The translations under genes were made by a program, and so were the position numbers. Positions 1-64,000 of a stretch of DNA of 64,000 bases are shown here, piece after piece. The notes under the pieces are model-generated. The model had not been told where the DNA came from. It saw only the letters and a program-made list of their open reading frames with translations, and did not search any database. Position 1 is the first letter of the stretch; each line of letters starts with the position of its first letter. Source of the DNA: Isoetes taiwanensis. Lineage: Eukaryota; Streptophyta; Lycopodiopsida; Isoetales; Isoetaceae. The stretch covers positions 1,800,447-1,864,446 of the forward strand of contig JAJEKV010000041.1 of assembly GCA_021234155.1 (NCBI GenBank). Reading direction: 5' to 3'.

Positions 1-1074
1 CTGGTATTCTAAGGTGCAACTAAAAGAATTTGGTGGACGAATACGAAGAAACTTTGCAAGATTAGAAGGCAAAGTTCAAGACCTACAAAACTTTATATTT
101 GAAATTCCATATTATTAATTGCAATTATTTTATTGACAAAATATCTAGATATTGATATGCATAAAATTGCTAAATTCTTTACTAACGATTGTAAAGAGAT
201 CAAGTCCTCTAACTGAACTGAGGCCTTCCCTAACTGAAAAGGGACGAAAGCCCTCTAATGGAACTGAGGCCATTTCTAACTGAACTGAAATGGGAAATTT
301 GTAACCTTTAAAAGAATTAAGGTTATAGAATTAAATATCCTTAACAGAACTAGGATAGACAATCTTTCCTCGGGGTTAACGCGGACGTTTAACCTCGGGA
401 AGGGAAGGATTGTTACGGCTCAATGCCAGCTTGGGGGAGTGGCTCAGGCAAGACGCAACATGAGTTAATATTCCAAAGGTTAGAGATTGTTTGCTAAGGG
501 TTATAATTTTATAACATGGCATATGGGTATAGCTAGGTATGTCAACATTTTAAAGGTGAACAAACAATTGTGCATTTTTAAAAATACAAAGGGGCGCGGC
601 TGATAACGGCCCGCGACCCCTTTATCTGAAACTGCTCGAAATAGTATCAGAGCAGCAGACGTTTCCCGGATTCAAGGGAAAAGGGCGGATTCGGTTCTGC
701 CTTAAGATTAAACCCAGCTATTCTTGGCCGATTCATAGATATTTCGGATCTTCTACCTTTTACTAGATAACTAGGGATTAGAAAAGGCCAAACCGGAAAT
801 AGGCTATTCTTCCCTTTAAATACAACTGCTCTTCTTATTCTTAGACAGAAAACTCCGTCCGTGTGATCAAGGTTTCCAGTGTCTTGCAGTAGTGAGGATT
901 GAACGAGCTTCTTATTAAGCCTTGGTTTCTTGGTTGCGGTCTTAACAGCAAGTAACGGATCTTGCGCAAAGCCTAGCCCGGTTGGGTGGTTAAATCTCCT
1001 AACGATTGGAGAGTGTTTCTAAATTCTTTGGGTTTTCTTTCTTTGAAGTGTTGTGTTTATCTTTCATTGTATCA
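1..1074 (+). mobile_element. 3' end of an LTR retrotransposon (fossil, cut by the window edge)
   Basis: A short open frame at 2-118 ends in a basic, coiled-coil-like tail of unknown function. About 280 bases of spacer follow, then a purine tract GGGAAGGGAAGGA at 398-410 directly abuts TGTTACGG at 411, the usual polypurine tract/3' LTR junction. From 411 a U3-R-U5-like stretch has a TATA-like CTTTAAATAC near 815-825 and a plausible CA end near 1074. The 5' half lies outside the window, so family (Ty3 or Copia) and target duplication cannot be judged. The LTR right end is approximate. It is a broken, partial copy. Confidence 0.42.
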
Positions 1075-2800
1075 GGGGAGATAATGTTATGCCTAAAATA
1101 TTTTTACAGACCATTGTTATATATTGTGCATGCATATTAATATGGGGCATAATGAAATGTTCTATGGTATTTGGGCCATAGATGTGTAATGGTCGCATGT
1201 CACCTAGTCTAAGTTATCATGGTGCTCCATGGCAAGATAGACTAGGGTATGATGTTGCCTTGCCATTGGGCTTGGGAATGATCATATGGGGTTTGGAATG
1301 ATTTCCCTTCAATGAATAACAAGGCAACTTAAATACATTTAGCGCTAAGTTTGCAAATACCTTAATGGTTTGAAAACCATTGTGTTGTAAAAGGTGAGCA
1401 CCCCTTAAATCGGGGATGCCACCGATCTGCCAGCTAACAGCAGCGTGAGTTGCGAGACTGGAATCGACTACTGCCAATTTAGCTTCTGGCCAGGGAACCA
1501 ACTGGTTAGTCCTGGGCATGTGCTTCCATCAAGCAAGGGCGGCGACTGTTAGAGGGGAGGAAGCCGGAGAAAGACTAGAGCGGTCGGATTTTGTTGCAGA
1601 AGGGAGCAACAAGAGCAGATCGAAGGGAGAGGCCGGAATTGTTACAGAAAAGGGTTGAGCAAGGATTCAAAGACAGGGCTTGTGCGCACGAAATGGCAGT
1701 ACAGTATAAAGCTTAATTTTGATAAGCTCATGGTGACGGTCGGATGGTCTGTCAGCTTTACGCTGATGGTCTGCGCTAGTTACCATCCTCTTTTGCTTAC
1801 CATAAAATGAATTAAGCTCCCTTGTAATAAGCCGGGTGGTGTGACTGTCATTTATGGCAGATCATGCTACCATGAATCCTAGGCTCCCTAAACTATGAGG
1901 CTCTCTCTCTTGCGAGCTCTGTAATATCAGCTTAAGCAAAGCCTTAGGCATGCTCTGGGCTGCTCCTTGCGAAGGCAGTGCTAGTTTTTATTCACTACTA
2001 AGCACTGGCCTCTACTTGTTCTCTGGTAAGGGTAAGCGTGTGCTTCCCCTATTGGATTAGCTTGTGAGTACTGGTGAGAGAGATAGAGGATGTCGGTATG
2101 GGACGATGTCTTGTATCTATCAATAGTCCAGTGGGGGCAAGTTGTCCATTGTGGAGCTATGCTCCTCCACGGTTACAGTATCTTAGAAGATACTGGGGTA
2201 AGCGAGTAATTGCTACAAGGGAGTTTTGTGCATGGCATAGTTATAGATAAGCGTGGCTTGTCTGAAATGGGACGAAGGTACTTGTGAGGTAAAGCCTGCC
2301 GCTGGTATGGGACAATGGCATGCGGAACCAACAGTCTAGTAGCCTGAGTCCGTATGATGCTTGCAGTTTCTCCCTCACTTTAGATCCGCCAGCGCGGGGG
2401 TTCTAGACGACGTACTGTCTAGATATGGCGGGGTGTGTCTGCTTGGCAGATGCTATGGTGCGTGTGGTGGATTCCATATGTGTGTTCTTGCAGTCCGTCA
2501 GTCATTGCTTCGTGTTGACACTCCCGGATAACTCTTATGCATGTTACTAACACGTGAAAGCTTGTGCAGGCTATGTAATAGCTGGCAGAGCATATGTGTG
2601 CATTTAGTTATCTTGTGTTGTCGTCTTGTTATTTGTATACGTGGCTTACATGTATATAGCCTAGTGAGAGGCATTACTTGTTCTGTGTACTCTGATGGTT
2701 TGATGTAAATACAAATCGAAATTTTTGGTACTAAAATTTTGGTTCGTAACATGCGTTCATATGGTTGTAAGAAAACTCCTAGTATACTCTTACTTTTAGC
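1075..2800. other. no recognisable gene
   Basis: Moderate-GC DNA with no long open frame and no protein similarity that I recognise. Short repeated phrases (variants of GGTATGGGACGATG around 2095, 2270 and 2295) suggest decayed repeat DNA, possibly retroelement LTR or leader, but no ends were found. Confidence 0.5.
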
Positions 2801-3012
2801 TAAATACCCCTCCCATATAGTGTTTGGATTTCTTCTATTTGAAGCCCCTATCGATTATGTACGCCATATTATCATTTAAAAACCCCTCCCATACAGTGTT
2901 TGGATTTTATCATATTTCTCGCCCCTTTTGATTTTATCCGGCATTTGATTATTAAAAAGGCCCTCATACACAATTGCATATGCCATTAAAAAGTTCCTCT
3001 TACAATTTGATG
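2801..3012. repeat. 76-bp tandem repeat, about 2.7 units
   Basis: Units start at 2801, 2877 and 2953, exactly 76 bases apart. Each begins TAAAnACCCCTCCCATA or a variant, and the first two share AGTGTTTGGATTT. The third unit is more diverged and fades near 3010. Divergence between units shows the array is old. No coding potential. Confidence 0.75.
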
Positions 3013-3192
3013 TAGCCTTTAATTTTGCATCCATGTCCATACACTTTTCAGGATTGACAAGATAATATATTAATCAAGATATTTATATATATTCTCGCTT
3101 ACTACATGATAAACACATGTGGCAATTTATCTACAGTAGTATACCTTCGTGTTATCTCATGAACATTACTGTATGGCAGTATATATTTTTCT

Positions 3193-3390
3193 ACTGTTTT
3201 TTCCCTCGAAAACCCAAAGGGGCGAGAGTTTTTTAATCCTGGCAGTAAAATTGGTACTGCTACGTGCACCTACTATTTGGCATTTATTGCTACACATTGT
3301 ATTGTGTTCCATAGACCAATTGACATCTGAGGATGTTAAAACCCAATTCAATTCAATTCATGAATGAATGAATGAATGAATGATTGAATT
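3193..3390 (+). mobile_element. LINE 3' tail (5'-truncated copy)
   Basis: One of five copies of the same 3' module in this window (others near 9241, 23791, 50905 and 54595). The order is a T-rich lead, TTCCCTCGAAAACCC, a G/C stretch able to pair with it, TTTTTTAATCCT, a spacer, a block resembling CATAGACCAATTGACATCTG, then a short tandem tail, here (TTCAA)n passing into (TGAA)n. Copies near 9.0 and 23.5 kb are preceded by the cysteine/histidine end of a LINE ORF2, which identifies the module as LINE 3' UTR. No coding part is left here. Confidence 0.6.
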
Positions 3391-3515
3391 ATGGACTGAA
3401 TTAACGTACATGGTGCAAATTTTAATAGACCAATTAACAGTTAATATTTTGCAATCCAACAACAATAGCTGAAACAATAAATAGTACCAACATGGCAGCT
3501 ACTGTTTTGAATAAT

Positions 3516-4438
3516 GCCCTTTTTCCACAACCCTGTAGTCTTATAATTATAGAACTATGATTGGGCCACATCATCAGATAAGACACCAGGGCTTTTCCAC
3601 GGTATCTTTTTAAACATGTCTCATTTGAAGTCCATACAAGCATAGTGTCGCATTTTCTTCCGGGGGAAACCCCCCGCCACAAAATGCGACAGCCAAACTT
3701 GGCTAATCCCAGGCCTTCTTGGCCGCAATCTTAGGGTGGCCCAAAAATAAGTTGCGGGAATTGTGTCTCTGGCATCCGATGACAAAGATCAATATCAAAT
3801 TCGCAGATTTGCAGTCCATTAGTTCGATCTGCTCAAAGTTTTTGGTTTTTATAACACAATGGATGCTTTTATTTTCTGAAGCACATCTTCGAGCTCTATG
3901 ATCGATGTTTCAGCTTGAGCCCTGCTCTGCTTTGTGTTGCATGTCTGATGTTAGCCTGCTCTGCTCTGATGTTTCATGCCTGATGCAACAATGGAAAACA
4001 ATAGTAGAAATATTGGGAATTATATTATCGGCAAAAAGATTCAATGGACAGAATGGAAAGTAGGATCGACCAGAGAAGAGGAATGGCAAGCTTCTCTTTG
4101 TAGTATGCATTCTTAAGAAAATGCCAGCAAAAGATGACTATGTATTGCAAGAAAACCAAAAGGGGTTTACTTTTGGAGTGCTTCTTCAATTTGCAAGAAG
4201 GGTCAGTGTACGAAGGAGATGCAAAGTTGGCAAATTTTCAGCTTTCCCTGTTCGAATTGCTTGCTTCAATCTGCATATGAAAAACCAAGATTATAAGGCA
4301 TGTCTTATGTTAAGAGTAAATGTCTTATTCTGAAGTAATGGAAAACTGATTTGTTTAAGACGTGTCTTATCTATGACATGGAGCCCAAAAGGGTGTCTTA
4401 AAAAAATATGTATAATAAGAATGCTGTGGAAAAAGGGC
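3516..4438. mobile_element. candidate non-autonomous TIR transposon
   Basis: A perfect 14-bp inverted repeat GCCCTTTTTCCACA lies at 3516-3529 and in reverse at 4425-4438, enclosing 923 bp. Subterminal AAGACA/TGTCTTA motifs are present on both sides. I could not find a matching target duplication, so this may be chance or a very old copy. No transposase is inside. Confidence 0.3.
3646..3691. repeat. GC-capped hairpin
   Basis: TGTCGCATTTT (3646-3656) and its exact reverse complement (3681-3691) enclose a second inverted pair, GGGGG/CCCCC. The result is a compact two-step hairpin. It sits inside the candidate TIR element. Confidence 0.65.
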
Positions 4439-4765
4439 CTAGTCCTATGTAATATGCAACTTATAAACTTGTTGCGGCTGACAAAAATTCATGTTCTTGC
4501 TGGATGACAATCACCTATCAAGGTACCAAGACCTAAAATCATCTCCTAAACTAAGTGAGTCTGATGCTTTGAATTATATGCAGACTATCCTTATTTATAT
4601 CATAGGGCTTTTCCTCCACCAACCATAGACTCCCTTTCGTGCATGTACAAAAATTTCAAAAAAAGTTCGTATTTTCATTGGTAGGTATACAAACGAAAAC
4701 ACATTGAAATTGAACCCCTTTCATTACGCATGTGGTTTTGGAGGGTCTTCTAAGTGATCCTCCCT
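4439..4765. other. no recognisable gene
   Basis: AT-rich sequence with no open frame worth noting, between the candidate TIR element and the first hairpin element. Confidence 0.5.
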
Positions 4766-5170
4766 TGGGATAAACACCCCTAAGAGCCCATTACATCATA
4801 TAAACGGGCAAGCCCGGACGGGCGAGCCCCTTATTCTGAGGTAATGTGCGAGCAGGGGTGTTTATCCCCTTTAATCGGGCAGGCAAGTTTCCTCATCCAT
4901 AGCTGGCTTATCAGAGGTTCGGGCAGGGTATCGATGGATTATCAGAGGTTTAGCAGGCTGTAGATTGGTTATTAGAGATTTGGAAAACTGTAGATCAATT
5001 ATTAGAGGTTTGGCGGCCTGGATTATCAGGACGCCTGGCTTAGGAGGTTGAATTGTGCATGCCGCTATCTTTTCCTAGGGTTTGCTTGCCTGTTATGTCG
5101 TATCGCTTGCCTGTTATGCCCTATCGCAGAGCAGGAATCAACGGCCAGGAATGGCTTGATCCAAAAGCAT
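4766..5170 (+). mobile_element. hairpin element, family A, copy 1
   Basis: An imperfect palindrome at 4766-4871 has GGGATAAACACCCCT at its left foot and AGGGGTGTTTATCCCC at its right foot. It is followed by TTTAATCGGGCAGGCAAG, CCTCATCCATA, four or five copies of variants of GGATTATCAGAGG (4920-5030), a TTGCCTGTTATGCCCTATC block (duplicated, 5070-5125) and AATCAACGG. The same order recurs at 18.9-19.34 kb and, inverted, at 44.17-44.56 kb. It has no coding capacity. Arms are diverged, so this copy is older than the 44-kb copy. Outer limits are approximate. Confidence 0.6.
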
Positions 5171-7500
5171 GCTGATTAAGGCGGATTTAACCTAAATGCA
5201 AGGTTCTGGGGTAAAACCTTACCTGCAACTGCTTCATTTTTTTCAGCCGTTGCATGACTTGTCCTCTTGCAGCAGTTTTGTCTTTGGTGGTTAAATCAGA
5301 TTGCAATGAGAATGGTTTTTCTTGATTTGTGATGTAAAGGAGGGGCAAAGCCCCACTTTTGGCCTTGCTTCATGGCGCATCCGGGTAGTAGTTTAAGGCT
5401 TAGCCAGAAAGCTCCAGTAGTACCACATACATGGCAAAATTTAGAAGCGCAAAATCCTTCAACTTAATCATATACAACATAAAATCCTTCAACTTTTCGA
5501 GTGCGCTAGGCATTTGATTGCAAAGGCTTATTAAAACACATACCATTTGCGGGAAATGGAGTAAAGGTGCAGATCAAAAAGTTCCCAACTAAACAAATCT
5601 GAGCGAAAGAAGGAAGACAACCTGATATCCACAAATCTCTACAACTAGATTACCTAGTTGAATCTCTCAGGCGAATGCCGAACCCCAAAATTGGAAGGGG
5701 CTTTATTTGCAACCTAGAATGACTCATCCAAAAAACACATACCAAAAGAAAGAAAGAAAAAAGAAAAAAGAAAAGAAAAGGAAAGACACAAGCCAGAACC
5801 ACATGGTTTTCTCTCTCCTCGAAAATTACTAGCTACGAAATGGTGCACTCTAGAAACACTATTTAGAGACGTATATGAATACAATGGCTAAATTATAGCA
5901 AAAGCATATCAAAATACAAAAAACTCTAATGATTATACTAGATAATCTATCTATCTGTCTACCAACCTACCTATCTAGTATCTATTTAAAATCTCTTATG
6001 AATGTGTTGCAACTTTGAGTGTGACTCAACGATGAATGATAAAATGTAAATGCTTTAAATGTTGCCAAATCCTGGCAAAACTGAGGCGTGAGGGTAAACA
6101 CCTTTTGATATGATTCTCAATCCACCCCCATTTTTGCGGCGGGGCCCTCCCGGGGAGGGGGGGTTGGCTTTTTGGTACAAATATACGATTTACTATTTTG
6201 ATTTTAAGAATTCTGGGAGAGAGTTGAGATTTCTAGATAGCATACTTTGGAGCATATGCTCTATTTATAAGATCAAGATTTACCCATTATGAGAGTTATG
6301 CATTATTAAAGATTCTAAATGCTTCCATCTAATTATATTCTCAAATGAAATACCAAAAGAATTTGGTTGCTTTGACCATTATCTTGCATGTACACATGTT
6401 TGTCTGCAACTTTATACATGAACTCTTCAACTTAACTAAGATTCAAGGCAACTTTGCAACACCATCTGTTCCTTTGGTATTGAGTCAAGGTGTTGCAACT
6501 AAAACAATATTGTCCAATACGAAATTTATATTCGACATAATCCAAAAACAAGTACGCTTGGATGTAACACATAAATGTTAACATTTATCTATGGAAAAAG
6601 CCCTACGTCAAGCGAGATTGTGCCAATTGCCATATGTCTTGGCACGAATTCAGAGGTCTAAATTGACCGAGACATCTCGTGGATAAGGAAATTGACTCTA
6701 ACTTGCATGTGGTCCCTAGCTAGATACCTAGAAGCTATTGTTGGTAGTCTAGTCTAGAAAGATGTACGTAGAAAATAGTAGATAAGTCACATGTTAAAGA
6801 AGTTCAGATTGAATTGTAGTTCAAAATATAGCCAAAGTAATGGCATCTTGCCAAGCACCACACACCATTCCATTATTATATTTTTATTTTAAATCTATGT
6901 TTTTTTATAACAACCCCTTCAATTATTTTAGGGATATGGTCTATGGTTTTATGAATTATATCCATATCAAATCCCCCGAGAATCTTCTGTTATTTTGCTA
7001 CATATTAGAGAATTTCTACAATTTATGCCTTTTTCTTCTTCTTTTTCTTGGGTTGATTAGTTTTATTGTATGTATTGTGTATGCCTAGGAACATCCTTAG
7101 ATTGGCCTTTTTCAATGTGAATGCCATCATATGTGAATGCTGTGAGTTAGTTACAGAGGAGTTGTAAGGAATTTCATGTTTATAAAAAGGAATGTCGATA
7201 TATACATGTTTATTTATATAAGGAATTTCAATTTCTAGGAACAAAGCTATGGACCACACTTCTAGCATCTTAAGGAATGGGGACCATTCTGGGCATGGAG
7301 GCTATTAAATTGAATGGGGCATGCTTGGAAAGTCCCATTTTGCAGGAGCCAGCAGTGTTGAAGGGACAAGTTATTATGCCAGTTGTGCCACGTTAGGATA
7401 GGGAAGCCAAAATATAACATATATATATGGTGATGGTGGCAAGGAGGGGTAATGGAACAAAGAGGAGCAGTGGGAGAGGTTTGGAGGGTTTGATTTGGAT
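5171..7500. other. AT-rich intergenic DNA with simple repeats
   Basis: No supported gene. Visible items are a purine AAAG tract (5745-5790), a degenerate CTAT/CTAC microsatellite (5945-5985), a GC-rich C/G block at 6120-6170 and a pyrimidine TTCTTC tract at 7030-7050. Two diverged repeats containing TTTGATTTGGATATA lie just upstream of the OSR gene (about 7488-7555). Confidence 0.5.
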
Positions 7501-7606
7501 ATAGAAAGAGAGGCAATTGGAGAGTGTGGGGAGTTTGATTTGGATATAATATAAAGGGAAGCAGTTGGAGAGTTTTGGAGAGTTTTGGGAGCGTTCTATA
7601 GGCGTT

Positions 7607-7774
7607 ATGGAGAAGAAAGCAGTGGTGGTAGTTTGTTTGGTGGTGGCATTTTTGGTGCTTCCAGCGGTTCTGCCACCTCTCCCTCCTCCCCCTTCCGTCT
7701 TCATAATTTTACCATTCCTTGCGTTTCTTCCTCTCCTTCTGCTCGCTATTCTGCAGCCTCACAACCATGACTAG
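7607..7774 (+). CDS. OSR-domain (ARGOS-like) micro-membrane protein
   Basis: A 55-residue protein starting at the only in-frame ATG; the frame is closed upstream by TAA at 7547. It consists of two hydrophobic segments (about residues 4-21 and 30-48) joined by the proline turn LPPLPPPP at residues 22-29, ending in a short polar tail QPHNHD. This is the hallmark of the OSR domain of plant ARGOS, ARL and OSR1 proteins, ER-membrane proteins that promote organ growth and dampen ethylene signalling. It is shorter than typical flowering-plant members because it lacks the variable N-terminal region; an upstream exon cannot be excluded. It stands alone, with no neighbour in the same process. The identification rests on the motif and the two-helix layout. 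Role in this organism is inferred. Confidence 0.72.
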   Translation: MEKKAVVVVCLVVAFLVLPAVLPPLPPPPSVFIILPFLAFLPLLLLAILQPHNHD

Positions 7775-8351
7775 CTATTTCTTGTCACGATTTTTCATGG
7801 GCACATCCTTTTTGCCCCTGAAACGGAGGAAATCCTTAAGAAAATCCTTGACCCAAAGAGGAAATCCTTGAAGCTTATAATCCATTTTGCTCCCTACTCC
7901 ATATCCTACTCCATAATCTCATCGCTAAGGTTCTGGGTCCCTATTTGATCCTTGAAAAAATATAGAGGACCGAACATGTCTTTCCTGTCATTTTTCGTTT
8001 GCATAGCTTTGGCTTTCTAAAGCTTGATTTTTGTCTGGATAATAGGCATGATTTATATAACAAAGACCACCTAAACTACATGTAACATCAGTGCACATGG
8101 GTGATTATATATACGGCTATTTGTTAACAACTTGTTGCCTTCTTGAAGCCAGTTCTGAATTCATGGGTCCCAAGAACAATTCATCCTTATGAACGTGATT
8201 TATGCTAATACAATTCAATATGTGAAATAGATCGACAAAGGGTTGCAAGCAAAACCCTAGGCTAGATAAAATATCAAAGTCACACACCAGCTACTCTTGT
8301 AAAAGAGCATTCGTTAACAAAGCCCTCAGGAGTTAAAATCTAGCTCAACTA
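7775..8351. other. intergenic, no gene seen
   Basis: 3' flank of the OSR gene. It contains two repeats of GAAATCCTT...AAATCCTTGA at 7825-7875 and otherwise nothing recognisable. Confidence 0.5.
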
Positions 8352-9000
8352 TTACCCTAAGTCTGTCAACCCCACGTATATATAGGCTTCCACGCTCTTC
8401 CAGACCTCGTTTCTGCTTTCTTCTTTTAATTGCTCTTTCCTTCCCTTATAACTGTGTGTACCACCGAGAACATAATAAGTGTAGTCCTCGAAGTCAGCCT
8501 TCCTGTACTGCCTGCGTTCCTGGACCTGCGTTCTATCCATCATAACAACAAGTGGTGACACATGGGCAAGTGGATTTCTTTGCATTCTCTGCTTCAGTAT
8601 AGCCATATGTGCTGCGTACAACTTCCTTACCTGAAGTACTCTGACCCCATCCTCATTTTTCAGTGGCCTCTTGATCGTGCTCAATGTTAGTGATATTGTT
8701 TTCTTCAAAAGCTTTATCTCGTTAACCCTTTTTAAGATAGCACTTGACCTGTCTGAGTGTTTCAAAACAATATTTGCACCAGGAGCCTTTTGAAGTGCTT
8801 CTGTTGACTCCTCGATTGTCAAAGTTAGATTTCTTAGTAGCCCGTGTCTTCACAACCAAGGCTTTCCTCTTGCCCTTCCCTTTCAGTACAACCTCTTCCT
8901 CTTCTTCCTCCTCCTGCTCCTCTTCCGGCTCGCTCTCTTTCTCCACGTCCTCTTTAGCACGTGGGTTAGGAGCTTTGTTAGTGTTGCCACCAGGGCGCCA
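8352..9000 (-). pseudogene. ParB/sulfiredoxin-like domain protein, fragmented
   Basis: Two overlapping minus-strand open frames read as one protein with a frame change near 8820. The N-terminal part (8722-8990) is very acidic (runs of glutamate) and then basic (KGKGKRK, KTRATKK). The C-terminal part (8352-8822) has a helical basic region, then NPLAHVSPLVVMMD, and YYVLGGTHSYKGRKEQL. A hydrophobic strand, a short loop and GGxHxxxxRxxL resembles the ParB/sulfiredoxin-fold core, where ParB proteins have a G-x-x-R motif. Neither frame has a convincing ATG start. It could be a spliced gene, a captured fragment or part of an undescribed element. No function can be assigned. The domain call is inferred from a short motif. 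Confidence 0.35.
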
Positions 9001-9378
9001 TTAAAGATGAATGTCATGCCTTCCAGATCTTCCTAGCCTTTGCCCATATCCGAACGCGGTATGTTCGGTTAGTTGTGCCTGACCAGCCGCTGCACGAGTT
9101 ATTGAATATGGCGTCCGTGGGCTTGTTGGAGTCATACCTCCAGGAGGTTATGGATACATGGACTCAGTTGTGTCCTCCGGAGCAGTATTGAATTGTCCTA
9201 TACAATTGTACAGTGTACCAGCATACTTATTACTGGTAAGGTTTTTCCCTCGAAAACCCTTTGGGGCGGGGTTTTTTAATCCTGTCAGTAATACGCTTGC
9301 TGCTCTTTTTTTGTTTGGGTCTCATAGGCCAATTGGTTTCTGTGGATGATAAAAAATCTATTCAATTCTTTTCTTTTT
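9001..9378 (+). mobile_element. LINE 3' fragment (ORF2 C-terminus plus 3' UTR)
   Basis: The plus strand reads DECHAFQ, an acidic/His/Cys remnant of the LINE C-terminal zinc-binding segment. It continues LHELLNMASVGLLESYLQEV and stops near 9191. The 3' module follows at 9241-9378: TTTTCCCTCGAAAACCC, TTTTTTAATCCTGTCAGTAA, CATAGGCCAATTGG and a decayed (TTCAA)-type tail. The same protein segment is seen at 23.5 kb, so both belong to one LINE family. 5'-truncated and inactive. Confidence 0.6.
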
Positions 9379-9817
9379 AATGCAAATATGCCTGAAATAC
9401 ATCCAGCACTGTAGAATAAGAAGACCACCTTTCAAGAAGGTAATTATTCTTCAATACCTACACGTGATGTTCCAATAAATAGAGACATAAACAAAATAAC
9501 GACAACGGAGAGTGTGACCATAGCATCATGAAGTTCCAAAACTAACTGTTATGATATTCCAGACTGCATACATACTAATCATAGACTTTATAATGAGTGT
9601 TGTGCTCCACTTTTGCCTTTTTAGATTCCCTTATTTTTCTTTCTACAGAATGAAGCACATGTCAATGACACATTTGCAATTTTCCCAATAGCCACACTCA
9701 CCTGCCATATAAACACTATTGTATGCTGATCTGAGAGCATCTAGATCACTATCTGCTCTCAGATCAAATGAGCAGCAAAACAGTTGAAGAAGTCACATTT
9801 ACTTTCGTTTTCAGTAA
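9379..9817. other. no recognisable gene
   Basis: AT-rich DNA between a LINE tail and a TRIM-related fossil. Nothing identified. Confidence 0.5.
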
Positions 9818-10800
9818 TAACCTACCGTCAAATGATATTCCGGGTCATACTTCCCCCCATGGAGACTCGAACTCGAGCCCTGCTCTGATACCAAATGCAA
9901 CGTTCCTAACCGACATGCCCTTAACCAACTCAGCAAAACCGTCTAGACGTTTATGAGTAGTCGCTTCTACCCATTTATGCCGTTGTCTCGGGAACGCGAC
10001 ACCCAGATCTACTCGAGCGGTCTCCCATGGGTCTGTTACATCTCCTGCTTCCTCTTGTAGGCCCCGAACCACCACATTATGATCTCTCTACCTCTTCTCT
10101 TAATGCTCTCTGATCCTAAGGTCAATGCTGATCGTCTCGATAGGTGCCATATACTGTTTGCGAGGTGCGGACTGTGGCCTAGATTGGAGTTGCGATGATA
10201 TAGGCCGACATGATGGTGTAACAACTGCCTATCTGGGCTGACATCGCGCGAGCATTTGAACATGCAGGGCCATTGTATTATGTAGAGTGGCATTTCCCTT
10301 CCGAAGATGGGAGTTCAGCTCGTGTTGGACTTGTTTCTGTCTTATCAATCTGTGCACGCACTGCTGCACAGCTGTGCTCCAATTTTTGCAGTTAGGATGT
10401 AACTGTAATGTCCACTGCCGATGACGTTGTTTCAAATGTGGCCGCCCTATTCTAACGGGCCTGAAGTTGTGATTGACTCTCTTTAGTTACCGTCTGGATC
10501 CTCTGCAACATGGTGGCAGTCTCCCCAGCCTCTGATCGAAGGTGGAAGATAGCTGCGTTCGTCTCCTTGCTCAAAGTGTTTTATGTCTTGTGTCATGGCT
10601 TCAATGCTTGTGGACAGGGTGTCCAGGCGGTCGTGTAGGTCAACGAAACCAAGCTTATCCTACTGCCTTTTGAACTGCACCAAGCAGATGCTATCCTCAA
10701 GCTGTTATATGCGTGCCTCCATCCCTGCAACATTGTTTCTCTGTAGCCAGTTGCCTTTCGAGCACGTGGCACCCTATAATGGGATTCCACCCTAAGTCAG
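9818..10800 (-). mobile_element. TRIM-family LTR with retroelement internal DNA (fossil)
   Basis: A 145-bp LTR lies at 9896-10040 (on the minus strand it starts TGTAACAG and ends in a short inverted end). On its low-coordinate side is a tRNA-Met-type primer-binding site (TGGTATCAGAGCA on the minus strand, 9881-9893) with the same internal sequence as the TRIM at 22.0 kb. On its other side is a purine-rich tract followed by about 700 bp of decayed minus-strand coding DNA with a coiled-coil, gag-like look (10200-10760). One LTR bordered by internal DNA on both sides suggests a tandem or recombined pair. Broken, with several disruptions; old. Confidence 0.45.
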
Positions 10801-12696
10801 AAATACTAAGCATATGTGATGTGAAAATCCTAACCAAAATAAACCCATATTTGACAACTTTTTCATCAAATTCATCTCCATGACTCAATATGAACCACAT
10901 CATTAAATATGCACTTGGGAGTTGTTGAGCGAATTTCAACATAAAGACAAAACTTTACTCATGGGAAGAATGGAATTTATACATCGCAAGAGATATTACA
11001 AATACATTTTTAAAACACAGTTCCAAATAAAACTTGACCGCTTCTTGCTCTTCATTATTTGGGATATAGTAGCACTATTATAACCATTCAAACCTACATT
11101 GAGTATTTTTTTACTTCCTTCTTGATCCTTTGGTAATAATTTAGATTCAATCGTAGCAATTTATATGAATCTCTGAGGTCATGGGCCCTTCTTTAGTTTG
11201 GCTAGAATGCCCACAAATGGCGTTTTTGCTCTATTTATAATCCCTAAATCGGGATGTTTCTTTAGAGAAAGATTCTTGCAGATTTTGTTAAATATTTTTT
11301 TAAACAACATCTGGATACCCTCAACAGTGTTTTCTAGTATTCGAGAGATTAATGTGATAGATACTCTACCATGTGATAATCTACTATCATGCATATTGCA
11401 TACAACATTCTTGATGAAACCAATGCAAATACCTCGAGTTACGCAATGGTGATAGTATTAATCGTGTGATAGCATCGCAAAGATTTATTCCATACTAGGA
11501 GAGGTTCATACGATTCTTAAATAAATTGGCAAGAATATGCATGATGTGGATCTAAAGGACGGAATATATGTTCCACAATCTAAAGACAAAGGCATCTTTA
11601 ATATGGATTGCAGTGAGTCTTAGAGAAGTATGGGGTGATTATGGGCCTTTTGCATTTAGGAAGTTAAATGCATGTTGGCAAAACATTATAGTTGTTATGC
11701 TTCAAATCTTTTTCTTTTTCAAGGGTTTATGGGATTTGTTTTCAACATTCAATTATGAACCATTGATTTTGAGAATATCCCCAGTATCATACCAAATCAA
11801 TGGCTCACATCTTTTTTCTCAAAAAATGCTTCGCCCCTTCCTAAGGTCGATTTCCAACATGTAGACATTTAAATTCACCATGACTAAATTCAGCCAAATA
11901 AAAACCCAAATTGTAGCCGCCCCAATGACTATCGCGGCTCTGATTCCTGAACATGCTGCCGGATAGGCATATTTGCCATTTATTCCAAGATCTGGACCGT
12001 ACATAGCGATCCTCGTTTGTGGGGTATGCATGTACAAGTTTTTGTATACCGTATATTAAAGTTTGCAAAATACTATAAGGTTTGAGAGAATGTACTTAAT
12101 GGTGTTGATTTTGTACGTATTGTAAATTTTTTGGGGCTCTCGCTGCCCTACGTAACCCCCCGTGTGAATATGCACCCAAACCAAAGGGGGTTTAAGGGGG
12201 ATTTTTATTTAAATGTGTCAAATGCAATGGTTTGTGTTAATAATGTTAATGGTTTATGTTAAGTAAAAAAATTTTTGGCCCCTTCGGGGCCTTAAGGATG
12301 GTGTCGGGGTGTACATATAAACATTACCTAATACTGTAATGATGGATAGTATATCATAGCCTCACAAATCTAACAAACTAGAGGTGCTCAAATTATGGAA
12401 ACAAAAACATTGCAAAGAATTAGACATATAATATTATACCAATACCAATATTAATACATGAGGTAGTATGTGATAATAGAACTAATAATGAACGAGACAT
12501 TCTATTTCGCGGATGCCAAATTGCCGATCAATCAAGCCATTGGTTAAATTCATTGCCACCTATATTGACCGATTGCTAAGTTGCGGTTAGAAACCCGATC
12601 CGATATGGCACTATTAATTTAACCAAAGAAAGTTGCTAACGCCAATTTTCATACTACCGCGTTAAACAAGAAGGAACAATTGAATATTCAAAGTCC
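10801..12696. other. no recognisable gene
   Basis: Mostly AT-rich sequence without a supported coding region. A small perfect hairpin GGCCCCTTCGGGGCC lies near 12278-12292. A stretch ending near 12050 has inverted-looking short ORFs that I do not recognise. Confidence 0.5.
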
Positions 12697-12799
12697 GGAT
12701 TTGGATGATTTACACCGGGATGATTGTAGTTCGGTCAATTATATCTTGGATTTGGATGATTTACACTTGGGATGAGTGTAGTTAGGTCAATTATATCTT
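12697..12799. repeat. 51-bp tandem duplication
   Basis: Two adjacent units, 12697-12747 and 12748-12799, both starting GGATTTGGATGATTTACAC and ending GGTCAATTATATCTT. They differ at a few bases. A diverged phrase from the unit recurs near 13617. Confidence 0.75.
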
Positions 12800-15620
12800 T
12801 AGGTACATTGGAATCTTCGTGCAAAGTTGCATTAATGCAAACAAGTGCGGAATTTATACTTGGATTCGGGTCCCCCTTCTCGCACCACCAAGAAACCCCG
12901 GATGTGGCCCAATAAGCAAGAAGTCTAGAGTTAACATTCAAATTTCGATTTATCACGTGGAACACCTAATCCATTTTCTTTAAAATGTTCCCTAGGGGGC
13001 ATTACCATCTTAGCCTAAGATTTATGAGCAAACAAGACCATTCATACTCTTAAACACAATATAAACCACCATATAAACCACGGATCCATTTGTTTTCCCG
13101 AGGTATTCCTAGTGCTCCTCTTTATCCACAAAATGAAAACTTAGTGGGATGTATGAAGTGTTGCTTCTAAATAATGAAACACGGATATAAGGAGATGCAA
13201 AGACTATCTTCCCTTTGTAATTAAGCAACTCTTCGCTCGATTCCAAATAACAAAAGTTGGATGTGCAAATGCTTCAATTTGAAAAGGACACTAACAAGTC
13301 CTCTCACATTGTGTTAGTTTCTTCTATGGATCCAATTCCTTGCTTCGATCAATGCTCATCATCCCGCCATCAGAAACAATTGTGGCTTTTCTTAACTACT
13401 ACCCTAACGTAGTCTCATCTCGCAAGGATGTGTCATGGTTCGAGACGGACACTATTTTGTGCATAATGCATATTAAAATGTGGACCATCTTCCACAACTA
13501 CATGAGCATTTCTAACCCCAAATGTTGCCACAACCGCATGTGTTGTATATATGGCGACTTTGGGCTTGAAATGGTTTCTCACGTCATGCGAGAGTCTCCA
13601 AATTATAGCACTATTGGGATGATTTACACTGGGCCGAGGCGGTTACAAAAAGAGCAACATTGGGATTCATAATGAAGTCTCAGAATTATTCTTCAAACAA
13701 GTTTCTTCAAATAAACCTCGATCGGTTTTTCCAACAAACCTCAACAAACGTCTCGAAATTTCTAAGACATATCCAAGATGTCTAAGAATTTACCAGGACT
13801 CTCGCCTTTGAAGAGCTCTTGGTTTCGTGGTGCTCCTTGGAATTAGAGGTCTTATGGGATGAAGATACCACTCTGCAGACAATGGCATTTTCAAAACAGA
13901 CCAGAGGATGTAAGCAAAGGAAATGACATACCATTTTAAAAAAATGACAAAAACCCTGGAACTCTCATGAAGAACACCCGCCAGAGAAAAGACCCGGAAG
14001 ATGTTTTGACAGAGGAGATCCATGAGAGAGAGATAGAAGATCTGATTCTTGCCCTGTAGAAGAAATACATCAGAAAACATTTTGTGAAGAAGAACCGGCA
14101 TGCTAGTTGCCGGACCAAGCACCTGTTCTCCAAAATCTTACTCGATGTCTGCCATAGACATACAGCGGCAGCCATCCATGATTTTTTTTTACAGCAAATC
14201 CATGATCTTGATACCATTCTCTGTTTCTAGCCATTTTCATTTTGTCTGGCGGCATGGCACTACTGCCTGACCAAGCAAGAATCGGACAAACAAGGATTTC
14301 TCCCCATAAAAAATCATCGTTGCTCTGTTCTTCCACGAAACCCTAAGAACCCTAAAATTCTTTCTTCCACGAACCCTAAAGTAAAGGGTCTCGATACTTG
14401 CATGTGAGTAAAAGAGATAAGCTATTTGTGAAGGAATAAATATGCAATGCAAAACCATTGTAAAACCATAGATAATATGCCATTGAAATATGCATGCACT
14501 CTAAATGTACTGATTAGTATGCCTCGTGCAATACGCCCATGAAATCATATGAAAACCATGCCAAAAAGCGTATAAAATCATAAAAAAAACCCCCTGTTAT
14601 TTTGCTACATATGCATGGTCGGAAGATGGTCTGGCATGGTCGGAAGATGGCGGGAAACGACAGAAGATGGCCTGGCATGCAGCATCAGAATATCTACATG
14701 GCGGCCAAAAGAGTAAGAGAGCAATCCTGTTCGTCTGCCAAAAAAAAACGAACAAGAATGCAAAACCAGAAAGGCTTGAATCGCAAGCGCTGCAGCTCAA
14801 TCGGAAGCTCTATAGGAGAAGCACAAATTAATGAACCACATAAAGCTGGCTGGTCTGCAGAATGATATTCAGGGTCTGTAAACGAAATGAATGGAAGTGC
14901 ATTTGGAATCTCCTTCTATAGGACAAGCCCAAATTATTGAACCACAGTCAGCTGGCCTTTCTATGGAACCTCAACAACCTAAAGAAAAAAAAACAAAACT
15001 CCGCCGCCACTGCCAAAGCCCGGCACAAAATCTGCTTGAACTCCATACTTTCTCTGCTTGAACTTGCTTGCGCAAAATCTAAGTCGAATTATCTACAGCG
15101 GAACAAGGAGACGCCGTTTTCATTCAATCGTCCCTCTGAGCATCTCGGCTCCGCCGCACCTGCAAAATTAGAGAACCCAGGCTCGAAAAAGGAAGTGGCC
15201 TGAAACGCTATCCACGCCCTACAATTTAGCATGAAAAATAGCCAACCATGGCAACAATAAACTTGCAAACACATCAAAATTAGAAACTAGACCACTAAAT
15301 GCAAACAAGCTGCTCAAACATGCTAAATTATACGACGCACCAACAATCTTAGTCCTAACCATTGCCAGAAAACCCTAATGAAACAAATCGCGTCAAATGT
15401 TCTCGAGTCGCTTTAAAAGTAAGCAAACAAAAACATTATCATGCAAGTCGCTATCCACTTTACCATGTTTTTAAGTGACGGATTAAAGGGATGTATTATA
15501 GCGGTAAAAAAGGGTTTTTTATCATCTATCAGGGCGGAGAGATAAGTAGTTGGTGGATACAGTGCATGGTATGAAGTGATACAGTAGTGGAGCTTATCAG
15601 CTATCCACATTGTTCAAAGC
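12800..15620. other. intergenic DNA upstream of PNGase A, with exon-like scraps
   Basis: No complete gene. Near 14805-14870 and 14905-14965 two diverged copies of a segment (SSIGEAQINEP and PSIGQAQIIEPQ when translated) lie in different plus-strand frames, suggesting a decayed coding duplicate of unknown identity. At 14620-14665 a GGTCGGAAGATGG motif is repeated. The last few hundred bases are the promoter/5' UTR side of the PNGase A gene; no clear TATA box was singled out. Confidence 0.4.
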
Positions 15621-17668
15621 ATGGCTAATAGGCTGGTTTCAGATCTTTCCTTCTTTCAGGCCATTCTTCCAAGTAAGTGGATGGTTTTTTTTACCTTTTT
15701 CCTGATTGTTATGTTGTTCTATTCTGTCCGCTTTTTTATGCACTCTCTTGTCAGTTAGCTTATGTCTGGCACTTCTCCTTACTTAAGATCTGACCCTTCA
15801 AATTCGGCATTGTCAAAAGGATCTGATTGATTTCAATTCAATGTTGCGTGTACGATTATGCATGTACGGGATTCAATTTATAAGCTAAGGCGCCATGGCA
15901 AAAGCTAAGAATTATATCTTTCTCTTCAGGAATATATTTCACACACTGGGGACTTTTGCTTTCATTTATTATTGCATCATTGCCAATTGCTAGTCTTGCT
16001 GAAAACCGGATAGGTTATTTGAGACCAAATTTCAGGGCTCCATATATTGATGATCGGAAATTGGAAACTCAGGAGCCACAGGTATTTTTTGAAGTCACAA
16101 AGCCAGTTGAACGCCCAAAAAGTATTGAGCCATGTGTCGTTCTTTTGTTGAATTATTCCTTTGGCAATACTATTGATCTTCCACCAGTTGCCACTAAATA
16201 CACACCTGATTATAAGTGTGGTTCAGCATGGGATAAGGTCATTTTGAGATGGTCAGCAGTATGTAAGGGTAGACAATTTGACAGGATATCTGCAATCTGG
16301 TTAAGTGGGGTGGAAATTTTTCGAACTTGCACTGCAGAACCTATAAAGCAAGGTATATTTTGGGAAGTAGAGAAAGACATCACAAAGTACTCCTCTCTTC
16401 TTAGAGAACCTCAAACGCTGGTGGTATCATTGGGAAATGTTGTGGACAAAACCTACACAGGTATTTTCAATGTTACAATAACAGCTGAATTTTACAAGCT
16501 TCAAAATTCAACATCTGTAGTAAGTCAAGCACCAGATGTAATATTCCCTATTTCCTTGCCGTCCTCACAAAATGGAGGGCACTGGTTTCAACTACAGAGT
16601 GAAAATGACATCAAATCCTCATGGCTAGTAGTTCCCAGAACTACATTCAAGGCCATCCTTGAAGTGTGCATTTCATTTCATTCTGATGACGAGTTTTGGT
16701 ACACAAATCCAAGTAATGAGTATCTTGATGCAAACAATCTTACAGATCCAGGAAATGGCGCTTTCAGGGAAGTGATTGTTTTCCTTGATGGAATTGTAGC
16801 TGGAGTTATTTGTCCCTTTCCAGTTGTCTATACTGGTGGAATAAATCCTTTGTTTTGGCGCCCTGCAGCTGCAATTGGCGCATTTAATCTGCCAAGTTAC
16901 GATATCAACTTGACTCCATTCCTAGGATTGCTTCTGGATGGAAAAAAACATGAAATAAGTATGACTGTGAGGAATGCTCTTAGCACGTGGCTTTTAGATG
17001 CCAATCTTCATCTTTGGCTTGACCCAGAGGGCACTGTAACAACAGGGAAATTACTGACTCATAATATTTCTCCTTTGAATCTAGATTTATCTTCTAAATT
17101 TAAGGGACTTGATGGCAGCATTGCCATTGAAGCAAGCCATTCAGTTACTTATTCAGGATCTGTTAACTCTTCTCAAGGGTGCCTTGTAACATCAGTAACA
17201 TATGGATTTCAATTCTCTAATTCCATAGCATTCTCAAAAAATGCTAGCAAGTCTGTCATTAAGCAGTTGATTAAGTCGACAGGTCGGGTAGTGACAAAGA
17301 ATGAGCATATGGATATCGCGTCCGAAGAAATATCAAATTCTTACCCTTTGCAGCTGCTAACTGATCAATATGATGGGCCAAATAAGACCGCCATCTTTGA
17401 TTCTAGTTTATCTCATGCCTTTAATCAGAATTCGCAGATGCAATCGGTAGTTGAACCTGCAGTCAATATTTTCTCCATTCTTCGCAACTCGCAAAATGTT
17501 GCTGGAAAAATTACAATTAGGGGAAATCTAGTAACAAGTGGATATGGTGCACTGAAACAAGATTATACTTTTGAAAGTACTGAAGATTGTTTCTTTCATA
17601 AACTTAGCACCTGGAACTACACTATATTAGCTGATGAAATTGGAGATAGCTGTCTCGCTACGTTGTGA
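15621..17668 (+). CDS. PNGase A-type glycopeptide amidase (peptide-N4-(N-acetyl-beta-glucosaminyl)asparagine amidase A)
   Basis: Two exons: 15621-15672 and 15930-17668, joined by a GT-AG intron (GTAAGT donor, TCTCTTCAG acceptor). The split codon AGA keeps the frame, giving 596 residues. This enzyme family releases N-glycans from glycoproteins or glycopeptides by cleaving the GlcNAc-Asn link and works in the secretory/vacuolar or acidic compartment. A hydrophobic segment at about residues 27-41 ending ASLA looks like a signal peptide, though it is preceded by about 26 residues. The PNGase A domain begins near residue 60 (FFEVTKP), with hallmark stretches CGSAWDKVIL, ISAIWLSGVEIFRTCTAEP, FHSDDEFWYTNPSNEY and PFPVVYTGGINPLFWRP, and several N-x-S/T sites. 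The C-terminus (NYTILADEIGDSCL) matches the usual family end, so it looks complete. The exon-1 start is inferred from frame and splice sites. Confidence 0.88.
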
Positions 17669-18744
17669 TATCCAAGTTGTATGAAAATTTTCGTTTAAAG
17701 GTGGTCTATGGCATTTCCATATTTTGTTGTTCATTAATAATGTTCGTTTTCTCAAAAACAAAGAATGCGATGGAGGTATGTAGCAGTACATGCTACTGTA
17801 AAAGCTTGCAAGAAACACCCATGGACAGTTTATTCAGGCATACCTTGTGCAAATCTGTAAAGGTATGCCTGTCTGCAAACTGCTACCAAAATAGTCAAAT
17901 GAACAAAGCAGCAAGACATGACTAATCTCCCTTCTTTTTGCAACTTGTTCAGTGGAATAGTAATTTCTCATTTGGACAAGTCTTCAGTCTCTTTTTATTT
18001 TTCCAATTTCTTTACACATGGAATATGCATCAGTTGAACATGCTGAGATACGCTGCAGCATGCAAAAGCAACTCCCGAACAAAAGGAAGCAACTAGAAAC
18101 AGTATTTTACACCAGCATGTATCCTACCAGGCAATTTCCATATTCCATATAGAACATAGAGCAGCTTGAGGCATCATAAATGGCTCATTTAAAATACAAA
18201 AGAATGCAGACTGAGCAGGTATGAACACTTTAAATTTCCTCACCGACTTGTCTTCGCCTGTTAATTACTTCTTGCCTTTCCATCCCTTGTGGATATTTAC
18301 ACAAATCCATAACTTTCATTCAGAAGAGTAAGAACTTTGCTCATTCACATTATAACAAGATCAGAATTGATTGGAAATTCAGACCGACTATTCTAATTTT
18401 ATATTATAGTTGATCATAGTCGCAAGGTTCTCAACTTGAATATACGAAAAAAAAACCAGCCTGAACTATCGCCCCCAAACAATATGTTTTTCCGAAGCGA
18501 AACCTTCACCTGATCTGCACCTCATCTCCGGCTGTTCTACCGTCCCCTGCTAAGCGGGGCCGCCACCGAGGACCTGCCGAAAAACTACCGGAAGAAAAAA
18601 ACTTTGGGGCAAATTTCTCGCCCGCTTTATTTTTCGTTATGAAATTTTGAGGTGACCTGGCGGCCGCTTGGCGCCGCTAGATCCTGAAAATTTCATACGA
18701 AATTTTAAGCTCCTTCAAATTACTCCTTCCAAAGATGTGCTTTG
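17669..18744. other. 3' flank of PNGase A
   Basis: Probable 3' UTR then intergenic DNA; no single clear poly(A) signal was chosen. At 18635-18710 GAAATTTT and AAAATTTC flank a GC-rich core (GGCGGCCGC...GGCGCCG), a possible hairpin. No gene seen. Confidence 0.45.
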
Positions 18745-19359
18745 AAGAAGGGGATAAGTATCTCCTCGGGCAAGCCAGTTTACTCCATCATTTGTGAGAG
18801 GGGGATGCTTATCCCATTTAACTGGAAGCCAACGAACTCTCACAAATCTGACCTTGATGTCGAACCAAATTATGATCCAGAGCTGGTTTATCAAGCTCCA
18901 TAGCAAGTTTATCATCATCCGAAGGAGGTTTATCATCCGAAGAAGGGGATAAACACCCCTGAGAGCCCATTACCTCGGATAAATGGGCGAGCCCGGAGGG
19001 GGGAGCCCATTTATCCGAGGTAATGGGGCAGCAGTGGGTGTTTATCCCTTTAACCCGCGTGCAAGTCCGCCTCATCCATACCTAGGATCCGAAGCTTCCC
19101 TAGCTCTGCGGTTATCACGACCGGAGGGCCAAAGATGGGTTATCGAGTCCGTGATTCGGTTATCAAGTCCTAGTTTGGATTATCGATCCGTTCGAATCCG
19201 GGGCAAAAAATCCCCGGCCGAATCCGAGGCAACGTTGCAACGCTGGCCGCTCTTCTTCCCTGTCGCTTACCTCTTCTTCCCCTGTTTCCACTTGCCTATT
19301 ATGCCCTATCAGGGGCGGCAATCAATGACGGGGGATGCGCTGACCGCTATCGGTTCGTT
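18745..19359 (+). mobile_element. hairpin element, family A, copy 2 (double)
   Basis: Two related hairpins follow each other. The first (about 18749-18815) starts GAAGAAGGGGATAAG and closes with GCTTATCCCATTTAAC; TTTATCA repeats follow. The second (18943-19050) starts GAAGAAGGGGATAAACACCC and closes GGGTGTTTATCCC, then TTTAACCC, CCTCATCCATACC, four variants of GGTTATCGA/GGATTATCGA, CTTGCCTATTATGCCCTATC and AATCAATG. The order matches copies 1 and 3. The repeated GAAGAAGGGGATAA start marks where the second element joins the first. No ORF of note. Confidence 0.6.
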
Positions 19360-19680
19360 AAGAGGAGGATAACCCTCCTCTTGAGATGATTATGGCAAAT
19401 AACCCTCGGAGGCGGCGGTAGAGAGGGTTATCGCCATAATCATCGAGAGGAGGGTTGGCCTCCTTAAACATCTGGTGGAGGGATTATCACCATCGATTTG
19501 ATAATCTTCTCAATCTCACCGTGGACTTGATAATCACTTTCGGGAGCAATGGATTATCGGAAATAACCTCTCACGCCAAGATGCCGATTTAAGGGTGGAG
19601 ATTGTTGCGATCAAGATAATCCACGACACCGAGATGTTTAAGGAGGCCTAATTCGAGCCCCGCATTATCAAAAAATGCAC
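19360..19680 (+). mobile_element. hairpin element, family B, copy 1
   Basis: A near-perfect palindrome has arms at 19360-19407 and 19422-19465, built from GAGGAGGATAACCCTCCTC and GATTATGGCAAATAACCCTC. It is followed by repeated GATAATC/GGATTATC motifs (about 19493, 19500, 19530, 19553, 19615) and ends with a CTCCTTAAACATC-like sequence inverted near 19635-19650. A related palindrome lies at 46.77-46.85 kb. It abuts family A copy 2 directly. Non-coding. Confidence 0.55.
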
Positions 19681-19882
19681 GAGGTTCCATGAAATAAGAG
19701 GCTAGATTTAACAATGGAGGATGGTTAGATCCCTCCCGTTAAGGTTATCTCTTGCCAGGTGTATTCTCGACATTGCAAGGTCGTTCTCTAGCTCTTCAAT
19801 ATACAAAGCTTTGTTGTTGAATAAAAAGGGGGTTTGCAAATTATGCCATTCAGTCTATGCCTTGAAATAGAAAGAGAAACCT

Positions 19883-19964
19883 AAGCTGGAAAATGGAAAA
19901 TCGCCAATCAACAACTTCGACAAAAGCTGGAAAATGGAAAATCGCCAATCAACAACTTCGACAA
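19883..19964. repeat. 41-bp tandem duplication
   Basis: The segment starting AAGCTGGAAAATGGAAAATC at 19883 is repeated exactly from 19924, a recent-looking duplication with no sequence change that I can see. Confidence 0.8.
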
Positions 19965-21577
19965 GTTCCTTAGCTTTTCCACCACCCAATGCATCTTCCA
20001 TGGCATATTCCAGTCCATATTTCTATTGTCAAAATACCGTTCACACCCTTTTCATTTGGCTCTTTCAAACCAACATCAACAAAGGGAGCTACAACCAATG
20101 TGTTATTGTCATCAAAAATTGAGGAACTCCAAAAAGATAATTGGAAGAACCTTGAGCATATTAAAGCTTTCTTCATCTATTGATTTATCAGGTACCATCA
20201 TCATCACAACAGGCTTTGCTAAAGTACTCACACGAAGACTAGTTGATGGGGTCAGCCATTGCATGGGATTTCAGGGATAAGACAACTCATTTTTTCTAGT
20301 CAAGGTGTTTGATATCTATGGTAGGAAACCACTCATGAGTTACGTATACACATATGTATGCATGAATATCTACAATTAGTGGTCCTAAGGCGGAATTGAT
20401 TTGGTTGTGAGAAGAAGATAATTGAAACCATTTCATGCTCAGAGACTCATATTATTGATAAAAAAAGGGGGGTAGGTCTAATTTGAGAAGATAATCACAT
20501 TTAGCTGTCGGTTGTATAAGCGAAAGCATTCTCTTTAGAGCATTGGTTTTTTTGGTAGGGGTTATGTCCATATATCATATTCCAAACTATAGCCTCTAAT
20601 ATACCCCGGATCATAATTGGCCATTACCAAAATGAGAGGTTTTTTTGATGGGGATTCAATTCCACGTATCATATTCCAAACCATAGGCTTTGCCATATAT
20701 ATATTTCAAAGTTGTAGGCACCCCAAATCAAAATGACAGACGTCTAAAACCCCCAACATACACTCTATGCCATGGGATTGACGGATCCGGTGACCGAGGT
20801 AGTCCAGGTTGCACCTCCTTTCGAATATCTACCATAATAACATAAAAATGAATATGCACAAAAATGATTTGAACCCGTATCAAAATGAGATAGTGCCCAT
20901 ACACATGTATGATCGAGCATTAATATGAATCAATTCCCTATCAAGGTGAGTTAAAACCTCTATAGTGGTGTTACAAGTGCTTCCAGGGGTATATAGTCGA
21001 TACCAAGGGGGGGCCATTGACATAATTCCACAAGCAAGAAAGTACCCTAATAGACTACTAGATAGTAGACAATATATGATGGACCGTAAGTTGGTAATTG
21101 ATCTATAGGGACCATCATCGGGGAAGTTGATATTGCACCTAAAGGCCAACATATGGATTTTAAATATGTTCCTTAGATAAGGAAATAATAACCCTTATTG
21201 AATGTTGTTAAAAGATACATGTCAGATTATAAGAGCTTTTTGTAACAAGAGATATATTGTTAGCCAACCAAGAATATCTTAACCTGTAATCAGGGCTGCA
21301 GACCCAGAATTCAAGTTGAGTGCATGCAATCACATGTAAAAGAGGCACGAGACTGCCAATATGCATGACTCACCACTTTTCCATGCTATAAAAGGTTGCA
21401 ATAGAGAGATTCATAAAGACAAGGAAAAGAAGAAGATCTAACATGCTAATTGAATAGATGTAAGCTTCAGATTGTGTAATTTGAGTTGGATCATTGAATT
21501 GGGCTTCAATTCCGACTTCGAATTAGAGAAGTCCAATTTATCCTTCTGAAGTACATTGGAATTGTGTTAGCTTGAAC
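19965..21577. other. no recognisable gene; possible LTR-like tail
   Basis: No supported coding region. Around 20555-20740 the phrase CATATCATATTCCAAAC recurs (20573, 20667). At 21380-21650 there is a TATA-like CTATAAAAGG and a pyrimidine/AATATAATCC-rich region of the kind found in LTRs, but I could not define two ends. Confidence 0.4.
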
Positions 21578-21921
21578 GAGGTGATTTGGGTCTCTCGTAC
21601 TTGCAAGAGTTATCTTCTAATATAATCCTAACGCATTCGATTTGTTGTGATATGGAAGGCTAACAAGGAGCCTATTCCTGACCTGGCAGGGAAGCAGGCT
21701 ACCTGCAGCAGCCACGATTGAAGGAGGTAATTTGGGTCTATTGTACTTGCAAGAATTATCTTCTAATATAATTCTAACCCATTCGATTTTGTTGTGATGT
21801 GGAAGGCTAACAAAGAGCCTATTCCTGGCCTGGCAGGGGAGCAGGCTACCTGCAACAGTCAGGAGCGCTGGGTAGGCACGACTGGCTGCTGCAGGTAGCC
21901 TGATCCCCTGCCAGGCCAGGA
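21578..21921. repeat. 146-bp tandem duplication capped by an inverted repeat
   Basis: Unit 1 (21578-21723) and unit 2 (21724-about 21862) share GGTGATTTGGGTCT, CTTGCAAG, TTATCTTCTAATATAAT and GCCTATTCCTG. The end of unit 2 (21822-21857) pairs with an inverted copy at 21885-21921 (GGCCTGGCAGGGG versus CCCCTGCCAGGCC), forming a hairpin of about 36-bp arms with a 27-base loop. Confidence 0.7.
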
Positions 21922-21999
21922 ATTGGAGATTTGTTCACCTTCCACAACGTCAAGCAAAGAACATGCAACAACGATGAAGATAGAGCAGCAATGACTGGA

Positions 22000-22445
22000 T
22001 GTAACGTTCCTAACCGACATGTCCCTTAATCAACTAGGCAAAACCGACGTTTATGAGTAGTCGCTTCTACCTATTTATGTCGGTGTCTCGGGAACACGAC
22101 ACCAAGATCCACTTGAGTGGTCTCCCATGGGTCCGTTACAATCTCTCCCACTAGAACTATTCTCGTCCTCGAGCATCACAAACCATAGACCACACCATGT
22201 TATAGTGTCCAAGACCAAGTCATGACCTACCATCCAACGGTATTCCAGGTCATACTTGCCCCCATGGAGACTCGAACTCGAGCCCTGCTCTGATACCAAA
22301 TGTAACGTTCCTAACTGACATGCCCTCAACCAACTGGACAAAACCGTCTAGACGTTTATGAGTAGTCGCTTCTACCCATTTATGCTGGTGTCTCAGGAAC
22401 GCAACATCAAGATCCACTTGAGCAGTCTCCCATGGGTCCGTTACC
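22000..22445 (-). mobile_element. TRIM (terminal-repeat retrotransposon in miniature), structurally complete
   Basis: A 446-bp element has two LTRs, 22000-22140 and 22301-22445, both starting TGTAACGTTCCTAAC and ending CCATGGGTCCGTTAC plus one base. The 160-bp internal part has a tRNA-Met primer-binding site on the minus strand (TGGTATCAGAGCAGG, 22284-22298) next to the right LTR and a short purine tract on the minus strand next to the left LTR. The 5-bp target duplication CTGGA is at 21995-21999 and 22446-22450. TRIMs carry no genes and depend on other elements. By eye about a tenth of LTR positions differ, so the insertion is old. It looks whole. Confidence 0.85.
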
Positions 22446-22450
22446 CTGGA

Positions 22451-23285
22451 TCTAGCGGGTTGCCTCAGAATGATATAGCCACTTGCTATTCTTGAAAATA
22501 ATGGCAGTCACATGGCAGCTTCGCATTGGATCATAGCCAAGAATACATATCTACTTTGCTTGACGTATAGTCTCGAGAGGAATAAAGGGGATCCCAGCTG
22601 ATCGTGGGAATTCAAAGAAAGTGGGAGGTAGATTAATTGACCTATCCATGTGTTGAAAGATTTGCATCGTGACAATTTTAGTATCAGAGCCAGGATGGCA
22701 GATTGTAGAGGATATTACAAAGGTGTTGGAAAACTTGTAAATGGTATGCCAAAGGTGTATATCCAGCTGGTGACGGCATGTTATCAGCCTTACAAGACAT
22801 CCATTTGGATGGCGATTTACCAAATTTTGAATTTGAAGCAAAGATAGAGCAACTACAGATGCTAATTCTAGAAATGTTATTCAAGAGCCAGTGACTATCC
22901 AAGATAATTCTCAAGGAGGAGAACCACAACATATTAACGTAAGAACTAGAGTTGTCAAATTCAGATGGAGTTGGGATTGATTTTGCAGAGCTCGATGCTC
23001 CTACTCCTTTTTCTACAATATTTTTTGTCTGAACCTGTCCCTTTTCCTGGCCTGGATTCTTCAACAGCGGCGCCTTTGGCTTCAACGGATGTCCCCTTGG
23101 CTCCATCTATAGTATCTGCCATGGACCCATCATATGATTTCATGGCCTCCTTTTTGGGTTTCGTCATTAGAATAGACCTCAGAAAAAATCGTGGCTCAGA
23201 AAGAGCTCAAGATCGGTTGCCTTTCGCTTGAATAGTTTGGGGCCCTTGTTTGCCTTCGATCTCTCAAATTGGTTGTTTGCTAGCC
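22451..23285. other. decayed repeat DNA
   Basis: Several short frames on both strands, none recognisable. The minus-strand reading at 22965-23165 is lysine/serine-rich. The stretch may be the 5' continuation of the LINE fragment that follows, but the frames are too broken to say. Confidence 0.4.
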
Positions 23286-23885
23286 TACTGGAACCAACAG
23301 ATTCGATCAATGTTGTAGCCCACCAAAATACCCAACAGATACAACCAGTGCGAACGCAAGACCAATGCCTTATATCCTGGAAGCATTGGTAGCATCAACA
23401 CAGTTATATGGGAAAGAATCATGAGGACCAGGGATGACAAAGACAGGTTGGAAAAACAAGAGAATCTACTAAGGCTACTGCACTGCCAAGAATTCAGGGT
23501 AAACATAATACTCCACTAGGAAGATCATGCAGATAATCTCTGCCAATGTTGCCAACTGGGAGTTATTGAAGATGAATACCACACTCTTCAGAATTGCCCA
23601 GCCTTTGGGCCTATCAGAGCATGTTATGGGGGGTTGATTCCACATAATCAATTGCTGCATATAATGCTAGAGGTGGCTTCAGTGAGTGTCCTAGCATCAT
23701 GCCTCGAGGAAGTAATGGACATACGAGCTCAATTAAGTTCTCGGTCATTACATAAAATGTACAATTTATCAACGAGTTTATTAATGCTAAGATTTTTTCC
23801 CTCAATAACCCTTTGTGGCGAGAGTTTTTTAACTCTTTGGTCTTTGTGGACGAAAAAATTCAATTCAGTTCAGTTCTCTTGTATA
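23286..23885 (+). mobile_element. LINE 3' fragment (ORF2 C-terminus plus 3' UTR)
   Basis: The plus strand encodes EDEYHTLQNCPAFGPI near 23565-23610, matching the H-x4-C part of the terminal zinc knuckle of LINE ORF2. It continues into LLHIMLEVASVSVL, the same segment seen at 9.1 kb. The 3' module with TTTTTTCCCTCAATAACCC, GAGTTTTTTAACTC and a (TTCAG)-like tail lies at 23791-23885. The 3' UTR is internally shortened compared with the other copies. Confidence 0.6.
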
Positions 23886-24477
23886 TTTTAAAATATGGCA
23901 GTTGGATCACCATTTTTCGTTGAGGTTTAGCCTTATAATGCCAAGTGGCATCCTCTCCATTCTGAAATGGAAGTTGGGTTCTACACACCGTATATAGACC
24001 TCAATTTTTACATCCATATCAGATTCTCCTATTTGCCCCTTCCTCTATTTTTTCCTATTTCTACCATATTCTCTTTGTCTTCTTCATCTCTAGTCATTCC
24101 TGTAACTTTGGCAGCTTGAATAGACCCACACTCTTACACATAGGATCAAACACTATAGTGGACTTAGTTATCAACCTCACCAGAGGATCTGCAGAACATA
24201 CAAGAGTTACAATGATAAACTTAAAGCACAAATAGAGCATAATGAATGTAAATGATATTAAATACGAGAAGAAAATGGCATAGAACATAAAGATAAGACA
24301 CACTTCTAATGTTGTATATCTTACACTAGTCAAGTTTGATAATTAAGCCTCGATGCAACAAGTGCTATGATCATGAGGATTTGGCAGGTTATGACTTATG
24401 AGGATCCGACAGGCTTTGGAGATCCTGCAACAAATGCTGAAGCATAACATATTTACCCCAACTAAAGCATCACACAC
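23886..24477. other. no recognisable gene
   Basis: AT-rich DNA between a LINE tail and a TRIM cluster. Nothing identified beyond short repeats of GAGGATC/GGAGATC around 24370-24430. Confidence 0.5.
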
Positions 24478-25602
24478 TATAATGTTCCTAACTGACATGT
24501 CCTTAACCAACTAAGCATTTATGCTGGTGTCTCGGGAACACCCCACAGGCACATTCAAGGATCGAATATTCGAGCAGTCTCCCATGGGACAGTTACAATC
24601 TCTTCCACTAGAACTATGCTCATCCTCAAGCATCCATCTAAAACTATGATCTAACCATGTATACCAGTGCCATTGTGATTACTAAGGTTACCAAGACTCT
24701 GCAAATGACTCGTGTATAGGCACCCAACAAACTCGAGACCTGTTGAGATACCAAATGTAATGTTCCTAACCAACAATAATATATATTTTGTATTAGGCAT
24801 ACTACCCCAAAATACAAAATGCATAATACTGCCAAGCTACCAGGACTGTCACATTCTTCCCTTCTAGAATTTAACCCATATCCTCATGGGTCTATTATAG
24901 ATCCGGTAAAGCATTCCTCCAGTTAATTAGACTGTTGTAATCGATATGAATTGCATCTTATTCATTATAATATATACCTCAAGCTTTGATCATAGTTTGC
25001 ACTGCAGAGACAAAATCACGTGCTAACAATCAATGAGAAGAAACCAAACTCTTATGAATCTGACTCGATAAAAGCAATTAAGACCTCTTTTGCGGATGAT
25101 GAAACAATCTTTTCTCAATCTCATACATTAGACGTCAATGCTATCCCAATATGATGTGAACTCACAAACCACAGAACCACATCTGGCCTATATAAACAAA
25201 CTTGATGCGAGAAAACCCATACCTCAACATCATTAATAGTTGCTTTCATTGCTTACATGGAGACTTCTCCCTTGACAAACTGCCATGATAATCACAACTG
25301 CTCCTCCTCTTGAAGTAATTCCGAAGAAGGGATCATTAACATCATCTTAATTTTCATCCTAATCTACCGTGTTACACTCAAGGATCCAAACTTGCAATCC
25401 ATAATTCATAATGTCAACACCAAACGATCCGACATGCTCTGATACTAGTTGAAACATACCTAACCCACATGTCCTTAACCAAATAGGCAAAACCATCTAA
25501 GATGTTTATGAGTAGTTGCTTCTACTATTTATGCCGGTGTCTCGAAAATGCCCCACAGGCACATTCATGGATACTCGAGCAGTCTCCCATGGCCCCATTA
25601 CA
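24478..25602 (-). mobile_element. tandem/recombined TRIM fossil with three LTRs
   Basis: Three LTRs of the 22.0-kb TRIM family lie in the same orientation: about 24478-24597, 24756-24853 and 25450-25602. Primer-binding-site-like sequence (minus strand TnGTATC...) sits just left of the second and third LTRs. The internal part between LTRs 1 and 2 is about 160 bp and matches the complete TRIM. The part between LTRs 2 and 3 is about 600 bp and does not, suggesting a longer, different relative or an inserted piece. LTRs share GTTCCTAAC, ATTTATGCCGGTGTCTCG and CAGTCTCCCATGG. Old and degraded. Confidence 0.6.
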
Positions 25603-26027
25603 AAACGCGTCTACCCTAAGTCCAGTCTATAAGAAATTTGGCGATCTTCAAAGCAACGTGGGCCTTCTTCGAAGATATTTCTCCTATATTTTTGCACGTA
25701 AGTTTTGCCCAATGGCTCCCATCAAAAGAAAAAAGAAAGAAAGAGAGAGCTAGATTTTTAAGCTTTCGGCTATGGCGATTCTAGAGGTGGAGCTCACCTC
25801 TAGACCAACTTTTTCTTTTCCTGAGGGCAATTCGCTTGCGCCATAGTCGAGCTCCAAAAAATAAATGTTGACCAAAATGGTTCCCAAGTTGGGGAATGAA
25901 ACAGGGTTGAAGCGTCCCGCTCCCGGCTAACGCCGGTCGCGGGGCAACCTTTCCAGATTGGAAGGGTCCCGCTCCCAAAGGGGTCGATCCCTTGGTAGAT
26001 TCGCCAACACATAATATCTTAGCTAAA
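25603..26027. other. no recognisable gene
   Basis: Intergenic DNA. At 25915-25990 there are two partial repeats of GTCCCGCTCCC, and at 25775-25800 a short AGAGGTGGAGCTCACCTCT palindrome. Confidence 0.5.
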
Positions 26028-26057
26028 CTAGTAAACGTGTGCCCGGCGTTGCCGGGC
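26028..26057 (-). mobile_element. Helitron 3' terminus
   Basis: Read on the minus strand, a perfect hairpin GCCCGGC-AAC-GCCGGGC (26057-26041) is followed after 9 bases by CTAG (26031-26028) and then T. This is the canonical Helitron 3' end: subterminal GC hairpin, CTRR terminus and insertion before T. The element therefore extends toward higher coordinates. Its 5' TC end was not identified with confidence; AT-rich sequence near 26660-26690 is one weak candidate. No Rep/helicase gene is next to it, so it is non-autonomous or truncated. It is separate from the Rep fragment at 50 kb. Confidence 0.65.
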
Positions 26058-29000
26058 TAATATCCTGACGTGTGTTTTTACTCGATCGATGTACAACTTC
26101 AACAACATTGCATGTTGATATTGGCAAGAATAAATATTATTTGCTTTTGTATGGATTTCAGTAGAGAAAATAATGCTTTATAAAGAAAGTGTTGGGGGCT
26201 AAATCTACCTCTAAAGACGAAAATTTGGAAAACCGAATCCAAAACTTATGCTCAAAATATCACTCTTAGAAGGAGTTAAAATACAATTAATAAAAAATAG
26301 GTACGTAAATGCAAACACGAAATTTTCCTAGTTCATTGGCAGACTTTAGTTCATGACAAAACTCTAAATAAAGGCATTTTGTCTAATAAACATGTTTTTA
26401 TGTTGATCAATTGAAGAACACGTCAATTAGTATTTTGACCAAATTCAGATATGAGATGTGGATATTTGGACAGTGTCTCATGTCCACCAATGTGATAGAT
26501 TCTTACGAGTGTATACCATGTCATGGCAGCCCACTTGTGGTGCCAAAACAAACATATAGCCTGGCATCCGTGGTGTATTATGGCTGTCATATATGACAGA
26601 TAAAATATGCAATGGTAAACGTGTTATCTTTTACCTCAATATTTTTTCATTTCATATAGGAGTTCTATCTATATAAGCAATAGAATATAACAAAGGGAAA
26701 TTGTGTCAAATAACAGGAATCGTCATCAATCTGATTGCCATAATACAAATCATTGATCTTATGAAAACTATTATATAAGCCATTTGCATTCCATTCTTCA
26801 GTCTTGGTTGTGGTGACATGCGATCAAGTGTTAAGCCTATCAAAACACCAATATAGCAATATCACATGCTTTCTTATAGCTTATTATATTCTCTTCAGTA
26901 GCTTTGGTTTGTCTTAGTTCATTTCCTGTAAAATATCCAATCCTCATAAGCCTATATAGTATGACCATGCATGCCTATATAAAAGCATGAATAAATAACA
27001 TTTGAAAAATCTAATCTTTTCTATAACTGATGGATACATGATTGGGATCTATATCATATACTCAATTACCTCCTGATGCAGGCTTTCAACAAAGCCTCGC
27101 AGCCCCAACTCTAGAGCAAAATATCAATGATGACCAACCTGCAGGCTAGCATAATGTTATAACATTGAAGCATTAATTCATTTAGTTAGTTAAGAGAAAA
27201 AATGCATGTATCAAGCTTTATTGACAAAGATAAATTAATAGGTTCAATACTGTATTTTAATACTCTCGCATCTTCTGATGTTCTGTCAGATACAGTATGA
27301 AGACAGTGACACATCAGCTACAACAGCAGCAGATCTAGTGCGTCATTGCAAAAACTACCACTAATATGTGAAATACATTTAGCCTTGATTTAACTTATTC
27401 TTGTGTAAAGAGCTAGGCATTCCAGTAGAGGTTGTACAAAAGCGCGGCATAACTATAGCAGAGGAGTGAAAACCTTTGGTGTTCTTTGAGCCGTTTTAAC
27501 CCTTTCTAAGCTACAGCATTCAAAACCTGCGTGCTTTTTGGAATGTGGAGTAAGTATCATGGACAATATCATGCTCCAGTTTGCTCTCAAGTAGGGGTCC
27601 AGTAAGCCTCTGCATATAGCTGTAAGAAGGATGCAAGAGCTTGGAGAGAGTTGAATTACTTCGTAAGATACATGGTTCAGAGCTATATCATGCATATATT
27701 CCATGTATGCAATAACCCTTGTGCTGCAAGATACGCGTACCAGAACGATGAACAAAGGTAGTGATCTGGGTTCTTACATTTGCTCTTATATAGACAACCC
27801 ATTTGCATCGAATGCTTCAAAAGCATCTACAAAATGTCTCTCATGCATAGTTCCAGCCATCAAACTCAAGCCTGCATACTCAGACCTAAATTAATACCTC
27901 ATGATCGAGTTGAAAAGTTAAGATGGAACCAAAGTTATATATGATTAGGAAGGAAGAACAAAATAGATGTCAAGTTTCATAGCTCACTTTTATTGAACTA
28001 AAACAGAAGAAATACCAAATCTAGCAACATATTCACAATGCAATTTAAAATACAAAGAAAAAAATCAAGGTTGGAAAGTTTTCGATGACTCTAAAACTCC
28101 AGGCACACTAAGCTGACAACTAAGATCAAGTCAGCTGACAACTAAGATCAAGTCAGTAATCATTCTCTCAGACCTGTTAATAATGCTGCATCAAGAAATG
28201 AGATTGTTAAAAGATCACCTGCATTGGTCTCCAAGTTGTTTTAAAGAGAAGGGTATCGGCTTCATTTGTTGGCTTGGCATATAACGACCAAGGTGATCCA
28301 ACAATGGCATACTAATCCTGGCCATAAGGGTCATAGTTATAGGCCATAATTAAGGAGCATTCTTACCTGAAGCAAAACTTCTAGCTTGATATTGTTGGAA
28401 AGCAAACACACTATTTAGAGTTTGAACATTTTCTTCTCACCTTGATTTTTGTGAATCCAATTTGCTTGCTGTTTCTGTTGTAGTTGCTACTTTTTGAAGA
28501 AGATTTGCACAACTCTAAGCCCTTAAGTCCTGCAAGTTTCTGACTTTATTCTTCATCTCCTTTATAAAAAGCAATGTTAGCAATGGTGCAATGCAACAAA
28601 ATATGGAGCAGAAAGAGAAGATTTACTTTCGTTGCTGCCGGTGCTGCTTTATGAAGAAGATTTCTTTCTCAACACCAAGCTCCTACGTCCTACAGAAGCA
28701 GAGGAGCAGAATGTGTGTCCCTTGGTCCGGCTCAAGCTAAACCTGGAATGCAAGTGTCTTAGATCTTTTCCCTATAATACAGGATGAAATTCAACCAAAA
28801 ATCAATGTACCTTCTGATTTTGCATACTCTATACGCCCTTGCAGTTCCAGCCTCCAAGTAGAAGTTCCAGCTCCAAGCTGCAAGTAAAAGCTCCGACCCC
28901 TATAATTCAAGCACCACCAATTTACCCTAATGATGGAAAGCGGAAGAGATCCGTCGTCATATCCATAGCGGTGGCCTTCGTATGCTCTAGGTTCAGCCAT

Positions 29001-31150
29001 GGCCATTCTGAAGCTCCACTGCAATAAACCTTAAACGATAAATGCCATGCTGCGGGGAATGACTGCTTACAGAAATTTAGAACTTACAAAGATTTCAGTG
29101 CATACATGTGGTTGCAGAAATTATTTTACCTAAACTTTAGCTCATTGAAGCTCCAGAGGTTGCTATGTGGGCTAATGCTCCAGAGAAACTCCAGACATTG
29201 AGCCATTGCTACCTCTAATGCTAAACCCTTGCAAGACAAAGCAATAGGGAATAAATGAGCACCTTGATATAAACGCTTGTGTCAGTGTAGTGCATTGCAA
29301 TAAGCATTTTGTTGTGTCAATGTAGTGCATTGCAAAACTTGCAATACCATGCAAAAAAAGAATCTATACATAAGCCAAACCTTGCATGTTTATTTACATG
29401 AGTTCCAGCCAATACAAAATCTACATAAACAGGCCCAAGTGTTCAATGCAACACAGAGATACAATAAGGATCTACATGTATGAACCGTGCATTATTCTAG
29501 TGCTTCACAACAAATGCCTTACCTCTTTCCTTCATGCTATGGCATATACCTTGGCGTTATTAATAACAGGGATTGTCTAAACAACAAAATCCCAAAAAGG
29601 ATGGCCTTCTTTAACTGGAGTCAAAGCAAGAGAGGGAGCTATAGCTGGTGGCCCCCCCTTAGATTTCTTGCATTCTGTGAACTTCTTTCTTTATGTCTGA
29701 GCAGTTGGTAGCCAGCTTATAACTTCTAAGCAATCGGGAAAGCCAAGAATAAGCAGACATAAAAGTGGTATTAGAGTTGCAACCATGGTATAAAAAAACA
29801 TAATCAATGAATTTATGACATGGAACTCTGCTGCGTTGCTTTCTAAGAGTCCAATCATAAGCTGATAGTTTGCTCTCATACAGATCTATCTTCACTTCCA
29901 GCCATGGCTCACGATGGATAATTCCTTCTGTAAGAATCCACTGATGTGGAGCAGGCAGTGGCGATCCATTTGCACACCAAGAACTTCAGATTTCGAGATT
30001 TCATTGCCGTTATCCACCTAGTTATTTGGGGAGCAGATCATTGCAAATATTTGCACATTCATGAGAGTGCTCTCAGCCTGCACTTATTTAGCCCTTTAAA
30101 ATGAGAGATGTCAAACAAAATCAGGATGATGTAACAATGAAGCAACAATCAGCTGCCTTTGAAGCAAAAAAGCAAGCACCAAGTGTTCAATTAAGAAAAA
30201 AAAATCAGAATCATCCTTTCCCAAAAGATATTACCTTGTAAATAGCATAACTGAAATCAAAGGAGGTGATGCAAACTTTGCCCTGTAGTAAAAAAATCGT
30301 GCTTAGATTAACAAAGCCCTTTCAAACAAATCCAAAAAGTTGCAAAGCCTTGAACAAAGAAATTAATTTAGAGATGTATTACCTGCAAAATGGCTCGATG
30401 CTCCCTGAATCCGGCAGCAAGAATGTCGGCTACAACAACAATTGCCTCCAATTGAAGGAAACGTCTAAAGAAAAATGGAGCAAACCGAAATACTTTGCAC
30501 ATGCCACTAACTCAAATCAGAGCAAACCGAAATACTCTTGCACATGCAGCTCACGGAATGCCCCTTCTTGTTGTCTAAAATGGATGAATGTGTTAAAGAT
30601 GAATGCAAGCTGCGCATTCTTGTTCTCCGCTCCTGAAAAAAATGAGATGTTTAAGCAAATAGAAAAATAAAATCGTTACCTACAACAAAATGTGGAATTT
30701 GCTCAATCCTTCTACCTAAATCCCACCAGTCTAAGAAAATCTAGCTGCTGGAATCCACCTGCTTGCTGTCCTTCTCATTTTGATTTTGCTTTTGCTTTCA
30801 GTTGATGCTTCCTTGCACTGGCTGCAAATCCTAAACCGAGCATCAAATCCCAGAAGATGCACAACCTTTTCAGCTGCAAAAAACTGAAAGAGGTGAGTAA
30901 AATCGAAGCTTCAAACCCACCGATGGAGCCAGAGAAATAACCAAAGAAATGCCGCTTAGCCCTTGCCCTCTGGCCCAGAAAAAAACGCTTGCACAGAGTT
31001 GTTGCCTCTGCCGAAAAGGAAATACGACCATCGGAAAAATGGAACACGAGGAAAAACGCCGAAAAAAGCGTAACATCTGCCGGAAAAAGCGTAAGCGCCA
31101 GCGTTAGCACTACCGGAAAGCCACATTTTAAATAAGTAGATTTAAATGCT
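26058..31150. other. 5-kb stretch with no recognisable gene
   Basis: AT-rich sequence with only short open frames on both strands and no protein I recognise. Small direct repeats occur: a 22-bp perfect tandem at 28111-28154, a TGTAGTGCATTGCAA pair near 29287 and 29320, and an AGCAAACCGAAATACT pair near 30480 and 30520. The GC content rises at 30900-31100. It may hold a spliced non-coding transcript or the body of the Helitron ending at 26.03 kb. Neither can be shown from sequence alone. Confidence 0.4.
28111..28154. repeat. 22-bp perfect tandem duplication
   Basis: AGCTGACAACTAAGATCAAG is the start of the unit at 28111, repeated immediately at 28133. Confidence 0.8.
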
Positions 31151-31159
31151 ACCATGTAG

Positions 31160-32080
31160 GGCTCATGATACTTTTACCCTTGATTAGGGTGGATCCGGAG
31201 ATAAATTTATCGGCCCGGGGATCCACGGGTTCCCGACGGTCCGCTCGAGACCCCGCTTCGAGGTACGGCAGACGCCACGTCGGCCCTAGACCATCCGGCC
31301 GTCCAAACCCCCGTGCGGCAATCGCGGCCGTCCCAAGGCTTCATAGATCCCCTCGGGCCCCGATCATCCACGCGATCCTCCCGGATCCCCACTGCCGCTG
31401 GCATTCGTTAATCTACGGACGATATCCGCCGAGGTGATCCCCTCCTCCGGGATCCCGGCACCGGACGGATCCCTCCTCCGGGGATCACCCGCCAGTGGTT
31501 TAACGGCGGACGATATCCGCCGAGGTGATCCCGGCACCCGGACGCCCTCGGGACCCGGTCGTGGCAGCATCCATGGACGATATCCGCCGAGGTGATCCCG
31601 GCACCGGACGCGGATCCCCTCCCGGGATCACCCGCTGGCTGATAACGGCGGACCCTATCCGCCGAGGTCACCCTGGCCGTGGGCCGATAACGGCGGACCC
31701 TATCCGGCCGAGGTGATCCCTCCTCCGGGATCATCCCCCGCGGTCGATAAACCGGGACGCTTATCCGGCCGAGGTAATCCCCTCCTCCGGGATCCCCGGG
31801 CACCCCGGACGGATCCCCTCCTCCGGGATCACCCGGCCGTGGCTGATAACGGCGGACGCTATCCGCCAAGGTGATCCCCTCCTCCGGGATCCCCGGGCAC
31901 CCCGGACGCGGATCCCCTCCTCCGGGATCACCCCTAATGGGTCGATAACGGGCGACGCTATCCGCCGTGGTGATCCCTCCTCCGATCCTCCCCCGGGTCG
32001 ATAACGGCGACGCTGATCCCCTCCTCGGGGATCCCCATTGTCATTTGCCCCGTGGATTCCGGGAGGCCGTAATATGAGAA
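31160..32080 (+). repeat. left long TIR of the MULE, with GC-rich array
   Basis: The outer 270 bp is unique TIR sequence. From about 31420 a higher-order unit of roughly 90-100 bp repeats, each with GGCTGATAACGGCGGAC, TATCCGCC and one or two copies of GATCCCCTCCTCCGGGATC. The last is a short imperfect palindrome with GATCCC/GGGATC arms. Very CpG-rich compared with the flanks. A likely transposase-binding or heterochromatin-forming region (inference). Confidence 0.8.
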
Positions 32081-32515
32081 TGTTTGGACGGTAGAGATAG
32101 CGGCGTGGACTAATCAGTGGTCTAAGTTTGAATTTCGCCGCCCCATGCGGACAAACCAATACAATGAGAACACGCGGACATTCTCCCGAGACCACCCTCC
32201 CGGGATCACCATCCGAGTGTGGTTCATCCCCGGCGCGGTGGATGATGTCGGTAGCGAGGCATGGAGGAGGAGCTTAATGCGGCCGTGGTCGCAAGCAGCC
32301 TATGGACGAAGTTAGAGCGTAAGAGAGAAGAGGTAAGTTCAAGGGCTTTAAAGAAGCCGCCTTGATTTTGTGTTTAATGTTTTATTTCCACCTTAGGGTG
32401 AGATACGTGACCAAAACAAGCTGCATTGTCATTTTTGCTTGTTCTTATTTCCAGTTTAGGGTCGAGATACAGCTCAAACACCTCCAAATGGCCTGTTTGA
32501 TCATGGCAACTTACA

Positions 32516-34810
32516 TTGGTATCCCAAGAGCATTTTGTACCCGATATTCAAGGGGTGGCCAGATGCTTGTTTGGACTTGCTACATCCATACTGCACCGGG
32601 TCCAAGATTTCGCTCTTGGGGAGCAGAGGAATTGTGAAGCACCCCGCCAATTTCTATCTAAGAAGTTCAAGGTGCCCGAGAGAGTGTTAAAAAAGACCCT
32701 ACAAGGATTCCTATGTGACGTTGAAGAGGTATTGGTTTGATACATGTGTTTTTGTTTTAAATCATGAGTCCAAGATTATGTGTTTGCTCAGCCTATGTGT
32801 TTGATTATAAATCTTGCTTTTTAAGTCATTTGAGGTGCTTGTCATTAAGATTACACCTAGTAGATTAATACTAACTTGTAATGCACAATACAGAGATATT
32901 GGTGTTCATATGGACCTCGTGACAAGACAAAGAAACACTCATGTGGTTGAGGAAAGACCACGCCCACCGCACACGAGGGAAAAGGGTTGAGAGGGGGAGA
33001 GGGCATAATGAGGGGCTGCCAGTGCCATTTCACAATCAGGCAACTCTATTTCCTTCCAGAATTTTCACATATCACTTATTATGGGTTTGATCACAAGAAT
33101 ATCCAAGGTTTGCCCTGCCATGGTAGGTTTGTTGACCCATCCTTTGGAGTTAGGTTCAAGCTAGCACCTCGGATCTCACAAGAATTGAGGGAATGGGTAA
33201 GACGTAAGCTTGTCCAATGGCACACGCCACGAGTGTCATGAACATGCATGAAGAGAGGTGGAGGTTGAGACTTGAAGTGAATGGACAGGAAAGCATGTGT
33301 AGGGATGATGTGTTGAAAATTGGGACGGTACAATATTGAAAAGGGAGTTGTTCGTAACACATGGAAGCTACATGAAGATCTTCCCACTAGCATTGACATG
33401 TGGGTTCAACAACATCAAGATTCGGTGTTCATGTATGAGCAAGGAGACTTGTTTCAATTAGGAGTTATGACTCCAATCCAAAGGGAGTCCATGTTGAAAT
33501 TTGGCAAGAACAAAGCCATTTGCATGGACTCTACATTCAAAACAAACGACAAGAGGTGCGGTTCTTCCTCAACTTTTATTGTGTGTTGATTTGATTATTG
33601 TGTATGGTTTAATGCTTGTTCTATCTTTTCACACTTCTCGCCTTTGATGAGTATTCCAATGGTTTACCATTGGCTTACGTTATTACCAATTCTCAAAAGA
33701 GTGGAGCTATAACAAAGTGGATGCAAGCACTAAAGGAGTCCTTATGCCGAGATGGTCCTGATTGGCAACCTTCTTGCATCATTACGATGATGCCCATGCC
33801 GAGATAAAGGCCGTGAAAAAGTAACTTGTCAAACTCTAATCCTTGGAAGCAAATCATAAGTGTACTAACATTGTTTAATTTCATAGGTTTTTCCTAGTGT
33901 GCCCGCAAATTTGCATATGGCACGTGAGGAGGGCTTGGATCAAGTGGTTGCGTAAGAACATCAAGAACAAGGTGGCACGTGAACGACTGCTCAAGGAACT
34001 TGGTTACATTATGTACATGACAGAAGGTCCTCTAGGGGACAATGTGTACGGTGAAGAGTATAGGGAGGCAGTAAGGAGGGAGGCAACTAGAAAATTGGAG
34101 GACTTATTGAGGAAGTATCCTCAATACCCCAAGTTGGCGGCTTACATGAGTAAGGAGTGGACCAAAAACAATTGCCAATGGGTATTGGCTACAAGGATGT
34201 ACCCTCACTCCAACCAAGAGACTAATGCAGCCATAGAGGCATGGCATTGTGCCTTGAAAAGGGCTCGGCATTTCAAAACGAGCACTCCGAGGACGGAGGA
34301 TTGACTGGCTCCTCTACATTCTAACCAACAACGTGGAGACACACATGGCATACATCAGGTATAACTTCTAATCATCATTTGTAACCTATTTTGATTTTGC
34401 AAGAATATAATTCTCTTGTCATCTAGGTCCATGAAGGAAGCAGGGTTTGTGGTGAACACCTCCCGTGAAGAGATAATACAATGTGCCATATTGGGTGCAA
34501 GGAAGATTGCCGATGAACAGGTCACATTCACTAACTTCAAGAAGGTGAGGCGTATGCAAAGTGAACGACTCTAGGGCAAGGACCATACTTTGTGAACGGG
34601 CACACAAGAACTGGGCATGCCGTGGATCGCCCCGGGAGCCAAGGGCAACTTATGTAAGCACCAAGTTAAGGTCATGCAAATGTTGGGCAACCACAGGGAT
34701 CAAGATCTTTTACAGGTGTGCTTGGATCTCAATATGGGTCAATTTGTGGGGCATGGACTACTTGAGGCCATGTGAGGATCATGGGGCCCCTCATGGGAGG
34801 AAACCACATA
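32516..34810 (+). pseudogene. MULE transposase (decayed)
   Basis: The plus-strand pieces in order are an N-terminal region (ELREWVRRKLVQWH, 33170-33240) and GRYNIEKGVVRNTWKLHEDLP with QDSVFMYEQGD (33320-33450). Next is the first catalytic Asp in KAICMDSTFKTND (33510-33550), then LFTLLAFDEYSNGLPLAYVI (33630-33690). An Asp-rich DDAHAEIK segment near 33787-33810 is the likely second Asp. ICIWHVRRAWIKWLRK (33905-33955) is followed by NQETNAAIEAWH (34215-34250), carrying the likely catalytic Glu. A SWIM-type segment GNLCKHQVKVMQMLG is near 34648-34690. Likely introns lie at about 33555-33630 and 33822-33886, and at least three further frame changes or stops interrupt the reading. Not functional as it stands. 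Confidence 0.75.
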
Positions 34811-35439
34811 CCTAAGATGTGGTTGAGATTGTAAGCTTGGACGAAGTCTCCCTCTCAAAAGGAGGCAAGGATTAACCCGATAAGACAAGGTGATCTTTAC
34901 AAGAAGTCATTGCTAGAGTGATGTCAAGGGCGTAAAAAGATCCGTGCATGCTAACCGCAATCGATTCACTCATGAGACAACTCAACACCGGCTTGAAAGA
35001 ATGGATGATGTTGGCCACAGTGCTCTAAATGTAACCATAACATGTATCCCCACTAATGCAAAGGGAAGAGGAGTGTGGTAATAGTTTGGTAAGGTTTGAA
35101 GCCTCTAATAGAAATTGGGAAGAGGAAAGACAAGGAAACCAAGAAGAGTTGGAAGCAAGTTGAGATGGAGGGCCTGTTGTGAGAATGGCATCGTGAGTTT
35201 GTTGTTGTTTAATGCTCATTGACACCTCATGAGCTTCATTGTCTTGTTAATTGTTCAGGTCAAGTTTAGAGTTTTATAAACAGTAGGTATAAATAAATCA
35301 ATATTCACCTATGGACTTATAAATATTGTCAATGTTATCAATGTTTATTAGGAGTTAAATGTTAGGATAATTTAGAACCTTGAGTTAAATGTTTAATGTT
35401 TAGAGTTTAGACAATAGGATAAAAAACTAATAAAAAAAG

Positions 35440-35760
35440 CGTACGTGGGATCCCTCCTCCGGGATCCCGTCCGCTGCCAGAATGTGATCCCCTCCTCCAG
35501 GGATCCCTGTGCGCCCACCTGGTGATCCGTTCTCCAGGGATCCCGCGTCGGCCAAGGTGATGATCCCGCCCTAGGGATCCCCTGCGTGCGCCAACCTGGT
35601 GATCCCGTTCTCCGGGATCCCGCGTCCGCCTGCGTGATGATCCCGTCCTCCGGGATCACAAACTGGTTATAACGGGATCCCCTCCTCCGGGATCACACAC
35701 TGGTTATAACAGATCCCCTCCTGGGATCCGCGGCTTGCGGGTGATCCCGCCCTCCGTGAT
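35440..35760. repeat. internal GATCCC/GGGATC palindrome array 1
   Basis: About ten copies of GATCCC-(C/T)TCC-TCC-GGGATC and variants, spaced roughly 25-45 bases apart, with GGTTATAACGGGATCC near the end. Same motif as in the TIRs but with different spacers, so it is an internal array and not simply a TIR copy. Confidence 0.75.
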
Positions 35761-35976
35761 CACGGGGATTGAATATGTTAGTATATTATTTATCATATCC
35801 CTTAACCATTGACATATGTCTTGGAATAACCATTGAAATATCCCTTAACCATTACTTTTAATAAGCTTTGAAACATTGAACTTAATACAATGGCTTAAAA
35901 CTGACATTCCAATTCGGAATCACTCAATCTACCTCCCGTGACTTTTGCCATGGCTTACGCCTGGGCGCCCTCCTCG

Positions 35977-38100
35977 TTACATCGGCGCACACCCAGGTAG
36001 TCTCCACATCATGTGATCGAAAATATCGCGCGTGGTTGGCTCAGACCCCTCTAGGACATCCCCCGACGATCCTTCTTTCGCAGCCTTCGTGCAAAGATAC
36101 ATTTCCTCAAGCGGGGCTTTTAGGGTGTTGCCTTCCCGCACAATGTCCGTAGCTAGCAAACGCTTTCAAAGCCTTGCCCCGGATAATACACTTCTTCAAT
36201 TCCCAAAGCAATGCCCTATGGGTTGGCCTACTAACGGAGCATAATCAAGAGGCCTAGGGGTCTCCCACGAATTTCCCATTCTCCACGGTCTCGCATGAAG
36301 CATGAGGGGATCATGAAAAGATTAATATGAAAGTAGAACATGAATATGAAGCTTACTTCTGAACGTTTTGATGCCGTCAGGTTGGGCGAGCTCTAGGCCC
36401 ACATCCTCCTGAATTTCATTCAAGTGGACGAGAATATCCTCAAGTGTATGGGCATTGATGGCACTTGCTCAAAGAACTTGTTGTCGAGGGTCCTCACCAT
36501 TTGGCTTGAACAGTAAGCAATTGAACTGAGAGACTGCTACTGAACTCAACTGAGAGACTGCCATTCAACTCAACTTTCTACCAAGATCAAGTAAGGCATG
36601 AGTATATATACACTCATGAGCCAACCGTTGTACTAACCGTTGTACAACGGTTAAGCCATGAATTCAATTTCTAAAGGTAAGACCATAGGGATAAAAGGTT
36701 TTGAGTTTAGCCAAGTTAAGACCATTGAGCCTTGGACCATAGTACCAAAAGTAATAAAAATACGCGGCAGGATCCCTCCTCTCGGGATCCCGTCCCCGCT
36801 ACTAGGGTGATCCCGTCCTCCCGGGATCACATAGTAATTAAACGGGATCCCTCCTCCCGGGATCCCCAAGGTCCGGCCTGTACTTTGGTCCCGTCCTCAG
36901 GGATCACACACTAAGGAAAACGGATCCCTCCTCCCGGATCCCAAGGTCGCCTACTTGGTGATCCCTCCTCCGGGATCACACACCCTTTAAAATAGATCCC
37001 ATCCTCAGGGATCCCCCGCCCCAAGTCGCTTGTTGATCCCGCCCTCGGGATCACAAAGATTCAACATGTTAATATATATTCAAAGATTCAACATATTTAA
37101 CATGTTAATATATGTTAACCATTGAAATTATGAATGTATTATTAACCATTGGAATATGTCTAGGAACAGTGGCAATAATAAACTTTGATGTTGAAACTAT
37201 GGTGGAAGCTTTGAAGCATTATTCTTTGGTGCATTGAGCCATTGCCAAAAGCCAAAATTACATTCAATTGTTCCAGTTTTGACATTGAAGACTTGATGAA
37301 GATATTCACATTCAAGAGAATTACATTCAAGTGTTCCAGATATTCACATTCAAGAAAATATTCACATTCAAAGTTTTTTGAGATATTCACATTCACAAAC
37401 TTGTAGATCTTTACCAGAATGTCAAGGACCATGTACCAGCAAGCGGGTCTGGATCCTGCTATCACCCGTGTCACCCCAGGGTAAGTAAAAGGTGGACTTC
37501 CCTGCTGACCAAGCAATCATGTAGTTTCGAGCATTATCTTGAAGCCCCGACCTCATGCAATCTATGTCTTCTTTTTTGAACCAATCACGGTTAATCAGAA
37601 TCTGCATTAAAACATGAATTTAGCCATGAACTGAAAATTTGCCTAAAAAAAAAGAAACAAGAAACATAAACTCTTCACTGATGTCTTTAACAAATTTCTT
37701 CACATAATTTATGACATACACACCACAAAGAATTATTGTCTTTGTTGGGGAGTTTCTAATGGAATGCGGGGTGCATTATGCAATGCACTTTCCTCATGCC
37801 TCCACCTCTTAAACACGCCCGTGAGGAATGCGCAAGTATGAATAAGAAATTAGCTTCAATCATAATGCAAAAGATTAAATATTTCGAGATAGAGAGGAAT
37901 ACTTACAAGTGTCACAAATTCTGGGTAGATGCATGCAAGGGGCATATGAATCAAGGTGCGTAATGCAAGGGGCGTGGCTTTCCAAGCCGAGCACACGCCA
38001 GCCATCACCACTAAGATGAAAATGCTCCAATCGCCAAAACTGGTGTTGAGGTCGACTTCCGTGTTTAAGGATTAGGTCCATCCGCAAGCCACAAAGAAGA
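35977..38100 (-). pseudogene. second MULE gene, possibly Ulp1-like (spliced or decayed)
   Basis: Minus-strand coding-like pieces occur from high to low coordinate. At 38087-37875: LRMDLILKHGSRPQHQFWRL. At about 37607-37425: LINRDWFKKEDIDCMRSGLQ, then FYLPWG and, in a shifted frame, CWYMVLDILVKIYK. At 36500-36360: INAHTLEDILVHLNEIQED. At 36160-35977: the acidic end GSEPTTRDIFDHMMWRLPG. The order W-x-hydrophobic, LPW, then (H)WYMVLDI is like a Ulp1/C48 cysteine-protease core, in which HW carries the catalytic His; here that His is Cys. KAONASHI-type MULEs are known to carry Ulp1-like genes on the strand opposite or next to the transposase. The assignment is tentative. Confidence 0.35.
36768..37060. 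repeat. internal GATCCC/GGGATC palindrome array 2
   Basis: A second internal cluster of the same short palindrome, with about nine copies, each pair separated by 20-40 bases of unlike sequence, ending at CCGCCCTCGGGATCAC. It lies between pieces of the minus-strand gene, probably in an intron of that gene or upstream of its last exons. Confidence 0.72.
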
Positions 38101-38499
38101 TTTAGTAAAGAATAGTAGGAAATAGTAAAAAACTTGATATAACAGTGAAGAATTCGATTTTACCTCCGTAACTCCGTTAATACAGGAGGTAAACGTATGT
38201 AAACGACTTCCGCAGCGCTAATGGTGCCGTCGCCCGACAAAAACCATCGCGGCCTGGAGGAATCCGGTGGCCCACCCCGAGAGTTAGCGCCCGCACTTGG
38301 ACTCTTCGAAATCGGCTAGTGTGCTCTGCGCCCTCCGGTATCCCAAGGTCCTACGTGGGACGGGATTGGCCACGTACACATCATTAATGGCTTCGTCCGA
38401 ATTTAATTTTAAAATTAAAGTTGTTCTTCGATCCGGGAGGATCTAAGATAAATCACCGGATCTAATGGCTGACAGCAAACCAGCTCGGAGTGCATCTAA

Positions 38500-39323
38500 C
38501 GGCGGAGAATAACTCCCGCCTCCACGTCACCATATCGGGGATCCCGGAGGAGGGGATCGCCACGGCGGATAGCGTCCGCCGTTATCAGCCATTGGGGGGG
38601 TGATCCCGGAGGAGGGGATCCGCGTCCGGGGTGCCCGGGGATCCCGGAGGAGGGATCACCTCACGGATAGCGTCTGGGTTATCGCCCACGGGGTGATCCG
38701 GAGGAGGGGATCACCTACGGATAGGGTCCGCCGTTATCACCCGGCCGGGTGACTCCTACGGATAGGGTCCGCCGTTAGCTCGGCCCACGGGTGATCCCTG
38801 AGGAGGGATCCCGTCGGGGGTGCCCGGGATCCCGGAGGTGGGGATCAACCCGGCGGGATAGGGTCCGGCCGTTATCACCACTACGGGTGATCCCCGGGAG
38901 GAGGGGATCCGCGTCCCGGTGCCGGGGATCCCTGGAGGGGGGGATCACCCTACGGATATCGTCCGGCCAAGCATCAGCCACACGGGTGATCCCGGAGGAG
39001 GGGATCCGCCCCGGGTGCCGGGATCTCTGGAGGGAGGGATGACCTCCTACGGATATCGTCCGTGCTAATGCATCGCCCAATAACCGTGGGGATCCCGGAG
39101 GAGGGGATCGCGTGGATGATCCCGGAGGCGGGGATCTCTGAGGCGCGGACGGCCGCGATTGCACGGGGGTTTGGACGGCCGGGATGGTCTGGGCCGACGT
39201 GGCGTCTGCCGTACCTCAGAACGGGGTCTCCCGAACGGACCCCGTCGAGGGAGACCCGGGATCCCGGAGGCCGGTAAATTTAATTCCGGGATCACCGAAT
39301 CAAGGGTAAAAGTATCCTGAGCC
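38500..39323 (-). repeat. right long TIR of the MULE, with GC-rich array
   Basis: Inverted counterpart of 31160-32080: GGAGGAGGGGATC replaces CCTCCTCC on this strand, with the same GGGTGATCCCGG, GATAGGGTCCGCCGTTATC and GTGCCCGGGGATCCC phrases. The outermost part after 39130 matches the left end almost base for base. The internal array differs in unit number, as expected for tandem repeats that expand and contract. Confidence 0.8.
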
Positions 39324-39844
39324 ACCATGTAGTGCTTGCAATTAAAATTCCTTGAAAGCTACCTTGTTACAAGAATATAACGACAGCACAAGGCCTTGTG
39401 GGTAAGAGGCGGACGCCAAGGGAGCGGTCCACGTGGGCAGACGGCGATGACGGTTATGGTTTAACTAACTTTTCACAAGAGCGGGACACCCGCTTCTTTG
39501 TGCGGAAGCAAAAAACAGAGAGATGTGTCTCTAGGGCTGAAGAGGCGCCATTCCAGCGACATCATGGGTTACGTTTCATCACTCCGTCCATGCGAGCGCC
39601 CTACTCCTCTAAGAACGGAAGTCCGGCATACAGTCTGGTTTTTCTCCTCCTTATGCTAGCGCCTTTTCTGCTTTGGAGCACAACCGCCGGAGCCAAACGG
39701 CCCTTCCTGGGCCGCCCAAATGTCCAAACTCTTACCTTTCTTCCTGGGTCTCAGAGATTTCTTCCTGGGAATTATGGTTGTACTTACTTAACCGCAAATT
39801 TGTCTTGTTTTAGTATTAGATCTTCTATACAGATTTAAGCAGCT
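39324..39844 (+). promoter_or_regulatory. 5' region of the TMEM97-like gene, beginning at the MULE target site
   Basis: Positions 39324-39332 are the right copy of the 9-bp target duplication. The rest should hold the core promoter and 5' UTR of the gene starting at 39845. A plus-strand frame at 39398-39838 is open but has no ATG at its start and I do not recognise it. No clear TATA box was chosen. The upstream sequence was displaced by 8.2 kb when the MULE inserted. Confidence 0.45.
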
Positions 39845-40666
39845 ATGCCTCCCAGGCGTTCTTCATTTGTTTCCAAAAAACGTCCTTTAGATATTGCTGT
39901 CGCTGCCTTTATGCTTATCAATGTGCCTATTATTCTTCTCTGTGAAACACAACTGGTGCTTCCTTCTTGGTGTTTCCCAAAATTCCTGCATGATGTGGTG
40001 AAATGGCATATTCGTGTCAACCAAGATTTCTTAGTGAGGGAACCGCCGCATTACTTCAAAGGTCTCGTAATTGGTGATATCTTCATCAGACTTCCTCTTT
40101 TGTTCTTCAGCCTCAGGGGCTTCTACCGTGGTATGCTCTCTGTTTTTAATTTCCTCGTTTTCATTTGTTAGATTCTTAAATACCACCCTTTCTCTCTGTT
40201 TTGGATCAGATTTAGCCTTTCTTATTTTGTCTTTTTGTATCATTCCTTAGTTTTCTTTGTCTTTCTTGTTTTTTATGCTTGATCTAAAACTGCTGTTTGG
40301 TTTGACTTACTCTAGCCTTGTTTTTCTGTTAATAGGAAAAGACTGGTCCAAGTTCACAGGTACTGTCTATGGACTGTACACAACCACAACTATGGTATGC
40401 TCTTCAAATTCATTACTTGTTTCTTAACTAACTTCTGCTCATCCTTCTACACCACATAACGACACGATATGCTTCTGCGTCTGTTACAGATTCCATTACT
40501 ATCTGATATATTTTTAAATGCACTGGCAAAGAAAGGCAGAATGGCTATATTTTACATGCCTCAGTTAGTGGTTGCATTATATATACTCTACCGTGTACTG
40601 CCTGTAGCATTTCCAACCTTTATTCACGCGCCAAGGAGATCATCAAGGCACTCAAGTTACTACTGA
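39845..40666 (+). CDS. TMEM97/EXPERA-domain (sigma-2 receptor-like) membrane protein
   Basis: Three exons, 39845-40130, 40336-40394 and 40490-40666, all with GT-AG introns (GTATGC donors; AATAG and TTACAG acceptors). The frame is kept through a split Gly codon, giving 173 residues. Four hydrophobic segments are at about residues 15-33, 70-93, 106-127 and 134-157. RPLDIAVAAFMLINVPI, PPHYFKGLVIGDIFIRLPLLF, YGLYTTTTMIPLLSDI and MPQLVVALYILYRVLP follow the EXPERA/TMEM97 pattern. In animals TMEM97 is an ER/lysosomal protein that binds sterols and regulates NPC1; plant members are little studied. The C-terminus is basic/serine-rich (APRRSSRHSSYY). It is tail to tail with SUVR3, 1.17 kb away. Intact. 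Confidence 0.85.
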
Positions 40667-41839
40667 AGGCTTTCTTTCCTGTGTAAAGGCACCAATGAGC
40701 ACCTTTTGTATCTTCTTAAGTGTTTCAGAACTTTCAAGAATAGCTAATATTGAAGCCATGATCTGTATCAAGCCTGGGGACCACTAGAACTTGGTTTTTA
40801 AAGTTGTCACCTGCTTTTTGGATCTTTGGCAACTGTAACATTGTTCCAATTATCGCATGCCCTTCCAAATGTTTCCTCGGATCCTGAGGGCTTGTGTAAT
40901 ATTATGTTTAATTTGCTAACCTTATATTAATTTAATTATCTTTTTTTTTTAATTTATTTTAAATGAGCCTTCTCACAGAGTAGACGGAAATGATTCAAAT
41001 AGGCAATTTTATTGGGTCCTTGATCAATTATGCTTGTTACACAGGGATGTATGGATTTCTTCTAATGATAACAAATATCACATATAACATGTGAATTATT
41101 GAAGTCACTAAACTTGAAACGATGGTGAAAATAGTGCAATGGGAGTCTTTTAAAGAAATTTTAAAATGCCCCAATTCCTATTTGTCAAAATGCCAATTAT
41201 AGTCCTTTCAAGAAGTTGATGCAGCGAAGAGGTTTACCTCCTGAAGCAAGCCTTCGACCTACAATCAGGCAACAATTATATCAGCTTTGATGCCACAAGT
41301 TATTTGTTACCTGGTAATATTGGTGGTGATGTTGAGCAAATTCAGCGTCACAAAGTAGCCAATAATTCTAGTATCGGTTTTTATGGCAGTAGTTCCATTT
41401 TCAAATTAAGGTACTTTGACAAAATTAATGGATATTACAGTCAGGGGACCCACCTACAGACCTTAAAGGAACTTATGGAGGTTAGGCTCAAACTGGAATG
41501 GCTTCAGGTCTACATTTTTGAAAGTTTAGTTGTTAGCAAATGCTAAAACCATAATGAACACCTGTTCCTGTAATTAGAAAGTTGGCTACTTGATCACAAT
41601 CTGGAGCTGAAATATATATGATACATTGATCGTCTGAAATGTCTCCAATTGGGAACATTCTCATACTTGGAAACATAAAGGAGCTCCAACGTTAGCACTT
41701 AAACATTAAGCCCGTTCATTATACAGCATTTGCCAGCCACAATGCAATACTTGGCACAACAAATTTGATGCTGCTTTTTATTTTTGAAAGGATTGCCATA
41801 AGAAGCCTAGTAGTTTACCTGAAAATAGCCCTCGGAGAA
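40667..41839. other. shared 3' intergenic region of TMEM97-like and SUVR3
   Basis: 3' UTR of the TMEM97-like gene (AT-rich, with a TTTAATTTATTTTAAATG run near 40950) and the 3' side of the minus-strand SUVR3 gene. No gene seen. Confidence 0.5.
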
Positions 41840-43083
41840 TTATGTTTCCTCTGATGGCAGGAAACCCTGACAGGAAGATGTTCCACAATGGCATAGACAA
41901 GATCGACCACCTTTACCATAGCAAATGGTTAACTCTTCCCCTTTACTAATATCCCTCCTAGCAAACAACCCAAGGCTTGGAATAATTGAACCAGCTCTGC
42001 GGATTAAGCAAGAAAATAGGTTTCCTCCATCACATGAATGATTAATAAATCTGGCAACATTGCCTATTGCAGTGGCATCAATATTGATGCGCAAACAGGA
42101 GCGTCCAGATGGAAGATACTCCCGAAGGACAAGTAATGCGGAACCATGTCTATGGCTTCTAGTTTTCATAGCATCATAGATCAGCTGCCTTTGCTTAGCC
42201 TCTCTGTTTGTCAAACACTCACCTAAAAATAAAAGGTGTTCCTTGCATTAGAATCGACATGACTTGTAAACTGGGAATTCTAGCAACCCTAAACCTAGTC
42301 AAATCCTGATCGTTTAAAATACCAACAAACAGATGACATGTTTACATTTGTGTGGTTATAATGTCCCCCTTTTCAACACTAAAAACATATAAGCTAACAA
42401 TTCATGAATGACTCAGAAAATCAGCTTTTTATGTTGTAGTGATACATACCTGCATACTCACATACAAACGATCCAAGGGGAATGTCTTGTTCTGCACATA
42501 AGCACCACCCCTTAAACTGATCCCTGATAACAGAGAGTTCCACAGAAATCCCTTGTTGTGATACTCTATTATGGCAACTTGTTGAACTGCAAAAGCAGGT
42601 CCTTCCGCATTCAAAAATTGAGAAAGCGAAATCCTCTGAGGACGAAAATTTCAGTCTAGAATTCACATACGCAACCTCTCCATTACTCGTCCGTCCACAA
42701 GGGCAATCCAATGTACAAACAACTGATGAATTTGTCATTTTATCAAGATGATTGTCACCACATGAACAACCTGCATCTTGCAGCTCCCCAAGGTCGTGCT
42801 CAAAACTACAATCTGTTTGAACTGGGCCATCACAATCCCAGGCAAAACAAGAGTTTTTTGGAGCAGAGAGCTTACAAGATGGGGTATATTGATAATAAGC
42901 ATAGAGACATTCGTCAACGGAGTTGCGAAAGGGAACAGGAAGACGTTCCATGGACTGTGTGGCATCTGAGAGACGAAAATGGCTTAAGTTCGACACACAA
43001 GCTGCCATAGCTGAGCAAGTAAGGGCAACATTGCCCAGATCCGCAGGTGCCAGCCATGGCAGTACGAGCTTCAGGGCCTCCAT
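41840..43083 (-). CDS. SUVR3: SUVR3-like histone-lysine N-methyltransferase
   Basis: Two exons on the minus strand, 43083-42450 and 42222-41840 (GTATGT donor, TTTTTAG acceptor). The split Gly codon restores EYAGECLTNREAKQR. The product is 338 residues, about the size I recall for Arabidopsis SUVR3, which supports the ATG at 43083 over the in-frame ATG at 43449. The N-terminus has an F-box-like leucine segment (LPWLAPADLGNVALTC). A cysteine-rich pre-SET region includes CSCGDN, CTLDCPCG and CGRTCFC. The SET domain starts at GWCLCAEQDIPLGSFVCEYAG. It has RINIDATAIGNVARFINHSC with the NHSC motif at 272-275, catalytic-site Tyr 313 in ICYG, and post-SET C320-x-C322-x-C324-x4-C329. The family methylates histone H3, probably H3K9, in chromatin. 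All key motifs are present, so it should be active. Confidence 0.9.
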
Positions 43084-43919
43084 TTCGTTAGGGTTTACAG
43101 CAGAAAACAATCTCACACGTAAATGTCTGCGGAGCCCAATTCTGCCTAGACCGCCAATGGCGTGTCGCCACGTGGCTACAATTCTTTTAAAGATTGTTAG
43201 CCACGATCTTGTCTGCTGCGACAAAGCGTCGGCCCACTTGACAACAGAGAAAGTAGAGTAGCGAAATTTTGCCCTAACGTAAAGGAATTGTTGGACTGCC
43301 TTCTGCCACGTCAGCCAACTTTTGTCTGCCACGTCAGCGAAATTTTTTACGAAGCTTTGCAGAATGAATTTTTTCTTCCTCTCTTTTTGCTTCCGGCTAT
43401 GCCGATCGCCCTGGCGCTCGCATGTTTGGCGAGCTTTTAAGCTCTGCATGCATCTGCATGCCCTTTAGGAAGGCTTTAGCATTGCAGCGCCTTCGTTTTT
43501 CCTTGCAGCGCCTCAGTTTTTCGTGATTTTGTGAAGTTTTGGAGCAGCGTGTTCATTTGTGGTAGCAGCGCCTTGATTCTGAGTGTTTTTTACGGCAGCG
43601 CCTTGATTTTGGAGTGTTCTTGGCGGTCCCTTACTCGACTTTCTCTGTTTTAGGTAGTTTTTCAGAGTTTTAGGTTGATTTTTGTACTGTTATCTAATTG
43701 TTGTGGCAATTTCTGGCAGATAATGGCGGATAATGTGTATGTTCTTGAACGTAGAGTAGTTCCGGAGCCTGTAGCATTTTCCATAGCCATTTTGTCTTAC
43801 AAAAATGTACGCCTTTCTTTTGCTGAAGGTTTTTTATTGTATGTAAGCTTATCTAGGTGTCTCTTTAGATATAATCCAGTGTTGGAAAAGAAGGCTGCTA
43901 GTTGAGTAGTGAGAAAGAA
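43084..43919. promoter_or_regulatory. intergenic region between divergent genes (SUVR3 and the plus-strand gene at 43920)
   Basis: The two start codons point away from each other across about 836 bp, so this region probably holds both promoters. The SUVR3 frame stays open upstream to an ATG at 43449 with a basic, low-similarity N-terminus; I treat it as 5' UTR. On the plus side a short frame (ATG 43723, MADNVYVLERRVV) could be an upstream ORF or 5' exon. GCAGCGCC motifs repeat four or five times at 43480-43600. Part of the region (43086-43303) is duplicated at 44.9-45.05 kb. Confidence 0.45.
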
Positions 43920-44168
43920 ATGGACCAAAAGGGTGTACAGCCAGTAAGGGCAGAGCCTGGACAAAATCAGCAGCAGTATAATAATCAAGGACAAGCAACT
44001 GCTGCTCCACCAGCTGGGATGTCACCAACATATCAGTCACAACAGGGAGCTCAAGCATCTTCTTTAAGCCTTGCACAGGTTCCTGGTCAGGCCATGGGCG
44101 CATACTCAGCTCCTCTTAGCTATCAATATCTGCAGCAGCAAGATCAAGAACGATCTTTCTGTTCTTGA
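43920..44168 (+). CDS. glutamine-rich protein, possible NF-YC N-terminus (partial)
   Basis: An 82-residue frame from ATG 43920: MDQKGVQPVRAEPGQNQQQ, then PAGMSPTYQSQQG and SYQYLQQQDQERS, ending at a stop inside the hairpin-element target site. The Q/P/A-rich composition and the LSYQYLQQQ end resemble the region before the histone-fold of plant NF-YC proteins, which usually reads AYQ-x-(Q)n-LQ-FW. The histone-fold itself is not found in the following 10 kb, so the gene is either truncated, broken by the element inserted at 44173, or simply not NF-YC. The identification is weak, as low-complexity sequence is easy to misread. Confidence 0.3.
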   Translation: MDQKGVQPVRAEPGQNQQQYNNQGQATAAPPAGMSPTYQSQQGAQASSLSLAQVPGQAMGAYSAPLSYQYLQQQDQERSFCS

Positions 44169-44172
44169 TCTT

Positions 44173-44559
44173 TAACCGGCAGGCTTTCCAATCCCAGCGA
44201 TGTCCTCCGTTGATTGAAGCCTTGTGATAGGGCGTAACAGGCACCCAACCCACCCCAAATGGATGTAGAGGCAGCTGAAAACGTGGAAACAGGCAGCTTT
44301 AGCATCGGATTCATCCTCGGAGCTGATAATCCAGGTCTGGAAGATGCCTGTGATAATCCAGCTGTGGGAGCTGATAATCGAGCTATGGGTGACGATAATC
44401 GAGCTGTGGGTGCAGGAATGGGTGAGGAAACTTTGCCTGCCGGTTAAAGGGGATAAACACCCCTGCTTGCCCCTTACAGCAGATAAACAGACAGGCTCGC
44501 CCCTCCGGGCTCGCCTGTTTATCTGCTGTAAGGGGCAAGCAGGGGTGTTTATCCCCTTC
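44173..44559 (-). mobile_element. hairpin element, family A, copy 3 (youngest, with target duplication)
   Basis: This 387-bp element is flanked by an 11-bp direct repeat TTCTTGATCTT (44162-44172 and 44560-44570). One end carries a perfect 44-bp-arm hairpin (44447-44490 with 44515-44558, 24-base loop containing GGCTCGCC twice). The other end begins TAACCGGCAGGC, and TTTAACCGGCAGGC is found inverted just inside the hairpin (about 44435-44448), so the core is itself bounded by an inverted pair. Between them are GATAATCGAGC/GATAATCCAG motifs (four copies) and GATAGGGCGTAACAGGCACC, matching copies 1 and 2 in reverse. No ORF. The 11-bp duplication is in the range of Mutator-type or similar insertion; the family is unknown to me. 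Confidence 0.7.
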
Positions 44560-44570
44560 TTCTTGATCTT

Positions 44571-44906
44571 ACGTTGTTGATCTTTACGTTCTTGAATGGA
44601 AATCTTGAACTGAAGTGATTTTACTGTGTCATTGATGATTTTTTACTAACCTTTCTACTATTTTTACTGTGGCATTCTGCAAATTTTACTATTCATTCTG
44701 ATAAGTTTTACTAGCCATTCTGATAATTTTACTTTTCATTCTGATAATTTTGGAATACTTTCAAGATAAAGTTCCAGTTAAAAATAACTTACAGTAAAAA
44801 ATAACTTTGAGAAGACAATAACTTGGACTCAAAAAAAAAGTTTAGTGTAATTCCCGGGTTAGAATCTCTGCCACGTGTCACAAGATGATTGGATACGGGA
44901 GCAGAA
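44571..44906. other. AT-rich spacer with TTTTACT repeats
   Basis: Short repeats of TTTTACT(A/T) and ATTCTGATAATTTTAC occur at 44630-44760. No gene seen. Confidence 0.5.
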
Positions 44907-45052
44907 GGCAGTCCAACATTCCTTTACGTTAGGGTTTACAGCAGAAAACAATCTCACACGTAAATGTAAGGTATCTACAATTCTGCCTGGACCGGGCTAC
45001 AATTCTTTTAAAGATTGTTAGCCACGATCTTGTCTGCTGCGACAAAATTTTT
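44907..45052. repeat. rearranged partial copy of the SUVR3 5' region
   Basis: 44936-45049 matches 43086-43222 in direct orientation (TAGGGTTTACAGCAGAAAAC, CTACAATTCTTTTAAAGATT, GATCTTGTCTGCTGCGACAA), with an internal gap of about 25-30 bases. 44909-44937 matches 43275-43303 in inverted orientation (GCAGAAGGCAGTCCAACA). The two parts join at CGTTAGGG, which occurs at both donor sites. Non-coding here. Confidence 0.8.
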
Positions 45053-45432
45053 TACCATGCCGTTCTATTGCAGCAAAAAATTTACCCGGCGATTCAGCAG
45101 TTTTACCCCTGATTCCGCCCAACATTCTGCCAATTTTACATAGTAGGCAATAATGGTTAGTTTCTGAAGAAGCCCAGTCTTGGGATTTACTCGGATCCTT
45201 CACAGCTGGTTTCTGAAGAAGAGGGATAATGGCTGCGGGATTGATATAATGCATTTGTATCTTTTGTTTCTTGATTCGATTTTACTCGATATTTGCTCCT
45301 ATTCCCTCTCCAGATTTAAGGTAAGTGTTGTAAGATTTAAAAAGGCAGAAAAAATTGAAGGTTATGAAGGCACAATTCTAATGAGGATCCCTGTGGAAAA
45401 GTTTTTGGCAGAAAAGTCTTTGGAAAAGTTAA
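45053..45432. other. no recognisable gene
   Basis: Two copies of TTTCTGAAGAAG (45158, 45210) occur near TTCACAGCTGG. Otherwise nothing is recognised. Confidence 0.45.
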
Positions 45433-45815
45433 GGGTGCATCCCCATTAGGTCGTTATCCAGGCTGACTTTGCCACATGGCAAACCCAGCCAGGAAAAAAA
45501 GCATTCCCATTACCTTTAAGGCACCGGAGTTCTGCGGACGAGTCCAGGGCACCTTCCCTTTCTTCAGAAGTCCTCAAGGACTTCCGAATTGCCCAAGTCA
45601 GGCCTTGGGTTTGTCTTCTAGCAAGCTGGATTTGTCCTCTAGCAACCTGGGTTTGTCTTGTAGCCCAGTGCCGGTTTGTCCTGTGGCTCAATGCAATCAG
45701 CCAAGAAAATAGAAGCTCAGCAACAGTAATGGGAATGGTATGAGCCCTAACAGATTGTAGGAACTCAGTTCCGATGCCATGGCAAACTCGGTTTCTGTAT
45801 AATGGGGATGCACCC
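45433..45815. mobile_element. PIF/Harbinger-type (Tourist-like) MITE
   Basis: Perfect terminal inverted repeats GGGTGCATCCCCATTA (45433-45448, and reversed at 45800-45815) enclose 383 bp. A 3-bp TAA target duplication is at 45430-45432 and 45816-45818, the TWA site typical of PIF/Harbinger. A GGG-start TIR also fits. There is no transposase; it would need an element such as a Harbinger in trans, although the Harbinger at 56.8-61.5 kb has a different TIR and is not its obvious partner. Confidence 0.85.
45607..45690. repeat. 21-bp tandem repeat inside the MITE
   Basis: Units GGGTTTGTCTTCTAGCAAG.. at 45607, 45628 and 45649 are each 21 bases, with a fourth degenerate unit (CGGTTTGTCCTGTGGCTC) near 45672. 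Units differ at several positions. Confidence 0.75.
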
Positions 45816-45818
45816 TAA

Positions 45819-46764
45819 GATTTGTCTACGATAGAGTTTTATCCGGTCCCTTTTAGGGCTTCAAACTCGGCGGCTACGATGCCCCTCTCATCTACAGTAT
45901 TTTATTTTTTCATTTTCTTCTTTTCAAAAGCAGGCAATAATGTTTTTCATGCTTGAACTGGCATAGGTTTTTTATTTACTTGGATCCTTAAATCGCGGTC
46001 CTTGCAAGTTCTATCAATCCCACCGTTGGATCAAGGTAAGCTTATTTTCCATAATCATCAGAATATTCGTTTTTTAAAGAATATTCTAGTGATTCTCCTG
46101 ATAATCCACGAACATTCTTTTCAAGATACTGTCGAAGATTGTGGCATAGCTCTGTTCCAGCATATCTGTTCCTGCATAAGTGTACCTTGTTTTGAACCAT
46201 GTTTTTCCATACAATATAATGGGCCTTTTGCTCTTAAGGCCTGTGAAAAAAATTGGCAAAATACCCCTTAGAAAGGGCTGTTCAATCAGGGACCAAAGCC
46301 ATGCCGAAAAAAGCCGAAAAAAACTATGGTTATGGCTATGGAATCGGAGTGAATAAGCTCGAAGTCGTTTACAGAGGTTGGATGTGGTTGGAAAAAGAAT
46401 GCAGGGCAGATTATGCTGCAAAAATGCAAAAGCCCAGCAAAGGAGGCTCCAATTGTTTGATTTTGTAGATCTGGGACACTTTTTCTTTGCGACCGCTTCA
46501 TATCCTTCCAAAATCATCTTCTTCATTTCGTTTCAGGAAAAACTCGGACCACAGGCTTGAACCCAAACAGGATGCCGAGGAGTCTAAACCCACCTGGAGT
46601 AATGTTGTTGCAACTCCATAGCTTCAGAGATGGTGGTCCATTCAGTGCAGCATTTTGGATGCAAAAAAAGAAGCCAAATACAAAGGAATTGCGAGAAACA
46701 ACAAACTGGTAACAGCGGCAAAACAAACTTTCTTAAGAACTTGCTTGGACCTCAATTTAAGGGA
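45819..46764. other. no recognisable gene
   Basis: Short frames on both strands only. A minus-strand frame at 46086-46526 has no similarity that I recognise and no supporting features. Confidence 0.45.
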
Positions 46765-46851
46765 AGTCAACCCTCCCCTCTCGGGGATTATGGCAATAAC
46801 CCTCTCGGCCTCCCGACCTCGAGGCATAATCCCCTTGAGGGAGGGTTAACC
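46765..46851. mobile_element. hairpin element, family B, copy 2
   Basis: Arms GTCAACCCTCCCCTCTCGGG.. (from 46766) and the reverse ..CCCTTGAGGGAGGGTTAAC (to about 46850) enclose GGCAATAACCCTCTCGG and CCTCGAGGCATAATCC. Shares GATTATGGCAA-TAACCCTC with copy 1 at 19.4 kb. No GGATTATC tail was seen beside it, so only the hairpin part may be present. Confidence 0.55.
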
Positions 46852-46990
46852 TCCTCTTCACAGCTGGTTTTTGAAGAAGCTTTATTTACCGTGTGCGCAC
46901 AAGGATTGAGCTATTTTTTACCAAGTAAGGTCGTGTGTATCTCTTTCTTCAGCTAAGGGATTAGGTTTCTGAGTTGGATTTAAGGAAAGG

Positions 46991-47460
46991 GCGTAGAAGT
47001 ATGGGATCTACATCTTTAAAGGGCTTCCAAACGAGACATTTGTCAGAAGCATTTGTTCCACTTGCCAGAAGCTTTATTTTTTCGAGCAAGATTAGCCAAT
47101 CTTGGATTATCATAGAGCCATTGCACAGTTGCCTCGCTTCTAACTAACATTATGGTTGTGTCATTATGAATTAAAGGAGCTTCTGCCCTGCATCTAGAGA
47201 AATCTAAATATGTCCATTGCAAAATTACAGATTAACTTGAAGCTTCATAACTGGAGCATAGAAGTATGGGATCTACATTTTTAAAGGGCTTCCAAACGAA
47301 GCATTTGTTAGAAGCATTTGTTTCACATGTTAGTAGCTTAATTTTTTTCAACAGGATTAGCAAATCTTGCATTATCATAGAACCATTACACAATTGCCTC
47401 GCTTCTAATAAACATTATGGCCGTGTCTTTATGAATTAAACGAGCTTTTGCACCTCATAG
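46991..47460. repeat. 265-bp-spaced segmental tandem duplication
   Basis: Two copies of about 205 bp, 46991-47197 and 47256-47460. Both contain TAGAAGTATGGGATCTACAT, TTAAAGGGCTTCCAAACGA, ATTATCATAGA.CCATT and GCCTCGCTTCTAA. They differ by roughly one base in ten, so the duplication is moderately old. No coding frame is conserved between them. Confidence 0.8.
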
Positions 47461-48946
47461 GTATAAGTTAGAAATAATGTTTAGCTTTCTGAATTAAAAG
47501 GATGAAAAAAGCATATTGTTATTAGATGTAGAACATGTTTTAACCTGAGAATCTGAATCATCAGCAGGTAGCAGCACAATGCCATCTGTCTTGCTCAGGT
47601 CAGCATCAATTCCTTGAAGTTCTCTTGTAAACGTTAAAGGTTATAGGTTCTGCTCAGTATCTGGAAATGTAAACAAATTTTTAAGCTTCATTTAGAAGGG
47701 ACTTCTTGGAAACAAGAGCATTGGCTTCTTGGTATTTCGTCCTTCACGGATATGTATGCTTCTTATTTGCTTTCAATTTAGGTCATAACTTTTGTCAATG
47801 AGATCCTTGAATCTGGCTGCTTATTTTCATAACTTTTCGGAACTTTGAATGAAGGGACATGTAAATTACTAATGTGTTCTCATGGATGTCAAATTCATAA
47901 GGCAAGCAAGGGCGCATTATTTTATTGTAAAAAGAACGATTTAGACACAGGATGATCTGGATCTGCCATGCAATTACTCAATGTTTATATATCGCCAGAA
48001 ATTGAAAGAGAAACATCTGTCGTGCCATTGGAATTAGGATTATTGTTTGTTGGTTTGAAATGGCCACGATTTCCCATGTTCAAAAACTGGCTTCTGCTTT
48101 TATCATTCTGGGCTTGCAGTTTTAAAGATATCTACATTTTCCACTTGGAAATAAGTTGCTTAAATTCATGAAAATTTGAGAAAGTCATTGGGACATTGGT
48201 GCAGGATAAGAAAGTCATTGGGACATACTGCTTTTGCGTCTTAAAAGATACAAGCATCTGCATGCGTTCAAATATTAAGCAGTGTATATAGCTGGACGTC
48301 TTATTTCATGCAGTGTATATAGCTGGAATATAAGACGTCTTATTTCCATATCCCTGCGTACCAGAGCCCAGTTTGATAGCCGTGATGTGCTTGCCACATG
48401 CCAGTGTACAATTCCTATATAACAATGCAATGCATTTGCTTGCAATTGAGGCCTCCATCTGTCTTATTATTTGCACGGCTCATGGCGTTATGTGTTGCAA
48501 CATTGATGAGTGCAAATGATGGAAAACAAGTTGAATCTACCACCTTAGAAGACCACTATTTAGCCTTGGTCAATTGCTGAAATTTTAGAATCAAGAGTTC
48601 AGTTTTATGAGCTAGAAATAATGTTTAGCATCCTGAATCAAGGAGATGAAAAGAGCGTATAGCATTTCTTTCATAATGATTGTAGTAAACTCAAACACTA
48701 AAACTCAAATGCTAAACGAACATGATTTTCAAGTTGTTGGATGTCTTCTATGTGTTGCTATAGGTTACCAACTTAAGCCCACTGCCAGATTAATGCCTCA
48801 TGCAACTCTTCTTTGTCAAATCCAATCCATCTCTCTTGAAATTTCCCTTCCATCCTGACAAATGCATAAAGAATTTGTATGGTCATTGGTTTTGGGTAAC
48901 ATAAGTTTGCACAATTCATTTCATATTGCAAGTATGATTCTCTAGG
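47461..48946. other. no recognisable gene; dispersed short repeats
   Basis: A 55-bp segment (GAAATAATGTTTAGC, GAATTAAAAGGATGAAAAAA) at 47466-47520 recurs at 48610-48663. GCAGTGTATATAGCTGGA occurs twice at 48283 and 48312, the second followed by the palindrome AAGACGTCTT. GAAAGTCATTGGGACAT is duplicated at 48180 and 48210. No supported ORF. Confidence 0.5.
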
Positions 48947-49273
48947 ATGCTTGGGACTATCGTATCGTATACTTTGCCATCTTTGAGGAGCTTAATTGCA
49001 CTTGAAGGTCATCTTTCTATTCTAGGGTATACTTTGCCATCTTTGAGGAGCTTAATTGCACTTGAAGGTCATCTTTCTATTCTAGGTCACATTTCTATGT
49101 TTTTTGTTTCCCATTACTTGACATATAATTTCCATCCAATTCTCCATGTCTCCCATGCACTCAAAAGCTACTTTATGAACTTGGTACTTCGCGTTGTTCG
49201 TGATGCAAGTGCCATAAAGTTTAAGGAAAAACCAAAGGATAAAGATTTTGATCTTCCTTTTGCAAATGGATAA
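48947..49273 (+). CDS. short ORF with an exact 20-residue duplication, unknown
   Basis: A 108-residue frame from ATG 48947 contains a 60-bp exact tandem duplication (48967-49026 and 49027-49086), read as YTLPSLRSLIALEGHLSILG twice. The rest (SHYLTYNFHPILHVSHALKS, then KEKPKDKDFDLPFANG) is not recognised. The duplication keeps the frame because it is 60 bases long, which may be chance. Coding status is doubtful. Confidence 0.2.
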   Translation: MLGTIVSYTLPSLRSLIALEGHLSILGYTLPSLRSLIALEGHLSILGHISMFFVSHYLTYNFHPILHVSHALKSYFMNLVLRVVRDASAIKFKEKPKDKDFDLPFANG

Positions 49274-49920
49274 GCATGTTCCTTATGTTGTCTATGCAAA
49301 TCTACAAGAACATTGAGGTGTTACAAACCCCTATCCCGATGTTGCCACGTTCCTGATAGAAAGCCTTGTCAAAATATTGTGATATTTAAAGGGACAATTG
49401 CCTCACTTATGAAGGCAAATTTTCAACGATGATTCAACGATGTTAGGAGTCCTTTAGTGGAAATTTTCACATCAAATAACAAACATAGAAATCATTGCAG
49501 TCTTATGGCTTTAATTGTTTAAGTAACATAGCTTCTATACTATGCATGTGTTGTCTTCGTTGAAATTCAACGGGCATGTCATGCATACAGTATGTTTCGA
49601 ATTTCTTTCATCTCAGTTTCATTCCAGATTCACCTTGCAATGCACATGCAATCTTACATGTACTGAAGATACCCATAATTTGTCACTAATGTCATAATAC
49701 AGGGATGTCATGGTAAATGGTTGTTTAGGGACTCCATTCAGGCATTCAACCTATTGTCTTTCTCCCTTATATCCATAACCTATTTGACATTCAACAATAA
49801 CTTCATGTGACTCATTGCATTTGAAGACAATAAATATAATTGGCTTTTCTTTGGTGTCAAAATGCATTTTGACAGTTTCTCAATGGTTTTAAATGCAGAT
49901 AAATCACATCAGCTTAAGAA
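49274..49920. other. no recognisable gene
   Basis: AT-rich flank of the Helitron Rep fragment. Nothing identified; no Helitron 5' terminus could be assigned. Confidence 0.45.
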
Positions 49921-50626
49921 AATAAAAAATGTCACGAAGACAACATGAAGAAACCACAATAAAAAATGCCACGAAGACAACGTGAAGAAACCATAGAAGA
50001 ACGACAAGAAAGACTAAGAATTGAAAGAAGAAGATATCATATTAGGAGGGAACAAATCCTTGCAAAACAAACAACCAATGAACGACAAATTAAACTACAA
50101 GACGATGCTTCACGAACGAGAGAATTACAAGCAAAAACACATGCAACGAAAACTGCCGAACTAAGATCCCATAGGCTCGAGAAGTGTGCACAACAAAAAG
50201 CAAGAAGCCGAGTTAGAATACAGGAATTGGAAATTGAACAACAACAATCCGTAAGGCTACGTGAACAAGTACGTCAAAAGCAAAGTAGCAAAAAATCCCT
50301 CAACTTACAAGTTAGCTCGAATGAATATTTGTGGAGTCCATATCCATCCTCATCATTTTGGAGAATTAAACCAAGAGTGCAACATATGTGGTGCAGTTAA
50401 ATTCAATAATGATAGCACTAAATGTTGTCGTAAAGGCAAGGTACATCCTTCTCCACTGCAAGAAATGCCACAAATATTATATTATTTGCTAATTGGTCAA
50501 CATACAAAGTCAAAAGAGTTCAAAACCCAACATGTTTTTTCATCCTGCTATTCTATAATAACTAGGACAAGTATGGATTTTATAATAAGCAATCGAAATA
50601 TAGTTTTTTTATTCATTTCTATTTAA
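49921..50626 (+). pseudogene. Helitron Rep/helicase protein, N-terminal fragment
   Basis: MPRRQREETIEERQERLRIE (from 49966) followed by a long basic coiled coil is the usual start of plant and animal Helitron Rep-helicase proteins. After a frame change near 50300, HFGELNQECNICGAVKF, then CCRKGKVHPSPLQEMPQ and GQHTKSKEF match the Helitron zinc-finger (C-x2-C...CC) and the LPPLQxPP motif that precede the Rep domain. The frame ends soon after; the HUH nuclease and PIF1-type helicase domains are absent. A 37-bp duplication just upstream (49926 and 49963) repeats the start-codon region. Truncated and inactive. Confidence 0.7.
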
Positions 50627-50904
50627 TCAAGTTTCGGGTAGCTATGAACCCAACATGTTTTTTCATCATGCTATGAACCCAACATGTTGACCTCCAACTG
50701 CACCGCGGCTACTAACCCAAGCATCACCATGCTCACTCACTGCACATGCACTTAAGGGGTTAGTCCTCGTGACTAAGTGGGATTCCATGGCTGCCCCTGC
50801 ATGCATAGAACATCTTGAAAGTCTTGGGTAACAAGAACATAAGCACAAGCAAAGGCATAAGATCCTATGTCAATACAGTGCTAGACAAGGATAACATAAT
50901 CCAA

Positions 50905-51292
50905 TGAATAGAATAGAATAGAATAGTTTTTTTAACGTCCACGGAGACTAATAGGTCATGGGACCCATACAATGGGCTAGTACAATCATTACTACTAGGA
51001 TTAAAAAACCCCTGCCTCGAAAGGTTTTCAAGGGAAATATAATACATGAGCATCAGAAGCAAAGAACATAGTCAAAATACAAACCATCATCTACACATAG
51101 CTCCGAGACAATGAGTAGCTCAGCCAGCCTACATACAGGCCCCGTTAGCAGGATATGCTCAGCCATCTTACATTCCAAGCCCTGTAGCGAGGTGGTAGGA
51201 TGAACCTCATATGAGCATACCCTTCCCAGCCCACGTCTGGCACTGGAGGACCCCTTACCATGGGAGTTCACAAGAGTTGACTGACATAGCAA
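50905..51292 (-). mobile_element. LINE 3' fragment (minus strand)
   Basis: The 3' module is inverted: (GAATA)n tail at 50905-50925, then the complement of CCGTGGACGTTAAAA, TTTTTTAATCC and TTTCCCTTGAAAACC up to 51045. Upstream on the minus strand a short coding piece (EHILLTGPVCRLAELLIVSE, 51070-51200) corresponds to the ORF2 C-terminal part. Same family as 9.2 and 23.8 kb. Confidence 0.6.
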
Positions 51293-53185
51293 TCCCGGCC
51301 AGGAGAATTAATGCCTGGTGTCACAGAGCACAAATATGTCAAGCATGATACATAAGTAAATAATAATCAATATGTTGGCCCATCAAGTGCCCACCCTGCC
51401 GCAATCAAATGTGGGGTCAAGCAATTTTACTACTTAGATGGGCATTCAAAAAGATTTATACAGAACCAGAGGACAATTTTAATGTTCCAGCTCCCACGGC
51501 TACTGGACCCCATGGAACAAGACTCAGCATAATGGAATAAGACTCTGTCGATTTGGTTTCATGGCATGGGCTATGCTTGTGATTACGTATTGCATTAAAT
51601 AGGTCATTACACTGAAACTTACCATATGCTTGTGATTACATACTCAAGGAAAATGCTTAATTTGGAATAAATAGTCAACCAAGGTAAGTGGATGTGAATT
51701 TTTCAAATGGAAGCTCAAGTGCATACAATCTATTTATGCCTTAGATATGTTATCACTGTTGGCATGTGCGGAATTGAGGCTACATACACAACTAGAAATG
51801 GTGAAACCAAAGGATGTTTACTCCTAATACCAGGCTGGTAATTTTATTCTATATCTCCTCATACATCATTTACTTTATGAATAAGGTTTTGTTGGATCGC
51901 ATAAACAATATTATGCTCTTTTTTAGCAGGTAGGGTGTAGCTAGACATTTTCACTATGTCCCAGATATAGCTGCACCATTTTTTGGAAAGCACCAACATT
52001 ATTTCCTCATGTACTTTCTCAAGTTTTATGTTGCAGTTTGTTATTGAAATTGTTAACATCACAATCTTCTTTTATTGTAACCATGATTTCCCTAAAACTA
52101 AAAGATAGTTTTCTTATGTTCTCTATCTTGTAAAGATGTAGACTAAATTTCTCCTTCTAAGGATTCTCAATTATACTATACGCTTGAGATCAAAGATGAG
52201 AATGAGACTCTTCCTCTTTCATGTACATTCGAAAAGTGCATATTGGACTTCTGCACCATATATTTCTCCATGCATATCTAGCAAGTAGAATAACTTAATG
52301 ATGTGTGGTGTGAAACATCCATATTATGTCTTATATATTGAAATTTTCTAGTTCAAAACTTGTAAAATGATTATTGAGACTTAGTTCTATGCATTTTGTA
52401 GTGCATCCCATATTTTGATGTTTTCTTATCAATCTTGCTATTTGACAGAGCACAAAGTGACGATCATAAATGCCAAGCAAAGTATAAACATGTCTTTTGC
52501 TACTTTTCGCTATGTTCACTATTTATATTTTGTTGATAACATGAGTATATGGCATTGTTCCTTGTCCAGTTATACAAAGCATTGGCAGGCATATTGCAAA
52601 GCTGTCCCTTATAGAGTGACTTTATTTAGATATTGATGATTGCATCTAGTTTCAGTGTCTTGAAACTTGTAAAGCAAGAAGTTTAAAGCAGCTATCGCTT
52701 CTATTTTTCATCTTGTGGGCTCTGCACAACTGTCAGTCACATCAACTAGAAAGCATTTATCAGTGTACATGCGCAAAAATGATTAGATACGGGTCACATG
52801 ATCATTTTGCCTTATCTCTAATTTTGAGCCATAGGCAGAAGTTTGCCCTAACAAGAGAATATACTTGAAATTGTGAAAAGAGAATAGAATTATCAGAAAA
52901 TGAGTAACTACCTGGCTAGAACAAAGTGGTCATATGTAGAATATCTTGAATAGACGGTGGAGATCGCTAAAGAAGCTGGAATATCTATAGAATATTTTAT
53001 ATGGACGCATGACGATACTACCAAAAAGCCAAGATTCCAAATTTCCACATACTTGCTATATTGAGTTTCAGTTGGATATTCCTTGAAGGGTAGTTGCATG
53101 TCTACGTCTGTCAGCGTCCATTACTTTTGCAACAATCCAACCCTTGCACCTCTATAGTCTGCAGGTACTCCTCTCTAAGGGAGTA
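51293..53185. other. no recognisable gene
   Basis: AT-rich intergenic DNA with no open frame of interest and no repeat structure that stood out. Confidence 0.5.
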
Positions 53186-53379
53186 TGGCTGGTGATGGCC
53201 CACTTAAGACCAGAATGGCTCGATGGAAGCCCTTTGCTGCTCAGATTGAGGCAGCAATGTATCAGTTCATGGCATATGGGATGCCATTCTGGCATGTACC
53301 GGTGGGGTCCCACGACCAGCATTAGCCGGAAGTGGGTCATCGGTGCATGCCAGAATGGCAGATCATATGCCATGAACTG
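53186..53379 (+). other. exon-like segment ending in a hairpin
   Basis: From ATG 53186 the plus strand reads MAGDGPLKTRMARWKPFAAQ, then IEAAMYQFMAYGMPFW, which has a faint likeness to the QLQ domain of growth-regulating factors (PF-x-A-x-Q...E...Y-x-x-M-x-x-G-x-P). The second half is one arm of an inverted repeat: CAGTTCATGGCATATG at 53263 pairs with CATATGCCATGAACTG ending at 53379, with GCCATTCTGGCATG also paired, arms of about 40 bp. The gene identity is doubtful; the inverted repeat is real. Confidence 0.25.
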
Positions 53380-54594
53380 ACAATATGGTATTTGGGGAGC
53401 CAAAAAAATTTCCCCTTCCTCCTTCATTGATGGCTCCCACAGAGCAGTGTATACGATGCAACGATGGGGTCTTTCTTCTGGATTATCCTTTCTTCTGTGT
53501 TATCGACTTTCTTCTGTGCCCAAAGCTCTGTTTCCTTAGCCGATGTAAGCCCCATTTCCTTTCTTCTTAGTGACAACAGGTTTGCGCTAGGGCAAAGGTC
53601 TGCGGCAATAGGTCGAAAAGGGGTTTGAGGCTAGGGATTGTATCTGCTTGAACATACTTGAAAAGGATTTTTGTGCATCATGGGCTTTTTCCAGATCGAG
53701 TTTATGCATGGTTCTAAAGATAGCTCTTTTCACAATTGGCTGAATCATTTCTTCCTTTCAACACTAAACTTCCTTTCGAGATCCTTTCTTCCTCCTCTTC
53801 CATTTTCTGTAGCAAAAAAAGGGAGATTCAGAGCTATAGATATGTCTAAGCTAAGGTTACAGCAATGGAATGGTATGCCACATGGCATCACCAGAATAAC
53901 CCAACGCCAAATTTGGCGACCCAAGTACCATATTGGTTTTTAGAATCCCCCACAGTTGCTCTTTCCATCGACCCTAAAAACGCCCACTCTGGTGTCCTAT
54001 ATCAAAAGTTGCGAGGCCTTAAATTCACCCCCTTTCTGCCCCCTAATGGCATAGTTAGGTATCCTTGCATTGGTTTTTGGTTCTAAGAAGGTCAGAATAT
54101 GACATATAAGTAGTCAAATTAAAGGTCTGACTTAGCTCCATGGAATGATATTTGTGCGTTTGTTAATCGCCTCCCTTGGACAAAGTTTTTTTATTTAATA
54201 TGAAAATGACAGAACTGGAAGATCCTGGCCATCCAATCCAAAAGTTCAAAAAGAAAGCTCAAATGAGAAGATCTTGGCCATTAAAGTGTGCTATAAACGT
54301 GTGCCATCTTAGGGCACCTGTTCCACTACCGGGCACCCTTCCTTATGTATGAACAGACATGCCAGATTCCTTCACAGCAGCCAGCAGCCTATCTTCAATC
54401 ATAAGGAAACTCCAATTACCATAGACAGATTCACAACATGTGGATTACTTTACAGATTTCTCCACGGTTCTCGATGATGTCTTCTTTGCTAAAAGCTCTT
54501 GATGTCTCGATTCAACTACACTCAATCTTTTTATATATTTTTAAAAAAGAGATCATCCAATTTATTCTTCTTATATTTTATCTGGCTAGCTCTG
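53380..54594. other. no recognisable gene
   Basis: Several short plus-strand frames with no similarity that I recognise. Pyrimidine-rich TTTCTTC tracts occur at 53470-53530 and 53740-53800. Confidence 0.45.
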
Positions 54595-54700
54595 TCTATA
54601 CTATTTCTTATCTACTTGTGAGAGTTTTACATTGTATTGGATCCCATAGGCCGATTGGCCTCCGTGGACGATAAAACTCATTCAATTTAATTCATTTAAA
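54595..54700 (+). mobile_element. LINE 3' tail (short copy)
   Basis: Contains the last part of the shared 3' module: GGATCCCATAGGCCGATTGG, CTCCGTGGACGATAAAAC and a (TTCAA/TTTAA)-type tail. The earlier hairpin part is missing or decayed. Shortest of the five copies. Confidence 0.55.
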
Positions 54701-56507
54701 ATTTCTCACTTTACGATATATTTCAAATTATTACTGCAGTTCAAGAAAAAAATCACACATGGAGGAAACTATGCTTCCAATTTCCAAGTGCCCACACAAG
54801 TGAAGCTGATAACTCTCAATGCATGAGTGTTGTCTATATCTTCTTTATTTATACAGAAGTATTGGGATGCACATAGAGATGTAAGAGGCATGGTTCTGAG
54901 AATTAAGTAGAAACAGTTGAGGTGAAAACAAATCTTTGTACATCAAATGTAAGTAATGATAAGGAGAAACTAAAGCAAAATTTGGAAGTATATATCATCA
55001 GGTGCACATAGCTAGACATCATATTTCCATGTTGTTAAATATTCAATCAAAGCAATTAACGTCGATGAGTAGTAATATCTGAGGCTTGATCTTGAAACTA
55101 GAAGTCATTCACACGTTCTTATTTCTTATTTTTTGTTGCATTGTTTAATGGCAGGCTGGATGTGGCGAATTTATGGCATCTCAAATGTTGCCTCTACATA
55201 TGAATATAAATATGCCAGCACCTCCAACTGCTACAAGACCTTATCATCAGCAATAGTTGAGCTCATTACTATAGGGATTATCAGAATCATTCCATCCCCA
55301 ATATGATATGCAGTTTCAGTAGCATCATCAACGACACCATATCTCTTCAGCAGCTCTAAATGGAGTTCCATTGCAATGGGAAAAAGATTTGTGAACTCCG
55401 ATCATCTGGTGGACTACCACAATTGTAGTCTGTTTGGCGATCCATTTCTACAAATCATCCCGGAGGTTCTAAACTGGGCATTCAAAATAGAGCTTCTCCT
55501 TCTTCCACGTCTCCATCCATGCTGGAACAATCTAGAAACTTTGTTGTTAGGATGCAAGGAAGTATATTTCTGATCACATCTACTGGAGCCAGCATCATCA
55601 AAATGGTGTTAATATATGCTTGTTATGTTAGTAGGGATAAGTCGTGTTCTCTGTGCAAGATCAGGAAATTGTGTTGGCATTCAATAGGGATCATAGTATT
55701 CCTTTCTACGGTTAGAAAAGTCGGACATTAAGACATGATTGCTGGAAAATTTGTTTTGGCTGCTAGCTCCAGGAAACATCTTACGGTATTCAGGAGTGCA
55801 TAAAGCTATCCCAATGGCACGCCACATTGCATAATGACATGGAAACCTGGAAAAGTGCACAGGAAATTAGGTTGTTTGAGAAGTGAATGCAGAAAATTTG
55901 TCTTAAGTTTGCCAGCTCATTAGGTTTTATTTTGGTGAGAATGGCAAATGGTAGAAAATATAGGGATATCACTTCGCTTTTCTCTTTCCAATCCCACTGG
56001 TGAGGGGTCAGCAATGATGTATAATATTTGGTGAGCTCTGTAATCTCATTGATGTACACAATTTTGTTGTGTTTCTAGAGTCCTTTGCAGGTGGTTTTTC
56101 AGTTTGATCCAGGGCTACAGCGACGTTATTAATTTTGTATTGTTACATCTTTAGCGAAGGGGTAAAATATTTAAACGTGATGCCATGTGATAAGGAGGTA
56201 GGCATTATTGTACAATCCTCAAAAGTTTTGTATGGTTGCCAGATATACACATATGGAGTATACATATTGGTGTATAGGTACTGCCATATGCGAACATGGA
56301 GGATTCCTTGCTAAATTTCTTATATACTTGAAAGTTACTCCAAATGATTTAAAGAACATTTGCATGTCATTATAACTTGGGTCACCCTCAAATGGAGTTT
56401 GGATGATCCTGTAATTTTGAGCAGGCCAACTACAATGTCATATTTGGTTCACCCTCGAAGTGTGTATGGATCTTGGTGGTACACAGTGATCTTGTAATTC
56501 AGTTACA

Positions 56508-56508
<1 letters not shown>
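54701..56508. other. intergenic; one decayed exon-like segment at 55155-55392
   Basis: After an acceptor-like TTTAATGGCAG at 55154 the plus strand reads GCGEFMASQMLPLHMNINMP, then APPTATRPYHQQ and, past two in-frame stops, SESFHPQYDMQFQ and ISSAALNGVPLQWEKDL. It is methionine/proline/glutamine-rich like a transcription-factor tail, but is interrupted and not identified. The rest shows no gene. Confidence 0.3.

Positions 56509-56602
<94 letters not shown>
56509..56602. repeat. (TG)47 microsatellite
   Basis: Uninterrupted TG dinucleotide, 94 bases, followed by a 41-base GC-rich linker and then the GA tract. A potential Z-DNA former. Confidence 0.98.
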
Positions 56603-56603
<1 letters not shown>

Positions 56604-56641
56604 ACCCGTGGTGCCCGGGTGGTGACACGGTGGGGGGGGAG

Positions 56642-56763
<122 letters not shown>

Positions 56764-56823
56764 TCCCACATGATTGAGTTTTTTGCATGAGAGACGATGA
56801 GAGGTGATGAGAGATGAGAGGGA

Positions 56824-56852
56824 GGTGAGAGTGGGGAAAACCCACTCTCACC
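56824..56852. repeat. perfect 12-bp hairpin near the left end of the Harbinger
   Basis: GGTGAGAGTGGG (56824-56835), 5-base loop, CCCACTCTCACC (56841-56852). It sits 60 bases inside the TIR. The opposite end has its own palindromes (CTCCTCTCGAGCTCGAGAGG near 61424-61445 and TCTCTCGCC..GGCGAGAGA near 61468-61490). Hairpins at both subterminal regions may be protein-binding sites. Confidence 0.75.
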
Positions 56853-57496
56853 TTTTATGCCCCGAGAGTCATTTTTTGTTTAACCGGGACGGGCGCTTCC
56901 CATCGGTTTCCCCCGCCTGCTTAACCCCCGCTTTAATGTTTTTCGCTTGCTAAAATGGCATTTCTCCCGTTCCGCGAATCTCCTATGTTCCAGGTGATGA
57001 TCTTTGTTCCCCGTTTCCTCTCGAGCTTCTTACAGATCCGACCGGAAAGCAAGGTCGATTGTCGCCGAGGTATGCATTACTACCTAAGAATTTAAAATTC
57101 TCGTGATTCCATTTCAAAGATAATTGATTTCCCTTTTGTAATGAAGATTGATGCCAAAAACAATAAAACTGCTTTTATCTTCATTGCTTGCAGATTTCTA
57201 AGATCCCGTGACTTGTAAGCATGCCAAGAGGTTCGGGATCATTCAAAGGCCTTCGTTCCTCCAAGGCGTGAAAAGGAATTTCAGCCAAGAAAGGCAAAGA
57301 AAATGACCGGATCAATTGTCGCCCCTCAGAATTCATGGACTTCCTGCCCAAAAGAATCAAAGAGGAGTAGAAGGTGTCGGATTCCCCGGTTGTTTGTGCT
57401 AGAAGGACAAACTTTGAGGCAACGCAAGTAAGTCAAGACTCTGTTTCTTCTGGAAAGTCCCAAGCATTAGTAGTTGTAGATCCAAATTCCGATACA

Positions 57497-58333
57497 ATGG
57501 TCCCGAAAGCAAAGCGTAAATCACCATTGGATTGGTCTGATGAAGCCATCTGTGCATTATTGAACCATCTAATGGAATTCAAGGCACATAACAATGGTAG
57601 CATCAATCTTTCCAGTTCCCAATGGAAAGAAATTCTGGAAAGACTCATGCCCATAGTACCAGGTTTAGTTGAATTGAGGCAGCTGAAGAATAAATGGGAC
57701 AAGTTACAATCTAAATTCAAGGACGAGAAATATGCCGAAGACAGAACAGGGGCCGAGCCCTCTTCTTGGCAGTGGTATGAGAAGATGGAAGAATTGAGAA
57801 CAGGTTGCACTAATCACACAGATCTCCCTGGTGCTGGAGATGGTGGTGCATTTGGGGAAGAAGCATTCCATGATGCTGAGATGCATTCATCATACCAGGA
57901 AAATTATATGCCAGAAGCATTCTATGAAACCTTTGGAACCAATTCAGCATTCCAGGAAGAGCAATTTGAGATTCCAAACACGGACCCTCCATGTAATAAC
58001 ACAGAACCCCTTGAAACACCTTCGAGCCCGAACACAAATGGTGGAAATTCAAACAGTACTCCTAATTCTGCTGATAGAGAAGGCCTGCATGAGATAAGTC
58101 CAAGATCAGCAGCTTGTATGCAGCCTGGAGTTGCAGGTAAAATAGTCTCAAGGAAGAGATCCAGATTGGCTATTGATGAGGACATAGCTTCCGAATCGCT
58201 GAAATGGCAAACTCGGTTTGGGGCAGCAAAAGACAAGAAATTGGAGTTCATGAAAGATGATTCCATGCGAAAAATTGAATTGGTAAAAGAGCTGGAAGAA
58301 ATGAGATCCGCCATAGCCCGAAAAATTGCGTAA
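57497..58333 (+). CDS. Myb/SANT-like DNA-binding protein of the Harbinger element
   Basis: 278 residues from the first in-frame ATG; the frame is open upstream only to TAG at 57368 and has no earlier ATG. Residues about 12-100 form a Myb/SANT-like domain: DWSDEAICALLNHLMEFKAH, then SSSQWKEILERL, LRQLKNKWDKLQSKFKD and SSWQWYEKMEELR, with spaced tryptophans as in the L10-interacting MYB/Harbinger ORF1 family. The middle is acidic and N/S/P-rich. A basic RKRSR near residue 215 may be a nuclear signal, followed by a C-terminal helix (EFMKDDSMRKIELVKELEEM). In PIF/Harbinger elements this protein recruits the transposase to DNA and the nucleus. Its frame is intact although the partner transposase is not. 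A 5' exon is possible. Confidence 0.75.
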   Translation: MVPKAKRKSPLDWSDEAICALLNHLMEFKAHNNGSINLSSSQWKEILERLMPIVPGLVELRQLKNKWDKLQSKFKDEKYAEDRTGAEPSSWQWYEKMEELRTGCTNHTDLPGAGDGGAFGEEAFHDAEMHSSYQENYMPEAFYETFGTNSAFQEEQFEIPNTDPPCNNTEPLETPSSPNTNGGNSNSTPNSADREGLHEISPRSAACMQPGVAGKIVSRKRSRLAIDEDIASESLKWQTRFGAAKDKKLEFMKDDSMRKIELVKELEEMRSAIARKIA

Positions 58334-58795
58334 TCCATGGCTATCATGACTCAAAGCATTTGCCAAATGACCAAGGAGACTTTGCTCGAAATTGCAAAAC
58401 TCTCGGCATCAAAACAGGGAAATTGAAGGTACTTTAAGTATTTTTAGTTTGCAATGGCTTTGTATTTGTGTTCTTTATTGTTAGATGTTGTATTGTCTTT
58501 TTCCTGCAAATCCCATTGGAATTGCAACATTCTATTCTATTACAGTTGATGGCAGGAAATTGTAGTCTGACATAAAAAGTTGCCAGCAAGTTGTCGACCA
58601 GTCATAGTGCAGAATTGGGCATACAAACCATTACATTTCAGGACCATTAGATTTCATGACAGTTGCCTTTTTCCTTAGATGTCATTCGAGCCATAATGTC
58701 GTGTACCATATTACCATTAGATAGCAGACTCCCATAAATTATGTCCCGACTTGTGTGCCAACATTTTATTTTCCTATTCTACGTTTCCTGAGAAG

Positions 58796-59158
58796 ATGGC
58801 CCGACCGAAGGCAGTAGTTCGTGAGCGCTTCAGATTCCGGCACCATCCTCCTCCATCGCCATCCTCCTCCTCCTCAGACTCAGACAATATGTCTCAGGGC
58901 AGTGTAAATTCCTCATGCACTGTCGAGGAGAATGAGCTTTCTGTGCTGAATCACAGAAAGACTCATAACTCCATAACTGCACAAGCTTTGGTGCAGTATT
59001 TGGACATGGGCATTCGAGTGGAGCCCGATTTATTCGAGTGGGCTATGAACGCTCCAGTTCGGCAGAAGGTCCATGTCGAGTTTACCTTTGTGAAGATTTC
59101 TGGTCTTTGGGTTATGATGGAGATCAAAATACCCGAGACAAGTTGTGTTGCATGTTGA
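58796..59158 (+). CDS. unknown 120-residue ORF within the Harbinger element
   Basis: ATG 58796 starts MARPKAVVRERFRFRHHPPP, a basic segment, then a serine/aspartate run, then a more ordered part (NSITAQALVQYLDMGIRVEP, DLFEWAMNAPVRQKVHVEF). It is not recognised. It lies on the same strand as the Myb/SANT gene, 460 bp downstream, and before the convergent transposase, so it could be a further exon of that gene, a captured host fragment or a third element gene. No intron signals were traced. Confidence 0.4.
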   Translation: MARPKAVVRERFRFRHHPPPSPSSSSSDSDNMSQGSVNSSCTVEENELSVLNHRKTHNSITAQALVQYLDMGIRVEPDLFEWAMNAPVRQKVHVEFTFVKISGLWVMMEIKIPETSCVAC

Positions 59159-59839
59159 AGCCGGCCTCTTTTTTTGTTTTGTTCTTCCTTTTCTTCAGCT
59201 TTACAGGTTTCTTTAGCTTTACAGGTTTCCTTTTGTGGTAGATGAATCCCCTGGAACACCCCTTTTTTTTGTAAAAAATACAGCAAATGTTGCTGTTGTA
59301 CATGTTTTTTGGAGTAATATAAAGGACAAACAGTTCCCTGTAACTTCATTTTGTAGTACCTTCATTTATTTTTTTCACTAACAGATTTTCGTGACAGGGA
59401 CAAGTGAGTTTGGATCTGTAGCAGGGACAAAAGAGCTTGAATCTGAAGCTTTGAAGTGGGGTTGCTGATATCCCTTTTTTTCTTAAGTACATGCAGTGTA
59501 GTTAGAACTCGAGACTTACTTTTCATTGTTCAAGATTGTTTCATTCATTAGCACTACATTTGAGTGCATGCATACATTTGTGAACCCGATTCAATGAATA
59601 CAATTGAGTTTTTTCATTTCACTGAAATGTGATGTGTTTGAGTACTCTACTTTATGTTAAGTTTCTGCAAAGCAAATAATGTCATGCAAAGAGAATTTCT
59701 GCCACAAACAATGCAAGTAAAAGTTCTATAAAACAAGCAATGCAAATAAAGTTGCTGATACAAATACTGCAATGAACTTTCATTCCATTTATCATTCAAA
59801 ACACATCAAGTTCTCACAACATCATGTCCAAATGCTCAT

Positions 59840-61187
59840 TTACTTTTCCAGATTTTGGAGTAGGATGTGCCTGATCTGATCTCCCTCCTTTTTCAGCTTC
59901 CTGTTCATGTCTTGAGTCTCATAGTACTCGACATGAGGGCATTCTGGAGTTAATGGCAGCAAATCCAATCCCTTTCTCTCAAAAATACAGAAGTTCCATA
60001 GAACAGCACAAGCATGCACGATTTTGCTAGCTTGTGATGCTTGAACAGTGAGACTCTTTAAGATTCTCCATTTCTCTTTGACAATACCAAATCCATTCTC
60101 AATTACAACTCTGCCTCTACAGATTCTCTTGTTGAATCGATTCTTTTTGTTATCAGGGTCTGGAAAAACCTTTAGCAGAAATGGCCTGCTAGGATATGCA
60201 GAATCTCCAAGCAATTGAGGAGGTATGTTTACAACTACATCTTCCTCAGTAGGCATTCCTTTCTTGATTTTCTTCCCTTTTAATCTAACAATAGGTTCCT
60301 GCAATATGGATTTGGAGGCCAACCTGTTATAAATGGTGCTTCTCCTGAAATGTCCGTAATCATGTACGAGATCCTACTCTAATACAAATGTACATTCACA
60401 AACAATTTACTATGAGTAACACAACCTTGGAACAAAATAGAATGTCTTTTATTCTTCTTTGTAGTAGTCATTTGCATGATCTTTTTTCTTGGGTTTTCAG
60501 ACAAATATATGTGGCTTCCATCAACAAAGAAGAAACACGCTTTGCACTGCTGTGGCCTCCTTTAAATTACGCTATAATATCAAGTAACCCTCGCCTCGAT
60601 GGAATAGCTACAAATCTCCTATACAGCATGTTCTTGGAAGCCAAAGCTAGTGTGATCTTCCTCACATATTTCTGTATTGTTGACTGACCAGCATAGAATC
60701 TCCTTCCAACATGCAGAGGAGATTCTCCATGAGCAAGGAAGTAAACTACCATAGCTACTGACCCTTCTGGGATCTATGGGAGGCCTTACTTTCTGTCGGG
60801 CTTTACAAAATATGGGGCCAGAAGACCTACCAGCTTATCGAATGATGCTCTTGACATCCTGTAACATTGCCTCCACATATCATCCTCATAAGAGGGCAAG
60901 CAATTCCAGGCATGGTTGTCAATGCTATCCCACTGTGTAGTCTGTCTCGGTGCAACCCAAAATCTTCTTGAAGGCCTCTTTAATCTGGTTGTCCCCAACA
61001 GAATCAAGGTAAATTGACAACAAGTCATGAGTCGGCTGCATTCTATGGTTTCAGTCTCCATAGCTAAGTCTAAGAGCTCGGAATCGTGATATGAATCCAT
61101 CAGGTTTAGGCAAAACTGCTGCAATGCAATGCCGAGCATAATTGTGCGCAAAACCATTGCAATCATCCCCAAAATCAGAGGATCCAT
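59840..61187 (-). pseudogene. PIF/Harbinger DDE transposase (broken)
   Basis: Minus-strand pieces from the N-terminus are 61187-60786 (ending YEDDMWRQCYRMSRASFDKL and LLAPYF, the usual Harbinger start) and 60752-60570 (VVYFLAHGESPLHVGRRFYA, the helix-turn-helix). Near 60530-60440 is FFVDGSHIYLSENPRKK, with the first catalytic Asp. At 60322-59840 are LLGDSAYPSRPFLLK with the second Asp and IENGFGIVKEKWRILK with the Glu. All three DDE residues can be seen, but the frame changes near 60780 and 60570, and the link between 60440 and 60322 is not in one frame. An intron in that last gap is possible. The C-terminus is complete to a stop. Confidence 0.8.
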
Positions 61188-61517
61188 ATCAAAATATTGT
61201 TAATGCCGGACCATAACAGCGATTTGGGAAGCAAATGGAGGAAAATAAAACCCACTGAGGTCGGACTGTAGCAGAGCTTTGGGGGAAATGAAAGAAAGAA
61301 GGCCATTTCATGATTCCAAGATTGGTTCGCGCCAACAAATTGAATTCCGGCAGGCCGGTGGAATTTGGCGCCTTCGATTTCCGGTAACTCAGGGAAACGG
61401 CCGCTGTTAAGGCCCGAGAGAAGAGCTCCTCTCGAGCTCGAGAGGAGCTATACGTACAAATTTTATCTCTCGCCGTATATGGCGAGAGATACAAAATTCG
61501 CGATCATGTGGGAAACC

Positions 61518-64000
<2,483 letters not shown>

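Follow-up and report, generated by a model that had tools for sequence, protein, structure and literature searches.

Two families of short, gene-less mobile elements with a rolling-circle-type build and an unusually long terminal hairpin in Isoetes taiwanensis

Six element copies in the window

We analyzed a stretch of 64,000 nucleotides of Isoetes taiwanensis DNA, hereafter the window (GCA_021234155.1, JAJEKV010000041.1:1,800,447-1,864,446, forward strand). The original prediction had placed a family of hairpin elements at five loci of the window. All five loci were real, and the number of copies they hold was corrected to six (A1, C, A2, B1, A3 and B2). The features are as follows.

4767..5179, minus strand: A1, decayed family A element, 413 bp, hairpin at 4767-4868
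18747..18941, minus strand: C, distant relative, 5'-truncated, with a degenerate hairpin, GGTTTATC motifs and a CCCCTTC 3' end
18942..19361, minus strand: A2, family A element, 420 bp, 3' hairpin at approximately 18943-19050
19362..19641, minus strand: B1, family B element, 280 bp, 3' hairpin at 19363-19464
31160-39323: Mutator-like element with subterminal arrays, inverted repeats, symmetrical ends and a clean 9-bp duplication
44172..44559, plus strand: A3, complete family A element, 388 bp, ends set by 18 further genome copies
44172..44184, plus strand: 5' inverted repeat of A3, TTAACCGGCAGGC, at the extreme 5' end
44325..44400, plus strand: array of four GATAATC motifs in A3 (shuffled sequence would give 0.06, and none of 2000 shuffles reached four)
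44435..44447, minus strand: 3' inverted repeat of A3, adjoining the hairpin upstream
44447..44558, plus strand: 3' terminal hairpin of A3, arms of 53 nt with 6 nt between, 92% complementary
46757..46856, plus strand: B2, family B remnant consisting of the 3' hairpin end only
53262..53935, minus strand: element of a separate family of like layout, with a 24-nt terminal repeat, body, inverted repeat and 119-nt hairpin

A3 was the best-preserved copy in the window, and inverted repeats flanked the body in A3 and B1. The 5' and inner repeats of A2 had diverged and gave no significant match by score. A1 had lost its final 3' bases, and its repeat pair, of which just TTAATC was still shared, was not recognizable by score. 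The hairpin arms of A1 and A2 were only 76% complementary. C, A2 and B1 were arranged head to tail, with A2 adjoining C and the 3' end of B1 adjoining the 5' end of A2 exactly. C matched the family A profile with an E value of 1.4e-9 (a value of 0.0053 was also obtained); its body contained no strict G[AG]TTATC motif and carried GGTTTATC instead. The sequence GATTATC/GATAATC occurred 21 times in the 64 kb, and 12 of these occurrences fell within the 1,831 bases of the elements, where 0.6 were expected. The motif is enriched in the bodies of A and B.

Layout, ends and genome copies

A and B are two families of short, gene-less, non-autonomous mobile DNA in a large plant-like genome, with a rolling-circle-type build and insertion and an unusually long hairpin at one end. 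The elements are approximately 390 bp (A) and 284 bp (B) long. Read from 5' to 3', both open at base 1 with an inverted repeat (TTAACCGGCAGGC in A, TTAAACATCT in B), followed by a body with GATAATC motifs, an inverted copy of the repeat, a hairpin of mostly 100-112 nt immediately after this inner copy, and a pyrimidine end. The termini are TTAACCGG and CCCCTTC in A, which are asymmetrical (TTAACC versus CCCCTTC), and TTAAACATC and CCTCCTC in B; the 5' TTAA and the 3' pyrimidine end are common to the two families. The stretch described earlier as a fixed tail in family A forms the 5' portion of the element, whose 3' end is the hairpin.

The first and last bases were identical across 19 aligned A copies (A3 and 18 others; the broken copies L022, L023 and L027 were left out). 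In 17 of the 19, the repeat started at base 1 and its inverse lay 90-149 nt before the 3' end (108 nt in nine copies); the pair was not recognizable in L017 and L026. All 20 fetched B copies started with TTAA[AG]CATCTGG and finished with CCTCCTC, the 5' end of L085 being taken from the alignment; in the aligned copies TTAAACATCTGGTG stood at the 5' end, with its inverse ahead of the hairpin. Body and hairpin met at a constant point in all 19 A copies and all 21 B rows that were aligned. Copies lacking a shared order or common boundaries had been named in the original prediction as evidence against a family; the aligned genome copies kept the order and shared the boundaries.

Searches of 1.66 Gb with exact patterns detected the A 5' end at 152 places and the A 3' end at 254, none reversed. 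The excess of 3' ends is as expected from 5'-truncation, and the ratio of 254 to 152 hinges on the choice of pattern, the 3' pattern matching some hairpins on both feet. For B, 39 further near-full-length copies were found among 40 scored. Most fetched B copies differed from each other at just a few positions and are young. Exact head-to-tail junctions were present at 7 of 38 A loci, approximately five of them independent, in addition to the junction of B1 and A2 in the window.

We also inspected 451 bases at each of nine A 5' ends that lacked a nearby exact 3' end, chosen by eye from the first 100 of the 152 places. Eight reached a hairpin and one (L090) was rearranged; thus, none of the nine looked autonomous. 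Separately, a 1.7-kb locus (L089) with A-like ends apparently contains a nested DNA transposon, as judged by eye.

Pairing of the 3' hairpin

Compared with 200 shuffles, DNA folding gave z scores of -17.7 for the hairpin at 44.4 kb, -11.3 at 18.9 kb, -8.6 at 19.4 kb, -6.5 at 4.8 kb and -4.75 at 46.8 kb; folding of the degenerate hairpin at 18.75 kb was not significant (z = -1.1, 200 shuffles). The stems comprised 42-59 pairs in 12 of 15 folded hairpins and 27 pairs in L093, and the two others were wrongly delimited. Both sides had changed at 14 of 51 pairs in nine hairpins, compared with a shuffle mean of 6.2, and none of 500 shuffles scored as high. This count omits 7 of 16 hairpins that were near duplicate, expanded, deleted, broken, short or wrongly delimited; the A1 hairpin, also wrongly delimited among those 16, served as a window reference. 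Further, some subfamilies with the same 5' end carried hairpins of different sequence that were still palindromic. Hairpin sequence therefore varies between subfamilies, and pairing is kept. At six 5' ends there was no significant hairpin (z = -1.40, -1.60, -0.53, -0.53, -1.18 and -0.36).

A de novo scan of 264 kb detected 10 hairpins, each on both strands. A3, B1 and four further loci (21.8, 53.3, 80.9 and 97.7 kb) had adjacent inverted repeats of at least 10 nt; in the same scan A2 had no adjacent repeat of this length and A1 was not detected. In the control, 10 nt was reached at 1 of 20 random positions and 11 nt at none. The locus at 80.9 kb was rejected as an instance of the layout, being a palindromic tandem repeat.

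Insertion target

A and B insert at an almost identical target, YYC^WT. Among 30 sites (12 A and 18 B), the host base was Y at position -2 in 30 and at -1 in 29, W at +1 in 29, T at +2 in 29, and A or C at +3 in all 30. This set omits A3, six tandem copies (L011, L012, L015a, L015b, L019 and L029) and two B copies, namely L084, whose flanks equal those of L081, and L085, whose 5' end was missed in the automated reading and whose 3' host side is AA rather than WT. The 3' host side of the 19 A copies began with TT in 12, AT in six and TC in one. Duplication of the target was 0 nt at 26 of the 30 sites, 1 nt at three and 3 nt at one. A3 has a perfect 10-nt direct repeat (ttcttgatct) at both ends, and its flank is a 15-bp minisatellite. 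The sole empty site, a paralogous one for the B copy L083 outside the window, aligned without gaps to the joined flanks at 35 of 40 bases (88%; 26 bases to the left and 14 to the right of the joint).

Proposed mode of transposition and alternatives

We consider that both families consist of non-autonomous rolling-circle transposons operating in the manner of Helitron2/HINE elements, with a probability of roughly 0.77. In this model, an HUH-type Rep-helicase encoded elsewhere in the genome would nick the junction of host and 5' end at YYC^TTAA and peel off one strand from TTAA onward. Transfer would stop at CCCCTTC^ or CCTCCTC^, just past the long 3' hairpin in its role of terminator, and another YYC^WT site would then receive the strand or circle. 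Both ends would be marked by the short inverted repeat, which lies at base 1 and again immediately ahead of the hairpin, and the GATAATC motifs are the best candidates for iteron-like Rep-loading sites. Head-to-tail copies could result from the preferred target that each resident copy offers at its own 5' junction, or from a missed termination. The original prediction that one machinery mobilizes both families is likely, given their shared terminal design, layout and almost identical target. As for the enzyme, a Helitron2 assignment would entail a RepHel protein of that clade. Rep domains of Helitron type are plentiful in the genome: 150 of 150 scored matches to Helitron_like_N exceeded the Pfam cut-off (1,813 first-look candidates). 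No Rep-helicase element with A/B ends was found: by eye, among the matches listed, 0 of the 150 Rep matches lay within 30 kb of the listed A/B ends.

A cut-and-paste origin of Mutator type, in which the repeat is a TIR, the hairpin a foldback extension and GATAATC the binding site of a transposase, would account for the inverted repeats that flank the body in A3 and B1 and for the perfect 10-nt direct repeat of A3, such as a cut-and-paste insertion would leave. Further, the window itself harbors the 8.2-kb Mutator-like element with subterminal arrays and a 9-bp duplication, to which A and B are alike in arrays and inverted repeats; Pfam searches with five pieces of this 31-39-kb element named no transposase. 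Mutator-like elements duplicate 8-11 bp of the target. At 26 of the 30 sites other than A3, in contrast, there was no duplication and the longest was 3 nt, and we rejected a TIR/Mutator assignment on this basis. The asymmetrical ends (TTAACC versus CCCCTTC), the exact head-to-tail junctions and a target resembling the junction of 3' and 5' ends are likewise unexpected for such elements, so that we regard this origin as unlikely. The repeat of A3 may be set beside the variable duplications reported for some Helitron2 in the excerpted account (PMC3627910). It is less likely still that the hairpins are independent foldback MITEs lying beside the arrays by chance. B2 is a hairpin without a body, and exact 3' ends outnumber 5' ends, as that reading predicts, but lone hairpins are equally explained as 5'-truncated rolling-circle copies, and the body-hairpin junction is constant in both families. 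Unrelated local inverted duplications with chance enrichment of GATAATC, the contrary case raised with the original prediction, could explain the 76% complementarity of the A1 and A2 arms; this reading is refuted by the exact 5' and 3' ends that recur at 152 and 254 places across the genome, the 39 further B copies and the compensating changes on both sides of the hairpin, and we give it practically no weight.

Two further readings keep the rolling-circle mode. A rolling-circle lineage of its own, with a Rep that is neither Helitron1 nor Helitron2/Helentron, is rather doubtful: YYC^WT, the long 3' hairpin and the lack of a significant 5' hairpin depart from the excerpted published definitions, whereas the remaining layout is that of Helitron2/HINE and no Rep sequence is tied to A/B. 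A broader proposal is tentative and, in our judgment, possible though improbable: the genome would host a separate rolling-circle class, recognizable by its TTAA 5' ends, its long 3' hairpin with covarying arms, its GATAATC iteron array and a target, YYC^WT, in which the circle junction is copied. This class would be moved in trans by a Rep distinct from those of Helitron1 and Helitron2, share its layout with further hairpin families within 264 kb and build mixed head-to-tail chains of different families.

Several other candidates were rejected. piggyBac elements duplicate a TTAA target, and TTAA is present only at the 5' end of A/B elements. A tRNA-like B box was seen by eye in A2, but no A tail was seen, and a SINE was rejected. 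An Rfam search of the window at gathering thresholds gave 0 matches, which disposed of a microRNA; a sub-threshold match of the B1 hairpin to mir-879 (34.4 bits, gathering threshold 90) was taken as a generic hairpin match. In IMG/VR, a 20-base A motif hit one contig, which had 22 bases in common with A1 and no other part of the element; this was taken as chance.

Few experimental systems inform the end positions of Helitron-type elements and the role of the 3' hairpin. In A and B, both ends, the target and the hairpin are fixed to the base, copies are young, and in subfamilies the hairpin has been exchanged with pairing kept; the function of the hairpin as terminator, the iteron idea and the way in which head-to-tail chains arise can therefore be tested directly. 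Pipelines that seek TC...CTRR ends, or TIRs with duplications, are expected to miss A and B or to misfile them as foldback MITEs.

Comparison with known rolling-circle systems

Searches of the open-licence PMC literature showed no description of families A and B, nor of long-hairpin Helitron2 elements in plants. SMo, in the element name Helitron-5_SMo, presumably stands for the lycophyte Selaginella, and Helitron2 is then probably already known from land plants. Helitron-5_SMo is a named Helitron2 element in the excerpt of PMC3627910. The original claim that no named family has such a layout was too strong, since Helitron2 and HINE have the same order in the excerpted accounts (PMC3627910, PMC4067079): 5' repeat, body, inverted repeat and 3' hairpin (PMC4067079, PMC5148889, PMC3627910).

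According to the excerpted description (PMC3627910), Helitron2 elements begin with a 5' T and have an 8-15-bp inverted repeat 0-2 bp from the 5' end, inverted again upstream of the 3' hairpin, approximately 20-30 bp from the end. The 5' hairpin includes the 5' repeat, the target is TTTT^T/C, target duplication is usually absent (variable, 7-19 bp, in three families), and copies are 5'-truncated with 3' ends overabundant (PMC3627910). The A/B repeat is similar, at offset 0 with its inverse directly before the hairpin. A and B also agree with Helitron2 in the 5' T, in the usual lack of a target duplication and in 5'-truncated copies with an excess of 3' ends. In contrast, the 3' repeat of A lies 90-149 nt, mostly approximately 108 nt, from the end, as a consequence of the far longer hairpin; further, A and B have no significant 5'-terminal hairpin, insert at YYC^WT[AC] and carry the GATAATC array.

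HINE/DINE-1 elements, non-autonomous Helentrons, are described in the excerpt of PMC4067079 as non-coding, with 12-15-bp subterminal repeats (approximately 38-60 bp from the 3' end), central or tandem repeats, a 3' palindrome of 5-10 bp and a T-rich target without target modification. Their partner is a Helentron with Rep, helicase, endonuclease and the same ends, and the families described there are from arthropods and one oomycete (PMC4067079). A and B are likewise non-coding, with subterminal inverted repeats, central or tandem repeats, a 3' palindrome and a T-rich, unmodified target, A3 with its 10-nt repeat being the exception. They differ in the position of the A repeat (108 nt from the 3' end in 9 of 17 copies), in stems of 42-59 pairs (12 of 15 hairpins) and in their plant-like host, as far as the excerpt covers HINE hosts.

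Helitron1, the canonical plant Helitrons, have 5'-TC and CTRR-3' ends and insert between A and T in the excerpted accounts (PMC4067079, PMC5148889). A and B resemble them in the hairpin near the 3' end and the unduplicated target, and differ in their ends (TTAA...CTTC or CTC), the Y^WT target and the presence of inverted repeats. For Helraiser, a bat Helitron with a 19-bp palindrome and TC/CTAG ends, the excerpted account reports experiments in which the 3' hairpin is the transposition terminator (PMC4778049); this is the model applied here to A and B, whose palindrome size and ends differ. What sets A and B apart from Helitron2/HINE is the much greater length of the 3' hairpin, the lack of a significant hairpin at the 5' end, a different target and the GATAATC array.

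Families of hairpin-ended elements in the window

Profile searches resolved family A, family B and a further element, C, in the window:

5179-4767, reverse strand: A1, family A
19361-18942, reverse strand: A2, family A
44172-44559, forward strand: A3, family A
19641-19362, reverse strand: B1, family B
46757-46856, forward strand: B2, family B, a lone hairpin
18941-18747, reverse strand: C, a truncated, distant relative of family A without its 5' part

Every hairpin named in the original prediction was found. Compared with shuffled DNA, all showed much stronger folding, with the exception of the degenerate hairpin at 18.75 kb. The GATTATC/GATAATC motifs were concentrated in the elements, with 12 of the 21 occurrences in the window falling within 1,831 bases of element. 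When compared with each other, A and B hairpin arms are only 47-57% alike; thus, the two palindromes are different, as had also been proposed.

Common ends of genomic copies

The genome searched comprised 1.658 Gb in 1,110 contigs, and the window corresponds to positions 1800447-1864446 of its contig. The search with A3 that the original prediction had suggested returned copies up to 96% identical across almost the whole element (623 first-look candidates, 40 scored), and alignment fixed their common ends. Seventeen of the 20 places fetched yielded 18 clean copies, giving 19 aligned copies with A3. These start with TTAACCGGCAGGC, apart from a few variants, and end with CCCCTTC, and the 13-bp start repeat recurs inverted immediately 5' of the hairpin in 17 of the 19. 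The bases 3' of the copies begin with TT (12/19), AT (6/19) or TC (1/19); in four of the 12 with TT, these bases belong to a copy that follows.

The search for family B gave 348 first-look candidates and 40 scored places, including B1, to which the others were 87-93% identical. All 20 copies fetched from the 39 scored places other than B1 had the 5' end TTAA[AG]CATCTGG and the 3' end CCTCCTC; B1 therefore extends from 19641 to 19362.

Exact searches of the genome with 16-base patterns detected the A 5' end at 152 places and the A 3' end at 254, and neither pattern was found in reversed form. The excess of 3' ends agrees with partial copies such as C and B2, and the 254/152 ratio also depends on the patterns. 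Among the 38 fetched A loci, seven had the CCCCTTC of one copy directly followed by the TTAACC of the next. Because two of these loci (L023 and L034) share flanks and two others (L012 and L030) have similar flanks, approximately five of the seven are independent. In the window, the 3' end of B1 abuts the 5' end of A2, and the 3' end of A2 abuts C.

Insertion target

The host target, counted at 30 sites (12 single A copies and 18 B copies), was YYC^WT[AC], with Y at -2 in 30/30, Y at -1 in 29/30, W at +1 in 29/30, T at +2 in 29/30 and A or C at +3 in 30/30. In B copy L085, which was dropped from this count, the 3' end is followed by AA, which would make this copy exceptional at position +2. The target duplication was 0 nt at 26 sites, 1 nt at three and 3 nt at one. 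Further, the target resembles the element's own 3'/5' end junction (CTTC joined to TTAA), a resemblance suggesting that a single nuclease would cut target and donor ends alike.

When 35 joined sites were compared with the sequence retrieved, the sole informative spanning match was that of B copy L083, whose joined flanks matched at 35 of 40 bases with no gap, 26 of the 40 being on the left side of the joint and 14 on its right. This empty site falls within a copy of a different hairpin element, at 97741-97780 in window coordinates and thus beyond the window itself. The remaining 18 spanning rows came from tandem copies, from related elements or from one stretch of low complexity.

The ends of A3 carry a perfect 10-nt direct repeat, which counts against duplication-free insertion. 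We take this as an exception and not the rule, because the flank is a minisatellite containing the same word and because duplications of 7-19 bp are reported for Helitron2 families (PMC3627910). The A3 flanks (44139-44171 and 44560-44600) are full of TTCTTGATCTT copies, direct and inverted, with one inverted pair in the left flank, and adjoin a glutamine-rich open frame; the site looks repeatedly repaired.

Conservation of hairpin structure

In the hairpins of A1, A2 and A3, pairing was kept through two-sided changes in 6 of 44 pairs, a level reached by 1 of 500 shuffles. Nine loci with an exact A 5' end and no exact 3' end nearby, together with one 1.7-kb locus, proved to be subfamilies, one rearranged copy and one copy with an insert. 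Some A subfamilies possess different hairpin sequences, with GGGGTTAATCCCC or GGGCTTCACCTCCCC as their basis, and these hairpins retain folding. Across nine hairpins selected out of 16 drawn up, two-sided changes were present in 14 of 51 pairs (shuffle average 6.2; 0/500 as high), and sliding the partners by 1-3 columns left 1-4 such pairs. Such covariation would follow both from structural selection and from one arm serving as the template for renewal of its partner.

Other families and neighboring features

A scan of 264 contiguous kb (the window and 100 kb on either side) detected 10 hairpins. Besides A3 and B1, the inverted repeat at the hairpin foot was matched 295-620 bases upstream at 53.3, 97.7 and 21.8 kb, where sequences and ends are other than those of A and B. 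Further features, in window coordinates, were as follows:

53262-53935 and 97651-98063 (the latter outside the window): two families with the repeat-body-repeat-hairpin layout, apparently related; their hairpins have CCATTCTGGCA in common, and TACATTG lies just 3' of both
21798-22566: hairpin with 65-nt arms, next to which is a 13-nt inverted repeat matched at a distance of 620 bases; the body contains repeat copies also present at 9.8, 24.5 and 25.5 kb; may be an LTR or TRIM element of small size
80530-81110 (outside the window): palindromic units centered on CTCGACTCGCGAGTCGAG and repeated in tandem
31151-39332, including duplications: Mutator-like element of 8.2 kb
35440-37070, within the Mutator-like element: stretch of about 1 kb between two more GATCCC-TCCTCC-GGGATC repeat blocks, suggestive of an end region that is nested or has been duplicated
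61694-62902: remnant of a LINE-type reverse transcriptase (weak Pfam RVT_1 match)
56.5-56.8, 61.5 and 62.9-63.1 kb: long AG/TG dinucleotide runs

The Mutator-like element has 20-nt terminal repeats, GGCTCA(T/G)GATACTTTTACCC, at 31160-31179 and 39304-39323, an exact flanking 9-bp duplication, ACCATGTAG, and large GC-rich inverted subterminal arrays with units GATAACGGCGGACGCTATCC and GATCCC..GGGATC. Its broken transposase-like frames at 32.9-34.6 kb were not recognized by Pfam. Four long open frames of the window gave a strong PNGase A match, one Myb/SANT-like match, and weak pre-SET and reverse-transcriptase matches below the Pfam cut-off.

Comparison with Helitrons

Helitron-type Rep domains are abundant in the genome (1,813 first-look candidates; all 150 matches that were scored exceeded the Pfam cut-off). 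The 150 scored loci were compared by eye with the first 100 of the 152 A 5' ends, the first 100 of the 254 A 3' ends, and the scored copies from the A3 and B1 searches, and no Rep locus was found within 30 kb of these A or B ends. Because the comparison covered part of the Rep loci and A ends, a Rep partner may lie outside it.

The canonical ends of Helitron1 are absent from A and B. A and B also differ from Helitron2 in several of its defining details: no significant 5' hairpin was seen at the six 5' ends folded, the target is YYC^WT[AC] at the 30 sites, and A copies differ in the distance of the 3' repeat from the end. In contrast, the order of parts is the same as that described for Helitron2 and HINE (PMC3627910, PMC4067079), and the 3' hairpin of Helraiser acts as a terminator (PMC4778049). 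We therefore do not file A and B as members of Helitron2 or HINE; in our judgment, they would work like these elements and represent a variant of that kind.
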